Origin: Lactarius indigo
Lineage: Eukaryota; Basidiomycota; Agaricomycetes; Russulales; Russulaceae
DNA length: 64,000 nucleotides
NCBI GenBank assembly: GCA_025766275.1
Contig: JAFKAC010000068.1
Coordinates: forward strand, 1 to 64,000
Reading direction: 5' to 3'
Below, piece by piece: positions 1-64,000 of this stretch. The number at the start of each line of letters is the position of its first letter. Within the stretch, counting starts at the first letter, position 1. Both the position numbers and the translations under genes were made by a program. A model generated the notes under the pieces. It saw only the letters and a program-made list of their open reading frames with translations, did not search any database and was not told the origin of the DNA.

Positions 1-1131
1 CCTTGGCGCCGTTGTGATGAGACCTACAAATCGACCGGTAATGCACGCTAGCACCTCCGCCGATGGTTTTTGATCATGCTGTCAAGGTCTCCATGGTTTA
101 AAGGTATGTACGTACGCACACTGCGATCCATCTTGCTTTTATGTCGTAAGTGTAGACCGTCCTTTTTTCGTACGATATTATATCTACGCACCCCACACCG
201 GCAGTATTTGCTGTAATTCCTGTAGTCACGACAAGTGATCATGACATACAGTAGTAGCTCAAAAGAGTAGGTATTTGCAATTTCCAGGTCAGGACTCTTT
301 GAAAATTCTCCATCGGCTGTCATGGACCACATCGATAGGATGAAGGTGGGTTGTCGTCTTGTTGGGCCGTGGTGGATGATATGATGTAATTCATAACCGT
401 TCTTTCTCAAGCGGGTCGCGATCCAAGGAGGTATGGTCTCCCCTTTTGAGGTCGGGCATGTGCCAGTGGGGGGTTTTTTGCCCGATCTGATTCATTGATC
501 GCCTTTCCCTTCGGGCCGCAAGACCAACCACCGCTTACTCGGGTTCCGTGACCAAAGATATGGCATTCCAAATTTCCATACTGAAGTCCTTGAGTACCTG
601 CGCTCACACAAAGGACCTACAAACTCGAATTCTTGCTTGCATTGACAGTACGACGACTCGCAGGAAGGTGGGAAAACGAGACCAGTTTCAAAGTCGACTT
701 CAACGATTCGGCGACTTGGAACGCAAACGACGTATAGAATCACGAGATATCACTAAATTTATATACGAGACACGAAATCACGTTACGTCGGCAAGGATAA
801 AATAGAGCGTTACAGTATATGAACCCGAGACAAGACTGAGTTCCGCGAGGCAAAAAGAGAAGAGGGCGGCGGGCCTGCCCTGCACAAAGTTGCGCCGCAA
901 TTTCAAGTCCCGAAGACCCTTCACACTCAGCCCCCATACATATTTTAGAAAATTTGAAACTAGACGATATATCAGACCCCAGACGCGGGGCCAGTATTAA
1001 GTACAAAAGTAGAAAGCCGGGAATTAAAAACGGGTGCACCGCCGCTAGGATCCACTCCACGCACTTCACCGACGTGCGGTAGGACTTCATAAATTGTCGC
1101 ATTTTTCCCGGGTGGCGGCGAGCAGGTACGA
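1..1131. other. No confident gene
   Basis: Only short open frames occur here, and the longest minus-strand frame (48-410) begins at a TTG codon, not an ATG. No recognisable domain, clear exon chain or RNA gene was found. The stretch lies beyond the 3' end of the decayed NLR and resembles nothing at the 3' end of the intact paralogue. Confidence 0.5.
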
Positions 1132-4100
1132 TCAGTCCTCCACGTTGACACCTGCGCCGTGATTGAAAAGAATCTGCGCGATCTCGAACTCCTCTCTCTG
1201 CATTGCCAAATAGAACGGGGTTATGTTGTTCTTGTCGCGTGCATTTGCGTCGGCCCCGTACTTCAGTAATAGTTCCACGAGGTCGATGACATCTTGAAAA
1301 TTGTAGACTATGACGCCTTCTGACAGTAGGTGCAATGGGGTCTGGCCCTGAACGTTCATCGCCCTGGGATTTGCTCCATGGCCTAGGAGCGTCCGCGCGA
1401 TCTCGAGCTGCCCTTCGCACGATGCCACATGTAACGGGGTAATGTTGTTCCTGTCTTGTGCATTCGCGTCGGCGCCGCACTTCAGAAATAGCTCTACAAG
1501 GTCGATGAGTTCTTGAGATTGGTATATGCCGTCTGACAATATGTGCAACGGGGTCTGGCCCTGATCATTCGCCACCTTGGGATTTGCTCCATGGCCTAAG
1601 AGTATCCGTATGATCTCGAACTTCCCTTCACGCGCTGCCAATGTAATATGGTTACGTTTTTCTCGTCTTGTGCGTTCACATCAACGCCGCTCTTCAGTAA
1701 TAGATCTAAAAGGTCGAGTTCTCGAAGGCTGGTGCCGTCTCCTGCTGACAGTAAGTGCAACGGGGTCCGGCCCCGATCATCCACCGCGTTAGGATTTGCT
1801 CCATTGCGTAGGAGCATCCGCGCGATCTCTAGCTGCCCTTCACATGCTGCTCCATGTAACGGGGTAATGTTTCTCTTGTCTCGTGCATTCACGTCGGCGC
1901 CACACTTTATAAATAGCTCACAAGATCAGGGATATCTTGAGGATTGTAGATTCCTATTGGCAGCAGGCGCAACGGGGTATGGCCTTGATCGTCCATCGCC
2001 TGGGATTTGCTCCATGGCCTAGGAGCATCCGCACAATCTCGAACTTGCCTCCACGCGATGCCAAATGTAACGGGGTTACGTCGTTCTTGTCTTGTGCATT
2101 CACATCAGCGCCATGCTTCAGTAATAGTCGTGCAAGACTAAGACCACCATTTGGGAAGTCTCTGGAATTTTTTAATAGTGAGTGCAATGGGGTCTGACCC
2201 CTGTTTCTCTTTGCGTTGGGATCCGCTCCGTGGTCCAGGAACAACCGCGCGAGCTCGAACCGGTTTTTGCACGACGCCAAATGTAAGGGTTGCATTGTGA
2301 CGATTTCGTAAACTCACGTCGGCGCCGTGCTCCAGTAGTAGCTGTGCGAGACTGAACCTATCTTGAGGATGGAACTGCCAATGGTCGCTCTCTAACAGTA
2401 GGTGCAATAGTGTCGGGGCCGTGTCGCGGTCGTTAATTATTGCACCGTAATCGAGAAGTACCTGCGCCACCTTAAGCTTCGCAAAATGGCACGCATACCG
2501 TAACGGGGTTGCGTCTTGCATGTCTCGTGCGTTCGCGTCAGCACCGTGTGCAAGTAGCAACCGCACAATGCCGGGATGATTGTCGCAGTTCATAGAAGTC
2601 GCCGGTCCTGACGCCAAATGCAGCGGAGTCTGGCCTTTGTTGTTCCGAGAATGGACGTCTGCTGTATGTTCAAGTAGCACTTCAGCTACCCTGAGTATTC
2701 CGTTATATGCCGCTAGATGGAGGGGAGTACAGAGATCACCCCGCTGGGCATTCACGTCCGCGCCGTATGTGAGTAGAAGCTGCATCGCGTCGACCTGGGA
2801 CGTTTCGACTGCACTGTGCAGTGGAGTTCGATCTCTCTTTCGTACATCGACATTCCCACCGTGTTCAAGCAGGAGCTCCGCAATCCGGATGTGTTTTCTA
2901 AGGAGTGCTGCAAACAGCGGAGGCCCGAAAGTACCTCCGATACCGTTTACATGCTTTGGATGTTTGATGACGAGGTGCTCGACTATGTTTTGGAACCCAT
3001 AATAAGCGGAGTAGTACAAGGGATCAACTCTCCTCGGAGGTACCACCGGAAATAATGGCGAACCCATATTGCGCATCTGGACCCATGCCGAAAATATGGC
3101 TTATCCGGGTCAAAGAGTGACTTCATCCCATCCTCCACGTGCGACGCAACACCCTCGAACTGGGCATGTGAAACCCAGTGTTGGGCCGCATATTTGGCCA
3201 GAGGGAAACTCTTGGCGCCCTTGACGTCGACATGACCATCGAAATGAAGAAGAAATCCGAGGCAAACTCTTGCGAGGATTGTATGCGCCGGTCCTGTAAG
3301 GATGTGATATCGACAGAAATCTCCGGTTGAAGTTGCAAGGCGATTCGACATCAAGAACTCCTTGACGGAAAAATGAGAAAATTGCACGACCTGAGAACCG
3401 TTGTTGTCGACAATGGAGATCAGACTCGAGCACGTGGACAGCACGGCATATTCCTGATCTTTCCACCGCCAGTCCGCATGAAATTTCGGTATGCCTCCTT
3501 CGCTCGTGTCGAAGTCAAACGTGAGGATTTCGGCAAGCTCCTCGACTCGGAGTGGCCGAATGGCGGCCGTGATGCAGTGAAGGAGACGACAGGCATATTC
3601 TCGGTTGTCTTCACTGATACTCTTCAACAGGCGTTCGTATGTCTCATCTAAGCTCTTGGGTAGCTCCTCGAGAACCTGTCGCAAATTTCGTGGGAACGAG
3701 TGCCGCAGTGTCTCCAGCTGGCAGAAGACCCACCGGAACCTGTACAATACATCATAAGAAATCGTTGCACTGAGCATGGAGAAACACCCTTACATTCCGT
3801 CGGCTCTTTCAGAAAGTACCTCGACAACCAGTTTCTTATCCTCATCACGCCATCTCTGCATCTTCCTGTCCGAGTAGACGACAGAGTGTACATAATTGGC
3901 AATATCCTCCTTTTGTCCGTTTTCGTCGTGAATTGAAACAGTGTTCATAGCCAGTGGTTTGAGGACAGTCCTGATGTCGATCTCCGGACGGCTAGTAACA
4001 CATATATGCACGTTCGGAAGATGCTGGCCAACGAGGTCCTCCACGAAGTCGAGAACCATCTCTCGTGGAGTTGGCATTCCAGAACTGTCGGGACACTCAT

Positions 4101-5666
4101 CGAGTGCATCCATGATGATGTAAGTTGGGTGCTCGGCCGCCACATCAAGCACCTCCTTCAGGCAATTCATCAAGGCCTCATCGCTGGGTTGTTGCGCGCC
4201 ATTCCCGTGTGTAGAATAAAGACGGGAGATAATGTTGCGACAAGGGTCCGAGCGGGCGGAGAGTTGAATGAGTAGAGAGGTGAGGACGTTGTGGACGTTT
4301 TGTTTGGTTTCATCTCGAAAGTCGAAGTAGAAATAGGCTAAGTATGCCTCTCCGGCATCGCGCAAAGCCATAATGTGTGTTACGATTGCGGAACTTGTGG
4401 TCAATATGAGTTTCTATGACCAGGGACAGCAAGTGAGAAATGACAAACCAAAGAATGCTCTTCCCTGCGCCAGCTATGTGAAGAGTGTCAGGATATGGAA
4501 TATGAAAGATTACAGAAACTTGCGTTTTCCGTGGACCCACAGGAGAGAAGCCGTTGATTCCCAATTCTTGAATACGTTGCCTTCGAAGAACCACCCGGTT
4601 GTTCCTTTATGATAGGCCTTGCACGCGATGTTGTAGTTGGTCGACGGGTCCGGAGGAGAGAACCATTTGTGAACGCCTTGTTGTATCTGATTCCCTGTGA
4701 CGAGGATAAGCATCTATGATGGAAACGGTAGTGATGGGCGGCTACGTACACTTTACTTCGTCTACGTCGTCCGCTATCTGTTGCATAGTCATCTTGGCTT
4801 TCTTGGTGTCTGGCGGATAAAGGTTAAGTACGAAGTAGGAAACTGGTCAGTAGGCTGCGCACCGTCTTGGAGCTCACTTGTCACCTTGAGAACTTGAGCT
4901 GTCGCCGCCTGATGCTCTTCTCGTATCAGGTTATCTAACCTCTTTAACGAATCCTCAATATCTGTCCTTCCCAATAGTTTCTTGATATATGTTTCTGAAC
5001 AAAATTTGAGCAATCAACTGATAGGTCTAACTTTCAGAAATGACTCACTTGCGCGATTTTGTTCCATCTCTTTCGTTGCAATGGAAAGGATATTCAGTAC
5101 TTCAACCACTACGTTCACCAGTACCTCTGCAAATCCAGTGGCCGACGAAGTCTCGGTATAAACCTTGAGGCGCTTGAAGAAGCCCTCGATGCGGCCAAAG
5201 AGGTCGACGAGCGCGTCATGGCTTGCTCTTACATCCTTTGCCGCCTAAAGAATTTCAGGCATCACTAAAGAATTTACGAAAGGCAATGGCGAAGAATACG
5301 GACAGCTAGGAGGATACCAATTCCAGAAAAGATCACTTTTGCGGGAGGGAACGCCTGCACAAAAATGTGAGAGTGCGCGTCAAGAGTTGGTTTCCAAATA
5401 AGTACCAGGCTGACACCCTCTCCAACAGTCCTGGAAAGCGTATATAGGACATGCACTGATAACCCAATCCCCTCCATCAACCTCCGATCCCCACCCCTAA
5501 ACTGCTCAAACGCGTCTGCCTGACGCTGGAGTATGGCTAGGATGGCATCGATAGAGCTACAGTGTTGCAGCTCAACAGAAAGCGGGTGAGATAGTATATT
5601 TTTCCCAGTCTTCTTCTGGTACTTGCTCAAGGCAGCATCGAGGATTGACTTGAATCGCGAGGACAT
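1132..5666 (-). pseudogene. NACHT-ankyrin NLR, frameshifted paralogue
   Basis: This is a close paralogue of the intact NLR at 32325-36261, in inverted orientation. The start (ATG at 5666), the N-terminal helical region, all upstream introns, the P-loop (PGAGKS) and the Walker B region (IIMDALDE) are preserved and read in frame to about 3095. From there the ankyrin part needs several frame changes, near 3090, 2295, 2005, 1922 and 1644. Each corresponds to one or two bases missing relative to the intact paralogue. Ankyrin motifs (TPLHLAS, LLxHGADVN) continue in successive frames down to the stop at 1132, so the original protein had at least as many repeats as its partner. Fungal NLRs of this type are thought to act as signal-sensing ATPases in non-self recognition. 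As sequenced, this copy could make only an N-terminal/NACHT fragment. Sequencing indels are the alternative explanation. Confidence 0.85.
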
Positions 5667-7204
5667 GGCGCTGGTGAGCGGAGGAGGTCTTTCTCTGTAA
5701 GTGTTTGTGGTCACACACTGGCACGCACAGCCGGCGGCCGGCGGTTCACCTAAGCACAGATAGAACTAACTTAGCGCCCAAGAGCAGGTCCAAGAGTCGC
5801 ACGCTGGTGACCAAGCTGGTGACCCACATATCCCGTAAATTAAGCGCCCATGAGCTTGCCCACACCACTCAGCGATGGTAGACGCGAAGGCGTATCCAAA
5901 TTCATGTCAGTTGTTGACATAAATTGGCTGCCAGTGGCCGACATTACATGGAATTGGAGACTGCCTGGCGGCCCGAATGATCGAAACGTGTCACTGCAGG
6001 AACTACTGCCAGGATCCAAAACGATAGACCTCTCCCCTCGACTTAGCCTTTCTCTGAGCTCTGAATCTAGGGCTGTGTATGGAACGCCGCCAAGTCATCA
6101 CTGCTCAGTGCGTCCCCGTATTGTGTGCCCACGTCGGGCTTGAGTTTTATTACAGTATCATCAATTCAATGCGTCGTTACTCAAGTATCTATGGTTGCTT
6201 GTGTCCCGACTGTGTCCCATGGGTCTGGTTCGTGTATACAAAACTTCGGTTTCTGTGTCGCATTCTTGGTCGCATTCACTTCGCATCTTCTGTTTATGTA
6301 AGTACTTGAAGTAATATTCTCGTCAGACGAAGCCGCGCTACGCGCACTGAACCCGTCCATCGCATCGAATCGATTCTGTCCAGCGTCCAGCGGTGTCGCC
6401 GCGCTCTCACTCTACCTCCTCACACTCTCTACTTGTACTAAACCACATACACATATACCCCCAACAAGGGGGCCTTTTTTTTGAATCTCGACGTGACCAA
6501 CTCCCTATGTGTAGTGCATCCGGCAAATTAAGTTACTTTCTGCTCAGACTTCTCGTATGTGTTTCTTCGTAGAACATCTGGGAGCCATCAGCACAACCCC
6601 GACCTTTTACCGTCCGATAACCGCTCAACTGGCTCAGCTCTCGGCTCAGCAAGGTCTCTTATCCGACTATCTGAGTACTCAATTACAATTTTAGGGGTGT
6701 TCACACAGCAGCCGACACGCACTTGGCACCAACTTCTTCTTCGCGGAGGGATCCGCAAGTTATTACACATCCCTTTGCGTAAATACCAACGCTGCCAGCC
6801 CGATCGACTGGATCATATATCGTTGACGTTAACGATCTCGAACTTGGGCCCAGCCCCCGATTTGATTCTGGGTCGAGGTCGAGGCCTCCGAGCTCGGAGC
6901 CGTAAACTATGGGTGACGAGATGCCGCTTAGTGCTGACGGGGGATCATCAGCACCGTGATTTGTATTCTGCTTGTTGCTAAGGTGGCACTCAGCCGCCAA
7001 CAATTGCTTTTGAAAGCAAACAATAAGCGAAACGTTATCTCACGGCCGATCCTGTATTAGTACCCAGGAATGCTCCCGTGCAGGTTGCCAAGCAATAAAC
7101 ATATACAGTGATAACAAAGAGGGTACAAACAAGCAGGGGTACAAATGCAGGTATATACCTATCCAAATAAAAGTATATCTAGGCGGTGAATCGCGAGTTC
7201 AAGA
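5667..7204. other. Intergenic, no gene seen
   Basis: This lies between the NLR start and the 3' end of the IML2-like gene. Similarity to the upstream region of the second NLR stops about 20 nt before the ATG, so the two NLRs do not share promoters. Short open frames near 5850-6300 and 6559-6981 show no domain or splice support. Confidence 0.5.
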
Positions 7205-9964
7205 TTACCACGCTTCCCAAGTAGTTCTAGTCACCCTACTCTGATTAGAGTCGCTTATTTTCGTCCAGGCTTCGAGCGCCGCAGTAGTGCGCATGTGTAG
7301 TTCATTCTACAGTAACATGATTGATGAGCAAGAGCGGACCAGTCAAGCGTCGTGACAACATACCTCTAAACTGTACTTGCCCTGCGAAACCAGCAGTCGT
7401 GAGGCTGCAGAAAACAAAACAATGCACTATTTACGCACCTTCCGGCCTGCCGCGTTGACCTCGAGATGTTTGCCCGATAGCACAAGGTCAAATTGAGTGC
7501 GCGCGCCATCCTTGTCGCCCATGCCCGCAAGCAAGCGTCCATACTCGAAGTCTAGGCAAAAGCAGGGTAAGTCCGAGTGGTTACGCTCGGGGAGTAAAGT
7601 GGGGTCGCTTACGCGCATGATACACGATATAATGGTCGAGCTCGATCTTGTGTCCGTTCGCAAAGACGGCCTCGAACGCGGCACTAGAACGCTTGGCAGC
7701 TTCCGCCCGCGGAATCGCCACGACCTCGTCCGGGTCCACGAGGGCATCAGGGTCCTTTTAATCCAAAGTCAGATTCAACGGGCGCAGTCCAACCGAGTAT
7801 TTTTGTATTTGTAGCAACGTACGGGTATGCGATGTAGCGCAAGCACACGCCTTCGAGATGTCGCGCCAAACACCAATCGTCCCAATATTCCGCGGTTTTT
7901 CCGTAAGTCTGCGGAGTACCCTCGTACGGCTTCAACTTGGCGAGCGCGGCTTCTACAAGTGGGAGCATCTGTTCCGCGATCACGGAGCGCGGCGCGTGTG
8001 CGATGGCTTGGAAGATGTACGCGAGCTCGAGGGCAGGGAGGAATAGCCGGCCGCCCTGGGCCTCGCATTTGCGCGCCTTGCGCGCGACGAACTTTTCGAG
8101 CGGGATCGATTTTCCGGCGATTCGCTGACGCAGCTTGGGGACTTCTATCATCAGTTTCAGACCCTCCGCTTGATTCTCCTCGCCACCTAATTGCACAAGG
8201 AGGGCCGCGACGCCATAAGCGTAGACCGCCTTGGACCACTGCATCGAATTTTAATTAACGCGTCCGTCCGTCCGAGGATCAGCGCCGACACGTACGGTCG
8301 ATTCTCTATGGAGACTGCGCCAGCACTTGAGGGACTCTTCTATTTCCCAGAGCGCGAGGTTCGACACGGCCATCTCCCAGAATGATACGTGATGCAAATT
8401 GCGATACTGGCTTTGAACATTCATCGCCTTCTGATAAGACGCGATCGCGCGGCCGGGTTGGCTACGGCACAAACTGAGGCGACCCTGCGCGAGAAGGAAG
8501 AAGACACCTGGCCCGAGAGCACGTAAACATGGTGTTAAATTTAGAAACAAGTGGGGCGGAACGTTACCTTCAGGGTAGCGCTTGAGATTCCAGTCAACTA
8601 TTTTCTGTGCCATCATTACGTCGACACCGTCATGCGTGAAACTAGAAAGAAATAGGTGGAATATCAGAAGCGTCATGTCGCATATACTACGTCGCACACC
8701 CTCATCCTCTGTACACACAAATTAGTTACCGTCCCGGGGCGCCCACGCCGCAAATTCGGTGGCGCACCTTGGCTGACAGATGGTCCGGGGGATTCCTTTG
8801 TCCAACCACCGGCCTTTTGCAGAAGCGCAAGTCCAAGATGGCGATCGCCCTTATACCCGAAAAGTTCGACGAGAGTGGCTAGCCTCGTAGGCATGAGGCT
8901 GAGTATGATGTGTGACATCCCTACTCCGAGGTAAACGCCAGATCGGAAGTGTACGTCAACGGACTTGTCCTCCGGTCCGTCACCGCGCGCAAGCGCCTCG
9001 GCGTCCATCTGTTCGAGGTACTTTCCGAGCTGGCGGTACACTTGCATAGTTGACCGCATATTTAGCCTATGAGGATAAGACCTGTTTGTCAAACGAAAAA
9101 AATCGAAGAATGCAGTGGAGGAGTTGCGCACGCTTCCTTGATGAACGCGAGCCAGTCGCCGGAATAGACGATCCCCAATAGGGCCTGGAACCTCAATTAG
9201 TCCCATGCGCGGAGGTTCCTTACAGGGAAAGGCGTACTTTTTCAAACAAGCTCTCTGCATACACCAGCTCGGCGTGACGCTCAACCGTAGTCATGCTCTT
9301 GATCCAGTTGGTGCCAGAAAAGCCGGTTACATAGCCAGCAAGGCGGAAGGGAAGGGAAGCGGCCTTTTTCCGATGTTCGTTCGCGACGACATTTCCGTGC
9401 TTGGTGTGACCGATTGCAGATAGAAGATCCTGTTGCATGCATTGAGTAGCGGAATTTACCAATCCGAGAACAGACACGCACGTCATCTTCATATGACATG
9501 AGCGCCTTGATGCACTGGATCAAGCCGTAGCCTGTAGCGAAATACATGCGTTCCCTAGGACAACGACAGGCGCCGGTCTCAGCGAATCAACGGACACTTG
9601 GAATGGGCTGCGCGCACTTTTTAGGATCACTGGTGTGACAGTATTCCTCGGACTCTACCATGAATGACTTGAGGAACAAGTCTAGCGCATAGGCAACACC
9701 AGATATGTCGTTCAAGGCCGAGGCATGTGTGTACGGCCACGTAACCGCTGGGGGCTCTCCAAGAGAAGATTTCTTGACGGTTTCCAGACTCTGCTTGAGA
9801 GCTTCCGAAGGCAGCGAGGTCGCGGGCGTGCTTGCGCTTGCAGAGAGAGCAGATTGGGATGACGAAGGGTCAGTAAACGGTGAGGGTGGGGTGGTGGGGT
9901 TGCTGGGACCGCGGGGGGCACCAGACGAGGCAGCAGTGGTGAAATTCGGTTGGGCCTCGTCCAT
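7205..9964 (-). CDS. IML2/TTC39-family TPR protein
   Basis: This encodes about 702 aa in 12 exons. The family (Iml2 / tetratricopeptide repeat protein 39) is known from yeast for clearance of inclusion bodies and from animals as TTC39. Family hallmarks are in order: YALDLFLKSFMVESE, YFATGYGLIQC, VERHAELVYAESLFEK, RSGVYLGVGMS, LVELFGYKGDR, DWNLKRYP, QYRNLHHVSFWEMAV, GKSIPLEKFVARKARK and LVLSGKHLEVNAAGRKGKYS. Exons: 9964-9618, 9554-9482, 9429-9238, 9184-9132, 9066-8768, 8708-8568, 8507-8296, 8238-7823, 7754-7613, 7551-7439, 7381-7364, 7306-7205. The first about 60 residues are Ser/Pro/Thr-rich and low complexity. One junction (7823/7754) misses frame by one base with GT-AG ends although the protein similarity resumes at once. 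This may be a base error or a small lesion. The start is the first in-frame ATG; an upstream exon cannot be excluded. Confidence 0.85.
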
Positions 9965-10955
9965 TCTGCCGGGGGATGGATCAGTGGGGACGGTCAAAAA
10001 GATAACCGTTGGCCCTTTCGGTTGGTGTGGGGCTGGCCGTGGCGATCCAGGGCGGGGTCAAGACGCTTCCGAACGGGGAAATCAGCCCGGTGTACTACCA
10101 CTCCCGGTCCGGCAGGTCCGAATTCAACCTTAACCCGCGGGAGTTGAGTGACAAGTGACAGGCAAGGCACCGTGTTCTTGAACACACACACACGATACGA
10201 TCAGTCGATGGAAATCTCTGGCTAGCGATAATCCCATATGTCTATGAGTAGGTAGTACGGGTGGGCGTACCGAATCGGTTTTCTCCTTAATAGACAAGCG
10301 CGCCTTACTGCACCCGTGGCCAATCTGTGGGACCCTGATAGGCGCGCGCTTCTGGCGAGCTTCATATAGATAATTTTTTGACCGCCCCAGTAACCACTAG
10401 CAATTCGAGTCAAGTGGAAGGGCGAGGGCGCACTGCTAGCGGCGGCGCTAGAGTTTGCCAGGCTGCCAAGCCATTTCTGGTATAGAAAGGGTGCATAATT
10501 CAGGTCGCTACCTCCAATACGATAAAGAAATAGCTCCGCAGCTGGAATATTCTCGTCATGAGGGGCGGACTAGCCCACATAGAAGACCGTTGCCACTGGC
10601 AGCAAATGCAACCGTTCCACGGTACAGTTGGACATTGGACATTGCAGCTAGGGTACTTGCGTGCCTGGCTTGGGACAGACGCCGTGGTCAGTAGCGCCCG
10701 GGCCCGTGGAGTAACCGTTAGCTGACACGAGAAAAATTACGATTCTTCCACAATACATTATCAATACAAAAAGTTAGGTGAGGATAATTAGCGGTAAGCC
10801 TGCAATCGTCGCAGGGGAACGAGCATATCAAGGAAATTATGCACACGAAGACAAAGGCGTAAAGAGTCCCTCTTGGTGAAGGCGCAGCAAATAAGCAACT
10901 TGGTATCCAACAATCGAAAAAAAAAAAAAAACGAAAAGAGAGGGGGAGGGGGTTA
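9965..10955. other. Intergenic, promoter side of IML2-like gene
   Basis: This lies between the 5' end of the IML2-like gene and the 3' end of the next minus-strand gene. It contains a short CA run near 10180 and an A-run near 10919. No exon chain or RNA gene is visible. Confidence 0.5.
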
Positions 10956-13875
10956 CTACGCATCCTCATCGTCACCAGCGTCGTCAGTCTCATCCTCGGT
11001 AAAGAGGCTGCCCATATCTCCGAGGTGCAATTCATGCTCCGGTCGCAAGAATAGGCTGCGCGGCGAGCCGGGGCCGTCCGTCGGCGCGCCGGCGGTCGTC
11101 AGCGAAACTGTGCTAGCGGAGCGGCGGGAGCCCGCGGGCTGTTCCTGCAATAACATAGACATGTTCGGCGGCGGCAGCGCAAACACAGATTCAGAGCCAC
11201 TGGCACGCCGTGACCGCGCGACGCGACCGCCATGATAAGTCGAGTCTTCCGCATCCGCATCCTCTAGACGATTCAGGTCCATGACTCTGTTGCTGGGGGT
11301 ATTCGACAAGAGGTGTGCGGGGAGGACCGGCACGGGCGGAGGCCACCGCCGGGAAAGTGCGTCTGAAGAATTTTGGCGCTCGACCCTGCTGAAGACGGAG
11401 CGCGCGAGCGGCTGTTGTGCACGCAGCTGCGCGTGGTGTGCAGCGACGAGTTGAGCCTCAAGATCCTCCACGCGCTTCGTGAGCCTTGAGTTCTCCGTGC
11501 GCAGGGACTGGGCGATATGCTGAGCGTCCGCGAGCGCCGCGAGCAGCGTGCCCGTCTCGGTCGCGTGTTTGTCCTGCATGGCCTGCAGTGCTGCCTGGTG
11601 GCCTTTATGCTGCGGCGAGGGCGTCCGCGACTGTGGGCGTGACATGGAGACCGACGTCGGGGCGGTAGATTCTGCGGAGCGTGTAGTGCGCGGCGCGCCC
11701 GTCGACGTAGACGCCGTCGCGTCTGAGTGCGTCATCGCCCGAGACGCGCTACGCCACGAGCTCGCGACCGAGCCCGCCTCGGACATCGCCAGTCGGCTGG
11801 GGGCGAGCGCACGCTGATCACGGTCGCCGAGGCTCCGCGTGCTCCCAAAGCGAGACGCGCTGTTGCTAGGGTCCCGATCGCGCTCAAGCAAGCCCGCGGC
11901 AGCAAAAGCCTTGACCGTGCGCGGGCCAAGCCATTCGGTGGCGGTCCGTGGTGCAGGCGACGTCACCCTTTCGCTGTTTCCGTTTCCGTTGCCAACGCTG
12001 AGGCTGCGGTTGCGGCTGCGCGGGGTATAACCGAGACGTTCGCGAGCGGTAGGCCGGCCCCCGAGGGCCCCGTCCTCACTGGTGCGTGGACGGTTTAAGC
12101 GATCGGCCGCGGCGCCGAGGGACGATGAGGCGCGAGAAGTGGGCGACGGGGAGTCCCCACTCCAGCCTGTTGGTATTGCCGACGACGACGAAGATGGCAA
12201 TGCAGAACGCAGGAGCCTGGAAGGCCCTGACGTGTGGGCTCCAAAACGTGCAGGAGTGGCAAGGCGAGAGGATGCCACACGACGATGTTGCTCCGTATAG
12301 GTTTGCTGGAGTGATGGTTGTGATTGGAATTCTAAAGGTAAAGGCGAGGCGGGCGAGCGCCTAAGGTATACACCATCACTAGATACCCTGCGCGCTTCGT
12401 CTAATTGAAGGGCCGAATCGGAGGGGGTCCGCGAGAAACTTTCCACGCCCCGATCCCCACGCCCCGTTAGGGCATTATCAGTCGCCGAACGCATGAGACG
12501 GGGTACGAATCTCGATGGTACTGATCGTACGAGGCCTGAATGGGGGGCAGTCGCACGGACCGGTGAGTGTTGGGATCTCGCAGATCCCGTTGCGGAACTG
12601 GGAGAAGCATCAACAGGGGAAGAACCCAAAGGCGAAGGTCGGGACTGAGGGGTGACGGCTCGCGAAGGGGGAAATATCCGCGGGGGGGCAATAGCTGAAG
12701 AGTTCTGATGAATTGGAACCGGTGCAAGTAAATTGCTTGGTTGCCTTCCTCTCACGCGATTGGGGCTGAGCAGCGCAGCAAGATCCGGGTCGAGTGCATC
12801 AAGGTGCAAGCTTTCCTCAGGCTCCACTTCAGCGTAACCCTCGTGCGCTTCTCGACGATTCCGACTAGCGGGGCGGCTATCAGTCAGATCCTCAACAACC
12901 ACTCCAGTGAGCCAACCATTAGTGGAAGGTTTCTCCTTCAATGCGTGCATGACTTCCTCTTTTAATTGCGAGGTGGATAGGTCCAGCACAGAGGTATCAG
13001 GGGCCACGACTTCATTGTCATCTGTCCCAGGTGATGGGGGAGACGCTCCGGGACCAGAGGAATACCGATTTCCAGAAATGTCGGTAATGTGTGATTCGTC
13101 CAAAGCAGGGAGGTGCTTCGATAAGCCCGAGAGGTCAGACTCCAGTATCGTCGACAGTTCTGAACTAAGTGGGGGCTCGGGGTTGAAAATGACGACCGGC
13201 GGTCCTAAAACGGGAAGGAAAATGGGTTCATTTCGCAGACCCCAGTGCGCAAGTGACTTCACACGTACCTAATTCTCCATCCAAGGGTGACCCAGATAGA
13301 GGAGTTGGAACGGGCGAGTCATGGGCGTCGGCGCTACTGGAGGCGTCACGAGTGCGCTCTGGACTGGCCTGGCGAGGGGGAGATGGCGCGATAGAGATCA
13401 CAGCCCCATCGCTATCGTCTGCCGGGCGCGAAAACTGGCTGGAATTCTTCCGTTCTATGGTTGTGCTGGAACGTCGAACTGGTGCAAAACTGGCGAAGGG
13501 GCTCCTTGACGGTCCGGAAGTGGCCGTGCCCGAAGCAGGTTTTCCGGACCCAAACGGAAGGAGGTTTCGAAGGGTGCGCAAAGAAGGCAAGGAAGAACCG
13601 CCCGACCCATGTGTTGAAAGTGCTTGGGGGGAATGTGGTGGGGCTTGTTGTGACGGAGGACCGCTTCCTGAGGGCGTTCTGTTTGGGGGCACCAGGCCGA
13701 GTTGGGGAACCGACAAAGAACTTGGGAGGGAGCTGCTGAGAGCTGGGTTCCGCGCAGATTTTGGAGAGAGCAAGGGAATGAAAGAGGGTGGCTGGGGTAT
13801 CCTCGACTGTCCCCGTAAATCTGCCGTTTTTGCCCCGCCGGGCGATGTTCGAACACTGAGCGTGGTGACCTCCAT
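10956..13875 (-). CDS. Disordered coiled-coil protein, unknown function
   Basis: Two exons (13875-13269 and 13204-10956) joined by a 64-nt GT-AG intron give a 951-aa protein. I do not recognise the family. Most of the chain is Ser/Pro/Arg-rich and looks disordered. One strongly predicted coiled coil runs from about residue 735 to 800 (HQAALQAMQDKHATETGTLL followed by a leucine/glutamate heptad pattern). The C-terminus is very acidic (ends in a DDAGDDEDA tail). Such a layout is common in cytoskeletal or polarity scaffolds of fungi, but nothing here proves that. Without the intron the first exon runs into a different frame, and spliced phase is exact, which supports the model. Confidence 0.7.
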
Positions 13876-16869
13876 GGCTCTCCGCTGTCAATTGGACCCT
13901 CCGAGAAACGAGTCAGGATGTGGTCGGAGAAAGGGCACACTGCATGCTCCGAGGGCAACGAAGTCGAGAGACGGCGTTGGTCGGTAGGGACGACGGGTAG
14001 CGGTGGCAGAGGCGACGGCGATGCTGGGGGGGGGTCGCGTCGGCAATGACGGCCAGCAACGGAGCGTGCCGAAAACGTCCGCTAGCCATCACGGCTACCA
14101 TTTAGGCCTTCACTCTCACAAGTGACATGCACAACAGCACTTCTATCATATGGATTCGCAATTGATCTCAATATGGCGTATATGATGCATATGATGATGG
14201 CTCGTCCTCTCATGGAAAACACCGCCTTTTCTTTTTTCTCGCTGTGTGGCGGACCTGAATATTTTACCCCTCAAGAAGTCCCAGGTCTAGGCAATCGTCC
14301 CTTTTTCTCTGATGCATAGGAACAAACTTCAAATTATCTCTTTCAGGCTGCCCTCTGCGAAGAGACTGGAAAATTCAATTCGTTATTATACAGCAATAAC
14401 GTAATACCGCTGCTTCAGGGTTCGTTGGTACGGTATACGAGCGATAATCTATCTCCTGAACCTTGGTACTGTATCTCCATGGGAGGACGATCGTGGATAA
14501 TTCTCGAGCCAAGGACGCCAACGCATTGTTTCTGTGCAGCAGCACTCTGCTCACTTGCCGTCAGTACAGTCAGCTCTTGACACATCTTTATCCATTATTG
14601 CACCCTCAGCGTCAGCTTCTTCGTCTGATCATCACCCCTACAGCACAACCACTATCACCTGTCTTCCTGCGCAGTCACTTCCCCCCCCTTTTTTTCTTTC
14701 TCCGAAGGTGTCATGGCGAGCGCACGTCCCAGCGCCATTTGTTCTCAATATGTATGTTCGTCTTCCGCATCTGCACCTCGGGCTTCTGCTTTCTTGCCGT
14801 TGGCCGTGCCGCTGGAACCAGACGTTCTCACAGACCCTTCGTCTTCTCTCTATACGCCGGACTGGAGACGATGACCCTGTCAGCGGGGCACTTTTTTCTC
14901 TCATCACCACTCGCTCATTTATCTTTCTCCGGCGGCGTTATGTGTTATACATATATTGGCTTGTCCACGGCTGTATGGAATTCGGTCAGACACCGAACAG
15001 AACTTAGTAGTGTTCGGGCATCGCGCCGGTCGTGGTGGTTGGTGCCTTTTGCGAGATGAACGGAAGTTGCATTTTTTTTTTCAGCTGATTCATGAACTTG
15101 AACCCGTCTCCAAAAACTCCCGGGTTAACACATGGTTGGCCAATCGTCCTTCGTTGACCATGGGGACTCTTCTAGGCTTCTCGTCTTCTCTTTCATCGGC
15201 GAATCCTGTTGCTTTCCCGCGTCATCTTTTTGGCTGTTTGGGCCCAACAACACTCACTCTTCAGTATCAAGTAAATACCTCCTCCCCTAAGCCGAATCGG
15301 ACATGTTACCATTTGTGGTAGCTTCGCTGTACTCCGCACTCCGCTGCGCGTGACCCCTTGTATCATTCGTGTGGCCTTATCATCAGCTGGGAGTATGACG
15401 AAGCAACCTTGCGGTCGAACTCTGTCGCGACTCGAACGCAACTGGGCCACCCACTGAGACAGGAAACCGTACTCGGCCATCAAATTATTTCTCGCTTTCC
15501 TTCGGCCAGGTGAGAGGGTGTGCCTCCGTCACGGTGCCTTTCTTGGTTGGGGACACGTCCGACTCACGGTCAGTCACCTGTTTTTCTGAGCACACCGCAT
15601 AGGGCGCGACGCCCCTCCTTATCAAGATTCCTGTTCCGATTCTACCCATCCGCATCGTGTCCTGGGGGGGTCCGCCATCGCGGTCGAAGAATAGTTCGCC
15701 GAAGGGATTTCTAGTGAATGGCCGAGCTTACCCAACTTCGTGGCGATACCGCTCTGTCGGATCTAGGGGTAAGAAAAAAAGGGTAGTGCGATGGCCAGAT
15801 TCAATCCGTCGTGCTTCAAAACACTCGAACGCCCCTGCAGAGCCTTTTTGTTTTTGTTTTTGAATGCATATCATCATCGCAGCAAGGCCTGACGGTGTGC
15901 GATTTCGGCTACTCATCGGGTTCGATTGCTCGCGTAATCCATTAACCCCATTGTGTGCCTCGGAGGCAATTAAATTGCCGTGTGACCCCCATCATCGTCA
16001 CGCGTAATCCCGCGCGTCTGCCTGAATACCGTACAGCAGCACACCACAAAGCACATGGCAGCACCCCAGCATAGGAGGAGCAATTCAAGTCCAGACTCTT
16101 GGCCGAGACAGATCACTTTTTTTTTTTTATCTTCCTGCATTCCGCATTTTTCCATCTATGGCTTCTTGTTATCTGCCAGTTCTTTCTCCCCGTATAACCG
16201 CCCCCCCCCAATCCATTTTCCCGGTAGATCTGTGAACGTCGAACGTACTACCATTCAATGGCGGAACCCACCCCCGGCAACTAAACGCACCGAACGCTCC
16301 GATGTTGTGCCGCTGCCCACCCCTTGCTTCGACATTGGCCAGCAGGGGCCGATGCAGCCCCCGCGGCGTCCGATGCTGTTCTGAACTCCCCCCAATGATT
16401 CTCCCGTCATCACGACAACGACGGTTTCTCGCTTTCTTCTTTTTTTTTTTTTCTTTCTTGGACTAGCTCTGTGCGTTCTCGGCACTTCTCCCGGTATCGC
16501 GTTGATTCGCCGGGTGTTGCGCAGTTCGAGCGAGATTGCCGCCAGCCCGCTGGCCCGCACCCTCAGCCATACCTGAGTCTGAACTCTCTTCAATTCATTT
16601 GCGCATTTGACTTGCGCTGGGTCAGCCGCGCCCACCCTCCCTTTGGTCACAGAGGGGCTTTACCCTTTTGAGTTCGCCTCATACACGATAGCGTGTGTAG
16701 GCGCCAACGCCATAATTAGGGCGTAACAAATTCGGTTCATACGTGGAACTTAGACGCGAAATTCGTGTGGCCAAAATTAGCATGTTTGGTAAATACGAAA
16801 CGAAAATAACAACGACTAGATCGTACACCACAATAGAAGACAGCGACAAGGACAGTAATGCATCATGTT
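13876..16869. other. 3-kb intergenic region, plus strand pyrimidine-rich
   Basis: No gene could be supported in either strand. The plus strand carries many long C/T tracts (for example near 14690, 16110, 16440). The small open frames here (such as 14463-15059) use frames with no domain and no splice continuity. The region could hold long 5' leaders or a non-coding transcript, but the sequence alone does not show one. Confidence 0.4.
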
Positions 16870-17622
16870 TCACATCTTCCAGACTTCTAGCGTGGCCGCG
16901 GCGCGTTCGAATGGAAAATCACCTCCCCACCGCGCGACAGCATCCGCGCTATCCATCAGGGCGGCGCGTAATTCCGCCACCTTTGCGCGCGCGCTCTCTA
17001 TATCTCCGGCGCGACCAGAGTCGATCTCTTCTTTGGAACTCTGTATTGCTTGGCATATATCGCCATCGATGAGAGTGAGCGCGTCCGCGGTCGCGCCATA
17101 AGGTGACCATCGGAGGCCCAAGGAATTGCGAATGATGGTAGTGAAAATGCCAAAACTGGTGAGGCCCATCCCTGCCCCGTACAGGGCACGCGCGTGCGCG
17201 AGGATGTCGTATAGGCCGGACGTGGGCATTGGATCCGTGTCGTCGAAGAGGAAGAGGATTTGAGCATGTGGGAGTGGGCTGATGTTTGAGCTGGCCATCC
17301 GTGAGCGCGCAGCCTTGGTGAAGGCTTGAGCGGTGCTTGGGGGCATGCTGGCGAGCAGTATCCGCACAGTAGCGCGAAGGCTGTAGGGGGGGCGCCAAAA
17401 GTTAGCGCGCGAATAGGGGATAGCAAGGGAGGTGTGCGTGGATGACGTACTCCTCTGCTCTGGCGTTGGCAATGAAGGAATCAACCATGAGATTTCTGCA
17501 AATATGGGTGTGCGATAAGCAACCGGATAGGGGTGGGAGGATGACGAGAGAGGGACGTACACATGGTTGAGAGAACGTGAGTCTGGTGAACGGTGGAAAG
17601 CGTCGGTTGATGGGGCAGGCAT
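16870..17622 (-). CDS. Conserved-looking 205-aa protein, unknown function
   Basis: Three exons (17622-17561, 17495-17451, 17380-16870) join in exact phase to give 205 aa; both introns start GTACGT and end CAG. I cannot assign a function. The protein has a helical middle (LRATVRILLASMPP, QAFTKAARSRM) and a glycine-containing segment (ARALYGAGMGLTSFG). It continues into IIRNSLGLRW and ends in an amphipathic helical tail (KVAELRAALMDSADAVARWG). No signal peptide or clear transmembrane span is seen. It is transcribed divergently from the aldo/keto reductase, with about 530 bp between the two starts. Confidence 0.65.
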   Translation of the reverse strand: MPAPSTDAFHRSPDSRSLNHVYVPLSSSSHPYPVAYRTPIFAEISWLIPSLPTPEQRSTSSTHTSLAIPYSRANFWRPPYSLRATVRILLASMPPSTAQAFTKAARSRMASSNISPLPHAQILFLFDDTDPMPTSGLYDILAHARALYGAGMGLTSFGIFTTIIRNSLGLRWSPYGATADALTLIDGDICQAIQSSKEEIDSGRAGDIESARAKVAELRAALMDSADAVARWGGDFPFERAAATLEVWKM

Positions 17623-18149
17623 GATGAGGGATGAGAGTCAAAGATGGCAAACGCGACGAAGCGAGACGAGAGGGGAGCGTCGAGTCGATAGGATCTGAGG
17701 AGATGGAGGAGTGTGCAAGGTGAATTTATAGTTCAGGCCTGGTGCTCCGACAAATCGGGAAGAGGATAGTTAGCGGACCATGGCTACCAAGTGAGGAACC
17801 GGAATAGTTTGTTCGATTGGGGGGGGAGGGAGGGAGATTTGGAGAAAAGGGTAAGATGATGATGATGGACAGGACGTTGGTTTGGATCTCGCTCCGGTCT
17901 TTTGATCAACACGCGCGAACTTTGAAATATGGTCGGATGGACCGGGAAGCTGGCCCCGAATATAATACTGACAAATTCGATTTTTATTAGAAAATAAAAA
18001 ATAAAGAAATTACTATTCACGCTGGATTGGTGCAACACGGATCTTCACTTCTGCCTCAGCATCAGCTCTGCACCATAGGGAGGTCTGGTGGGTTGAAAAG
18101 TAGATATAAGCCTCTTAGATCCCATGTAGTGTCCAATCAGCCCCACCCC
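17623..18149. promoter_or_regulatory. Shared divergent promoter region
   Basis: These 527 bp separate the starts of the minus-strand 205-aa gene and the plus-strand aldo/keto reductase. A bidirectional promoter is inferred from the layout only; no specific factor site is claimed. Confidence 0.35.
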
Positions 18150-20357
18150 ATGGCTTCACACTCAATAATGAGCCCCCTTTCTCCCGTCCACGTCAGTCCA
18201 TCTTCGCCGGTCACCGCAGCCCACTGGGAAACCTTCTCACTCGGCCCGTTCGATCCCCCCCGTCTTTGGGTCGGCCTATGGCAGCTCTCCAGCACTGCCT
18301 GGGGAACTGCGCCAGCAGCAAGAATTAGGGAAGCCATGGCACGGCACGTTGATCAAGGCTATACAGCGTTCGGTAACCTCTTGTTTTTCCTCCCATGTTG
18401 TTCTTTTTCGCTGATCTTCCGCTTTCCGACAATTGTCAGATATGGTGAATCTTCTCAGCATCCGCCTCTTTGTCCCTTCCGACTATTGACTGACGTTATC
18501 CCGCGCCGCACAACTTTATTGCAAAGGGTGAGTGAGTTCACGCTACAGAGTTCAATTAGAACCCCACCTTCAGACGCTCATTTTCCTTTTCCTCTCGCCA
18601 ACCAGCTGATCATTATGGCCCTGCCGAGATCGTCTTTGTCAGTTGGCCACATTCGCGTTCGGCCCCCGTTTATTCGTTACTGACGCCCGTCCCGTCACTC
18701 CTCCCCCCCTTACCACCCCTCAACCAACCGCACTATTCCGACAGGGGCAATTTCAGGAGCACCTTCCACCCCGCACCGTCCTCGGAGGCACCAAATGGTG
18801 CGTCTTCAAACACACCGAAGAACTTTCTCGCGCCACAGTAGAGACCGCCGTCCGCGAGCGCATGACACGCATGCGCACCAGCCATCTCGACTTTTTGCAG
18901 GTCTGCTCGTCGCTTCGCGCCTTCACCCGCCCCCCGGTTTTCTGACGTTTATGTTTGCCGCAGTTCTATTGGCAGGACTACTCTAATAAGGGTTATATGA
19001 CCGCCCTGCGATATCTACTCGACCTCCAAGCAGATGGCATCATCACAGCTATCGGGCTTGTCAATTTCGATGCGGTCCGAACCGACGAGATCTGCACACA
19101 GCTCGGCCCAGGGGCTATCGTTTCCAATCAAGTCCAGGTGCGTGTCTACATCCGTCCTAGCCCATCCCGTCCCATCCCATCCCACGCGTCCCCACTCCGC
19201 ACCCGATAATCATGCCTCGTTTTTTTTGGCGGATCTCGCGTTGGGTTGACATCTGGCACGGGGACACGCGCGTGCGCGCGCGCTAATACAAAAGTGCAAT
19301 AAATCGTTACTGATACTCGCCTCCTCGTCGCACACCCACACTCATACAGTTCTCATTGATTGACACTCGGCCGCTCCACGGTATGGCAGATGTCTGCGAG
19401 AAGCACAGCATCAAGCTACTCACTTACGGCACATTTGTACGCGCACTATTCAGTTTGTACCATAACCTTCCCTCACAAATCCCCCCCCCCTCCCCCCCTT
19501 TTTGACAGTGCGGCGGCTTTCTCGCAGACGCCTGGCTTGACAGGCCCGAGCCTGATCCGTATTCCGGCACGCTAACGCCGTCACAGCGCAAGGTGAGTCA
19601 GACGCGGTTCCACAAACATAGAGTGTGTGTGAGAGAGTTGTGTAAGGGAGGGAGGGGGGTGGGGAGAAAAGAGAAGATGGGGACGAATGCGAGTGCGGGG
19701 TGCGGGGGCGGAGACGGGAAGCGCTGGAGGAAAAAGGGCCTAGCCCCCCCCTCCCCGGCATTTCCGCAACCGGGCGGGTGCCACATGCCACCTCATTTAT
19801 TTTTTTTCCAAATTTTTTTTTTCATTATTGCCCCGATTCCTCTCTCACTCTCTCATCGTTTTTTGAGCGCGCGTTGATTGTTCCACAGTATTTAGACGCC
19901 ATTACGCGAGCGTGGGGCGATTGGGCCCTTTTCCAGCAACTCCTCGCCGTATTACGGAAAATCGGCGACCGCCACGGCGGGGCGACCATCGCGAACGTGG
20001 CCGTCCGGTGGGTGCTGGACCACCCATTCGTTGGCGCTGTCCTCGTCGGTGTGTAACGTCAACTTACTACTCGCCCTACCCCTCTTGCTTCTTCTTCTCT
20101 TCTCTACGAGAAGCCTACCTCCGCCTCTTCCCCCTTTTTCCCTTCCCCCCTTTTTATTATATCTTGATCCAGAAAGCTTTACTGACCCGTTTAAAGGCAC
20201 GCGTCTGGGCGTTTCGGAACATCCTGAGGATAACCTCAACGTATTCAAATTCCGTCTTTCCGACGCTGATCGTGCAGATATCGAGGCTGTCCTCGACCGC
20301 TCGAATGGCCGAAGGATGATCACACTGATAGGTGACTGCGGCGCCGAGTATCGTTGA
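18150..20357 (+). CDS. Aldo/keto reductase superfamily protein
   Basis: Exons 18150-18372, 18606-18637, 18745-18900, 18964-19137, 19350-19436, 19509-19592, 19889-20048 and 20197-20357 give 358 aa in exact phase. Family landmarks: WVGLWQLSS, ADHYGPAE (Asp and Tyr of the active site), LGGTKW (active-site Lys), SNQVQFSLIDTRP, YGTF, IANVAVRWVLDHP and the NADP-binding GTRLGVSEHPEDN. Members reduce carbonyls with NADPH in the cytosol; the substrate cannot be read from sequence. Two oddities. First, the position of the usual catalytic His (LQFHW) is Tyr here (LQFYW, codon TAT at 18967). Second, the first junction lacks the two residues expected before ADHYG; a possible 5- to 6-nt microexon at 18440-18445, preceded by a good acceptor, would supply them but does not fit GT-AG exactly. 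The gene may therefore be catalytically altered. Confidence 0.85.
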
Positions 20358-21213
20358 CAGAAGACAAGATAGAGGGGGGGGGAGGGGGAACGACATAGCA
20401 ACGGCGTGTTCTGGAGTTGTAAAGCGAGGATTGAGCGAGTAAGAGGATCACCACCGGAAGAACGGGACATTGTAGTAATATCTGTGTAGTAAGAAACGAT
20501 GAATCGACCGGAAAAAGGAAAATCTCTTCGGAAATTTGGCGAATAACACACCGCAACGAAAGTAAATGCAGGTTGGGGCGGGGCCCATACTTGCAGCTCT
20601 AATTGCCCTCACTCAAATTGGACGTCCGGTATCATAGTCACCGTGACACGACGACGACGGAGCTTTTTTGGTATTTCGATATTGGGTTGATCACGATCGC
20701 GGCATTATAGGAAACACTACCACTTGTGTACACGGTATGTGTTATTGCGTGCCAGTTGTATGCGCGTACTGCCATCCGGTGTTAAGTGTGCCGTAATTTG
20801 GGGAAAGGCGCCGGGGGGGAGGGGAGAGGGGGAAACGGTCATTTTTTTCCCAGAGTCACTCACTCACACACAAGTGTATTACCTACTACTACGGAAAAGG
20901 GACACGAACGTTAAATGACGGGTGCTGTTGCAATATATAGATGGATGTGCTCGCTACACAGACGTGAACACGTCGTTTAGGAAAGAAACAAGATACGACT
21001 ACTTGGTACACGGATGTGTGATAAAAGCGAGATTAAGAAAATGATGATGATCCGGTGGATGATGATAGTTCGATTGACAATCAAGTGGAGAGAGAAAGAG
21101 AGAAAGCGGAGAAAACGGAAAATGGAAAAGAAAAAAAAAGTCAATGGCAATTGAGTCCATCCGTAGCCCCGCATAGGAGACGAAGAAGACAGAAGTTTCA
21201 TATTTCATTTACA
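20358..21213. other. Intergenic between convergent genes
   Basis: The aldo/keto reductase (+) and the hydrolase (-) converge here. The region is rich in purine or pyrimidine runs and no gene is supported. Confidence 0.45.
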
Positions 21214-24200
21214 TCAAAGTTTGGAAGAAGTGCTGGAAGGATTGCTACTCAGGCGTTGGATAGGCTGGAGCTTGCGCTTGATATCCCTTAGTATGGCCGT
21301 TTTGGGATGCCAATCAGGGAATGCATTGCGCAGGTTTGCGAAATCGTTCGCGAAAAAGTGTGCGACGCGCTCGTTTGCAATCAAATCGCGTAACGCCCAG
21401 GGGATCTTTTTTTTTTTGATAACGAAAAAGAAAAGAATAGAAGAAAAAGGTTTGTCAGTGCCCGCCCGATACGCACCAAACGTAGCAACGACGACGTGAA
21501 AACGAATGTGCTCACTTCGTAATCATTGCGCTCTACCTTGGCGTCGAAAGGTTGTAGAACGAGTTCCGGGCGTTCATTCGATCCTTCATTTGTCATGAAA
21601 AGATAGTTCACGGCCAACCTGCGCCAAACACCATCATCATCAGAACGTGTCAGTCAATTTCGATCCTCCTCCGAGACGTGAATACCCACGAATATGTTGC
21701 CAGCTCTTCATAGGCGGTTGAATGCCCAATGCCGCTCAATGAACCGGCAGTTGCTTCCGAGAGGTGCGTGAGCAATCCGCTATCTGACAGGCCAACGTTC
21801 ATCACTCGGAGGAGCAAAATGAGAAGGTTCGACAGAAAGTCGGATGAGCTGGAGGCGCACATCGGGTGGTGGCGTCAGCGATCTCAGGCACAAATTAATT
21901 CTTAAAAAAAAAGCCGAACACGCACTGATATACATCTCCGTCAATGTACAATGCCCTCAAAATGAGTGGGTGGGAAGCAGCGGTGAACAGTCCCGAATAG
22001 AGCGGGACTACTTGATCGTTCAGCGAGGCGATATACACCATCTTGACCTGATCTGATGTCATAACATGTCCCAACGGGCAAATTCAAATCAACCTCGACG
22101 TACTCCATGGTCAACGACATTACGCAGCGCTTTAACGTAACTCTTCGAGACCTCGCTAGTAGTAGTCTGAAACATGTCAGGTGATTTAATGAGAGATAAC
22201 TTGGCGCAGCGACGCGGGGGGGCTGTTGGACAAACTTACCTGAAATTCAAAAAGCTCCTTTGCCGCCGCAGACTCAAAGTACTGATACATGAAAGGAGAC
22301 TCGATATGCAGCGCTCACGTCAAGGAAACTATCACTTACTTGGATGTAGGGCAACACGAGGGAGCTAGAGCTAAGATAACGAAGTGGTCCGAGATGGATA
22401 CCACACAGCGCTAAACAGCACACTCTTTGGGCTGAAGGCGCCACTGGTCTCGTGCCGCCGGGAGCGAGGGCGGCAGAAGCGCTCGCCAACAGGTCGGAAG
22501 TCCTTGATGTCTTGATATGCTTATCATGAATTAGTCGATCGAGCAAATGGGTTGATACGATGGAGCCTTGAGAATGCGTTGCCACCAGAATGGCGTCCGC
22601 AGCGTGGAGGTCGTTTATCCAATCGTGGTTCGCCAGTAAATTCGTATACAATCTGCAAAAAAAAAATTTGAATGAAATTTATTTTTATTATCTGTGACAG
22701 CCCAAAGGGGCCGACGTCGCGACCCACTTTTCCACGCGCTTGTTAATTGTTCCCTCGCCCTCCAAGGGAATTTGCGTCACTTTTTCGAAATGCACCTTGT
22801 GTTGTTCCTGAAACGCTTCCAACGCCCGGCACATCATCGTGACAAACTTGCTGCTGGTGCCAGTCGGCTGCAGGATACGCAAATCAGCGGTGAGTCCCAG
22901 CTCCGCTATCGAGAACGAACCTCGCCTAACATAGTCCGCGTGACCGCACCTGTCCAGCAGCGAAGAACAGTCTCATCAGTCTCGTTCCCCTGAATCGGCG
23001 CCGGACGAAGCCCAAGTGACATCGGCGGACGTACCAGGGAACCACCCATGTATACCGATAACCACAACGCGTCTACATCCCCGTAAAAGATCGCCATCTA
23101 ACCTTTCGCCGATAACGTCCCAAGTGCGTGGGAGGTCCCTTCCAAAGTCCGCAAAGTTTCCATCGTCTTTCGAGGGCGTTTTGCCCTTTCCCGTGCTCGT
23201 CCCGTCGTCTCTCGCGAAGAGCATACCGCTCACGAAACGTACCGTCTTCAAAAACGCAGAACTAGTCTGTGGTCGCAGAACGGTCGAGCGAGGGGGTGAG
23301 TGAAACGTGTCTTCCCACGTCGGCAATACGAGATTTGGTTGCGACGGCACTCGTGGCGATGCACGCCCTGAACTCTTGGACGGCGCAGGTGAGACTGAAA
23401 CACGCTTTGTCCCCTTGGGTTCATCGGGTTTCTTATCAGACTTCACTTTCGGCTTTGGTGATGGAGACGGCGAGCGTGGTGGAGCAGGTGCCATCTTCGT
23501 CACTTGCATCTCGACGTCGTTGCCTGTTCGAACCTCTGACGTCGCTACGAGCATTGCCGTACCTGCGCGCTCCTCGTCATCATCATCAATTTCCATCACC
23601 TCCATTGTGCCCTCATCACGATACTCGGTATCGGCAATGCGCTTAGCGAGCAGGGTCTTGGAACTGAAGAATGAGGCCCAGCCAGATAGATTGGTCGAGA
23701 TGGAGGACTGGATGGGGTTGGTAGGGTCTATGTGCGCTGTGGGAACAGATGGTTGTGTCGCCGGCGCCTCTTTGACATCAGCATCCGCACTACTCGGATT
23801 CTGTACCTGTGCTTGGCTATCGATTCCCTCTTTGGCCTGGGCAGGGTTTGGTGCGGGGATTGGTTGGCTATACGACCCGTACCAAGACCATGGTGACAAC
23901 CAACTCGAGCCATGGTTCTCTGTTTCCGCTAATATCGTCGACTCCGGTTGGGCTTGTACAGACGGAGAATTCGGAACGTCAGTCTCCATTGACTGGGAAT
24001 TAGCTATTATGGGGCTCTGTTCCTGGTTTGGAGGTCCAATCGGAAGTGTATCCTGGGTCTGAGAAATGGGGTATGTGATTGTGGGCCCCCAACCAACAAT
24101 TCCCCACCAGGAGCTCTGTGTTTGCGTAGCGGTGGTGGCAGTCTCGGAGTCCGGACCGGAAGGTGGCGTTGTATCTATAAGCCGACCATGTTGGTTTCGA

Positions 24201-25623
24201 GTTGACAATCGATTTCGGAACTGAACTCTTACCTGTAGTCTCGACTGTGGGTTCATCTGACTCCCTCGACGACTGCGAAGAGCTACCTTCGGTCTCGAGC
24301 ACCGTTTGGACGTCAGGAGTCTTCGCGGACACGACGGCGCGGTCCAGAGGTACTTTGGGGCGTCCAAGAAACGGGATACTGAGCGTGAAGCGGCTCGCAG
24401 AGGGGTTCAAAGCAGACAAATTCTGACTTGTGTCATTCGATAAAAGTACAGAAGGTGCGACTGGCTCTGACTGAGGATCGGCAGACGGCAATTTTGGTAC
24501 CTGGTCATCGATGGAGGATGGCGTCGACGGTGAAGCAACGTGTGAAACGGTCAATGGCGAAGTACGTGTTTCTGCGTCGGGAGGTGACCTTGATGATGGT
24601 AGCGGAGAAGCAGGAGAGAACCACTTGCGAGAAGTCGGTACAGGAACAGAAGCGGATTCGGGTGTGGGCTGGCTCTCGACCTTAGTAAGCTCGGGTTTCG
24701 GGGGAGTTGGAGGTATGACGTTTGTGATAGGGAGTTGTGGAGTTGAAGGAGCCGGAGACTCCGTTGGAGTGGGATCATTTGCTACCTCTGGTTCGCCCAT
24801 GGGTCGCAATTTACTCGGCCGCTTAGAGGACGAGGACGATCCAAACCAGGGGCGTTTGCTGGGTATGGACTTGATATTAGCTTCCGGTTGAGAGGCGTGA
24901 CTCGCCACTTGCGGACCCGAGACTGGCGCAGGAGCGGGATTGGTGTTGGGAAGATCAGCTGGAGGCGGTACAGCCGCCGCAGTGGATGTAGACTCGGGGG
25001 TAGTTGGTCGTTCTCCAGCGGTTGAAGGAGGCGTCTGCTTGGAGAGCTCATTCAGGGGAGTGTTAGAAGAGCTTCGTCGGGACAACGACGCGAGCCAAGA
25101 ACGTGGCTGCGGTGCTGATGCTGGGACGAGTGCTGAGGAGGGCTTGGCGGCATTGGCATCGGGCGCAGGTAAACCAGTTGTGTCATCTGTTGGAGAGGAC
25201 GAAAAGACAGGTTGTGGCTCGCCTTGATTCAAATGATGAGAACTTTTGAAACAGGCCAGACGCGTCGCACGCGACAAGCAAGTCCCAAATGGACGCGGAA
25301 ACGACAGGTTTAATGAAGGGCTGCTCACCGTTGTCACTCAGGGGTGGCTGTGTCTCCGTGTTTGCCTGTCGCTCGGGATCTGGGAGGACCTGTTAAGATC
25401 TTCATTTCGGTCGAATTTGTGACAGGAGGAGCATACCTTCGACAGTGACAGATGCTGTCTTGACATCGGTGTCACCTGGCATGTTAATAGGTTGGAGGAG
25501 TGTGACTGCGGACGCGAGAGGAGAGGCGGCTTCGGGTTCAGCTACGATTAAGGAAAGAGAAGTAGGTGCTCTATTCTTTCGAGAAGTTCGCCAAGGAAGA
25601 GACGAGCGAGGGGTCGATGTCAT
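21214..25623 (-). CDS. Fungal alpha/beta-hydrolase with long disordered N-terminus
   Basis: Thirteen exons join in phase to 1,176 aa: 25623-25437, 25379-25329, 25222-24233, 24174-23035, 22949-22921, 22867-22728, 22652-22340, 22281-22240, 22166-22104, 22047-21926, 21848-21690, 21618-21516, 21405-21214. The first about 700 residues are Ser/Pro/Thr-rich and low complexity. The catalytic part has an HG oxyanion motif (GIHGWFPG, about 783-790), nucleophile Ser in THSQGS (about 870), acid Asp in SLNDQVVP (about 996) and His in GIGHSTAYE (about 1069), a full Ser-Asp-His triad. It resembles the conserved fungal lipase-like family that includes yeast YDR444W, from memory of the motifs. The last acceptor lies in an A-rich tract and is the weakest junction. 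An ATG at 25723 is out of phase with the next exon, so 25623 was chosen. Confidence 0.8.
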
Positions 25624-25836
25624 ACCAGTGGGGGACGTGATGGACCCGGTGGAAGGAACGTAGCGGTACGGCTACTGAGAGAGACGCTCTCGGGTCCTGG
25701 TCTTGACTGGCTTGACTCGCCATGCGCGACTGGCGCGCAACACACACCGTCACGTCACATGATTCCAGACCAGTTCGAACCAAATTCACAATATCTCATT
25801 ACAGTATATCAAGTGTCCATGTCACCTTGAAATCGA

Positions 25837-28525
25837 TTACACATCACTACACAGCCAAAATTCTGGGTACAAGAATAAGTCCATGTCCACCATGGGATCA
25901 TCAACGTTGTGTCTGTGCGTAGGCAGGTCAGAAACGAATGTCGATCCAAGCAACACCGCAAGGGATAGCACGTACACTGTCTTGACATGGTGAATTGCCC
26001 CTCTTTTGTCCCCCGGCGTCATACAGGATCCGAATCGAAAAGGTAGTTGGGGTGCAAGATAGTCCGAGCAATGGTTGCAAAGCCATGACAGAGATCGGAA
26101 AGGATAATGCGGCACGTTGCCCGAACGCTCCCTCATTAGTGGGGTGGGGGCCGTCGTACCGGGGCCCACAACCTGCCACTGAGGGTATACATGATCTGTC
26201 TCTGCAATGAAATGCGCCACCTATGCCGAGTCCCTAGTGAGAGACTTTGCAAAGGGTATAAATAATGACATACGCAAGATCTCCACGAACGCCACGCAAC
26301 GCCATCCGAGCAGCTTCTACAGATGAAGCGCTTGTCTAGTTGGTCGAGCGTGGATGCAGTCGCTGACGCAGGATTAAGTCGCAACTCCTGAAGCAGTGCG
26401 TATACTGCCTCCGCTCCACGAGCAGAATACTCCAGTTCTCCTTTCACCTTCCAAGCGTGGCAAGCATCGCGTCCGATCAGGACCATATGATTGATGGGGT
26501 GGCGAAACACCGAGGTCGCCAAATCGAGTTGTCCCGCAAAATTATGCATCGCTCCGTGACGCCATCGATCGATGGACGGGCTTGACAGCAATGTGATTTC
26601 CATTGGCTTGGCCTGCGCGCTTTGGCCGGGCAATAAGCTAGTGTAGCGCTCCCTCTGTTCAGACATCCACTCGGACAGACTCAGCGGAAGCTGGGTGGCC
26701 GCGTGCTCCCACTCGGCGGGTTGAACCTCTCTATCTGGGTCTATGAGATCTCTGAAGCAAGACAATTGAGAGATTTGAGAGAGGGCGGGAAGATATAGCC
26801 GTTGCAAAGGGAGGACTTGTCGCAGAAGGTCGGAATAATACTGCTCCGCCGTGTTCTTGAGCTCGCTTTCTCGTTTGCGCCGCGCTGCTAAGAGGCGATT
26901 GTCGCGGGCGGCACTGAGGGTGGTCTCGACCTTTGACTTGATACGTTTCCAAACTACGGAAGAGGGTCAGTGTATTCCCCAAAGAGGCATCGCAGGGCGC
27001 ACCATCGTTCGTCAATGCTTTATCCACGTTCCAGCCAGGTATATTATGCATCCCAATGAACTCGATGTCGGCATCCTCATACCCCTGCATGAGGATGCGG
27101 TTTCTTAGGCTGCGGAGTTGGGACCTCAGTTTCAAGGGAAAGCCGAGGTTTGCCCGGTACTCACGCTTCTTGTCGTTGAGTTCGTCTTTTCTGGGTTTCA
27201 TGTATTTGGGCTTCCGCTTCCAACTCTGCCCATTTCTCAAATTCGATACTGCCCTGGTTAGCAGCTCGATCAATCGAACACGAGTGATGTGTGGAATGGA
27301 AACGCACTTGGACAATAGAGTCGACCAAGAGGATTCTCTCCGCACGGAAGGATTTGAGCCTTTTCTGAGCTCCTGGCTTGCCATCACTGACGTCTTGTTC
27401 GAGTTCGGTCACTCTCTTGCCCATCTCGTACAAGTCGGGTTTCCAGTAGAATCGACTATGGGAAGCGTGACCATGCGCCCACCCTCCGACTATGTCACCG
27501 GTGAATACCGGCTGCGGAAAGCTGGGAGAGAAATAGCACCGTACTCTTCGTATATGGCAAAAGATCCATGATGGATTCCTTCAAGTCGGGGCATTGAGAC
27601 CGGAACTTGATTGAGAAGACGAGACTAGTGAATGATACAGTCAGGGCCATCTCGGTCATCTCGGGAAATAGTCTCACTTTCTCTTCCTACAGACGGTACA
27701 CAAGCGGCGGCGCAGCGCAAAGTCCACTCGATGAATGTTCCTGGCAGAGCATTGCTGTGATTCACATGTTAGTTAAACTTCGAAGCAGTGTTCAAAACAA
27801 TTGACTGCGTACGGAACAAACGGCAGGTCCGAACAGAAGCTGCGCCCACGCGGGTTCAGACATGTCATCAGGAGGTTCGGGGACCACTGTAGCACCGGCG
27901 TTTCGTCGCGCGGCGATCCAGATTGAGGTCGACTTTCGCGACATTAGAACCTGCCGCAGGGCATTGCTCGTGCGCGCAAGGTTCAGGAGATCCATAGGCA
28001 GCAGTTCCGAGAATATCTAAGTAGAGACCGAACTTAGGAGACAAGGAACTTCGGATGATGCGAACTTACCCCGAAAAGAACATCCAAGGGTAGTGACAGC
28101 ATGTTCTGCAGTCGGCCCTGGACCCTGCGACCGGGACCACTCTTCTTGGGTTTCGAGGGCGAAGCTTTCTCTAGCTTACGACGCTTTGCCATGGGAGTCT
28201 GAGGCATTTCTATCGGAGTGCGTCCAATTAGTACGATGCGTTCGTTTCAACGCGAGTGCAAAATACCTTGGGAGGGGTCGTCAAAATCGCTGGTGTCGGA
28301 TTCTTCACCTTCAAAGAGATCAGGCTCGTGTTCATCCCCCTCCGACGCATACCCTCCATCATCGTCATCATCGTCACTCGACGACAGTTCTCCAAGCGGT
28401 CCGTCCATGGGGTCGTCATCGTCACTCTCCGGTGGTGCCCCCGACAACCTGTCCTCCGAGCGGTTCCTCTCCATTGTGTCTAGCTGGGCAAGGCCACGGG
28501 ATTGACGGCGGGTCGTAACTGGCAT
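25837..28525 (-). CDS. F-box protein
   Basis: Eleven exons give 717 aa in exact phase: 28525-28267, 28209-28070, 28016-27813, 27754-27678, 27624-27545, 27489-27308, 27253-27165, 27124-27003, 26953-26274, 26220-25976, 25912-25837. An acidic Asp/Glu/Ser-rich N-terminus and a basic stretch (MAKRRKLEK) precede an F-box at about 124-165 (LPLDVLF, IFSELLPMDLLNLART, VLMSRKS, WIAAR). F-box proteins bind SKP1 in SCF ubiquitin ligases and pick substrates through the rest of the chain. After the F-box comes a Cys cluster (CSARN, RRRLCTVC) and the segment GGWAHGHASHSRFYW, typical of large basidiomycete F-box families as I remember them. Coiled-coil stretches follow, then two more CxxC pairs (ICRSC, LCNHC) suggesting zinc sites. 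The start is the first ATG; an in-frame GTG lies just upstream. Confidence 0.85.
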
Positions 28526-30026
28526 CACAAATATTTGTTAAAGGGCACTTGTACAGTACGATTTCTGTTCCACGAAACAAGGTGCAGTAGCCGAGACCCG
28601 AATTCAGTGCAAAGAGTTGTTGTGGAGGGATAACTTCGACTTGAGGATATCACAAAAGTTCACTCGGGTCTCGGGTGCAAGCTCGGGTGAGAAAAACGGC
28701 TAGCACGGGTGTTGGTAATTCGATCGGTGTTATTGGAAACGCGCGAGGCTGCGTTGTTCGGTTACACTGCAGTAGAGCAAAAGGCTTGAACTTGACCCAC
28801 GCACGACTCGGTTTCCAACGAGAAATGTCGAGAAACAGGGAGCAAAAAGATATAGACTCGATACAGAAACCTCTGTCGCCCAACCCGCGTTATATAGACC
28901 GCGCGCGGTGTCACACAACCATGTTGGGCAGCCTCAAGGGGGACAGCATCACAAAAGCGTCATACTGAGTCAGACGACTGTTGTGCGACACCATGACAAT
29001 GTGATCGACCTTTTGATGCACGCACCAACATCGAGGCGAGGTTATTCCATAACAACTCGACCTCACTCACTCTGACTCATTTAACTCTGCTCGCAACTTT
29101 GGTCTCGGTAAATGCCGAATGTTGTTTGTGGCACAGCCTACACAAACAAACATGCTCATTCAGGCCTCAGGCTCGAGTCTCGAGACGATGCGATTTTCGT
29201 CGACCCCTCGCCGCAAGACTCTTCGTTTTTGTGGGAGGACAAGGCCTCACTTCTCCAGCACCAAACATACAGCCTTTCCCGATAAACGGGTATAATACAC
29301 GTGGTACTCACTCCGTCTATTCGCTACGCCTGGCGACGACTCTTCTAGTTGGCTAGTTACTCGAACATGTCCTAAACCATTTCGAGGAAGTGGAGGGGTC
29401 GACGTGACTCCGTACGCAACACGTGACACGAATTCCCTTCGTGATGTTATCACGGAGGCTTGCACGGAACAGTTCGATACGTGGGCCCAAAAGGTGAGTG
29501 GGAAAGTTGGGTAAAACCGTATAGATGAGATCCGACTCGGAGTGAATATTTCAAAGCACTGTACGGGTTTATCCCACATCCAACAGAACATCCATGAGCG
29601 CAAGTTTGCTAGTTGTGCGGTGCTACAATGTGGAACGATAGTCAGGAACGTATCTGTGCCTGTTCCCCTGACAGTGTAATGAGAACTGGTGATCGAAGAA
29701 CGGGAGAAGGATGTGATTGCAAAAGAGCCTCGGCGTGCGTCAAGCAAGGTGACATCTGGACCTATTGAGGGCGGACCTTTGGTCGTCGCATTGGTCCATG
29801 CCCCAGCTGCGCTCTTTCAAGTTGTATGCGGGTATATGACCTGGTCCCTTGGGACCATGTACGTATCTCCGGGGACCAGACTGGTTAACGGCAACGAATT
29901 TGGTAGTGACGGGAATGAAGACGCCACAGGCACAGGTAATCACGCGAAAGCCAAACAAGGCAATTATACGTGTGTGAACGTCGTTGTATCTGATGTTGAG
30001 CTCGCGTTGGTAGGGAGCAAAGTAGT
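28526..30026. other. No confident gene
   Basis: Several minus- and plus-strand frames of 80-170 codons overlap here without domains or a convincing splice chain. Some minus-strand frames (29247-29747, 29740-30084) may be exons or remnants connected to the open frame at 30027-30929. Confidence 0.4.
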
Positions 30027-30929
30027 CTATCGCGACACGTGCTGCAATTGCACAAAACCGCGAACGATATCCCCAGATGTACACACGGGGATCTGATGGC
30101 CAGCGCCAGTAGAATTCGTGTAAGAAAGGTGCCCCCGTTCAGTAAGATCCCACAACTTTGGCCATCGCGAAGTCAAATCCTTGCAAATGCTAACGAAAAA
30201 GGCAGACTCCAGCAAATAGGCGCCAGGGGTGGGTGCCACACCTGGGATGGTGGAGCAACACATAACGTGGGTCATGTTATACTGGCTGTGCGTGAAGCCG
30301 GCTTGCGACGTGATCCCAGGGGAGAAAAAACACTTCCCCTGGTTGATACCATAGTCAACCACCGGGGGTGTGTACGCCCGGGGGACGGGGATCACAGGCT
30401 GACCGTGCTTGTGAAACATGGCGTGTTGACCTGGAGTAACGAACTTGAATTCCGAATTTGGGCGGGGTTCTAGTACAGTACAGTACAGCTTTGTTGCCGG
30501 CAAGGGGGGAATTGGACCGATGTTAATAAAGCAGCAATTAGTGGCGCAACACGGATACATACTGTGGCATACCCCCATTATAGTATTCCCGGTTTGCCGA
30601 GAATATTCCAAAGAATGATGTGAGAGGATAATGGGACCACTCCACACAGGCCCATCGATGCGATAGGGACCCATGAGAGCATAAAGGTATTCAGTCACTG
30701 CAAAACAGTATCTCCTGACCTGTGGTATGGCCAGTACCTTTAATGGTAAAATAACAGTGAGAACGTCAGGCAACTCATACCCACCAAGCCCATTCCGAAA
30801 TCTGCTGGCAAATCTTCGATCACATCTTCCCTTCCAGCGGCGTTTTGCTCTAGAAGTACCTGCAACCGATACCGTATCCGATACTAGAATGTGCCCATAG
30901 GGCGTAGAATAGCCACTATACCCAGGCAA
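30027..30929 (-). CDS. Unexplained 300-codon open frame
   Basis: A minus-strand frame stays open for 300 codons, long for random sequence, but its first codon is TTG and no ATG-started model with matching splice phase was found. A good splice acceptor lies just upstream (near 30943), so it could be an inner exon. The translation is Cys- and Pro-rich (MYPCCATNCCF, THVMCCSTIPGVAPTPG) with a helical tail (FFVSICKDLTSRWPKLWDLTERG). No family is recognised. A candidate intron at 30780-30720 looks good by signal but breaks the frame. It may be a fragment of a decayed gene. Confidence 0.25.
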   Translation of the reverse strand: MPGYSGYSTPYGHILVSDTVSVAGTSRAKRRWKGRCDRRFASRFRNGLGGYELPDVLTVILPLKVLAIPQVRRYCFAVTEYLYALMGPYRIDGPVWSGPIILSHHSLEYSRQTGNTIMGVCHSMYPCCATNCCFINIGPIPPLPATKLYCTVLEPRPNSEFKFVTPGQHAMFHKHGQPVIPVPRAYTPPVVDYGINQGKCFFSPGITSQAGFTHSQYNMTHVMCCSTIPGVAPTPGAYLLESAFFVSICKDLTSRWPKLWDLTERGHLSYTNSTGAGHQIPVCTSGDIVRGFVQLQHVSR

Positions 30930-32324
30930 GACATCAACCCAGCTGAAAAGTGAAAATGACAGTTGTCATAGAACGTGTAAGGGATAAGGGACTGATATCG
31001 GACCGACTGAACCGGCGACCACAACCCCACAGAAGTTCAGTTTTTGTTGCGTTTTCCCACCTTGTTTCCCACGCTTCTCACACAAAGTGGCACGAAGAAC
31101 ACACAGGGCTGGATCTTGGGCAGAATAAACTCGAAACGTACCATATAATTCCAATTCATAGTCGAAGGCGCGACTTCGCCTTCGGGGAATAGAAGGAACA
31201 CGCGGTGGCGTAGAAATATTGCCTTTTGGGTTGCGCTTGCGCTGACTCCACTCGATCAAAGAGCATCGGCAGTCTCGGCGTAGCTTCGTTCGGTTTGGCG
31301 AGGCAACAGCTCCTTTCTGGGCTATAGATCAGGGCGTTTCACGATCTCCGTTATCGGACATCGGACCCAAGATCGGACCCGCCCTGTGATTGGGCCCTTT
31401 CCCATTCTCGATTGTAGCAATTGGCTCGGGTCTCGGCAAGAAGACCATTCCCACCAGTGGAAAAGATACGGTGTTACTTGGGCGAAGATTCACCCAAATC
31501 TCCGTAGGGGGGTATTATGCTGTGCGCATGCGTATTAGAGCCATCGGCAGCTCCGGTCCCGAAGGGTGATAATCACACAACCAGTTAGAGGCTTCCCTCT
31601 TCTCCTTAGCCTTCTCCGTAACGCATCTTCTGACAGAACTCATACCGTACAGGCACGGCACTAGAGAGTAAGCGCGGCCAATACGGCGTTGTGTCGAAAT
31701 GTGGTCTCACCGCGGAATAGTCCAGTTTTTGACGAATTGTCACATGGGCGAGGTGCTGCCGCATTCACCCAATTTTGTTCCGAGTTATGATAAGCCTGAG
31801 GTAGTGTTGTGTGCTCTCGCTATTTGTTCCGGATCTGGTGTAATGAAAGCCCAACCCCGGCCTCGGGATCGTGGCGGGGTCGTTTATGGGCATACACGGA
31901 TGCGTCATGACTTAGTGGCGTTCCATATGCAGCAGCGTATGCATAGTCTTTCAGTGGAGTTGCTCCAGATTCAGGGCGCAGAGAAAAGCTAAGTGGAAGG
32001 AGAGGCCCATCGTTTCGGATCATGCAGTGCCTGCGATAGACGATCTCTCGGGCTATCTTCAAGATTGTCAGCTACGGCAGCATATGTCAACAACCAACAT
32101 GAACTTAGATATACCTTCGCATCCGCTATTGCGGCTGGGTGATATGTCGTGTTCCGTGCGCGTTTGATTTATTGTCCCAAGAGGGATATATTGGTCACCT
32201 GCGACTCCTCGGCGCTAGTTCTACCTGTACTTGGGTGAAGCGGTTTGAGTGCTGTGGATTTTCCCATCCTGTGCATGTGTGACGACGCACACACGCAAAA
32301 GAAATTCCTCCGCTCACCAGCGCC
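30930..32324. other. Intergenic upstream of NLR
   Basis: No gene is supported. The 20 nt before the NLR ATG match the corresponding position of the inverted paralogue; further upstream the two differ. Confidence 0.45.
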
Positions 32325-35300
32325 ATGTCCTCGCGATTCAAGTCAATCCTCGACGCTGCCTTGAGCAAGTACCAGAAGAAGACTGGGAAAAATATACTAT
32401 CTCACCCGCTTTCTGTTGAGCTGCAACACTGTAGCTCTATCGATGCCATCCTAGCCATACTTCAGCGTCAGGCTGACGCATTTGAACAGTTTAGGGGTGG
32501 GGATCGGAGGTTGATGGAGGGGATTGGATTATCAGTGCATGTCCTATATGCGCTTTCCGCGACCGTTGGAGAGGGTGTCAGTCTGGTACTTATTTGGAAA
32601 CCAATTCTTGACGCGCACTCTCACATTTTTGTGCAGGCGTTCCCTCCCGCAAAAGTGATCTTTTCTGGAATTGGTATCCTCCTAGCTGTCCGTATTCTTC
32701 GCCATTATATTTCGTAAATTTTTAAGTGATGCCTGAAATTCTTTAGGCGGCAAAGGATGTAAGAGCAAGCCACGACGCGCTCGTCGACCTCTTTGGCCGC
32801 ATCGAGGGCTTCTTCAAGCGCCTCAAGGTTTATACCGAGACCTCGTCGGCCACTGGATTTGCAGAGGTACTGGTGAATGTAGTGGTCGAAGTGCTGAATA
32901 TCCTTTCCATTGCAACGAAAGAGATGGAACAAAATCGCGCAAGTGAGTCATTTCTGAGAGTCGGACCTATCAGTTGATTGCTCAAATTTGTTCAGAAACA
33001 TATATCAAGAGACTATTGGGAAGGACGGATATTGAGGATTCGTTGAAGAGGTTAGATAACCTGATACGGGAGGAGCATCAGGCGGCGACAGCTCAAGTTC
33101 TCAAGGTGACAAGTGAGCTTCAAGACGGTGCGCAGCCTATTGACCAGTTTCCTACTTCGCAATTAACCTTATCCGCCCAGACACCAAGAAAGCCAACATG
33201 GCTATGCAACAGATAGCGGACGACGTAGACGAAGTAAAGTGTACGTAGCCGCCCATGACTACCGTTTCCATTATAGATGTTTTATCCTCGTCACAGGGAA
33301 TCAGATACAACAAGGCGTTCAGAAATGGTTCTCTCCTCCGGACCCGTCGACCAACTACAACATCGCGTGCAAGGCCTATCATAAGGGAACAACCGGGTGG
33401 TTCTTCGAAGGCAACGTATTCAAGAATTGGGAATCAACGGCTTCTCTCCTGTGGGTCCACGGAAAACGCAAGTTTCTGTTATCTTTCGGAGTCATATCCT
33501 GACGATCTACTTGCTTTCGTAGCTGGCGCAGGGAAGAGCATCCTTTGGTTCGTCGTTTCCCACCAGTTGTTGCCGGTAACGGTAACTCAAATCGATCATA
33601 AGTTCAGCGATTATACAGCATATTATGGCTTTGCGCGATGCCGGAGAGGCCAACTTAGCCTATTTCTACTTCGACTTTCGAGATGAAGCCAAACAAAACA
33701 TCCGCAACCTCCTCACCTCTCTACTCATTCAACTCTCCGCCCACTCAGACCCTTGTCGCAACATCATCTCCCGCCTTTATTCGGAACACGGGAACGGCAC
33801 GCAACAACCCAGCGATGAAGCCCTGACGAACTGTTTCAAGGAGGCGCTCGTGGTGGCAGAACACCCAACTTACATCATTATGGATGCTCTCGATGAGTGT
33901 CCCGACATTTCTGGAATGCCAACTCCACGAGAGGTTGTCCTCGACTTCGTGGAGGACCTTGTCGGCCAGTGCCTTCCAAACGTGCATATATGCGTTACTA
34001 GCCGCCCGGAGATCGACATCAAGACTGCTCTCAAGCCACTGGCTATTAGCGCCGTCTCAATTCATGACGAAAAGGGACAAAAGGAGGATATTGCCAATTA
34101 TGTATGCTCTGTCGTTTACTCGGACAGGAAGATGCAGAGATGGCGTGATGATGATAAGAAACTAGTTGTCGAGGCGCTTTCTGAGAGAGCGGACGGGATG
34201 TAAGGGCGTCGCTCGATGCTCAGAGAAAAGTTCTCTTATGATTTATTGTACAGGTTCCGGTGGGTCTTCTGCCAGCTGGAGACGCTGCGACACTCGTTCC
34301 CACGAAATCTGCGACGAGTTCTCGAGGAGTTACCAAAGAGTTTGGACGAAACATACGAACGCCTGTTGAAGAGTATCAATGAAAATAACCGAGAATATGC
34401 CTGTCGCCTCCTCCATTGCCTCGCGGTCGCCATTCGGCCGCTCCGTGTCGAGGAGCTTGCCGAAATCCTTACGTTCGACTTTGATGGGGCCATACCGACA
34501 TTTCACGAGGGCTGGCGGTGGAAGGATCAGGAATATGCTGTGCTGTCCACGTGCTCAAGTCTGATCTCCATCATCGACAACAACGGTTCTCAGGTCGTGC
34601 AATTTTCTCATTTTTCCGTCAAGGAGTTCTTGATGTCGAATCGCATCGCAACGTCAACTAAAGATGTCTCTCAGTATCACATTCTTCCAGGATCCGCACA
34701 TATGATCCTCGCACGCGTTTGTCTCGGATTCCTTCTCCATTCAGACAACCACATCGACGATAGGAGCACCAAGGATTTCCCTCTGGCTAAATATGCGGCT
34801 CGACACTGGGTTGCACATGCCAAGTTCGAGGGTGTTGCGCCGCGTGTGATGGATGGGATGAAGTCTCTCTTTGACCCAGACAAACCATATTTTGCGGCGT
34901 GGGTCCAGATCCACGACATAGATCCGCCGACATTTAAGATATCGTCGACGAAGAGAGCCAGCCCCTTGTACTACTCCGCTTTTTGTGGGTTCCTTGGCCT
35001 AGTCGAGCACCTCATCATCAAACATCCGGGGCATGTGAACGCCATTGGCGGCAAATACGAGTCTCCACTGCTTGCCGCATTACGTGGAAAGCACATCCGA
35101 GTTGCGGAGCTCCTGCTTGAGCGCGGTGGGGATGCTGATCTCCGGGGAGTGAGAGGTGAGACTCCACTGCACCACGTACTTCCCTGGTCCCGCAATGCCG
35201 CTGTCGACGCGGTACAGTTTCTACTCAAGCACGGCGCGGACGTGAATGCCCAGCGGGGCGGCGATTTTTATACTCCACTACATCTAGCGGCAAGTGCCGG

Positions 35301-36261
35301 AGAACTCAGAGTTGCTGAGATGCTACTGGAGCATACAGCAGATGTCCATCCTCGGAACAACAAAGGCAAAACTCCGCTACACCTGGTGTCAGGACGGGAA
35401 ATTTCCCAGCGCGAACACGATCGTCCCAGTCTCGTACAATTATTACTTGTACACGGCGCTGATGTGAACGCACGAGACATGTCGTTCGCGACCCCATTAC
35501 ACTACGCATTCCACCGTAGGAGGCTTGAGGTGGCGCAGGTACTCTTTGACCATGGTGCAAAACCCAACGTCAAGAATGACTGGGACCAGACCCCATTGCA
35601 CCTACTATTAGAAGGCAATCGCAACTCTCAAGATAGTCTCGGTCTCGCACAACTATTACTGAGGCACGGCGCCGACGTGAATTCACACGACAGGAACGAC
35701 GTAACCCCGTTGCATTTGGCATCGCGTGAAGGGTCGGTCGAGATCGTGCGATCTCTCCTCAGCCACGGAGCAAATCCTAACGCAGCAGACGATCGAGGCC
35801 AGACCCCGTTGCACCGACTATCAGCAGGAGGCAACGTCACTGACCTTGTAGAGCTATTACTCGAGCGCGGCGCCGACGTTAATGCACAAGACAAGGACGA
35901 CGCAACCCCATTACATTTGGCATCGTCTGGAGGGCAACTCGAGATTGCGCGGATGCTCCTAGGCCATGGAGCAAATCCCAACGCAGTGGACGATCAGGGC
36001 CAGACCCCGTTGCACCGACTGTCAGAGGGCACCTACAATTCTCAGGATGTCTTCGATCTTGTAGAGCTATTCCTGAAGTGTGGCGCCGACGTGAATGCAC
36101 GAGACAAGTACAACGATACCCCGCTCCATTTAGCGTCACGGGGAAGGAAGCTCGTGATGGCGTGGGTCCTATTCAGACTTGGTGCGTATGTTAACGCGGA
36201 GGTCAGCAAGGGCAACACCTCATACCTACCCGCCGCTTCTGGTGAAGAATACGACAATTGA
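32325..36261 (+). CDS. NACHT-ankyrin NLR, intact
   Basis: Nine exons (32325-32585, 32637-32687, 32747-32942, 32996-33127, 33181-33240, 33297-33467, 33523-33547, 33603-34199, 34254-36261) join in exact phase to 1,166 aa. Residues 1 to about 230 are a helical N-terminal region of the kind found before NACHT in basidiomycete NLRs. The Walker A (HGKPGAGKS) is at about 288-296, Walker B (IIMDALDE) at about 390-397, with a CVTSRPEID motif and FRWVFCQLE after it. About 12 ankyrin repeats follow from about 730 to 1140 (TPLHLAS, LLxHGADVN). NLRs of this build are proposed fungal immune or incompatibility receptors; the ligand is unknown. The intron inside the P-loop uses a GC-AG pair (GC at 33468), conserved in the decayed paralogue. 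The repeats are very alike, suggesting recent repeat exchange. Confidence 0.92.
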
Positions 36262-36812
36262 CGGATTGCTGCCACACGTGGAGTTCATGGAGTAGGTCCT
36301 AGCGATGCACCCAAGAACGCACCCGTTTTCGGCTCTCAGCTCCCGGTTTTCGACTTTGCGTACCTGATACTGATTCCGCGTTTCTGGCCTGATATCGTGT
36401 CTAGTTTCGGTTGTCTTAAGACCTGCACAGGAGCCGTATGAGTGGAAACGAGTGTGTGCAGGCGAATGCCCGGCAGACCCGCGCACTCGGCTCATCACAC
36501 CTCTCGGGGCAGTCGGTCTCGTCTCAGGTTCAAATATTTATTTAATATATTGCACACCGTGGTTTGTCCTCTTGTATCGCCAATGAATGTTATGTCTTGT
36601 GATTCCATTCACCGTTTGCGAGTGTTTCACGTCGCCGTCGGATGCAGGTTTCGGTCTTGGAGTCTCCGAACGTTCGGAGGTCGGACGGCCCCGAAGACGT
36701 TAGGGTTAAGGTTGTGACGCCATGCGCTCTACTCTGGACTTGGCGATGCACTTTTCATGAGCGTGACTATAATTATGCACCATCTCCGGGTCTTCCTCCG
36801 CAGTTGCACAGC
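36262..36812. other. Intergenic, NLR to PLD
   Basis: About 550 bp between two plus-strand genes. An upstream frame overlaps the PLD first exon, but the ATG at 36813 opens the recognisable protein. No other element is seen. Confidence 0.45.
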
Positions 36813-39396
36813 ATGGTTTCAGAACACGTCCTCGAGCTCTGTACCTCCTCGACAACTTTAATCGACGCCCTCGCAAAGGATCCGTATCAACCAGCATCAA
36901 GAGTAGTCAAGCAGCTTTTCAAAGATCGGGGTACCAATTTTAAGGAGCGTGCAGAGACTCCACCCTCAGAAGACGAACTCGACCTCGTAGCGAAGTGCGG
37001 AAAATTTCCGTGCAGGCCAGGCGATCTCTTTTTGCGGGTGAGTTGGTACATTCTCCGTCCGAGTACTCTGTAATCTCGCATACAGGTCTACCGGGATGTC
37101 TTGTGTGCATTAGAAATCGACCCCCTTGCTGGCCTTGTTTCCCCTTCCCTCCTTGGCAGCTCTGGTGTCGTTCCGCTCACCATTGTCTCTGTTATTCCCG
37201 ACATAGTGAGACACTACGCTTACCTCATCGCACGCGCAAAGGCCGAAGTTTTCCTTGCCACAAATTACTGGGAACGATCTCAATCTTCGGCAATTATCGC
37301 CGACTCACTACGCGAGCTCTCCAAGCGTGTGAAAGAGCGTGATGGAGAGAAAGTGGTTGTGAAGTTGATGTATGACCGAGGTAACGTGAAACAGGCCGTG
37401 AAGAACCGAATCGTCGTCAAGCCCATTTACTGGACCAGAATCGGCTTACCCGCCCAGGACGAGATTCCAGGAGTTGCTCTTGAGGTTATCAACTACCACC
37501 GTGCTCTCCTTGGAACATTCCACGCGAAATATCTAGTCGTTGATCGCCGTGTAGCATGTCTCAACAGTAACAATATTCAGGACCGCCCGAATATTGAGAT
37601 GATGATCCAACTCGAAGGTCCGGTGGTCGAAAGCTTCTATGACATGGCGTTAATGTCTTGGGCAAATGCGATGAATCCACCATTACCACTACTTACAGCG
37701 CAACCTGCTTCTTCCGGCATTTACCGGTTCGAGCACGATAACGAGGACATGAAGTGTGCGCTTCCTTTTGCAGACTTGTTTTTTCCCAGATCCCTGAGAT
37801 TACGCGCAGACCTTGGTTCGGAGCCAATGCTCACGGCGTTGCGCGCCCATTTCCAGGAGTGGCATGTCATCAAAAAAGTCCGGAGTATGCGATTTGATGC
37901 CCCGTCTCAGCTGCAGCGCATAAGCGTCACGGGTTCCGTGACGGCAGACCAGAGGCGCGGAGACTACCATTTCGGGCAGCCACAAGTGCGGGTTCCCTCA
38001 CCTCCTAAATCTGCGGACGCAAGAGATCACGGAATCTTCGATGCTTCGCTTGAAGATTACGAGAGGGGTGATGCCGTGGAAATGCACCGGGATATATCCG
38101 TTCCATCGTGGAAGGAATCCGTCAAAACCAATTCCGATGACAACGGTAATGTCGACGTTCCATCTTAACTTATCCGGAGCTGCCTAATGATTTTGCGCCG
38201 ACAGATTCTCTTAGTGCTACGGGGTCTTATACACCGACATCTGATAGTAATTCTCGCGGAACGGACAGTAGTCTATTCAGCTCGTTTGGGACACCCGACA
38301 CGAGCGCCGCCACCAAGGATGGTGGCTCTGAGACCGCACTCCAGGATGCGAGGGAAGTTGACTCCACAACACAGGGCAGTGATGGCGACTTCTCTTTGGG
38401 CGACTTTTGCCCACATATATTACATGAGCCGCACAAGCCAGTACCCATTGCGATGGTCAATAGACGCCCCACAGGAAGTGAGCCTTCTCGTACCTCGACT
38501 AGTGTACTTACACCAAGCTGATATTTATAGCACCTGGACATTATTCCGTCCGCCACTTCCCACAAGACATCGCCTGGCTAGGCGCCATGCGCTATGCCCA
38601 GAAGAGCGTCTTCATGTTTGTTTCACGTCTGCCATGTGGGGAGGTCATATACTGAGTTATATGCGCGTACAGCCAAACGCCCACGTTTAATGCCTCGCCC
38701 ATAGTCTCTAGCACGTTGGACGCCTGCAGACGCGGCGTTCAAGTGACCCTGTACCTCGACCTCGGATTCAACGACCAGGGCGAGATGATTCCGTTTCAAG
38801 GTGGTACTAATGAGGAGGTCGTGCACAAGATGTACAGGAAGCTCAATTGCGAGGGAAACGGTGCCGAAAAGCGCCTCGAGGTGTTCTGGTATACGGCAAA
38901 GGACCAAACTAAGCCGCTGAACGCGGCGGTGAGGAAACGAAATTGTCATGGTACGCCTTGGTGTCCTTGCAAGCGCTGGCTAAAACTGAGAGAGATGGTG
39001 CTCGCAGTGAAGTTCATGGCCGTGGATGATCAGATCGCCATTTTAGGGAATGGCAACCAAGGTACGAGGACTGGTTTTTGGCTGGACGCAAAGTATACCG
39101 GAGGGAAGCTAGACTGTCGACACTGATAATACGTTTTAGACACACAGTCCTGGTTCCACTCGCAAGAGGTCAACGTTATGATCGACTCACCGGAACTCGT
39201 CAGAGCGTGGATGCGCGGTATCGAAGCCAACCAAAACACTAGTCTGTATGGACGCGTCGATGACGGAGATGGGGTGTTGCGCGGTGAGGATGGCGAGGCC
39301 ATACAGGCTAGCGGGGTGGAGTCGAGCAATTTCCTCCGGAGGTTGAAGGGCATGGGAAAAGTGATGGCCAGAGTCCGCGGGACTGGTGGGTTTTAG
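36813..39396 (+). CDS. Phospholipase D-like protein with two HKD motifs
   Basis: Seven exons (36813-37037, 37086-38145, 38205-38477, 38531-38615, 38673-38950, 39008-39061, 39140-39396) give 743 aa in exact phase. Two HxKxxxxD catalytic motifs are present: HAKYLVVD at about residue 221 and HVKFMAVD at about 640, the second restored only when the intron at 38951-39007 is removed. The conserved segments TPTFNASPIV, LYLDLGFNDQGEMIPFQGG, NGNQ and SWFHSQEVNVMIDSP flank the second motif. The superfamily covers phospholipase D, cardiolipin synthase and nucleases acting through a phosphohistidine; this fungal group is most like cardiolipin-synthase-type enzymes, but the substrate is not proven. A Ser/Thr-rich linker lies between the two halves. 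The tandem LysM array begins only a few bases after the stop. Confidence 0.88.
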
Positions 39397-40641
39397 GTGG
39401 GAGTGCCATATCTAACTTTGTAGGATACCTCCATTACTGTACGCTCAGGCTTGGACCTTATTGTACTGTAGCTCGGAGCGTGCCAGCTCGGGCCCGTGAT
39501 ACGGACATGACGTGCCGCTTAAATATAAACGCGCAGCACTCACGCAGTCTTGTCCCACACCACAGCGCAGCACTTTCGTTACCGGCAGGTGCAATCTTCA
39601 AAGTGCGCAGTCCTTGCGCAGTCCTTAGGGTGATGCCTGGTCCGCGCATCGGCCCGGGACCACTTTCCTTCCTGCACACGTGCTACCTTCGCCCAGCTTC
39701 AAGTTAGCGGCGTTGCGATTCTCTCGGACGAAAAAAGAAACAATTTTCGTTCAAACTACATGCAATGCGATAAACCTCTCATCAGGTGACTACTGCGTGT
39801 TTCCGCTACCAGTGGCTGGCACTAGTCAAACCCGCGTGGCCCGAGGCGAGGTGTTGCCGAATCTACAATTCTCGTAACTTATTCGAACAAGCTGATTCTC
39901 GACATTGCAATGGTATCAGCTTGAATTTATTTATTTTTTGACGATTTGTGACACTAACATGAGGGCCGCAGCATTAGGGTAAACCTAAGGTAGTGTCTTT
40001 TTCTTTGAATAGGCGTGACACGACAAATATGAGTTTCAATACACTAGGTGTCAACGGGCCAGTCTGCTACATTGTGGACCCTCTCCCGATCAAACTCGTG
40101 TACAGTACATCAAGTAACTGGCTTGGGAGTCTTAGACTCCACGTAGGTAGCTCGACCGTGCCCAAGGACGCACGCCGACAGGCCAACTCAATTTCCAGAA
40201 TGCAACAAATATCTTAACAGATCTTTCATTTGCCATTTGCCATAAACCCAACCGTGGGGGCGTTCTGCGCCACTTTGCTTAATATTTCGCATCACCTAAG
40301 TTGCCACCTTTTCCAATGAAACTTAGTCACGTGTAACTATATGTTTCGAGTGTCGTTCAAGTTAACATCTTCCGAAGGCTCGCAACTCAAGGCTATGCCT
40401 CTAGTTACACGACACTGGAGACGCTGCGGAGAAGTATGCCGTCGTCTAGGTCTCAGCGGGCGCTTCATTTCGATGCGCAGTTTCTTATGCCTTCTCTTTT
40501 TGGCTTCATCGTCGTTCCCATTGATGCAACGGTCACATGTCCAGGTGAGAGTGTCGCAATGGGAATAAACACACATCCGCGCCAGTCCTACACGCGAGAT
40601 TCATCTGTCCATTTATTCGCTCAGCCAGGACACTCTGCGGG

Positions 40642-40648
40642 TATAAAA
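40642..40648 (+). promoter_or_regulatory. TATA box, LysM copy 1
   Basis: TATAAAA 65 nt before the ATG, in the conserved context GGGTATAAAATGAAGGGCTG. Confidence 0.7.
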
Positions 40649-40706
40649 TGAAGGGCTGCTCCCCTTCCTCAGACCAACAACCATCCGACGCAATCTCTAC
40701 TTTACC

Positions 40707-41425
40707 ATGCACGTCATCTCCACTGCTGCCTTTGTTTCCGTTCTTGCTCTGGCATCCACCCTAGCCTTTGCTTTGCCACAGGCTAAACCAGCAACCGGTC
40801 CTGCTCCGCAACAATCTCCGGCCCCATTGAAGTCGTCGTCTTCTGACAAGCCTGCCAGTGTTCCATGCACAGATACCTATACTGTCCCGTAAGTCTTGCA
40901 ATATCCTATCTCTTCGTGGTACCTCTCGATGTACGTGTGCTGACTGTCTTGCTCACGACCAGGCAAGCTGAACCCTGCGATACGTTGGTCGCGAAGCTCG
41001 GGCTGAGCCAGGCTGATATCTTGTCACTGAATGACGGGTTAAGCTGTAGGTGTCACTGATACAATCTGGTCGAGCGGAGCTCTGGCTGAGACACAAATCG
41101 TCACCACAGGCGACGGGAATATCCCTGCCGGCAAGGTATTGTGTATTAAGAAGCCGAAGCAAAAGTCGACTCGGGCGTTGGCCCCAAATCCCCCAAAGCC
41201 TGCACCTGCTTGCAAGACATACGCTCCGGCCACGGCCGCGACGTGCGATGAGCTGGCGGCCGAGTTTGGTCTTACTCCGGAGAAATTTGTTGAGTACAAC
41301 AGCGGCGTGAACAGCGGCTGCACGAACCTCGTTCCGGGACAAAAAGTACGTGTATTCCGTCCCGCTGATGGGCTGTGATATGACACTAACCAATCCGGGA
41401 TTAGTACTGCGTGGCCTTGGATTGA
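40707..41425 (+). CDS. Secreted two-LysM protein, copy 1
   Basis: Four exons (40707-40888, 40963-41045, 41110-41345, 41405-41425) give 173 aa. A signal peptide (about residues 1-22, hydrophobic VSVLALASTLAFA) is followed by a Pro/Ser-rich linker and two LysM domains. LysM1 covers CTDTYTV, PCDTLVAKLGLSQADILSLN, LSC and IPAGKVLC; LysM2 covers ACKTY, TCDELAAEFGLTPEKF, CTNLVPGQKYCVALD. Each domain has four Cys, as usual in fungal LysM proteins. LysM binds chitin or related glycans; secreted fungal LysM proteins can shield hyphae or sequester chitin fragments. That role is inferred from the family. The last seven codons sit in a separate 21-nt exon, common to all copies. Confidence 0.9.
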
Positions 41426-42639
41426 TACACCATAAACAACACAGATCCAGTCTTTCAACAGTGAGGAGATCCTAGGTCGTGCGCATTGAGTCATACGATG
41501 GGACCCCGTTCTGTGTGGAGGGCGCAGTTAAATCGTTTCGTTGCTTGTGTCCTAACTAGCACAGAATATGGACTAGATGTCTTTATTTTTGTCTCACTTT
41601 TGTCACCAACTACTAATCGAATAGTAGACGGCCTCGAGTCGTAATTATACCGTTTCTTATGCATGTCCGAGTCATGGCCAAACATAACTTGAAGGTCATC
41701 AAGTGGTCTCATGAGTCTTTAGGTCTTAGGCCTCTTGTCGTCACATTTCGCCTCACTCAATCCCTTCGACAGAGTAGCTGACTCTGAACTTCGCTGAGAA
41801 GCGGCGGCTAGTACATCCTTGTTGAATCTATTCTCTGACTCTGCACCAGAGAATACATCGGCAAAAGCACGTTAACATGTACTCCTGACTTATATGAAGC
41901 CATTGGGTTTAGTCCATTGGAAAAGCAAGGTTTTCATTACGTCCCGATACCGGCAGTGATTGTCCTTTCTGGCTTCGTCCCTTGTTGCGCTTCGCAGCAT
42001 CACCCGATTCCAGCTGAGTTCAAAGACGACATTTAAAACTCTTCAACTTGCTCTTCGATCTGACTTCAGCTTGGTCCGTGACTCTAAGTTGAAGACCTCG
42101 AATTCGCGACAGCCCAAGCGACAGCCTGAGGCTTACTGTATCGGGCGTGTATACAAGCACATATTCTAGCACCGGAGTCCCTAGTTCACCGTGACGGTGA
42201 CAATGACTAACAATTTGCTTCATAACTTTGAAAGCAATATGTGACAAGATATATTTTCGATTCCAGAAAATAGAAACATTATCACTTGTCTACGGTCGTG
42301 GCACCTTTTAAAGTCCCGACGAGCGCCCGTCGCCGTCTCGGACAGTGTATGATAGCGATTTTGCCTTGATAACGCCCTTCCCACTCTTCATCTACCAATC
42401 TCCGACTCCCATTGCCGCGGTGACCATCCGCTCCGTAGGCAGCATCTTGGGCATCTTGGGATTCAGCTCGGAACGGACAGCAAACCGAGACCGACATATT
42501 GGATAATCGCAATATTACCGTAGTTAAACGGTTATTTATGGAATAATATCTAAGAGATAGGAACATAGTATGCTCTACTCCAGACCTCCATCGCTCTCGC
42601 GTTCCATACATATTTGACCTCCCGCTGCGCTTAAACTCT

Positions 42640-42865
42640 TCACAGCATAACCACCGTCTCGCGCATTCCCTGCTCGAGCTTGAGAATTGAGTCGAGGGCC
42701 GCGATGTCGCTGCCTGCAAACGTAAGCAAAGTGCACCATAGACGAATGTCGTGAGCGCATGGCATGCGGCGTGGTAAGTGGCGATATTGGACTCAAAGGC
42801 GGTGTTAGCGGATTTTGCTTACCGGCCTGGGTTGAGTCGGGCGATGCGAGCGAAACGTACCACAT
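42640..42865 (-). pseudogene. Companion small gene, truncated copy A
   Basis: Exon 1 (42865-42823, starting MWYVSL) splices to exon 2 (42713-42640), whose translation GSDIAALDSILKLEQGM is the family hallmark, but a stop comes after only 38 aa. Homologous sequence continues beyond the stop to about 42290. The function is unknown; see the intact copy at 46530-46884. Confidence 0.45.
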
Positions 42866-43985
42866 TACTGTAATATAAACGCACAGTACTCGCTTGAGTA
42901 TTCACGCAGTCTTGTCTTACACCCCAGCGCAGCACATTCGTTACAGTACCGACCTTTCGCACAAAGCTACAGGCACAATCTCCAAAGTGCGCAGTCCTCA
43001 AGTGATGTCCGGTTCGCGCACCATATCACTTTTCCTCCTGCACACGTGCCATCTCCCGCGTCCTGCTTAGCGAGCAGCGATTCTCTTGGACGGGCAAAGA
43101 AACTATTTTCGTTCAAGCTACATGCAACGCGATGTACCTCTCATCAGGTAGCCATTGCGTGTTTCCAGTTTCCACTCCCAGTGGCTGGCACTGGTCAATC
43201 CCGCATGGCCCGAGGCGAGGTGCTGCCGAATCTACGATTCTCGTAACTTATTCGGGCACGCTGATCCTCCACATTGCCATGGTATCAGCTTGTTTTTTTT
43301 TGTTTTTTTGTTTTTTGTTTTGGCGATTTTTGATGCTAACATGAGGGCCGCAGCATTAGGGTAAACCTGCGGCAAAGTCTTTTTTCCTTTGAATAGGCGT
43401 GACACGACAAATATGGGTTTCAATACGCTAGGTGTCAACGGGCCAGTCTGCGACATTGTGGACGCTCGCCCGATTGCACTCGTGTACAGTACATCAAGTG
43501 ACTGGCTTGGAAGTCTCATAGTCCATGTAGGTAGCTCCACCGTGCCCAATGACACACACCCTGGAAAAGCCAAGTCAATTTCCAAATGCAGCAAATATCT
43601 TAACAGATCCTTCATTTTCCATAAACCGAGTTGCGAACTCTTCCAATGAATCCTAGTCACGTGTAACTATATGTTCCGAGTGTCGTTCAAGTTAACGTTG
43701 ATCTTCCGACGGCTCGCAACTCAAGGCTATGCCTCTAGTTACACGACGCTGGAGACGCTGCGGAGAAGTATGCCGTCGTCTAGGTCTCAGCGGGCGCTTC
43801 ATTTCGATGCGCAGTTTCTTATGCAATCTCTTTTTGGCTTCATCGTCATTCCCATTGATGCAACAGTCACATGTCTAGGTGAGAGTGTTGCAATGGGAAT
43901 AAGCACACATCCGCCCCGGTCCTACACGCGAGTTTGAAGTAGATTCATCTGTCCATCTATTCACTCAACCAGGACTCTCTGCGGG

Positions 43986-43992
43986 TATAAAA
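43986..43992 (+). promoter_or_regulatory. TATA box, LysM copy 2
   Basis: TATAAAA 65 nt before the ATG in the same conserved context as copy 1. Confidence 0.7.
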
Positions 43993-44050
43993 TGAAAGGC
44001 TGCTCACCTTCCTCAAACCAACAACCATCCGACGCAATCTCTACTTTACC

Positions 44051-45485
44051 ATGCACGTCATCTCCACTGCTGCCTTTGTTTCCGTTCTTGCTTTGGCATC
44101 CACCCTAGCCTTTGCTTTGCCACAAGCTAAACCAGCAACCGGTCCTGCTCCGCAACAATCTCCGGCCCCATTGAAGTCGTCGTCTTCTGACAAGCCTGCC
44201 AGTGTTCCATGCACAGATACCTATACTGTCCCGTAAGTCTTGCAATATCCTATCTCTTCGTGGTACCTCTCGATGTACGTGTGCTGACTGTCTTGCTCAC
44301 GACCAGGCAAGCTGAACCCTGCGATACGTTGGTCGCGAAGCTCGGGCTGAGCCAGGCTGATATCTTGTCGCTGAATGACGGGTTAAGCTGTAGGTGTCCT
44401 TGATACAATCTGGTCGAGCGGAGCTCTGGCTGAGACACGAATTATCACCACAGGTGACGGTAATATCCCTGCCGGCAAGGTATTGTGTATTAAGAAGCCG
44501 AAGCAAAAGTCGACTCGGGCGTTGGCCCCAAATCCCCCAAAGCCTGCACCTGCCTGCAAGACATACGCTCCGGCCACGGCCGCGACGTGCGATGAGCTGG
44601 CGGCCGAGTTTGGTCTTACTCCGGAGAAATTCGTCGAGTACAACAGCGGCGTGAACAGCGGCTGCACGAACCTCGTTCCGGGACAGAAAGTACGTGTATT
44701 CCTTCCCACTATAGGGTGTGCGACATAGTGCTAACTAATTTTTTTTTTTTTTTTTTTTTTTCAATCAATTTATATTCCGGGGTGCGTAATGCGAGTTACA
44801 GACCGGTCGGGCCGACTAACTACCTAATCTAACCCATTTACGAAACACGTTCGATAAGTGGCCGATTTATGAGTCGCAGCCACGCGAGATAATTTAGCGG
44901 TTACAGAGACGCCAACCCATAGGAGGTCGGCAGGCGTAGGAGGGTCCCGGTAAAGGGCGCCTTAGTAATATTCGGTAATGCAACTGTCCATCGTACGTGT
45001 GTCATCATCAAGCCTCCTCCACTCAAACCACCGGTTACACGGTCCGGTGCTTGGCCGGGTGAATGAGGGCGGGCGAGACGAATCGGGAAGGAGCAGCGGC
45101 ATGTCGGGTTAGGGTAGAACCGGGGGGCAGCTATTTGAACGGACCCCGGAGCGTGGGTATGCCGGTGGTGCTGCGGCAGGGACCCGGGTAGGACGGAGAG
45201 TGAACGTCGTGCGGCGCGATGCCACGTGGTGGTTAAGCCCAGGTTTGGTTACCCCGGGTGGCTGTCAAAGGGCCGGCCGGTTTGTTGTGGAGCCGGAACT
45301 CCGTGGGTGTTCATGTGCCGGGGCACGGGGTAGCCCGCAGGGAATGCACCAGCCCGGATTCGAACCCAGAGTCCGTCACCAGAGCTGTCCCGTGTAAGGC
45401 GAGGGGGGGAGCAATAGCCCATTGCACCACACTCCCCCCTTAGTGCTAACTAATTCGGGATTAGTACTGCGTGGCCTTGGATTGA
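44051..45485 (+). CDS. Secreted two-LysM protein, copy 2 (SINE in intron 3)
   Basis: Exons 44051-44232, 44307-44389, 44454-44689 and 45465-45485 give 173 aa, almost identical to copy 1 (signal peptide, linker and both LysM domains the same). Copies 1 and 2 are therefore the youngest pair. Intron 3 is 775 nt instead of about 60, because a SINE is inserted in it on the opposite strand. If the enlarged intron is spliced, the protein is normal. If it is not, the frame reads a few codons into the intron and ends early, losing the terminal YCVALD with the last Cys. Confidence 0.88.
44726..44740 (+). repeat. Target-site duplication, left
   Basis: TAGTGCTAACTAATT, identical to 45441-45455 on the far side of the SINE. 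The exact right edge is blurred by the adjoining T-run. Confidence 0.85.
44741..45440 (-). mobile_element. tRNA-derived SINE
   Basis: A 700-bp insertion bounded by a 15-bp direct repeat. Read on the minus strand it begins with a tRNA-like head: A-box-like TGGTGCAATGGG at 45429-45418 and a perfect B box GGTTCGAATCC at 45366-45356. It ends in a long A-run (the T-run at 44741-44761). These are the marks of a tRNA-derived SINE copied by a partner LINE. No open frame is expected and none is recognised. The middle body is not assigned. Confidence 0.88.
45441..45455 (+). repeat. Target-site duplication, right
   Basis: A second copy of TAGTGCTAACTAATT, running straight into the intron's own 3' end (CGGGATTAG) as in the other LysM copies. 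Confidence 0.85.
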
Positions 45486-46529
45486 TACCCTGGAAACAGC
45501 ACAGACTTGAGCACGGATCTAGTCTGTCAACAGTGACGAGATCTTCAGTCGTGCGCCTTGGTAGTCCCTTTTCTGTGTGGAGGGCGAAGTTTAGTTGATC
45601 GCAGAATTTTCTCGTTTCATGTCCTTACTACAGACTATGGACTAGATTAATTTCTATATCTCCCCCTATGTCTTCCCAACTACTAATCGAATAGTAGACT
45701 GTGTAGACGGCTTTGAGTCGTAATTATACCGCGTCTTATGGATGTCCGAGTCAAGGCCGGACATAAGTTAGTGATCGCCAGCTTATCAAGTGGTATCACG
45801 ACCCTCCTCGGGTCTCTTGTCATCACGTCACTGCCCCTCTCAATTCCTTCAACTGAATGGCTGACTCGAACCCCACTGAGCGGCGGGTAGCACGTTATTT
45901 TTTAATCCATTTTCGTGCCTTGTTTCGTGCACCCCCAAATACACTGGAAGAACCCTATGTAGCACGCCGTTAACCGATACTTCTAACTAACAACGGTTGT
46001 ACATGCCAGTGGGGTTTAGTCCTTTGGAAAATCAAGGGTATTGTTAGTACGGTCTTAGTCCAAGTCGTGTGAATTTCGAACCCCGCTTGGGCACGCGCGA
46101 ATCGAACCCTGGGGCGTAATTCACGTGTCGCTGGCGGCGAGTGATCGCTTTCATTGATGCTTCATAAAGCTTCATATAGCTTCATAGCTTCATCTCTTGT
46201 TGCGCTACTAGTATCTCACCCTTGACTCGTGAACCCGATTCCGGCTGAGTTCAAAGGCTGAGCTCAAAGACGATTTTTGTAGGCTGGCACCACTCTTTCA
46301 ATTCTACTGTAGAATAGCTGAGCGCTGAGCGCCGAGGAACTATTCACGATGAGGTACTGTATCGGGAATGATGTGTATATCGTAGCATTGAAGTCCCTTC
46401 TCAAGTTCTCCATGACTGCGACGATGACTGACGAAGCGCTTTATAGATTCGAAAGCAGCACGTTACACACGAGCGTGTCCTTTTAATATTAGAAAAATAG
46501 ATGACCTAGGCATTGTCGCCTGTCTACAG

Positions 46530-46884
46530 TCACATATAAAGCCCTGACGACTCTGTCTCGCCAACGTGCAGATAAACAGCGTTTCGTTCTTTGTAAATAA
46601 CTGTCACAGTAGCGGTCTCGCCGGGTCGATGTCGACGACGCTTATCCATAGGCAGCAGCAGCACCGTCTCCGAATCGAGCATGAGCTGCTCAAGCTTGAG
46701 GATCGATTCGAAGGTCTCGACGTCGTCTCCCGCAAACGTGGAAAAGTGCGTGGCAAGCGAATGTCGTGCGTGCAGGGCGTGCGTGGGCGTCGCGTGGTAA
46801 GAGGCGAGAATGGACTCCGGGAGGCAGTGGATTTTGCTTACCGGCCCGGGTTGGATTGGGTAGCGTGACCGTGACGTACTGCAT
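46530..46884 (-). CDS. Companion small gene, intact copy B (79 aa)
   Basis: Two exons (46884-46842 and 46726-46530) join in phase to 79 aa. The start MQYVTV matches the start of copy A. Exon 2 carries DDVETFESILKLEQLML and ends in HVGETESSGLYM. Related minus-strand sequence occurs in three other units with the hallmarks SDIEALDPI and IDVGETATVHVG, always on the strand opposite the LysM gene. I know no family with this pattern. There is no signal peptide, so an intracellular product is likely if it is expressed. The acceptor here (GGGAG) differs from the TTTGCAG of other copies. Confidence 0.4.
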
Positions 46885-47976
46885 AATGAAAACGCGCAGT
46901 CTTGTCTTTCACCACAGCACAGCACGTTCATTACAGTACCGACCATTCGCACAAGGGTAAAGTCTTCAAAGTGCGCAGTCCTCAGGTGATGCCTTGTCTG
47001 CGCATCGGATCACTTTCTCTCCTGCACACGTGTCACGTCCAGCTTAGCGATTAGCGAATCTCTTGGATGAGCAAAGAAACACTTTGAGTTTAAACTACGT
47101 GCCATTCTATACTCTCATCAGGTGAATACGATTGCGTTCTTCTGCCGTTCAAACCCACGTGGCCGTCGGCGAAGCGCAGTTCTCGTAGTTGGGGACAGGG
47201 CCGGGGAGTCGACGGGGATGCTGCTCCTCAACGGTGCCATGGTACTAGCTTAATTCTATTGATTGGCAGCGCTAAAATGAGGGCCGCAGGATTAGGGTGA
47301 ACCTATGACAGAGTCTTTGATCTTTGAATGGGCGATACGAAAAACACGAGTTTCAATCTGCACGCTGTAGATTAGTACTAGGCCCCATTACTCCTCGCTC
47401 GGTTGAACTCAAGTATTTCGAGTGACTGGCTTGGGATTCTTAGACTCTATGTAGATGGCTCCACAGACACACACTGGATTGGCTAACTACAGCAAATACC
47501 TTAACAAATCTATCATTTGCCACAAACTCAACCGTAGATGTACCCTGCGCCACTTCGCTCCATATTTCGCGTTACCTAGGCTGTGCTCTCGGCCACAGCC
47601 ACCACGCGGCCAACTTTTCCGAGGAAACGTAGTGAGTGTAACTAGTGAGTGTAACTATATGTACGTTCAGAGTGTCGTTGATCTTCCGAGGGCTCGCAAT
47701 TCAGGCAGTGCTTTAAGTTACGCGATACCAGAGACGCTGCGGAGAAGTTTGCCGCCGTCTATTCCCCACTGGCGATGGGGCCTTTCATCTTACTGCGCAT
47801 TTTGTTACTATGTTATATCTTTTTGGCTCATCGTTATTCCCATTGATGCCACCGCCACATCTCCGTGTTGCAAAGGGAATATGTACACATCCGCACCGAT
47901 CTCACATGGATGCTTGAGGTAGATTCATCAGTGACTCATCTACCCGTCTATTCGCACAACTCGGGCTCCCTGAGGG

Positions 47977-47983
47977 TATAAAA
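47977..47983 (+). promoter_or_regulatory. TATA box, LysM copy 3
   Basis: TATAAAA 68 nt before the ATG in the conserved promoter context. Confidence 0.7.
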
Positions 47984-48044
47984 TGAAGGGCTGCACCCTT
48001 TCTTTGGAGCATCAACCATTCGACGCGACCTCCTCTACTTTACC

Positions 48045-48746
48045 ATGCACGCCATCTCCACTGCTGCCTTTGTTTCCGTTCTTGCCTTGGTATCGTCGCT
48101 GGCTGCTGCCATTCCAGCAGCCAGTCCGGCTCCGCAGTGTACTCGTATGTCAACATCTTCATCTTCATCTCACTCCTGGTTGTCTGACAAGCTGTTCAAT
48201 GCACAGAAACGTATACCCTCCCGTAAGTCTTGCAATATCCTATCTCTCCGTGGTGCCTCCAGATGCACGTATGCTGACATGTCTTGCTCACCACCAGGAA
48301 AGCTGAACCTTGCGATACCCTCGTCGCGGAGCTCGGCCTTAGCCAGGCTGATATCTTGTCGCTGAATGACGGGTTAAGCTGTAGGTGTCCTTGATACCAT
48401 CCGATCGAGTAGAGCTTAAGTCGAGACCCAAATTGCCACCACAGGTGACGGCAACATTCCCGCCGGCAAGGTATTGTGCATTAAGAAGCCGAAGCAAGTG
48501 TCGTTGTTGGCGCAAAAGCCGGCGCCTGCCTGCAAGACGTACGCTCCGGCGACGGCCGCGACATGTGACGCGCTGGCGTCCGAGTTTGGTCTTACTCCGG
48601 AGAAATTTGTCGAGTACAACAGCAACGTGAACAGCGACTGTACCAACCTCGTTCCGGGACAGAAAGTACGTGTATTACCTCCCACTATAGGGGGTGTGAC
48701 ATAGCACTAACTGATTCGTGATTAGTACTGCGTGGCCTTGGACTGA
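48045..48746 (+). CDS. Secreted two-LysM protein, copy 3 (extra linker intron)
   Basis: Five exons (48045-48144, 48207-48222, 48298-48380, 48445-48665, 48726-48746) give 146 aa. Signal peptide (VSVLALVSSLAAA), very short linker, then LysM1 (TYTLP, PCDTLVAELGLSQADILSLN) and LysM2 (ACKTYAPATAATCDALASEFG, CTNLVPGQKYCVALD). The DNA that codes the Ser-rich linker in copies 1, 2 and 5-7 is here an intron (48145-48206, GTATGT...GCACAG). Without removing it, LysM1 is out of frame, so splicing is required. Confidence 0.85.
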
Positions 48747-50730
48747 TACGGGGAAAGCAGCACAGATCTAGTCTGTCAACAGCGAGGAGATCTTCTGTCG
48801 TGCGAGTTGATAGACCCTTTCTGTGTGGAGGGCAAAGTTTAGTTGATCGCAGAGTCTTCTCGTATCCCTACTGCAGACTATGGACTGGGGTTTTTAATCT
48901 TGTGCATTTATTCGACTAGTAGTACTAATTGAACGGACTGAGACGACTTTGGAGTCGTAATTATATCTTGTCTTACGCATTTCATGACCGAACGTTAACC
49001 TCGAGTTTATCAAATGCTCTCATGACCAAGTTTGCTCCTTTTTTTTTTTTTAAAAATCCATTTTTGTGCGCCTGAGGGAATTGTACCCTATGTAGCACTA
49101 CACTTGTGAATATCAAGTATGCTCCTATCCCTAGGTATTAACTACGGCAATGTACGGATTATCTAATATATGGGTCTAGCCTCGGGTTGTACTTTCCGAG
49201 CTGTATCCCAACAATATTTCAATACCGTAACTGTTGTTCGTGGGCTTTAATCCTTTGGCTGAAAAAGGAAAGCTATTATAGTACGTCCTATTTACAGCGA
49301 TCGATTCTTCCCTTTTGGGGTTTATATCATCTGATTCTGGCCGAGTTCGAACTTCAAAGACGATCTCTCCATACTCTTTCAATCTGACCCGCAGAGGAGC
49401 TCTAATTCGCGATGAAGCTCACTGTCTCGGGGCACAAATCGTACGAGCACGTGCTCATCCACATTCACTCACTCCTTTGTCGCTCCAGCAGAGACAGGCC
49501 ACTCAGGCTGGATACTACTGTAGCTGCCAACTCGCGTGATGCGGACTTGACATGCCGCATAAATACAAGCACGGAGTACTCGCGCAGGTTGTCTTACACC
49601 AGAGCGCAGCACGTTCGCTACAGTACCCTTGACAGTACCGGCCATTCGCACAAGGCTACAGGCACAGTCTTCGAAGTGCGCAGTCCTTAGGTGATGCTCG
49701 GTCCGCTCATCGGATCACCTTTCCTCCTGTACACATGCCACGTCCGACTTAGCGAAGAGCGATTCTCTGAATTTCTCTCGGATGAGCAAAAAAAAAAACA
49801 TTTTTTTGTTCAAACTACATGCGATGCGACGTCATGGTAGCTCACATCAGGGGAACGTTGTGCGCTTCTACCAGCCAAACGTGGCCCCCGGCGAAGCGCG
49901 GTAATACAGTGTCGGATCTACAGTTCTCGTAGTTGGGGACAGAGCTAGGGTCGCTGTTCCTCAACGGTGCCGTGGGGTGAGCTTAATTTTATTGACAAAT
50001 GGTGGCGCTAATATGAGGGCCGCGCATTAGGGTAAACCTGCGGCAGAGTCTTTTTTCTTTGAATAGGCGATACGACAACACGAGTTTCAATACGCTAGAT
50101 GTCAACGGGTCAGTATCAGTTCGTCTGCAACGCTAATTGATTAGTACCAGTTATTGATCCTCGCCGGATTGAATTTTATGTACATAAAGTGACTGACTTC
50201 AAGTTGGAATTCTTTGACTCGGGATTCTGTGTAGGTAGCCTAAGGACACACGCCCCGTACCAGCAGCCTTTGATCTCCAGAATGCGGCAAATACCTTAAT
50301 ACATCCTTCGTTTCCAAAACTCATCCACAGACACGCCCTGCACCACTTCGTTCGCGTCACTGGCACCCTCCGTGCTGCGCTTTTGGCTACCAATTTCCGA
50401 TCGAACGTAATACTGGTACGTGAGTGTAAGTAAGTTTCGAGTGTCGTTGATTATTTGACGGCTCGCAACTCGGGGCAATGCTCTTAGTTACACGAGTTGG
50501 AGATGCTGCGGAGAAGTATATCCCCCACTGGCAACGCGCCTCTCATTTCGCTGCGCAGTTTTTGATGCAATATCTTTTTTGGCTTTGTCGTCATTCCCAC
50601 TGGTGTAATGGTCATATGTTCGGGTGAGCGCGTCGCAATGGGAATAAGCACACATCCGCGCTGATCCCACACGCGTGCTTGAGGTAAATCCATCCATCCG
50701 CCTATTCGCGCAACTCGGGCTTCCTGCGGG

Positions 50731-50737
50731 TATAAAA
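50731..50737 (+). promoter_or_regulatory. TATA box, LysM copy 4
   Basis: TATAAAA 65 nt before the ATG in the conserved promoter context. Confidence 0.7.
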
Positions 50738-50795
50738 GGAAGGGTTGCTCCCCTTCTTCAGACCAACAACCATTCGCCACTTTACAGTCTTTACC

Positions 50796-51510
50796 ATGCA
50801 CGCCATCTCCACTGCTGCCTTTGTTTCCGTTCTTGCCTTGGTATCGTCGTTGGCCGCCGCCACGCCAGCGACCGGTACGACGCCACAGTGTATCAGTATG
50901 TCTTCGTCTTCGTCGCCTCCACTCCCGGTTGTCTGACAAGGCTTTTCTATGCACAGAAACGTATACCGTCCCGTAAGCCTTGCAATACCGCATCTCTCCA
51001 TGGCGCATCCAGATGCACGTATGCTGACCTGTCTTGCTCACCACCAGGAAAGCTATACCTTGCGATACCCTCATCGCGGACCTCGGCCTGAGCAAGGCCG
51101 ATATACTGTCGCTGAATTCTGGGTTTAGCTGTAAGTATCCCTGATACAGTCCGATCGAGCAGAGCTCTGGCTGAGACGCGAATTGTCACCACAGGTGATG
51201 GTACCATCCCCGCCGGCAAAGTCTTATGCATTAAGCAATCGAAGCCAAAGCCGGCTCGGATGTTGGTGCCAACGCCCAAAAAGCCGGCGCCTGCTTGCAA
51301 GAAGTACGTGACTGCCTCGGAAACGACGTGCGACGAGCTGGCGCCCAAGTTCGATCTCACTCCGAAGGAATTCATCGAGTACAACGACGGCGTGAACGAC
51401 GACTGCACCAACCTCGTTCCAGGACAGAAAGTATGTGTATTCCTTCCCACTTCGGGAGTGTGACATGGGACTGACTGATTCGGGATTAGTACTGCGTGGC
51501 CCTCGATTGA
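50796..51510 (+). CDS. Secreted two-LysM protein, copy 4 (extra linker intron)
   Basis: Five exons (50796-50895, 50957-50972, 51048-51130, 51195-51430, 51490-51510) give 151 aa. Like copy 3, it has an additional intron (50896-50956) replacing the coded linker, and a 16-nt exon. LysM1 (PCDTLIADLGLSKADILSLN) and LysM2 (CKKYVTASETTCDELAPKFD, CTNLVPGQKYCVALD) are complete with all eight Cys. Among the tyrosine-bearing copies it is the most diverged in LysM2, with more acidic residues near the chitin-contact loop (EYNDGVNDD). Confidence 0.85.
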
Positions 51511-52375
51511 TACTCGGGAAACACAGATCTAGTCGAGTGACGAGATGTTGGTCGTGCGCATTGAGTCATACAATGGACCTCTTTCTGTGGAGGGCGGAAT
51601 TAAATTGATCCCAGAGTTCTCTCTTTTCTCATATCCCAACTACAGACCGTCTTTATTTCTCTGTCTCCCCAACTACCAATCGAATAGTAGACGACTTTAA
51701 GTCGTAATTATACCATGTCTTGTTCATATCTGGGTCGCATGTCTGAGTGATGTCCGAACATAAGTTACCTTTAGGTTATGAACCATTCTCATGGCCCTCT
51801 TTGGGCCTCTTGTCATCACGTCTTGCCGCCCCACTCAAACTCGAACTTCACTGAGTAGCGGCTGCTGCTGCTAGTATCTTCTTTTTGAATCCATTTTCGT
51901 GCACCCGAGAGTACACTGACAGGACTCAGTGTAGCACGTTAATTTGTGCTTCTAAACAGTGACTGTTGTTGTGCACGAGGTTTAGTAAAAGAAATGCTAG
52001 TACGAAGGCTAGTACGTCCTATTTCCAGTGATCGTTATTGTTTCCGACTTCATCCCTTTAACTTGAAGTTGTGGCGTTATATCACCTGGTTCTTGTCGAG
52101 CTCAAAGCCGACTTCTATTCTCTTTCAATTTGACTGTAAATGGCCTGGGCAGGGGAGCTTAGATTCGTAATGGAGCTAACTGTATTGGGCGTCCACATAA
52201 AGCACATCGTCAAGCATACCTTAGAAGCGCTGAAGTCCCTTCTCAAGTTCGCCGTCACGATGACGAAAGCCGACAAAGCGCTTCATAATTTCGAAAGTAG
52301 CATACCGTGTGCAAGCGTCCTTCGACGTTATAAAGTAGATAACTAGGCACAGTAAAATTGTCATTTATCTACATT

Positions 52376-53100
52376 CTAAAACCCCCATGGCTCTGTCTTG
52401 CCAACGTGCACTGTAGCAGTCTCGCCGATATCGATGACACCCACCCTGACTCCACCCACCAATCTGCAACTCCCAAAGCTGCAACGGTCGCCCGCCACAT
52501 ATTGTCCGCCAAACCATCTACCACGCGGACCCCCGCAGGCAGTATCATCACCACCTTGAGAGGTTGAGTGCGAGTATGAGAGTGTCGACCCAAGGGGATG
52601 ACGTAGACAAGATGAGGTGAAATGGATGTGAAGTCGATTCGGAGATAGAGCGCGGGAACGTAGAGCTAGAATCGGCGCGGGTGCGATGTGTAGATCAGCG
52701 TTCGCTCGGATGTCAGACGAAGGGGCTTCAAGAGCTGCAGATGAGGTGAGACGGATAGATTGATTTCTTCTCGAGACACGAAAGCCGAGGAGTATAAATA
52801 CATGAGGGACGAGCCACAGGACACAAAGTAGGACAATAGGGATACAGGAAGAATATAGTAGTTGCGGACACGAAGGAATACAATGGGTGAACGCAGACAC
52901 ATCCGAGAACCGGGCATCGAGGCCGATGTGGCCGAGTTGTCGTGGGCGTACGAACGCGCTGAGTGTGACTGTTTGGCGGTGTTGCGCACGCAGCGCATGT
53001 GTGGACCTTACAACCTCACGCTCTGGTCTGCTCGAACTCGAGGGTCGGGTCGAGCGCCTCGACGTTGCTGCCTGCAAACGTGCAACGCGAGCGAATGTTG
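52376..53100 (-). pseudogene. Companion small gene, decayed copy
   Basis: A TTTGCAG acceptor near 53087 opens SNVEALDPTLEFEQ, then a stop follows within a few codons. Further downstream, in other frames, come VVDGLADNMWRATVAALG and the terminal IDIGETATVHVGKTEPWGF ending at about 52376. The order of motifs matches the other copies, but frames are broken and an inserted-looking stretch separates them. Confidence 0.5.
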
Positions 53101-53219
53101 GGCGTACAGGGCGACGTCCATGCACAGAGAGTGCGCGGGGTAAGAGGTGAGACTGGACTCACGGGTGTGAACGATTTGATAGGGGAGGGCGCGTTAGCGG
53201 ATTTACTTACCGGGTTGAG

Positions 53220-54510
53220 TCAGGAGGGAAAGGGCGCGCACGAGAAAGAGATATACGCACGCGGGAACCGAGGCAAGCGTCGAAGGAGAGAGTCCCCGCG
53301 CCAAATGGGGAGCATCGCGAGGTCGAAGGGCAAGTACTTGGATCCTGTCTCTACACACATATATGTGTCGTAACCGCCGTGGTTCAAAGGCTGGAAAGGG
53401 TGGAAAGGTAGCTGGACATCCTGGATTACCAAAGCCTAGCTAAGCGGGGCGGATCCGTATGAAAAAAGTGCCATACCCAGAGAGGTAGGTGGGCGCGCGG
53501 TTGCCTCCTATCGTGGCATCAGCTTGCACACAATGTGGTGCAATTGTCGTGGCCTGCGGGGGTTCTGGTCGGTCCTGTGGTGATAACTTGATGAAGGCGG
53601 GGGACACGTACCGCTAGAATGTTGGGCTAGCGTACAAAGAAACTTGAGTTTCTGGTGGGAGTGGGGGTGGGTTGGCAGCGTGGAAAAATCCCACTAATCC
53701 AACCCCGTGATTTGGGAAGTCGGGATTCCGGTTTCCTCGAACCATGTCTTGTTGCCTTTTCTTTTTGAGCACACGACTGATGATTACCAAGGTAATGGAG
53801 GAGTATGACAATTGAGGTTGTCTTTGGCCCACATAGCGGAACGAGGAAATGAACGCGGTCGCCGCGCAGTTCGTGGATCCGTTGCAGCGTCGGGATGTCG
53901 AGATGTGATAGCTGCGATATTTTATTTCGGCTGGGAGACATAAAGGGGAGACGGGAGGTGCTACCACCCGGATCAGACAGATAGAAGGTGATTATGCGAG
54001 TAGACCACGAATTGGAATTCGGGCAGGTCAGGGACGATGCATGGGAGGTAGAGGGCGCTAGATGCCAACCCAGGGAGATGGGCCAGCGCTCTTAGAGAAG
54101 ATGGAGTCGAGCAACACGCGGGCCGATTCGTCAGCGGAAGTAGTACAACTCAGGAACTCGACGAGAAAACTCTTGGAAAAGGTTCGCTGGTCTGAGGCGG
54201 AGCGAGCGCTTGATAGTCTTTGAGCGCTCAGGGCGGCACGTGCTCATTCCGGATCCTCGTCCGTGTTGCCACCTGTCTATCAACCGCCCGCCCGCCGCAC
54301 CCAGGCTCGACGGTGAGCCCCTTGTCCCTCCCTCGCCGGCTCGCTACCGGAGGCCCCACTCATCGCAACCTCGCCTCGGACCTCGGACACAAAAACTCCT
54401 TGTTTTTAATCGCGAAACACGTCGTGCTTCCGCCCGGTCTCTATTCCATCGCATATCCACTAAATCGCTCGCTACCTTGTAACTTGCTTTTTTCTTCATT
54501 AACCCCTAGT
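53220..54510. repeat. Extra segment shared with 57715-58545
   Basis: This part of the unit before copy 5 has a counterpart only in the unit before copy 6. Landmarks common to both are GTGGATCCGTTGCA, TATTTCGGCTGGGAG, GGCACGTGCTCATTCC and GCCTTGTAACTTGC (or a one-base variant). No gene is supported in it; frames on both strands are short and not conserved between the two copies. Confidence 0.6.
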
Positions 54511-55774
54511 ACGCCCGCTGGTCAATAGAACAAGCCATCTGGTCTCGAGGCTTGAGTGTAATATCTATAACTTTTGCAGGGTACCACCCATACGCTCAGG
54601 TCAGATCCTATTGTAGCATGCCAGCTCGCGTGATGTGGACGTGACGTGCCGCATGAATATAAATGCGCAGTATTTGTGTGGTCTTGTCTTACACTACAGC
54701 GCAGTACGTTCGTTATAATACCGACCATTCGCACAAAGGCTACAGGCATAGTCTTCAAAGTGCGCAGTCCTCAATCATTCTTAGGTGATACCCGGTCCTT
54801 GCGTCAGATCGCGTTTCTTCATGTGCACGTGTCACGGCGAATAGCGAATCTCTTGGATGAGCAAAGAAACACGCTGCGTTCAAGCTACGTGCCGTGCTAT
54901 GTAGCTCTCACCAGGCGAACGCGATTGCGTCCTTCTACTGGTCAAACCCGCGTGGTCCTCGGCGAAGCACAGTTCCCAGCGCCGAATCTACAGTTCTCGT
55001 CACTTAGTCGGGGATGCTGTTTGTTAACATTGCCATGGTATCAGCTTGTGTTTTTTTTTTTTTGACGATTGTGACACTAAAACGAGGGCCGCAGCACTAG
55101 AGTAAACCTGCGACAAATATTTTTCTTTGAATAGGCGGTACGGCAAACATGGGTTTCAATATGTTGGGCGTCAACGGGTCTGTCTGTAACGCTGTGGATT
55201 TTCGCCCGATTGATCTCGTGTGCATCCAGAGACTGGCTTGGAATACTTCGACCTGTAGGTGGCTTCACCACAAGGACGTGCACCCTGGACAGGCCAACTC
55301 GATTACCAGAGTGCATTGAACACCTTAACGAGCCCTTCATTTAACACAGACCCAACCATGACACGCCTTGTGTCACTTGGGTCGATATTTCGCGTCACTG
55401 GCACCCGGGCTGCGCTTTCAGCTATAGCTACCAACTTTTCCGATGAAACGTAATACGTGACTCTAACTATATGTACGTTTTGGGTGTCGTTGATCTTCCG
55501 ACGGCTCGCAACTCAGGGCAGTCTTCCCTATTACACGACACTGGAGACACTGCGGAGAAGTATGCCTCCCGCTAGCAATGCGCCTCTAATTTCGGTGCGC
55601 AGTTTCTTATACAATATCTTTTTTGACTTCATCGTCGTTTCCATCGGTCTAACGGTCACATGTCCAGGTGACCGTGTCGCAAAGGGAATAAGCACACATC
55701 CGCGCCGATCCCACACGCATACTTGATGTAGGTCCATCCAACCGCCTATGCGCGCAAGTCGGGCTCCATGCGGG

Positions 55775-55781
55775 TATAAAA
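55775..55781 (+). promoter_or_regulatory. TATA box, LysM copy 5
   Basis: TATAAAA 74 nt before the ATG in the conserved promoter context. Confidence 0.7.
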
Positions 55782-55848
55782 CGAAGGGCTGCTCCCCTTC
55801 TTCAGACCAACAACCATTCCACCCAATCTCTACTTTACAGTCTTTACC

Positions 55849-56546
55849 ATGCGCACCATCTCCACTGCTACCTTTTTTTCCGTTCTCGCTTTGGTATCAT
55901 CCCTAGCCTTCGCTCTTCCACAAGCTAAACCAGCAACTGGTCCCGCTCCGCAACAATCTCCAGCCCCATTGAAGTCCTCGTCTTCCGACAAAGCTGTTCC
56001 ATGCACGGATACCTATACTGTCCCGTGAGTCTTCCAATATCCTATCTCTCCGTGGCGCCTCCAGGTGTACGTGTATTGACCGTTTTTCTCACCACCAGGA
56101 AAGCTGAACCCTGCGATACCCTCGTCGAGGAGCTCGGCCTTAGCCAGGCTGATATCCTGTCGCTGAATGACGGGTTAAGCTGTAGGTGTCCTTGATACTA
56201 TCCGATCGAGTAGAGCTCAAGTCGAGACCCAAATCGCCACCACAGGTGACGGCAACATTCCCGCCGGCAAGGTATTGTGCATTAAGAAGCCGAAGCAAGT
56301 GTCGTTGTTGGCGCAAAAGCCGGCGCCTGCCTGCAAGACGTACGTGACGGCCACGGCCACGACATGTGACGCGCTGGCGTCCGAGTTTGGTCTTACTCTG
56401 GAGAAATTCGTCGAGTACAACAGCAACGTGAACAGTGACTGCGCTAACCTCGTTCCAGGACAGAAAGTACGTGTATTCCCTCTCGCTATAGGGGCGCTAC
56501 ATGACGCTAATTGTTTGACGAATAGTACTGCGTGGCCTTGGATTGA
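55849..56546 (+). CDS. Secreted two-LysM protein, copy 5
   Basis: Four exons (55849-56024, 56099-56181, 56246-56466, 56526-56546) give 166 aa. Signal peptide (MRTISTATFFSVLALVSSLAF), coded Pro/Ser-rich linker, LysM1 (CTDTYTVP, PCDTLVEELGLSQADILSLN, IPAGKVLC) and LysM2 (ACKTYVTATATTCDAL, CANLVPGQKYCVALD). Its 3' half is close to copy 3 while its 5' half is close to copies 1 and 2, which suggests exchange between units. Confidence 0.9.
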
Positions 56547-57335
56547 TACCCGGGAAACGCAGACCCAGTCTGTCAACATGTCAACAGTAACGAGATCTTC
56601 GGTGCGAGTCATGCGCATTGATGGACGCTCTTCTGTGTGCCAGCGGAGGAGACGAAGTTAAATTGATCGGAAAGTTTCTCGTGTTCCTACTGGAGACTAT
56701 GGACTGGATATTTTAATTGTGTGTCCCCCGACTAGTACCAATTGAACGGACTCGAACGACTTTGAAGTCGTAATTATACCTTATCTTTTGCATGTCATGG
56801 CCGAACATAAGTTACCTCCTGCTTGTCAAGTGCTCTGGCGATCGTCTTGTCATCGCGAACCGCCCCACTCAATCCCTTCAACAGAGTAGCTGGCTCGAAA
56901 TTCACCAAGGAGCGGCCGTGAGTAGTATTATATCCTTTTTAAATACACCCGAGATTCGGATTACATTGGCAGAAACCTATGTAGCAAGCGAACCTACACT
57001 TCTCACCAATGACCGTTCACAGACGGTCTAGTCTGAGTCCTCCAGAAAAGCAAAAAGCTGGTATATTTTATGGTTAGTTACAGCGGGAGTCCTCGATTTT
57101 TTCAACTTCGTATGAGCTTCGTGGCGTTGTATCAACAAAGTCAACAAAGTTTATCGCCCGATCTCGGTCGTGTCACGTGTGCAAAGACGATCTGGCGGAA
57201 TCTCATTGACATGTTACAGTAATGGTCGATGAAAGGCTTCATAAATTCGAGAGCAGCTCATTGTACGCAACCGTATCCTCTCACCGTGATATTAATAGAT
57301 AAATTAGGCGCAGTAAAATTGTCGCTTGTTACATT

Positions 57336-57815
57336 CTAAAGCCCCGACGGCTCGGACTCACCTACATGCACTGTAGCACTCTCACCGACATCGATGGCGC
57401 CCACAACGCCCTCCATCCACCAGCCTCCGACTATCGCGGTGGTCATCCGCCGTACAACGTCCACCAGACCGTCGTCCCTCCTGTGGGCAGCATCGTTACC
57501 ACACGCTCGGCGAGCTCGAGCTCGAGCTCGACGATCGGGTCGAGCGCCTCGATGTCGCTGCCCATAACGTGGTAAAGTGCATTGCGAGCAAACGTCGTGC
57601 GCACAGGGTGACATGCACGAGAAGAGCGTGGGCGGGGGTCGCGTGATGAGAGGTGAGAATGGAGTGCACGATCTGGAAGGGAGGAGGATGGCGCTAGCAA
57701 ATTCCTTACCGGGCTGAGAAAAGGGGGCACACAAGCGAGAGCGAGATATGCGTACGCGGAAGCCGAGGTGAGAGACGAAGGAGAGAGAGAACCGCCGCGC
57801 CAGATGGGGAGCATC
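57336..57815 (-). pseudogene. Companion small gene, decayed copy
   Basis: The block GSDIEALDPIVELELELAERVV is open, but the splice acceptor before it has lost its AG. A one-base frame change is then needed to reach DVVRRMTTAIVGGWW and the terminal AIDVGESATVHVGESEPSGL. A GAGCTC repeat at about 57506-57533 expands the middle of the conserved block. Confidence 0.5.
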
Positions 57816-58545
57816 GCGATGTCAAACGGGCCATATTTTGATCAGATCTCTACACAGTGATACAATCTCGACGATACCGCAGCCTTCGTGGACTCTAATC
57901 GACCCTGCGGTGTGGTTTGGGGGTCACATACCGCTAGTACGTTGGACCGATGTACAAACAAACTTGGGCCCCTGAAGCTTGAAGCTTGAAGGGCTGGCCT
58001 AGCGGAACGAGGGAATGCACGCGGTCGCGGCGCGGCTCGTGGATCCGTTGCAGGCGTTGGGAAGTAGAGATGGACATAGCTGTGACATTTTATGTTTATT
58101 TATTTCGGCTGGGAGGCATGAAGGGGAAACGGGTGTACGGGTTCCCCAGAGCAGACAGAATTAACACACCGGTTATGGATGAATTGGAAGTCGGGCAGGT
58201 CAGCGATCGGAGTCTGAGCGCGCAGGGAGGCACGTGCTCATTCCTCTATTCCGTGCCGCCATGCCGCCACTACTCCGCCACCTGTCGTACCCATCTTCTC
58301 AATCAACCGTACTGCTCTTTTCTTTTCCCAGCCCGCCCCACCCAAGAATTCCATCGCCAAGGGATCGATTATGAGTCACTTGTCCCTCGCTCGCTGGTAC
58401 GCTCCGGTGTCTTGACCTCGCCTCGGGCACAAAAACCCCTCGTTTTCGACCGAGAGGCGTGCTTCTGCCCTGTCTCTGCTCGCCCATAGCATACCTACCT
58501 AATCGCTCGCTGCCTTGTAACTTGCCCTTTCCTCGCCACCCCCTA
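57715..58545. repeat. Extra segment shared with 53220-54510
   Basis: Counterpart of the segment before copy 5, somewhat shorter. It contains a direct doublet GAAGCTTGAAGCTTGAAG near 57974. No gene is supported. Confidence 0.6.
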
Positions 58546-59927
58546 GTACGCCCGTTGGTCGATAGAACAGATGTTTATATTTTCTCTCTCCCCGTGCCTT
58601 TGCGCTTGGCCTTTTCTATCTTTGCAGGTCTTCCCCGCTCGGCACTGCATGGACACGCCTTCCTGGCAAACCGAATAACTCACCTGCAAAGAGAGCTAAA
58701 TCTTGCGGAAGAGCGCCACAGAACCGACACACCGCGTGTCCAAGCCATGTCGCCTTGAGATTCGATGTAGGTAAGAGTGTGATATCTGTAACTTTTGTAG
58801 GATACCGCCCATACGCTCATGTTGGACCCTAGTAGAATGCCGGCTCGTGTGATGCGGATGTGATGTGACGCATCAATATAAACGCGCAGTACCCACGCAT
58901 TCTTGTCTCACACTACAGCGCAGCACTTTCGTTACAGTCGCGACAGCTCGCTACAGGCACGGTCTTCAAAGTGCGCAGTCCTCAGTCTTTCTTAGGTGGT
59001 ACCTTGTCCGCGCATTAGATCACCTTTCCTCCTACACGTGCACACGTGCCACGTCTAGCTTAGCGACTCGTAATGGCAATTCTCTTAGATGAACAAAGAA
59101 ATACTGTTCGTTCTACAAGCGATGCCATGTATCTCACAGCAGGTGAGTACGGTTGCATTCTTCCTCTAGTCAAACATACATGGCCCATGGCAAAGTGCAG
59201 CTCTTTGGTGCCAAATCTACGGTTCTCGTAACTTAGTTGGGGGCGGTGTTAGTCAACATTGCTATGGTATCAGCTTGATTATTTTGACGATTTTTGACGC
59301 CAAAATGAGGGCCGCAGCATTAGGGTAAACTTATGGCAGAGTCTTTATCCTTTGAATATGCAATACGACGAACATGAGCTTCGATACACTAGGTGCCAAC
59401 GGATCAATCTGCAAGGTTGCGAATTAGTACCAGGCCTCGTTAATCCTCGCTCGGTTGAATCTATGTATATTGAGTGACTTCTTGGGATTCTCGTATTCTG
59501 ATGGCTCCACCACCAAGGACCCTAAGCGACCCGGACTGGCTAAATCAACTTTCGGGACACAGCAAATACATTAAGTAATCCTTCTTCATCTGCCACAAAC
59601 TCAACCTTGGATACGTTCTGTGCCACTTCGCTTCCGACGGCCCGCAAACAAGGGGAATGCCCTCAGTTACACGAACTGGAGACGCTGCGGAGAGGTACTA
59701 TGCCCCCACTGGCAACCCGCCTCTCATTTCGCTTCGCTGCGCAGTATCTTATGCAATCTCATTTTTGACTTCATCACTATTCCCATTAGTCTGACGGTCA
59801 TATGCCCAGGCCGGGTGACCGTGTCGCAAGGGGAATGAGCACACATCTGCGCCAACCCCACATCCGAGCCTGACGTAGACGTAGATTCATCAATCTGTCT
59901 ATCTGTGCAACTCGGGCACCTTGCAGG

Positions 59928-59934
59928 TATAAAA
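59928..59934 (+). promoter_or_regulatory. TATA box, LysM copy 6
   Basis: TATAAAA 74 nt before the ATG; the preceding bases are CAGG rather than CGGG. Confidence 0.7.
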
Positions 59935-60001
59935 CGAAGGGCTGCTCCCCTTCTTCAGACCAACAACCACTCCACCCAATCTCTACTTCACAGTCTTTAC
60001 T

Positions 60002-60697
60002 ATGCACACCATCTCCACTGCTACCTTTTTTTCAGTTCTCGCCTTGGTATCGACCTTGGCCCTTGCCATGCCACTAGCTATACCAGCAACTGGTCCGGCT
60101 CCGCAACCATCTCCGACGCCATTGAAGTCGTCGTCTCCTGACAAGGCTGCTCCATGCACAGATACCTATACCCTCCCGTGAGTCTTGCGATATCCTATCT
60201 CTCCGTGGCGCCTCCCGATGCACGTGTGCTGACTGTCTTGCTCATCACCAGGCAAGCTGAACCTTGCGATACACTGGTCTCGAAGCTCGGTCTGAGCCAG
60301 GCTGATATCCTGTCGCTGAATTCCGGGCTAAGCTGTAGGTGTCCCTGATAGAATCGGATGGGGCAGAGCTCTGGCTGAGACACAGACCGCCACCGCAGGT
60401 GTCGGCAACATTCCCGCTGGGAAAGTATTGTGCATTAAGAAGCCGAAGCAAGAGTCGTCGTCGACACAAAAGCCGGCGGCTGCCTGCAAGAAGCAGGCAA
60501 CGGCCACGGCCACGACATGCAACGGGCTGGCGACCGAGTTTGGTCTGACTGCGAAGAAATTCATCGAGTTCAACAATAACGTGAACAGTGAATGCACTAA
60601 CCTCGTTCCAGGACAGGCCGTACGTGTATTCTCTCTCGTTATAGGGGGTGCGACATAGCGCTAACTTCGTCACTAGTACTGCGTGGCCTTGGATTAA
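60002..60697 (+). CDS. Secreted two-LysM protein, copy 6
   Basis: Four exons (60002-60177, 60252-60334, 60399-60619, 60677-60697) give 166 aa; the stop is TAA instead of TGA. Signal peptide, coded linker and LysM1 (PCDTLVSKLGLSQADILSLN) are standard. LysM2 differs: the Tyr after the first Cys is Gln (ACKKQ), the tract reads TCNGLATEFGLTAKKF, and the last junction reads PGQA before YCVALD. Copy 7 shares these changes, so copies 6 and 7 form a subfamily that may bind a different ligand or bind less tightly. Confidence 0.88.
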
Positions 60698-61505
60698 TAC
60701 CCGGGAAACATCGCAGACCCAGTCCGTCAACAGTGACGAACTCTTCGGTCATGTCCATTGAGTCATATGATGGTCTCTCTTCTGAGTGCAGTGAAGGGCA
60801 GAGATATAATTGACCGCAGCGTTTTCTCTTTTTTTTTTTTTTTTTTCATATTCCAACTACAGACTGTCTTTATTATTGTGTCTCCCCAACTACTAATGGA
60901 ATAGTAGACGACTTTGAGTCGTAATTATACCACGTTTTATGATGTCCGAGTCTTGGCCTTGCCTAAGTTACCTCCAGCTTATCACTGGCAAGTACTCTCA
61001 TGACCCTCTTGTCGTCACGCCTCGCCCCACTTAGTTCCTTCAACAGAATAGCTGACTAGCTGACTCGAACTTCGCTACGCTGAGGCGGTGGTTAGCACTT
61101 TCTTGAATTTATTTTCGTGCACCGAAGAACATACTGGCAGAACTCTATGCAGCACGTTAAACTATACTTTCAACTAATAACTGTTGTTCATGGGGTTCAG
61201 TCCTCTGGAAAAAGCAAGGCTATTATTAGTATGCCCTATTTACAGCGACCGACTTCGTCCCTTGTGGCGCTATATTTACCCGATTCTAACCAAGTTCAAA
61301 GACGGACTCAATACTCTTTCGATCTCACTGTAGAGGGCCCGAGAGACTATTCACGATGAGACTTACTGTACCGGACATACTCACAGATGGAGGTGTACAC
61401 ATCGTAGTGCTGAAAACCCTTCTCGAGTGCGGGTGACGGCGACGATGACTGACGAGGCGCTTTATAAATTTGAAAGTAGCCCATTGTGCACAAGCGTGTC
61501 CTTTA

Positions 61506-61812
61506 CAACAGGGTCCAAAACTATTGGCACTTTCAGAGCCACTGGCACATGGTGCGGACATACTAAATTCACCAGCGCGGTTCATAATTAAGTGGGAGGA
61601 GAGCCTGAGATCTTCGGAAAATTGGTTATGTTGCAAATATTGAGTTATGGAATAACGTTACCGTGTCAAAAGCAACAATATATAGATTTATTTTGTATTT
61701 ACAACATTTATTTTCCCTCGGAAAAGCATTAGCATGGGTGTGTTCAAACTCCGCTAATTTACCTCTGTTCAAAATTTCCAAAACGGAAAGTGCCAATAGT
61801 TTTGGATGCTGC
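61506..61812. mobile_element. TA-flanked MITE (Tc1/mariner-like ends)
   Basis: Terminal inverted repeats share CCAAAACTATTGGCACTTTC (left from about 61514, right mirrored at about 61786-61806). The element is flanked by TA on both sides (61504-61505 and 61813-61814), the target duplication of the Tc1/mariner group. It is about 307 bp and has no transposase frame, so it is non-autonomous. It lies where other units carry the companion gene region, which is missing here. Confidence 0.8.
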
Positions 61813-62951
61813 TATCCAGTACATATAATCGCGCAGTACGTGTGCAGTCTTACCTTATACCGTGCAGCATGTTCGTTACCGTACCGACTATTTACTCAAG
61901 ACTACAGGCACAGTCTCCAAAGTGCGCAGTCCTCAGTCGTCCTCGTCCGCGCATCAGATCACTTTTCCTCCTGCTGCACACGCGCCACATCCAGCTTAGC
62001 GAATAGCGAATCTCTTGGATGAGCAAAGAATCACTTTCCGTTCAAGCTACATGCGATGTGATGTAGCTTTCATCAAGTGAACACGATTGCGTTCTTCCAC
62101 CACGCCGAGTTGGTGAAGCGCAGTTCTCTGGTGCAGAATCTACAGTTCTTGTAACCTACTGTAATCAGGGACAATATTCCCACTTTTCCTCAACATTGCC
62201 ATGGTATCAGCTTGACTTGATTTTTTATTTTTATTTTGACTATTTGTGACGCTAAAATGAGGGCCGCAGCATTAGGGTAAACCAGCGACAAAATCTTGTT
62301 CTTTGAATAGGCGATACGACAAAAAAGAGTTTCAACATGCTAGGTGCCAATGGGTCAATCTGAAACACTGTGGATTTTCGCCGATCGAACTTATGTACAT
62401 CAAGTGACTCGCTTGGGATTATTGGACTCCGTGTCGGTGGTTCCACCCCAAGGACGCACACCCCGGACAGGTCAACTGGATTTCCAGAATGCAGCAAATA
62501 CATTCACAAATGCCTCATTTTACAAACCCAACCATGGACGCACCCTGCGCCACGTCGTTCAATATTTCGCGTCACTGGCACCCGTGCCGCGCTTCCAGCT
62601 ACCAAACGTTTGCCATGAAGCGCAGCATAGCAGTACGTGAATATAACTATATGTACGTTTTGGGTGTCGTTGATCTTCCGACGGCTCGCAATTCAGGGGA
62701 ATTATCTTCTCTACACAAACTGGAAACGCTGCGGAGATGTATGCGCCCCACTGGCAACGCGCCTCTCATTTCGCTGCGCAGTTTCTCATGCAATTTCTTT
62801 TTGATTTCGTTGTTATCCCCATCGGCCTGATGGTCACATGTTCAGGTGACCGTGTCGCAATGTGAACGAGCACATATCTGCGCAGATCCCACACCTGAGC
62901 TTGACGTAGATTCATCAATCTGCTATGCGTGGAACTCGGGGACCTTGCGAG

Positions 62952-62958
62952 TATAAAA
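62952..62958 (+). promoter_or_regulatory. TATA box, LysM copy 7
   Basis: TATAAAA 74 nt before the ATG in the conserved promoter context. Confidence 0.7.
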
Positions 62959-63025
62959 TAGAGGGCTGCTCCCCTTCTTCAGACCAACAACCATTCTACC
63001 CAATCTCTACTTTACAGTCTTTACC

Positions 63026-63711
63026 ATGCGCACCATCTCCACTGCTACCTTTGTTTCCGTTCTCATTTTGGCGTCCACCCTAGCCTTCGCTCTTCCACAA
63101 GCTAAACCAGCAACTGGTCCTGCTCCGAAACAATCTCCAGCCCCATCGAACCCCTCGTCTTCTGACAAGGCTGCTCCCTGCACAGATACCTATACCCTCC
63201 CGTAAGTCTTACAATCTCCTATCTCTCCGTGGCGCCTCCCGATGCACGTGTACTGATTGTCTTGCTCGTCACCAGGCAAGCTGAGCCTTGCGATACCCTC
63301 GTCACGGAGCTCGGCCTGAGCAAGGCTGATATTCTGTCGCTGAATTCCGGCCTAAGCTGTAAGTGTCCCTGATAGAATGGAATGGGGCAGAGCTCTGACT
63401 AAGAACTGACCGCCATCACAGGCGACAGCAACATCCCCGCTGGGAAAGTATTGTGCATTAAGAAACCGAAGCAAGAGTCCAAGTCGGCGCCTGCGTGCAA
63501 GACTCAGGCGACCGCCACGGACACGACGTGCGACGGACTGGTGTCCAAGTTTGGTCTGACTGCGAAGAAATTCGTCGAGTACAACAGTAATGTGAACAGC
63601 AACTGCACGAACCTCGTTCCGGGACAGGCGGTACGTGTAATTTCTCTCGTCATAGAAGGTGCGACATAGCACTAAAGAATTCGGGATTAGTACTGCGTGG
63701 CCCTCGATTGA
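63026..63711 (+). CDS. Secreted two-LysM protein, copy 7
   Basis: Four exons (63026-63201, 63276-63358, 63422-63630, 63691-63711) give 162 aa. Signal peptide (FVSVLILASTLAFA), linker, LysM1 (PCDTLVTELGLSKADILSLN, LSC, IPAGKVLC) and LysM2 (ACKTQ, TCDGLVSKFGLTAKKF, CTNLVPGQA, YCVALD). It has the shortest linker between the two domains and the Tyr-to-Gln change shared with copy 6. The hairpin region follows at 63884-63917, and the array appears to continue past the window. Confidence 0.9.
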
Positions 63712-64000
63712 TACCCGGGAAACACAGATCCAGTCCGTCAATAGTGACGAGATGTTTGGTCGTGCACATTTAGTCATACTATACATCGACCGTCTTCTGT
63801 GTGGAGGGTGGAGTTGAATTGATCACAGAGTTTTCTCGTCTCTCGTTCTAACTACAGACTGTCTTTATTGTGGTTTCTCCTCAACTACTAATCGAATAGT
63901 AGACGACTTTGAGTCGTACTTATACCGTGTCTTATGCATTTCCGAGTCATGGCCGAACCTCAGTTGCTTCCGGTTTGAATCCAATTTCGTGCGCCGGAAA

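Follow-up and report, generated by a model that had tools for sequence, protein, structure and literature searches.

Contig C257 of the ectomycorrhizal milk-cap Lactarius indigo carries seven tandem genes for secreted two-LysM proteins, all on the + strand of the window (the whole 64-kb stretch of DNA analysed, part of that contig). We are fairly confident of the overall account developed here, namely that this array is present on two haplotypes, is kept by purifying selection and reshaped by gene conversion, has probably undergone de-intronization of a linker intron, and encodes proteins with a presumed chitin-type binding activity. A high copy number of small secreted LysM proteins in Lactarius was reportedly described by Lebreton et al. 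in New Phytologist in 2022; the array belongs to the same genus and encodes the same kind of protein. Among the papers listed in literature searches, none describes the two-haplotype array structure, the conversion tracts or the switched intron, which were found in the present analysis.

Structure of the LysM array

All seven gene models have a signal-peptide-like start (assessed by eye), an open frame with eight cysteines, and a 21-nt last exon ending in YCVALD (Table 1). Splice junctions were predicted from the sequence and from public protein models, which have flaws: in P0031 the linker intron described below is present, but the last exon of our models is not. A second contig, C124, carries seven LysM genes in the same order. 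C257:1-76,110 is colinear with C124, with 93-98.5% identity in chained blocks, and C124 is probably the other haplotype. The presence of the array on two contigs rules out an assembly artefact, and the seven intact tandem genes described in the first-pass annotation are thus real.

Table 1. Features of the LysM array, in window positions
Feature	Position	Strand	Details
Co-duplicated upstream region, copy 1	39457..40706	+	TATA-like GTATAAAA near -75; conserved blocks near -303 and -727; counterpart before copies 3-7
Gene-conversion tract, copy 1	40647..41357	+	about -60 to +650 from ATG; partner in copy 2 about 43991-44700
LysM copy 1, 173 aa	40707..41425	+	exons 40707-40888, 40963-41045, 41110-41345, 41405-41425; open, 8 Cys; identical to P0012
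LysM copy 2, 173 aa	44051..45485	+	exons 44051-44232, 44307-44389, 44454-44689, 45465-45485; identical to copy 1 and P0012
SINE-like insertion, last intron of copy 2	44740..45440	-	about 700 bp; poly-T at 44740; 14-15 nt target-site duplication (TAGTGCTAACTAATT)
LysM copy 3, 146 aa	48045..48746	+	five exons: 48045-48144, 48207-48222, 48298-48380, 48445-48665, 48726-48746; identical to P0006
Linker intron, copy 3	48145..48206	+	62 nt, GTATGT...CTGAC...CACAG; homologous to coding linker of long-form genes
LysM copy 4, 151 aa	50796..51510	+	five exons: 50796-50895, 50957-50972, 51048-51130, 51195-51430, 51490-51510; identical to P0001
Linker intron, copy 4	50896..50956	+	61 nt; retention gives in-frame stop
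LysM copy 5, 166 aa	55849..56546	+	exons 55849-56024, 56099-56181, 56246-56466, 56526-56546; identical to P0021
LysM copy 6, 166 aa	60002..60697	+	exons 60002-60177, 60252-60334, 60399-60619, 60677-60697; no identical protein among the public proteins fetched
LysM copy 7, 162 aa	63026..63711	+	exons 63026-63201, 63276-63358, 63422-63630, 63691-63711; identical to P0034

A genome-wide DNA search for the LysM gene gave 26 matches: seven on C257, seven on C124, six whole-query or nearly so elsewhere, and six partial ones. Seven occurrences of the start motif were counted on C257 up to base 104,000. In L. vividus (4), L. deliciosus (6), L. hengduanensis (6) and other species, several related proteins come from contigs of equal length, and hence probably from one contig. 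Comparison of copies 1 and 3-7 with three dispersed genes, and of copy 2 over about 1 kb, showed that the duplicated units comprised the LysM genes and some 1.25 kb upstream of them. A SINE-like insertion lengthens the last intron of copy 2 to 775 nt; it is missing from the allele on C124 (alignment break 44740/45441) and has 47 matches in the genome, a count that includes the insertion and many partial matches. Neither Rfam nor tRNA scans found a match in the window.

Gene conversion and selection

The gene bodies of copies 1 and 2 on haplotype A are 97-99% identical, as would be expected if they arose by a recent duplication in an array that is still growing. Their flanks tell otherwise: the two copies share only 79-89% identity upstream beyond -400 and 63% right after exon 3, whereas in the same flanks each copy is 92-100% identical to its own allele. 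When both copies were compared across both haplotypes, the tract around the gene body contained 10 within-haplotype events and no copy-orthology event, whereas 132 copy-orthology events and no within-haplotype event were found outside it; the tract bounds, -60 and +651, were chosen after the pattern was seen, and end-gap columns past +690 were excluded. These counts indicate gene conversion between old duplicates, by which copies 1 and 2 were homogenised separately in each haplotype. Recent duplication is therefore rejected on flank divergence, and we give it hardly any credence; the earlier proposal of continuing amplification, made from the near-identity of these copies, is left unsupported. 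Near-identical LysM copies may thus reflect conversion and not fresh duplication, which matters where expansions are read as adaptation to symbiosis.

Conversion is not confined to this pair. Copy 3 is a mosaic, copy-4-like over its first 100 bases and copy-5-like from +300 to +500, showing that array copies exchange sequence. The three types of copies distinguished in the first-pass annotation hold up only in part, given this mosaic and the weak clustering of copies 6 and 7 (86/73), which group together with the C270 genes.

The suggestion that selection keeps the LysM proteins is supported. Our own GY94 codon-model fit on a fixed tree gave an omega of 0.356 overall and, by domain between copies, 0.189 in LysM1, well below 1, and 0.779 (0.50-1.27) in the inter-domain stretch, indistinguishable from 1. 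The allelic pN/pS between C257 and C124 was 0.21, with changes in the signal peptide and inter-domain stretch showing no skew. These data show that purifying selection acts on the LysM domains. The linker is weakly constrained: of the single-change codons among paralogues, 33 are synonymous and 57 non-synonymous.

Two states of the LysM1 linker

Exon phases had been described as kept in all seven copies; this overlooked an additional intron in copies 3 and 4, although the common 21-nt last exon stands. Unspliced at the linker, the alleles A3, B3, A4 and B4 (copies 3 and 4 on both haplotypes) contain 3, 2, 4 and 5 stops, and the allelic changes of copy 4 (3 synonymous, 4 non-synonymous) do not demonstrate constraint by themselves, so that the two copies could be taken for pseudogenes broken in exon 1, leaving five intact genes of seven. 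Removal of a canonical 61-62 nt intron (GTATGT...CACAG), however, opens all four alleles, each with eight cysteines. For A3 and A4, public protein models match our five-exon models exactly, and a divergent paralogue on C256/C237 has an intron in the identical place and phase. As the frames are broken unless this intron is spliced, the genes have five exons, not four, and we reject the pseudogene interpretation as highly improbable.

In this short form, found in copies 3 and 4 and the C256/C237 paralogue, the first LysM1 cysteine codon precedes the short intron. The remaining genes have the long form: their homologous segment is translated as a Pro/Ser linker, and the first LysM1 cysteine is a TGC at the old splice acceptor. 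Homology was assessed by aligning introns with coding linkers: for copies 3 and 4, each against six linkers, only 0-3 of 500 shuffles reached the observed score in 12/12 tests, whereas for the C256 intron 5-65 of 500 did so in 6 tests, and similarity is not clear. The long-form segment is a multiple of three and free of stops in 15/15 L. indigo models (A1, A2, A5-A7, B1, B2, B5-B7, C5, C281 and C270a-c; C19 was excluded because of indels).

The direction of the switch was addressed with outgroups and trees, the short or long state being assigned by eye. Outgroup proteins from Russula and Lactarius, as far as examined, are of the short form, as are genes of L. quietus and L. psammicola, and in 19/19 added outgroup proteins the signal peptide is soon followed by the first LysM1 cysteine, no linker standing between them. 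These outgroups are known as proteins, and at the DNA level it is C256/C237 alone that shows the short form carrying an intron. The C256 gene is the first branch of its 46-row group, and the tree nests the long form within the short; with all rows retained, the long form needs 4 changes. The trees rest on about 100 columns from genes that exchange sequence. The first included 33 of 59 proteins and 19 of the 21 L. indigo models. For the second, P0053 was removed because of its long branch and 19 of 61 new matches were added (23 proteins were fetched, and P0088, P0110, P0113 and P0119 left out); the search behind these matches was limited to scoring the 7997 candidates with the most shared words, and P0079 comprises 25 residues only.

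Taken with C256, these outgroup proteins suggest that the state with the intron is probably the older one in this gene family. In most of the seven genes the intron likely became coding, i.e., was de-intronized: the in-frame, stop-free segment would have become the Pro/Ser linker, and the first LysM1 cysteine would now be specified by another codon, located at the old acceptor site. The reverse scenario, an ancestral coding linker in which copies 3 and 4 and the C256 gene acquired an intron by intronization, is equally compatible with linker-intron homology, and a Cryptococcus survey reports 5 intronizations and no de-intronization (PMC2740785). It is nevertheless unlikely in view of the basal, intron-bearing C256 gene, the linker-free outgroup proteins and the nesting of the long form.

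Whole-intron de-intronization is considered very rare and has seldom been documented. In that survey (Roy 2009, PMC2740785), it is defined as the translation of an entire former intron whose length is a multiple of three and which has no stop, and no case was found among 28,256 Cryptococcus introns. All 15 modelled long-form genes of L. indigo have these properties, the direction being that proposed above. The L. indigo switch would, in addition, have a disulfide cysteine specified by a codon of non-homologous origin, a sign that such a conserved residue can persist while non-homologous DNA replaces its codon.

A single array, on both haplotypes, thus combines the two splice states, and sister species may hold intermediates. 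The public proteins P0015, P0028 and P0017, of L. pseudohatsudake, L. deliciosus and L. hengduanensis, read through the linker intron region (MSSSS...SDKA...). P0015 has a cysteine before the donor and another before the acceptor, and would therefore have a complete LysM1 under either splicing outcome; P0028 has the first cysteine only, and the P0017 model is without the upstream part. Tentatively, the Lactarius linker intron might be dual-readable, its regulated retention yielding short and long isoforms and offering a buffered route to a fixed linker, followed by spread or overwriting among copies through gene conversion.

LysM identity and putative function

The four proteins scanned, of the seven genes, all exceeded the Pfam LysM cut-off in two stretches (37.1-46.6 bits versus 20.9; E 2.4e-11 for copy 1 and 1.1e-9 for copy 6). 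In these four, LysM was the only profile over the cut-off, with no catalytic domain; all seven proteins are 146-173 aa long. The array proteins have the beta-alpha-alpha-beta fold of LysM (CBM50) and, like fungal LysM effectors, are small, secreted and non-catalytic. Four-cysteine LysM domains mark the fungal type, and all seven window genes, with their eight cysteines, are of this type. Ecp6 of Cladosporium fulvum (4b8v) has three LysM domains; the array proteins have two and resemble it weakly. A PDB sequence search at E 0.1 gave only two matches, 5bum and 4pxv, both plant chitinase LysM. The best structure matches include plant chitinase LysM (5bum, 4pxv, 5ylg), from which the array proteins differ in having no catalytic domain, and bacterial LysM domains.

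LysM domains bind GlcNAc polymers, chitin and peptidoglycan alike. Together with the plant chitinase and bacterial structure matches, this fits proteins that guard the fungus's own wall or target competing microbes, not the host plant, a role that we regard as a serious possibility, if somewhat short of probable. Consistent with it, a word search of the main text of a Lactarius-pine symbiosis transcriptome paper found no LysM, CBM50 or indigo, and the abstract mentions few small secreted proteins induced by mycorrhiza (PMC8417538). As putative effectors, the array's proteins may bind chitin-like GlcNAc polymers and, once bound, may shield hyphae or keep host roots or competitors from detecting chitin fragments; the number of copies would then supply both dose and diversity of LysM proteins.

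Two splice states of the linker

If no extra intron is assumed, the frames of copies 3 and 4 are interrupted by several stops on both C257, the contig of the window, and C124, its probable other haplotype. Removing an intron with the ends GTATGT...CACAG, 62 nt long in copy 3 and 61 nt in copy 4, leaves all four alleles of these copies open with eight cysteines, and the C257 models match public protein models exactly. The divergent paralogue on contigs C256/C237 is interrupted at this position by an intron in the same phase, which resembles those of both copy 3 and copy 4 (in each comparison 0 of 500 shuffles scored as well). P0031, the public model of this paralogue, also has the intron but reads through the last one. 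In the long form (copies 1, 2, 5, 6 and 7), the homologous segment encodes a Pro/Ser linker. Six coding linkers from other genes were aligned with the copy 3 and copy 4 introns, giving 12 tests, in each of which only 0 to 3 of 500 shuffles scored as well. The likeness of the C256 intron to coding linkers was not clear, with 5 to 65 of 500 shuffles reaching the score in all six tests.

The first LysM1 cysteine of spliced genes is the TGT preceding the donor, and that of unspliced genes is a TGC that aligns with the TGCACAG with which the intron ends. Codons that are not homologous thus provide the same residue of the protein. Constraint on the intron-homologous part of the linker is weak, with 5 synonymous and 2 non-synonymous changes in six long-form allelic pairs, and 33 and 57, respectively, among paralogues. 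Alleles differ at 0 of the 123 sites in the copy 3 and copy 4 linker introns, whereas other introns differ at 3.3-4.5%.

Loss of splicing at the linker is favored over gain, because the short form is present in 19 of 19 added relatives (Russula, other Lactarius, metagenomes) and the long form is nested within it in a 70-row tree. The tree requires four changes for the long form with all rows, and two when both alleles of copy 3 and three read-through rows are set aside; a single origin is not rejected (AU p 0.641). The read-through rows, P0015, P0017 and P0028, are public proteins of other Lactarius species that read through the intron-matching segment, and may reflect annotation choices or errors, retained introns (isoforms) or true intermediates. 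Only P0015 among them has both cysteines. In searches of an open-licence library, no paper described either the array or the intron switch.

Gene conversion and insertions

C257 and reversed C124 are colinear across 76 kb, with chained blocks that are each 93-98.5% identical. C124 carries the same seven LysM genes in the same order and is probably the other haplotype rather than a duplicated segment. Site patterns were scored across the four sequences of copies 1 and 2 (two per contig), separately for the upstream flank (-1150 to -60), the downstream flank (+651 to +690) and the gene body (-60 to +651). In the flanks, 118 upstream and 14 downstream events pair each copy with its allele, and none pairs both copies of one contig; in the body, none pairs a copy with its allele and 10 pair copies 1 and 2 within a contig. 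Changes in a single sequence numbered 54, 4 and 27 in the upstream flank, downstream flank and body, and crossed patterns 1, 0 and 1. Copies 1 and 2 are therefore old duplicates, homogenized separately on each contig. It is the site pattern that carries this conclusion, because plain identity in the body is nearly equal between copies (96-99%) and between alleles (96-98%). On C257, the two copies share 97-99% identity between the start codon and the end of exon 3, 93-95% in the 400 bases ahead of the start codon, 79-89% farther upstream and 63% directly past exon 3. Copy 3 is a mosaic: its first 100 bases are closest to copy 4 (82% versus 66-72%), and from +300 to +500 it is 96-99% identical to copy 5.

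Approximately 1.25 kb of upstream DNA is alignable in nine genes (copies 1, 3, 4, 5, 6 and 7, plus three dispersed genes) at 59-80% pairwise identity, which drops to 36-37% beyond. This region is overall conserved about as much as synonymous sites of the paralogues (pS 0.33), but three blocks of 15 bases are more alike (89-96%): a TATA-like one near -75 and two others near -303 and -727. The LysM genes may plausibly share control.

Between copies 4 and 5, C124 has a stretch of about 41 kb at a place where C257 has about 50 bases. Two retroelement frames of this stretch were scanned; both match reverse transcriptase, one together with integrase and the other, LINE-like, together with endonuclease. 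The last intron of copy 2 on C257 carries approximately 700 bp extra, with a poly-T end and a 14- to 15-nt target duplication; 47 genome places match this insert, counting itself and many partial ones. With both splice sites of this intron intact and the likely branch site present in duplicate, splicing across the insert may continue.

Selection on the LysM proteins

The first-pass annotation had proposed selection on the LysM proteins, and a per-domain analysis bears this out. A single-ratio codon model over 20 genes gave an omega of 0.356, with 0.189 in LysM1, 0.366 in LysM2, 0.364 in the signal peptide, 0.517 in the linker and 0.779 in the inter-domain stretch, which did not differ from 1; the model assumes a single tree, an assumption that gene conversion breaks. 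Differences within nine allelic pairs numbered 60.5 synonymous and 38.5 non-synonymous, a pN/pS of 0.21 (LysM1 0.13, LysM2 0.11, linker 0.14, signal peptide 0.80, inter-domain stretch 0.59). The synonymous skew was clear in both LysM domains and the linker (binomial p < 0.001) and absent in the signal peptide and inter-domain stretch. Comparison of the seven array paralogues with one another gave a pN/pS of 0.34 (LysM1 0.19, LysM2 0.42), and comparison with C256 gave 0.39; in the latter, the inter-domain stretch reached 1.55, on few sites. On C257, copy 1 differs from copy 2 by nine synonymous changes, and their proteins are identical.

Proteins of the array type are best explained as secreted binders of GlcNAc polymers, whose targets may be plant immunity, competitors or the fungus's own wall. 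Lebreton et al. in 2022 are said to have found small LysM proteins numerous in Lactarius.

Neighboring and dispersed loci

Positions of linker introns, neighboring frames and related loci
Feature	Position	Strand	Remark
Linker intron, copy 3	window 48145-48206	+	
Linker intron, copy 4	window 50896-50956	+	
Ankyrin-repeat frame	window 34204-36258	+	Pfam Ank_2, E 2e-110, many repeats
Frame with start very similar to ankyrin frame	window 2986-3789	-	
Phospholipase D-like frames	window 37074-39396		just before array; HxK-type motif, by eye
Extra stretch of about 41 kb between copies 4 and 5	C124:57721-98795		
LysM exon 3 fragment	C90:532484-532652		in-frame stop; in other DNA
LysM exon 3 fragment	C288:73239-73395		in-frame stop; in other DNA
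Long-form loci	C270: 1934130, 1977302, 2065098		span ~130 kb

The ankyrin-repeat frame and the frame with a similar start both have a sub-threshold winged-helix match and are reminiscent of fungal NLR-like proteins. The first of the phospholipase D-like frames had no match in a Pfam scan at 1e-3. Outside the array, the long-form family also occurs on C281/C5, and the two contigs with exon 3 fragments look allelic.
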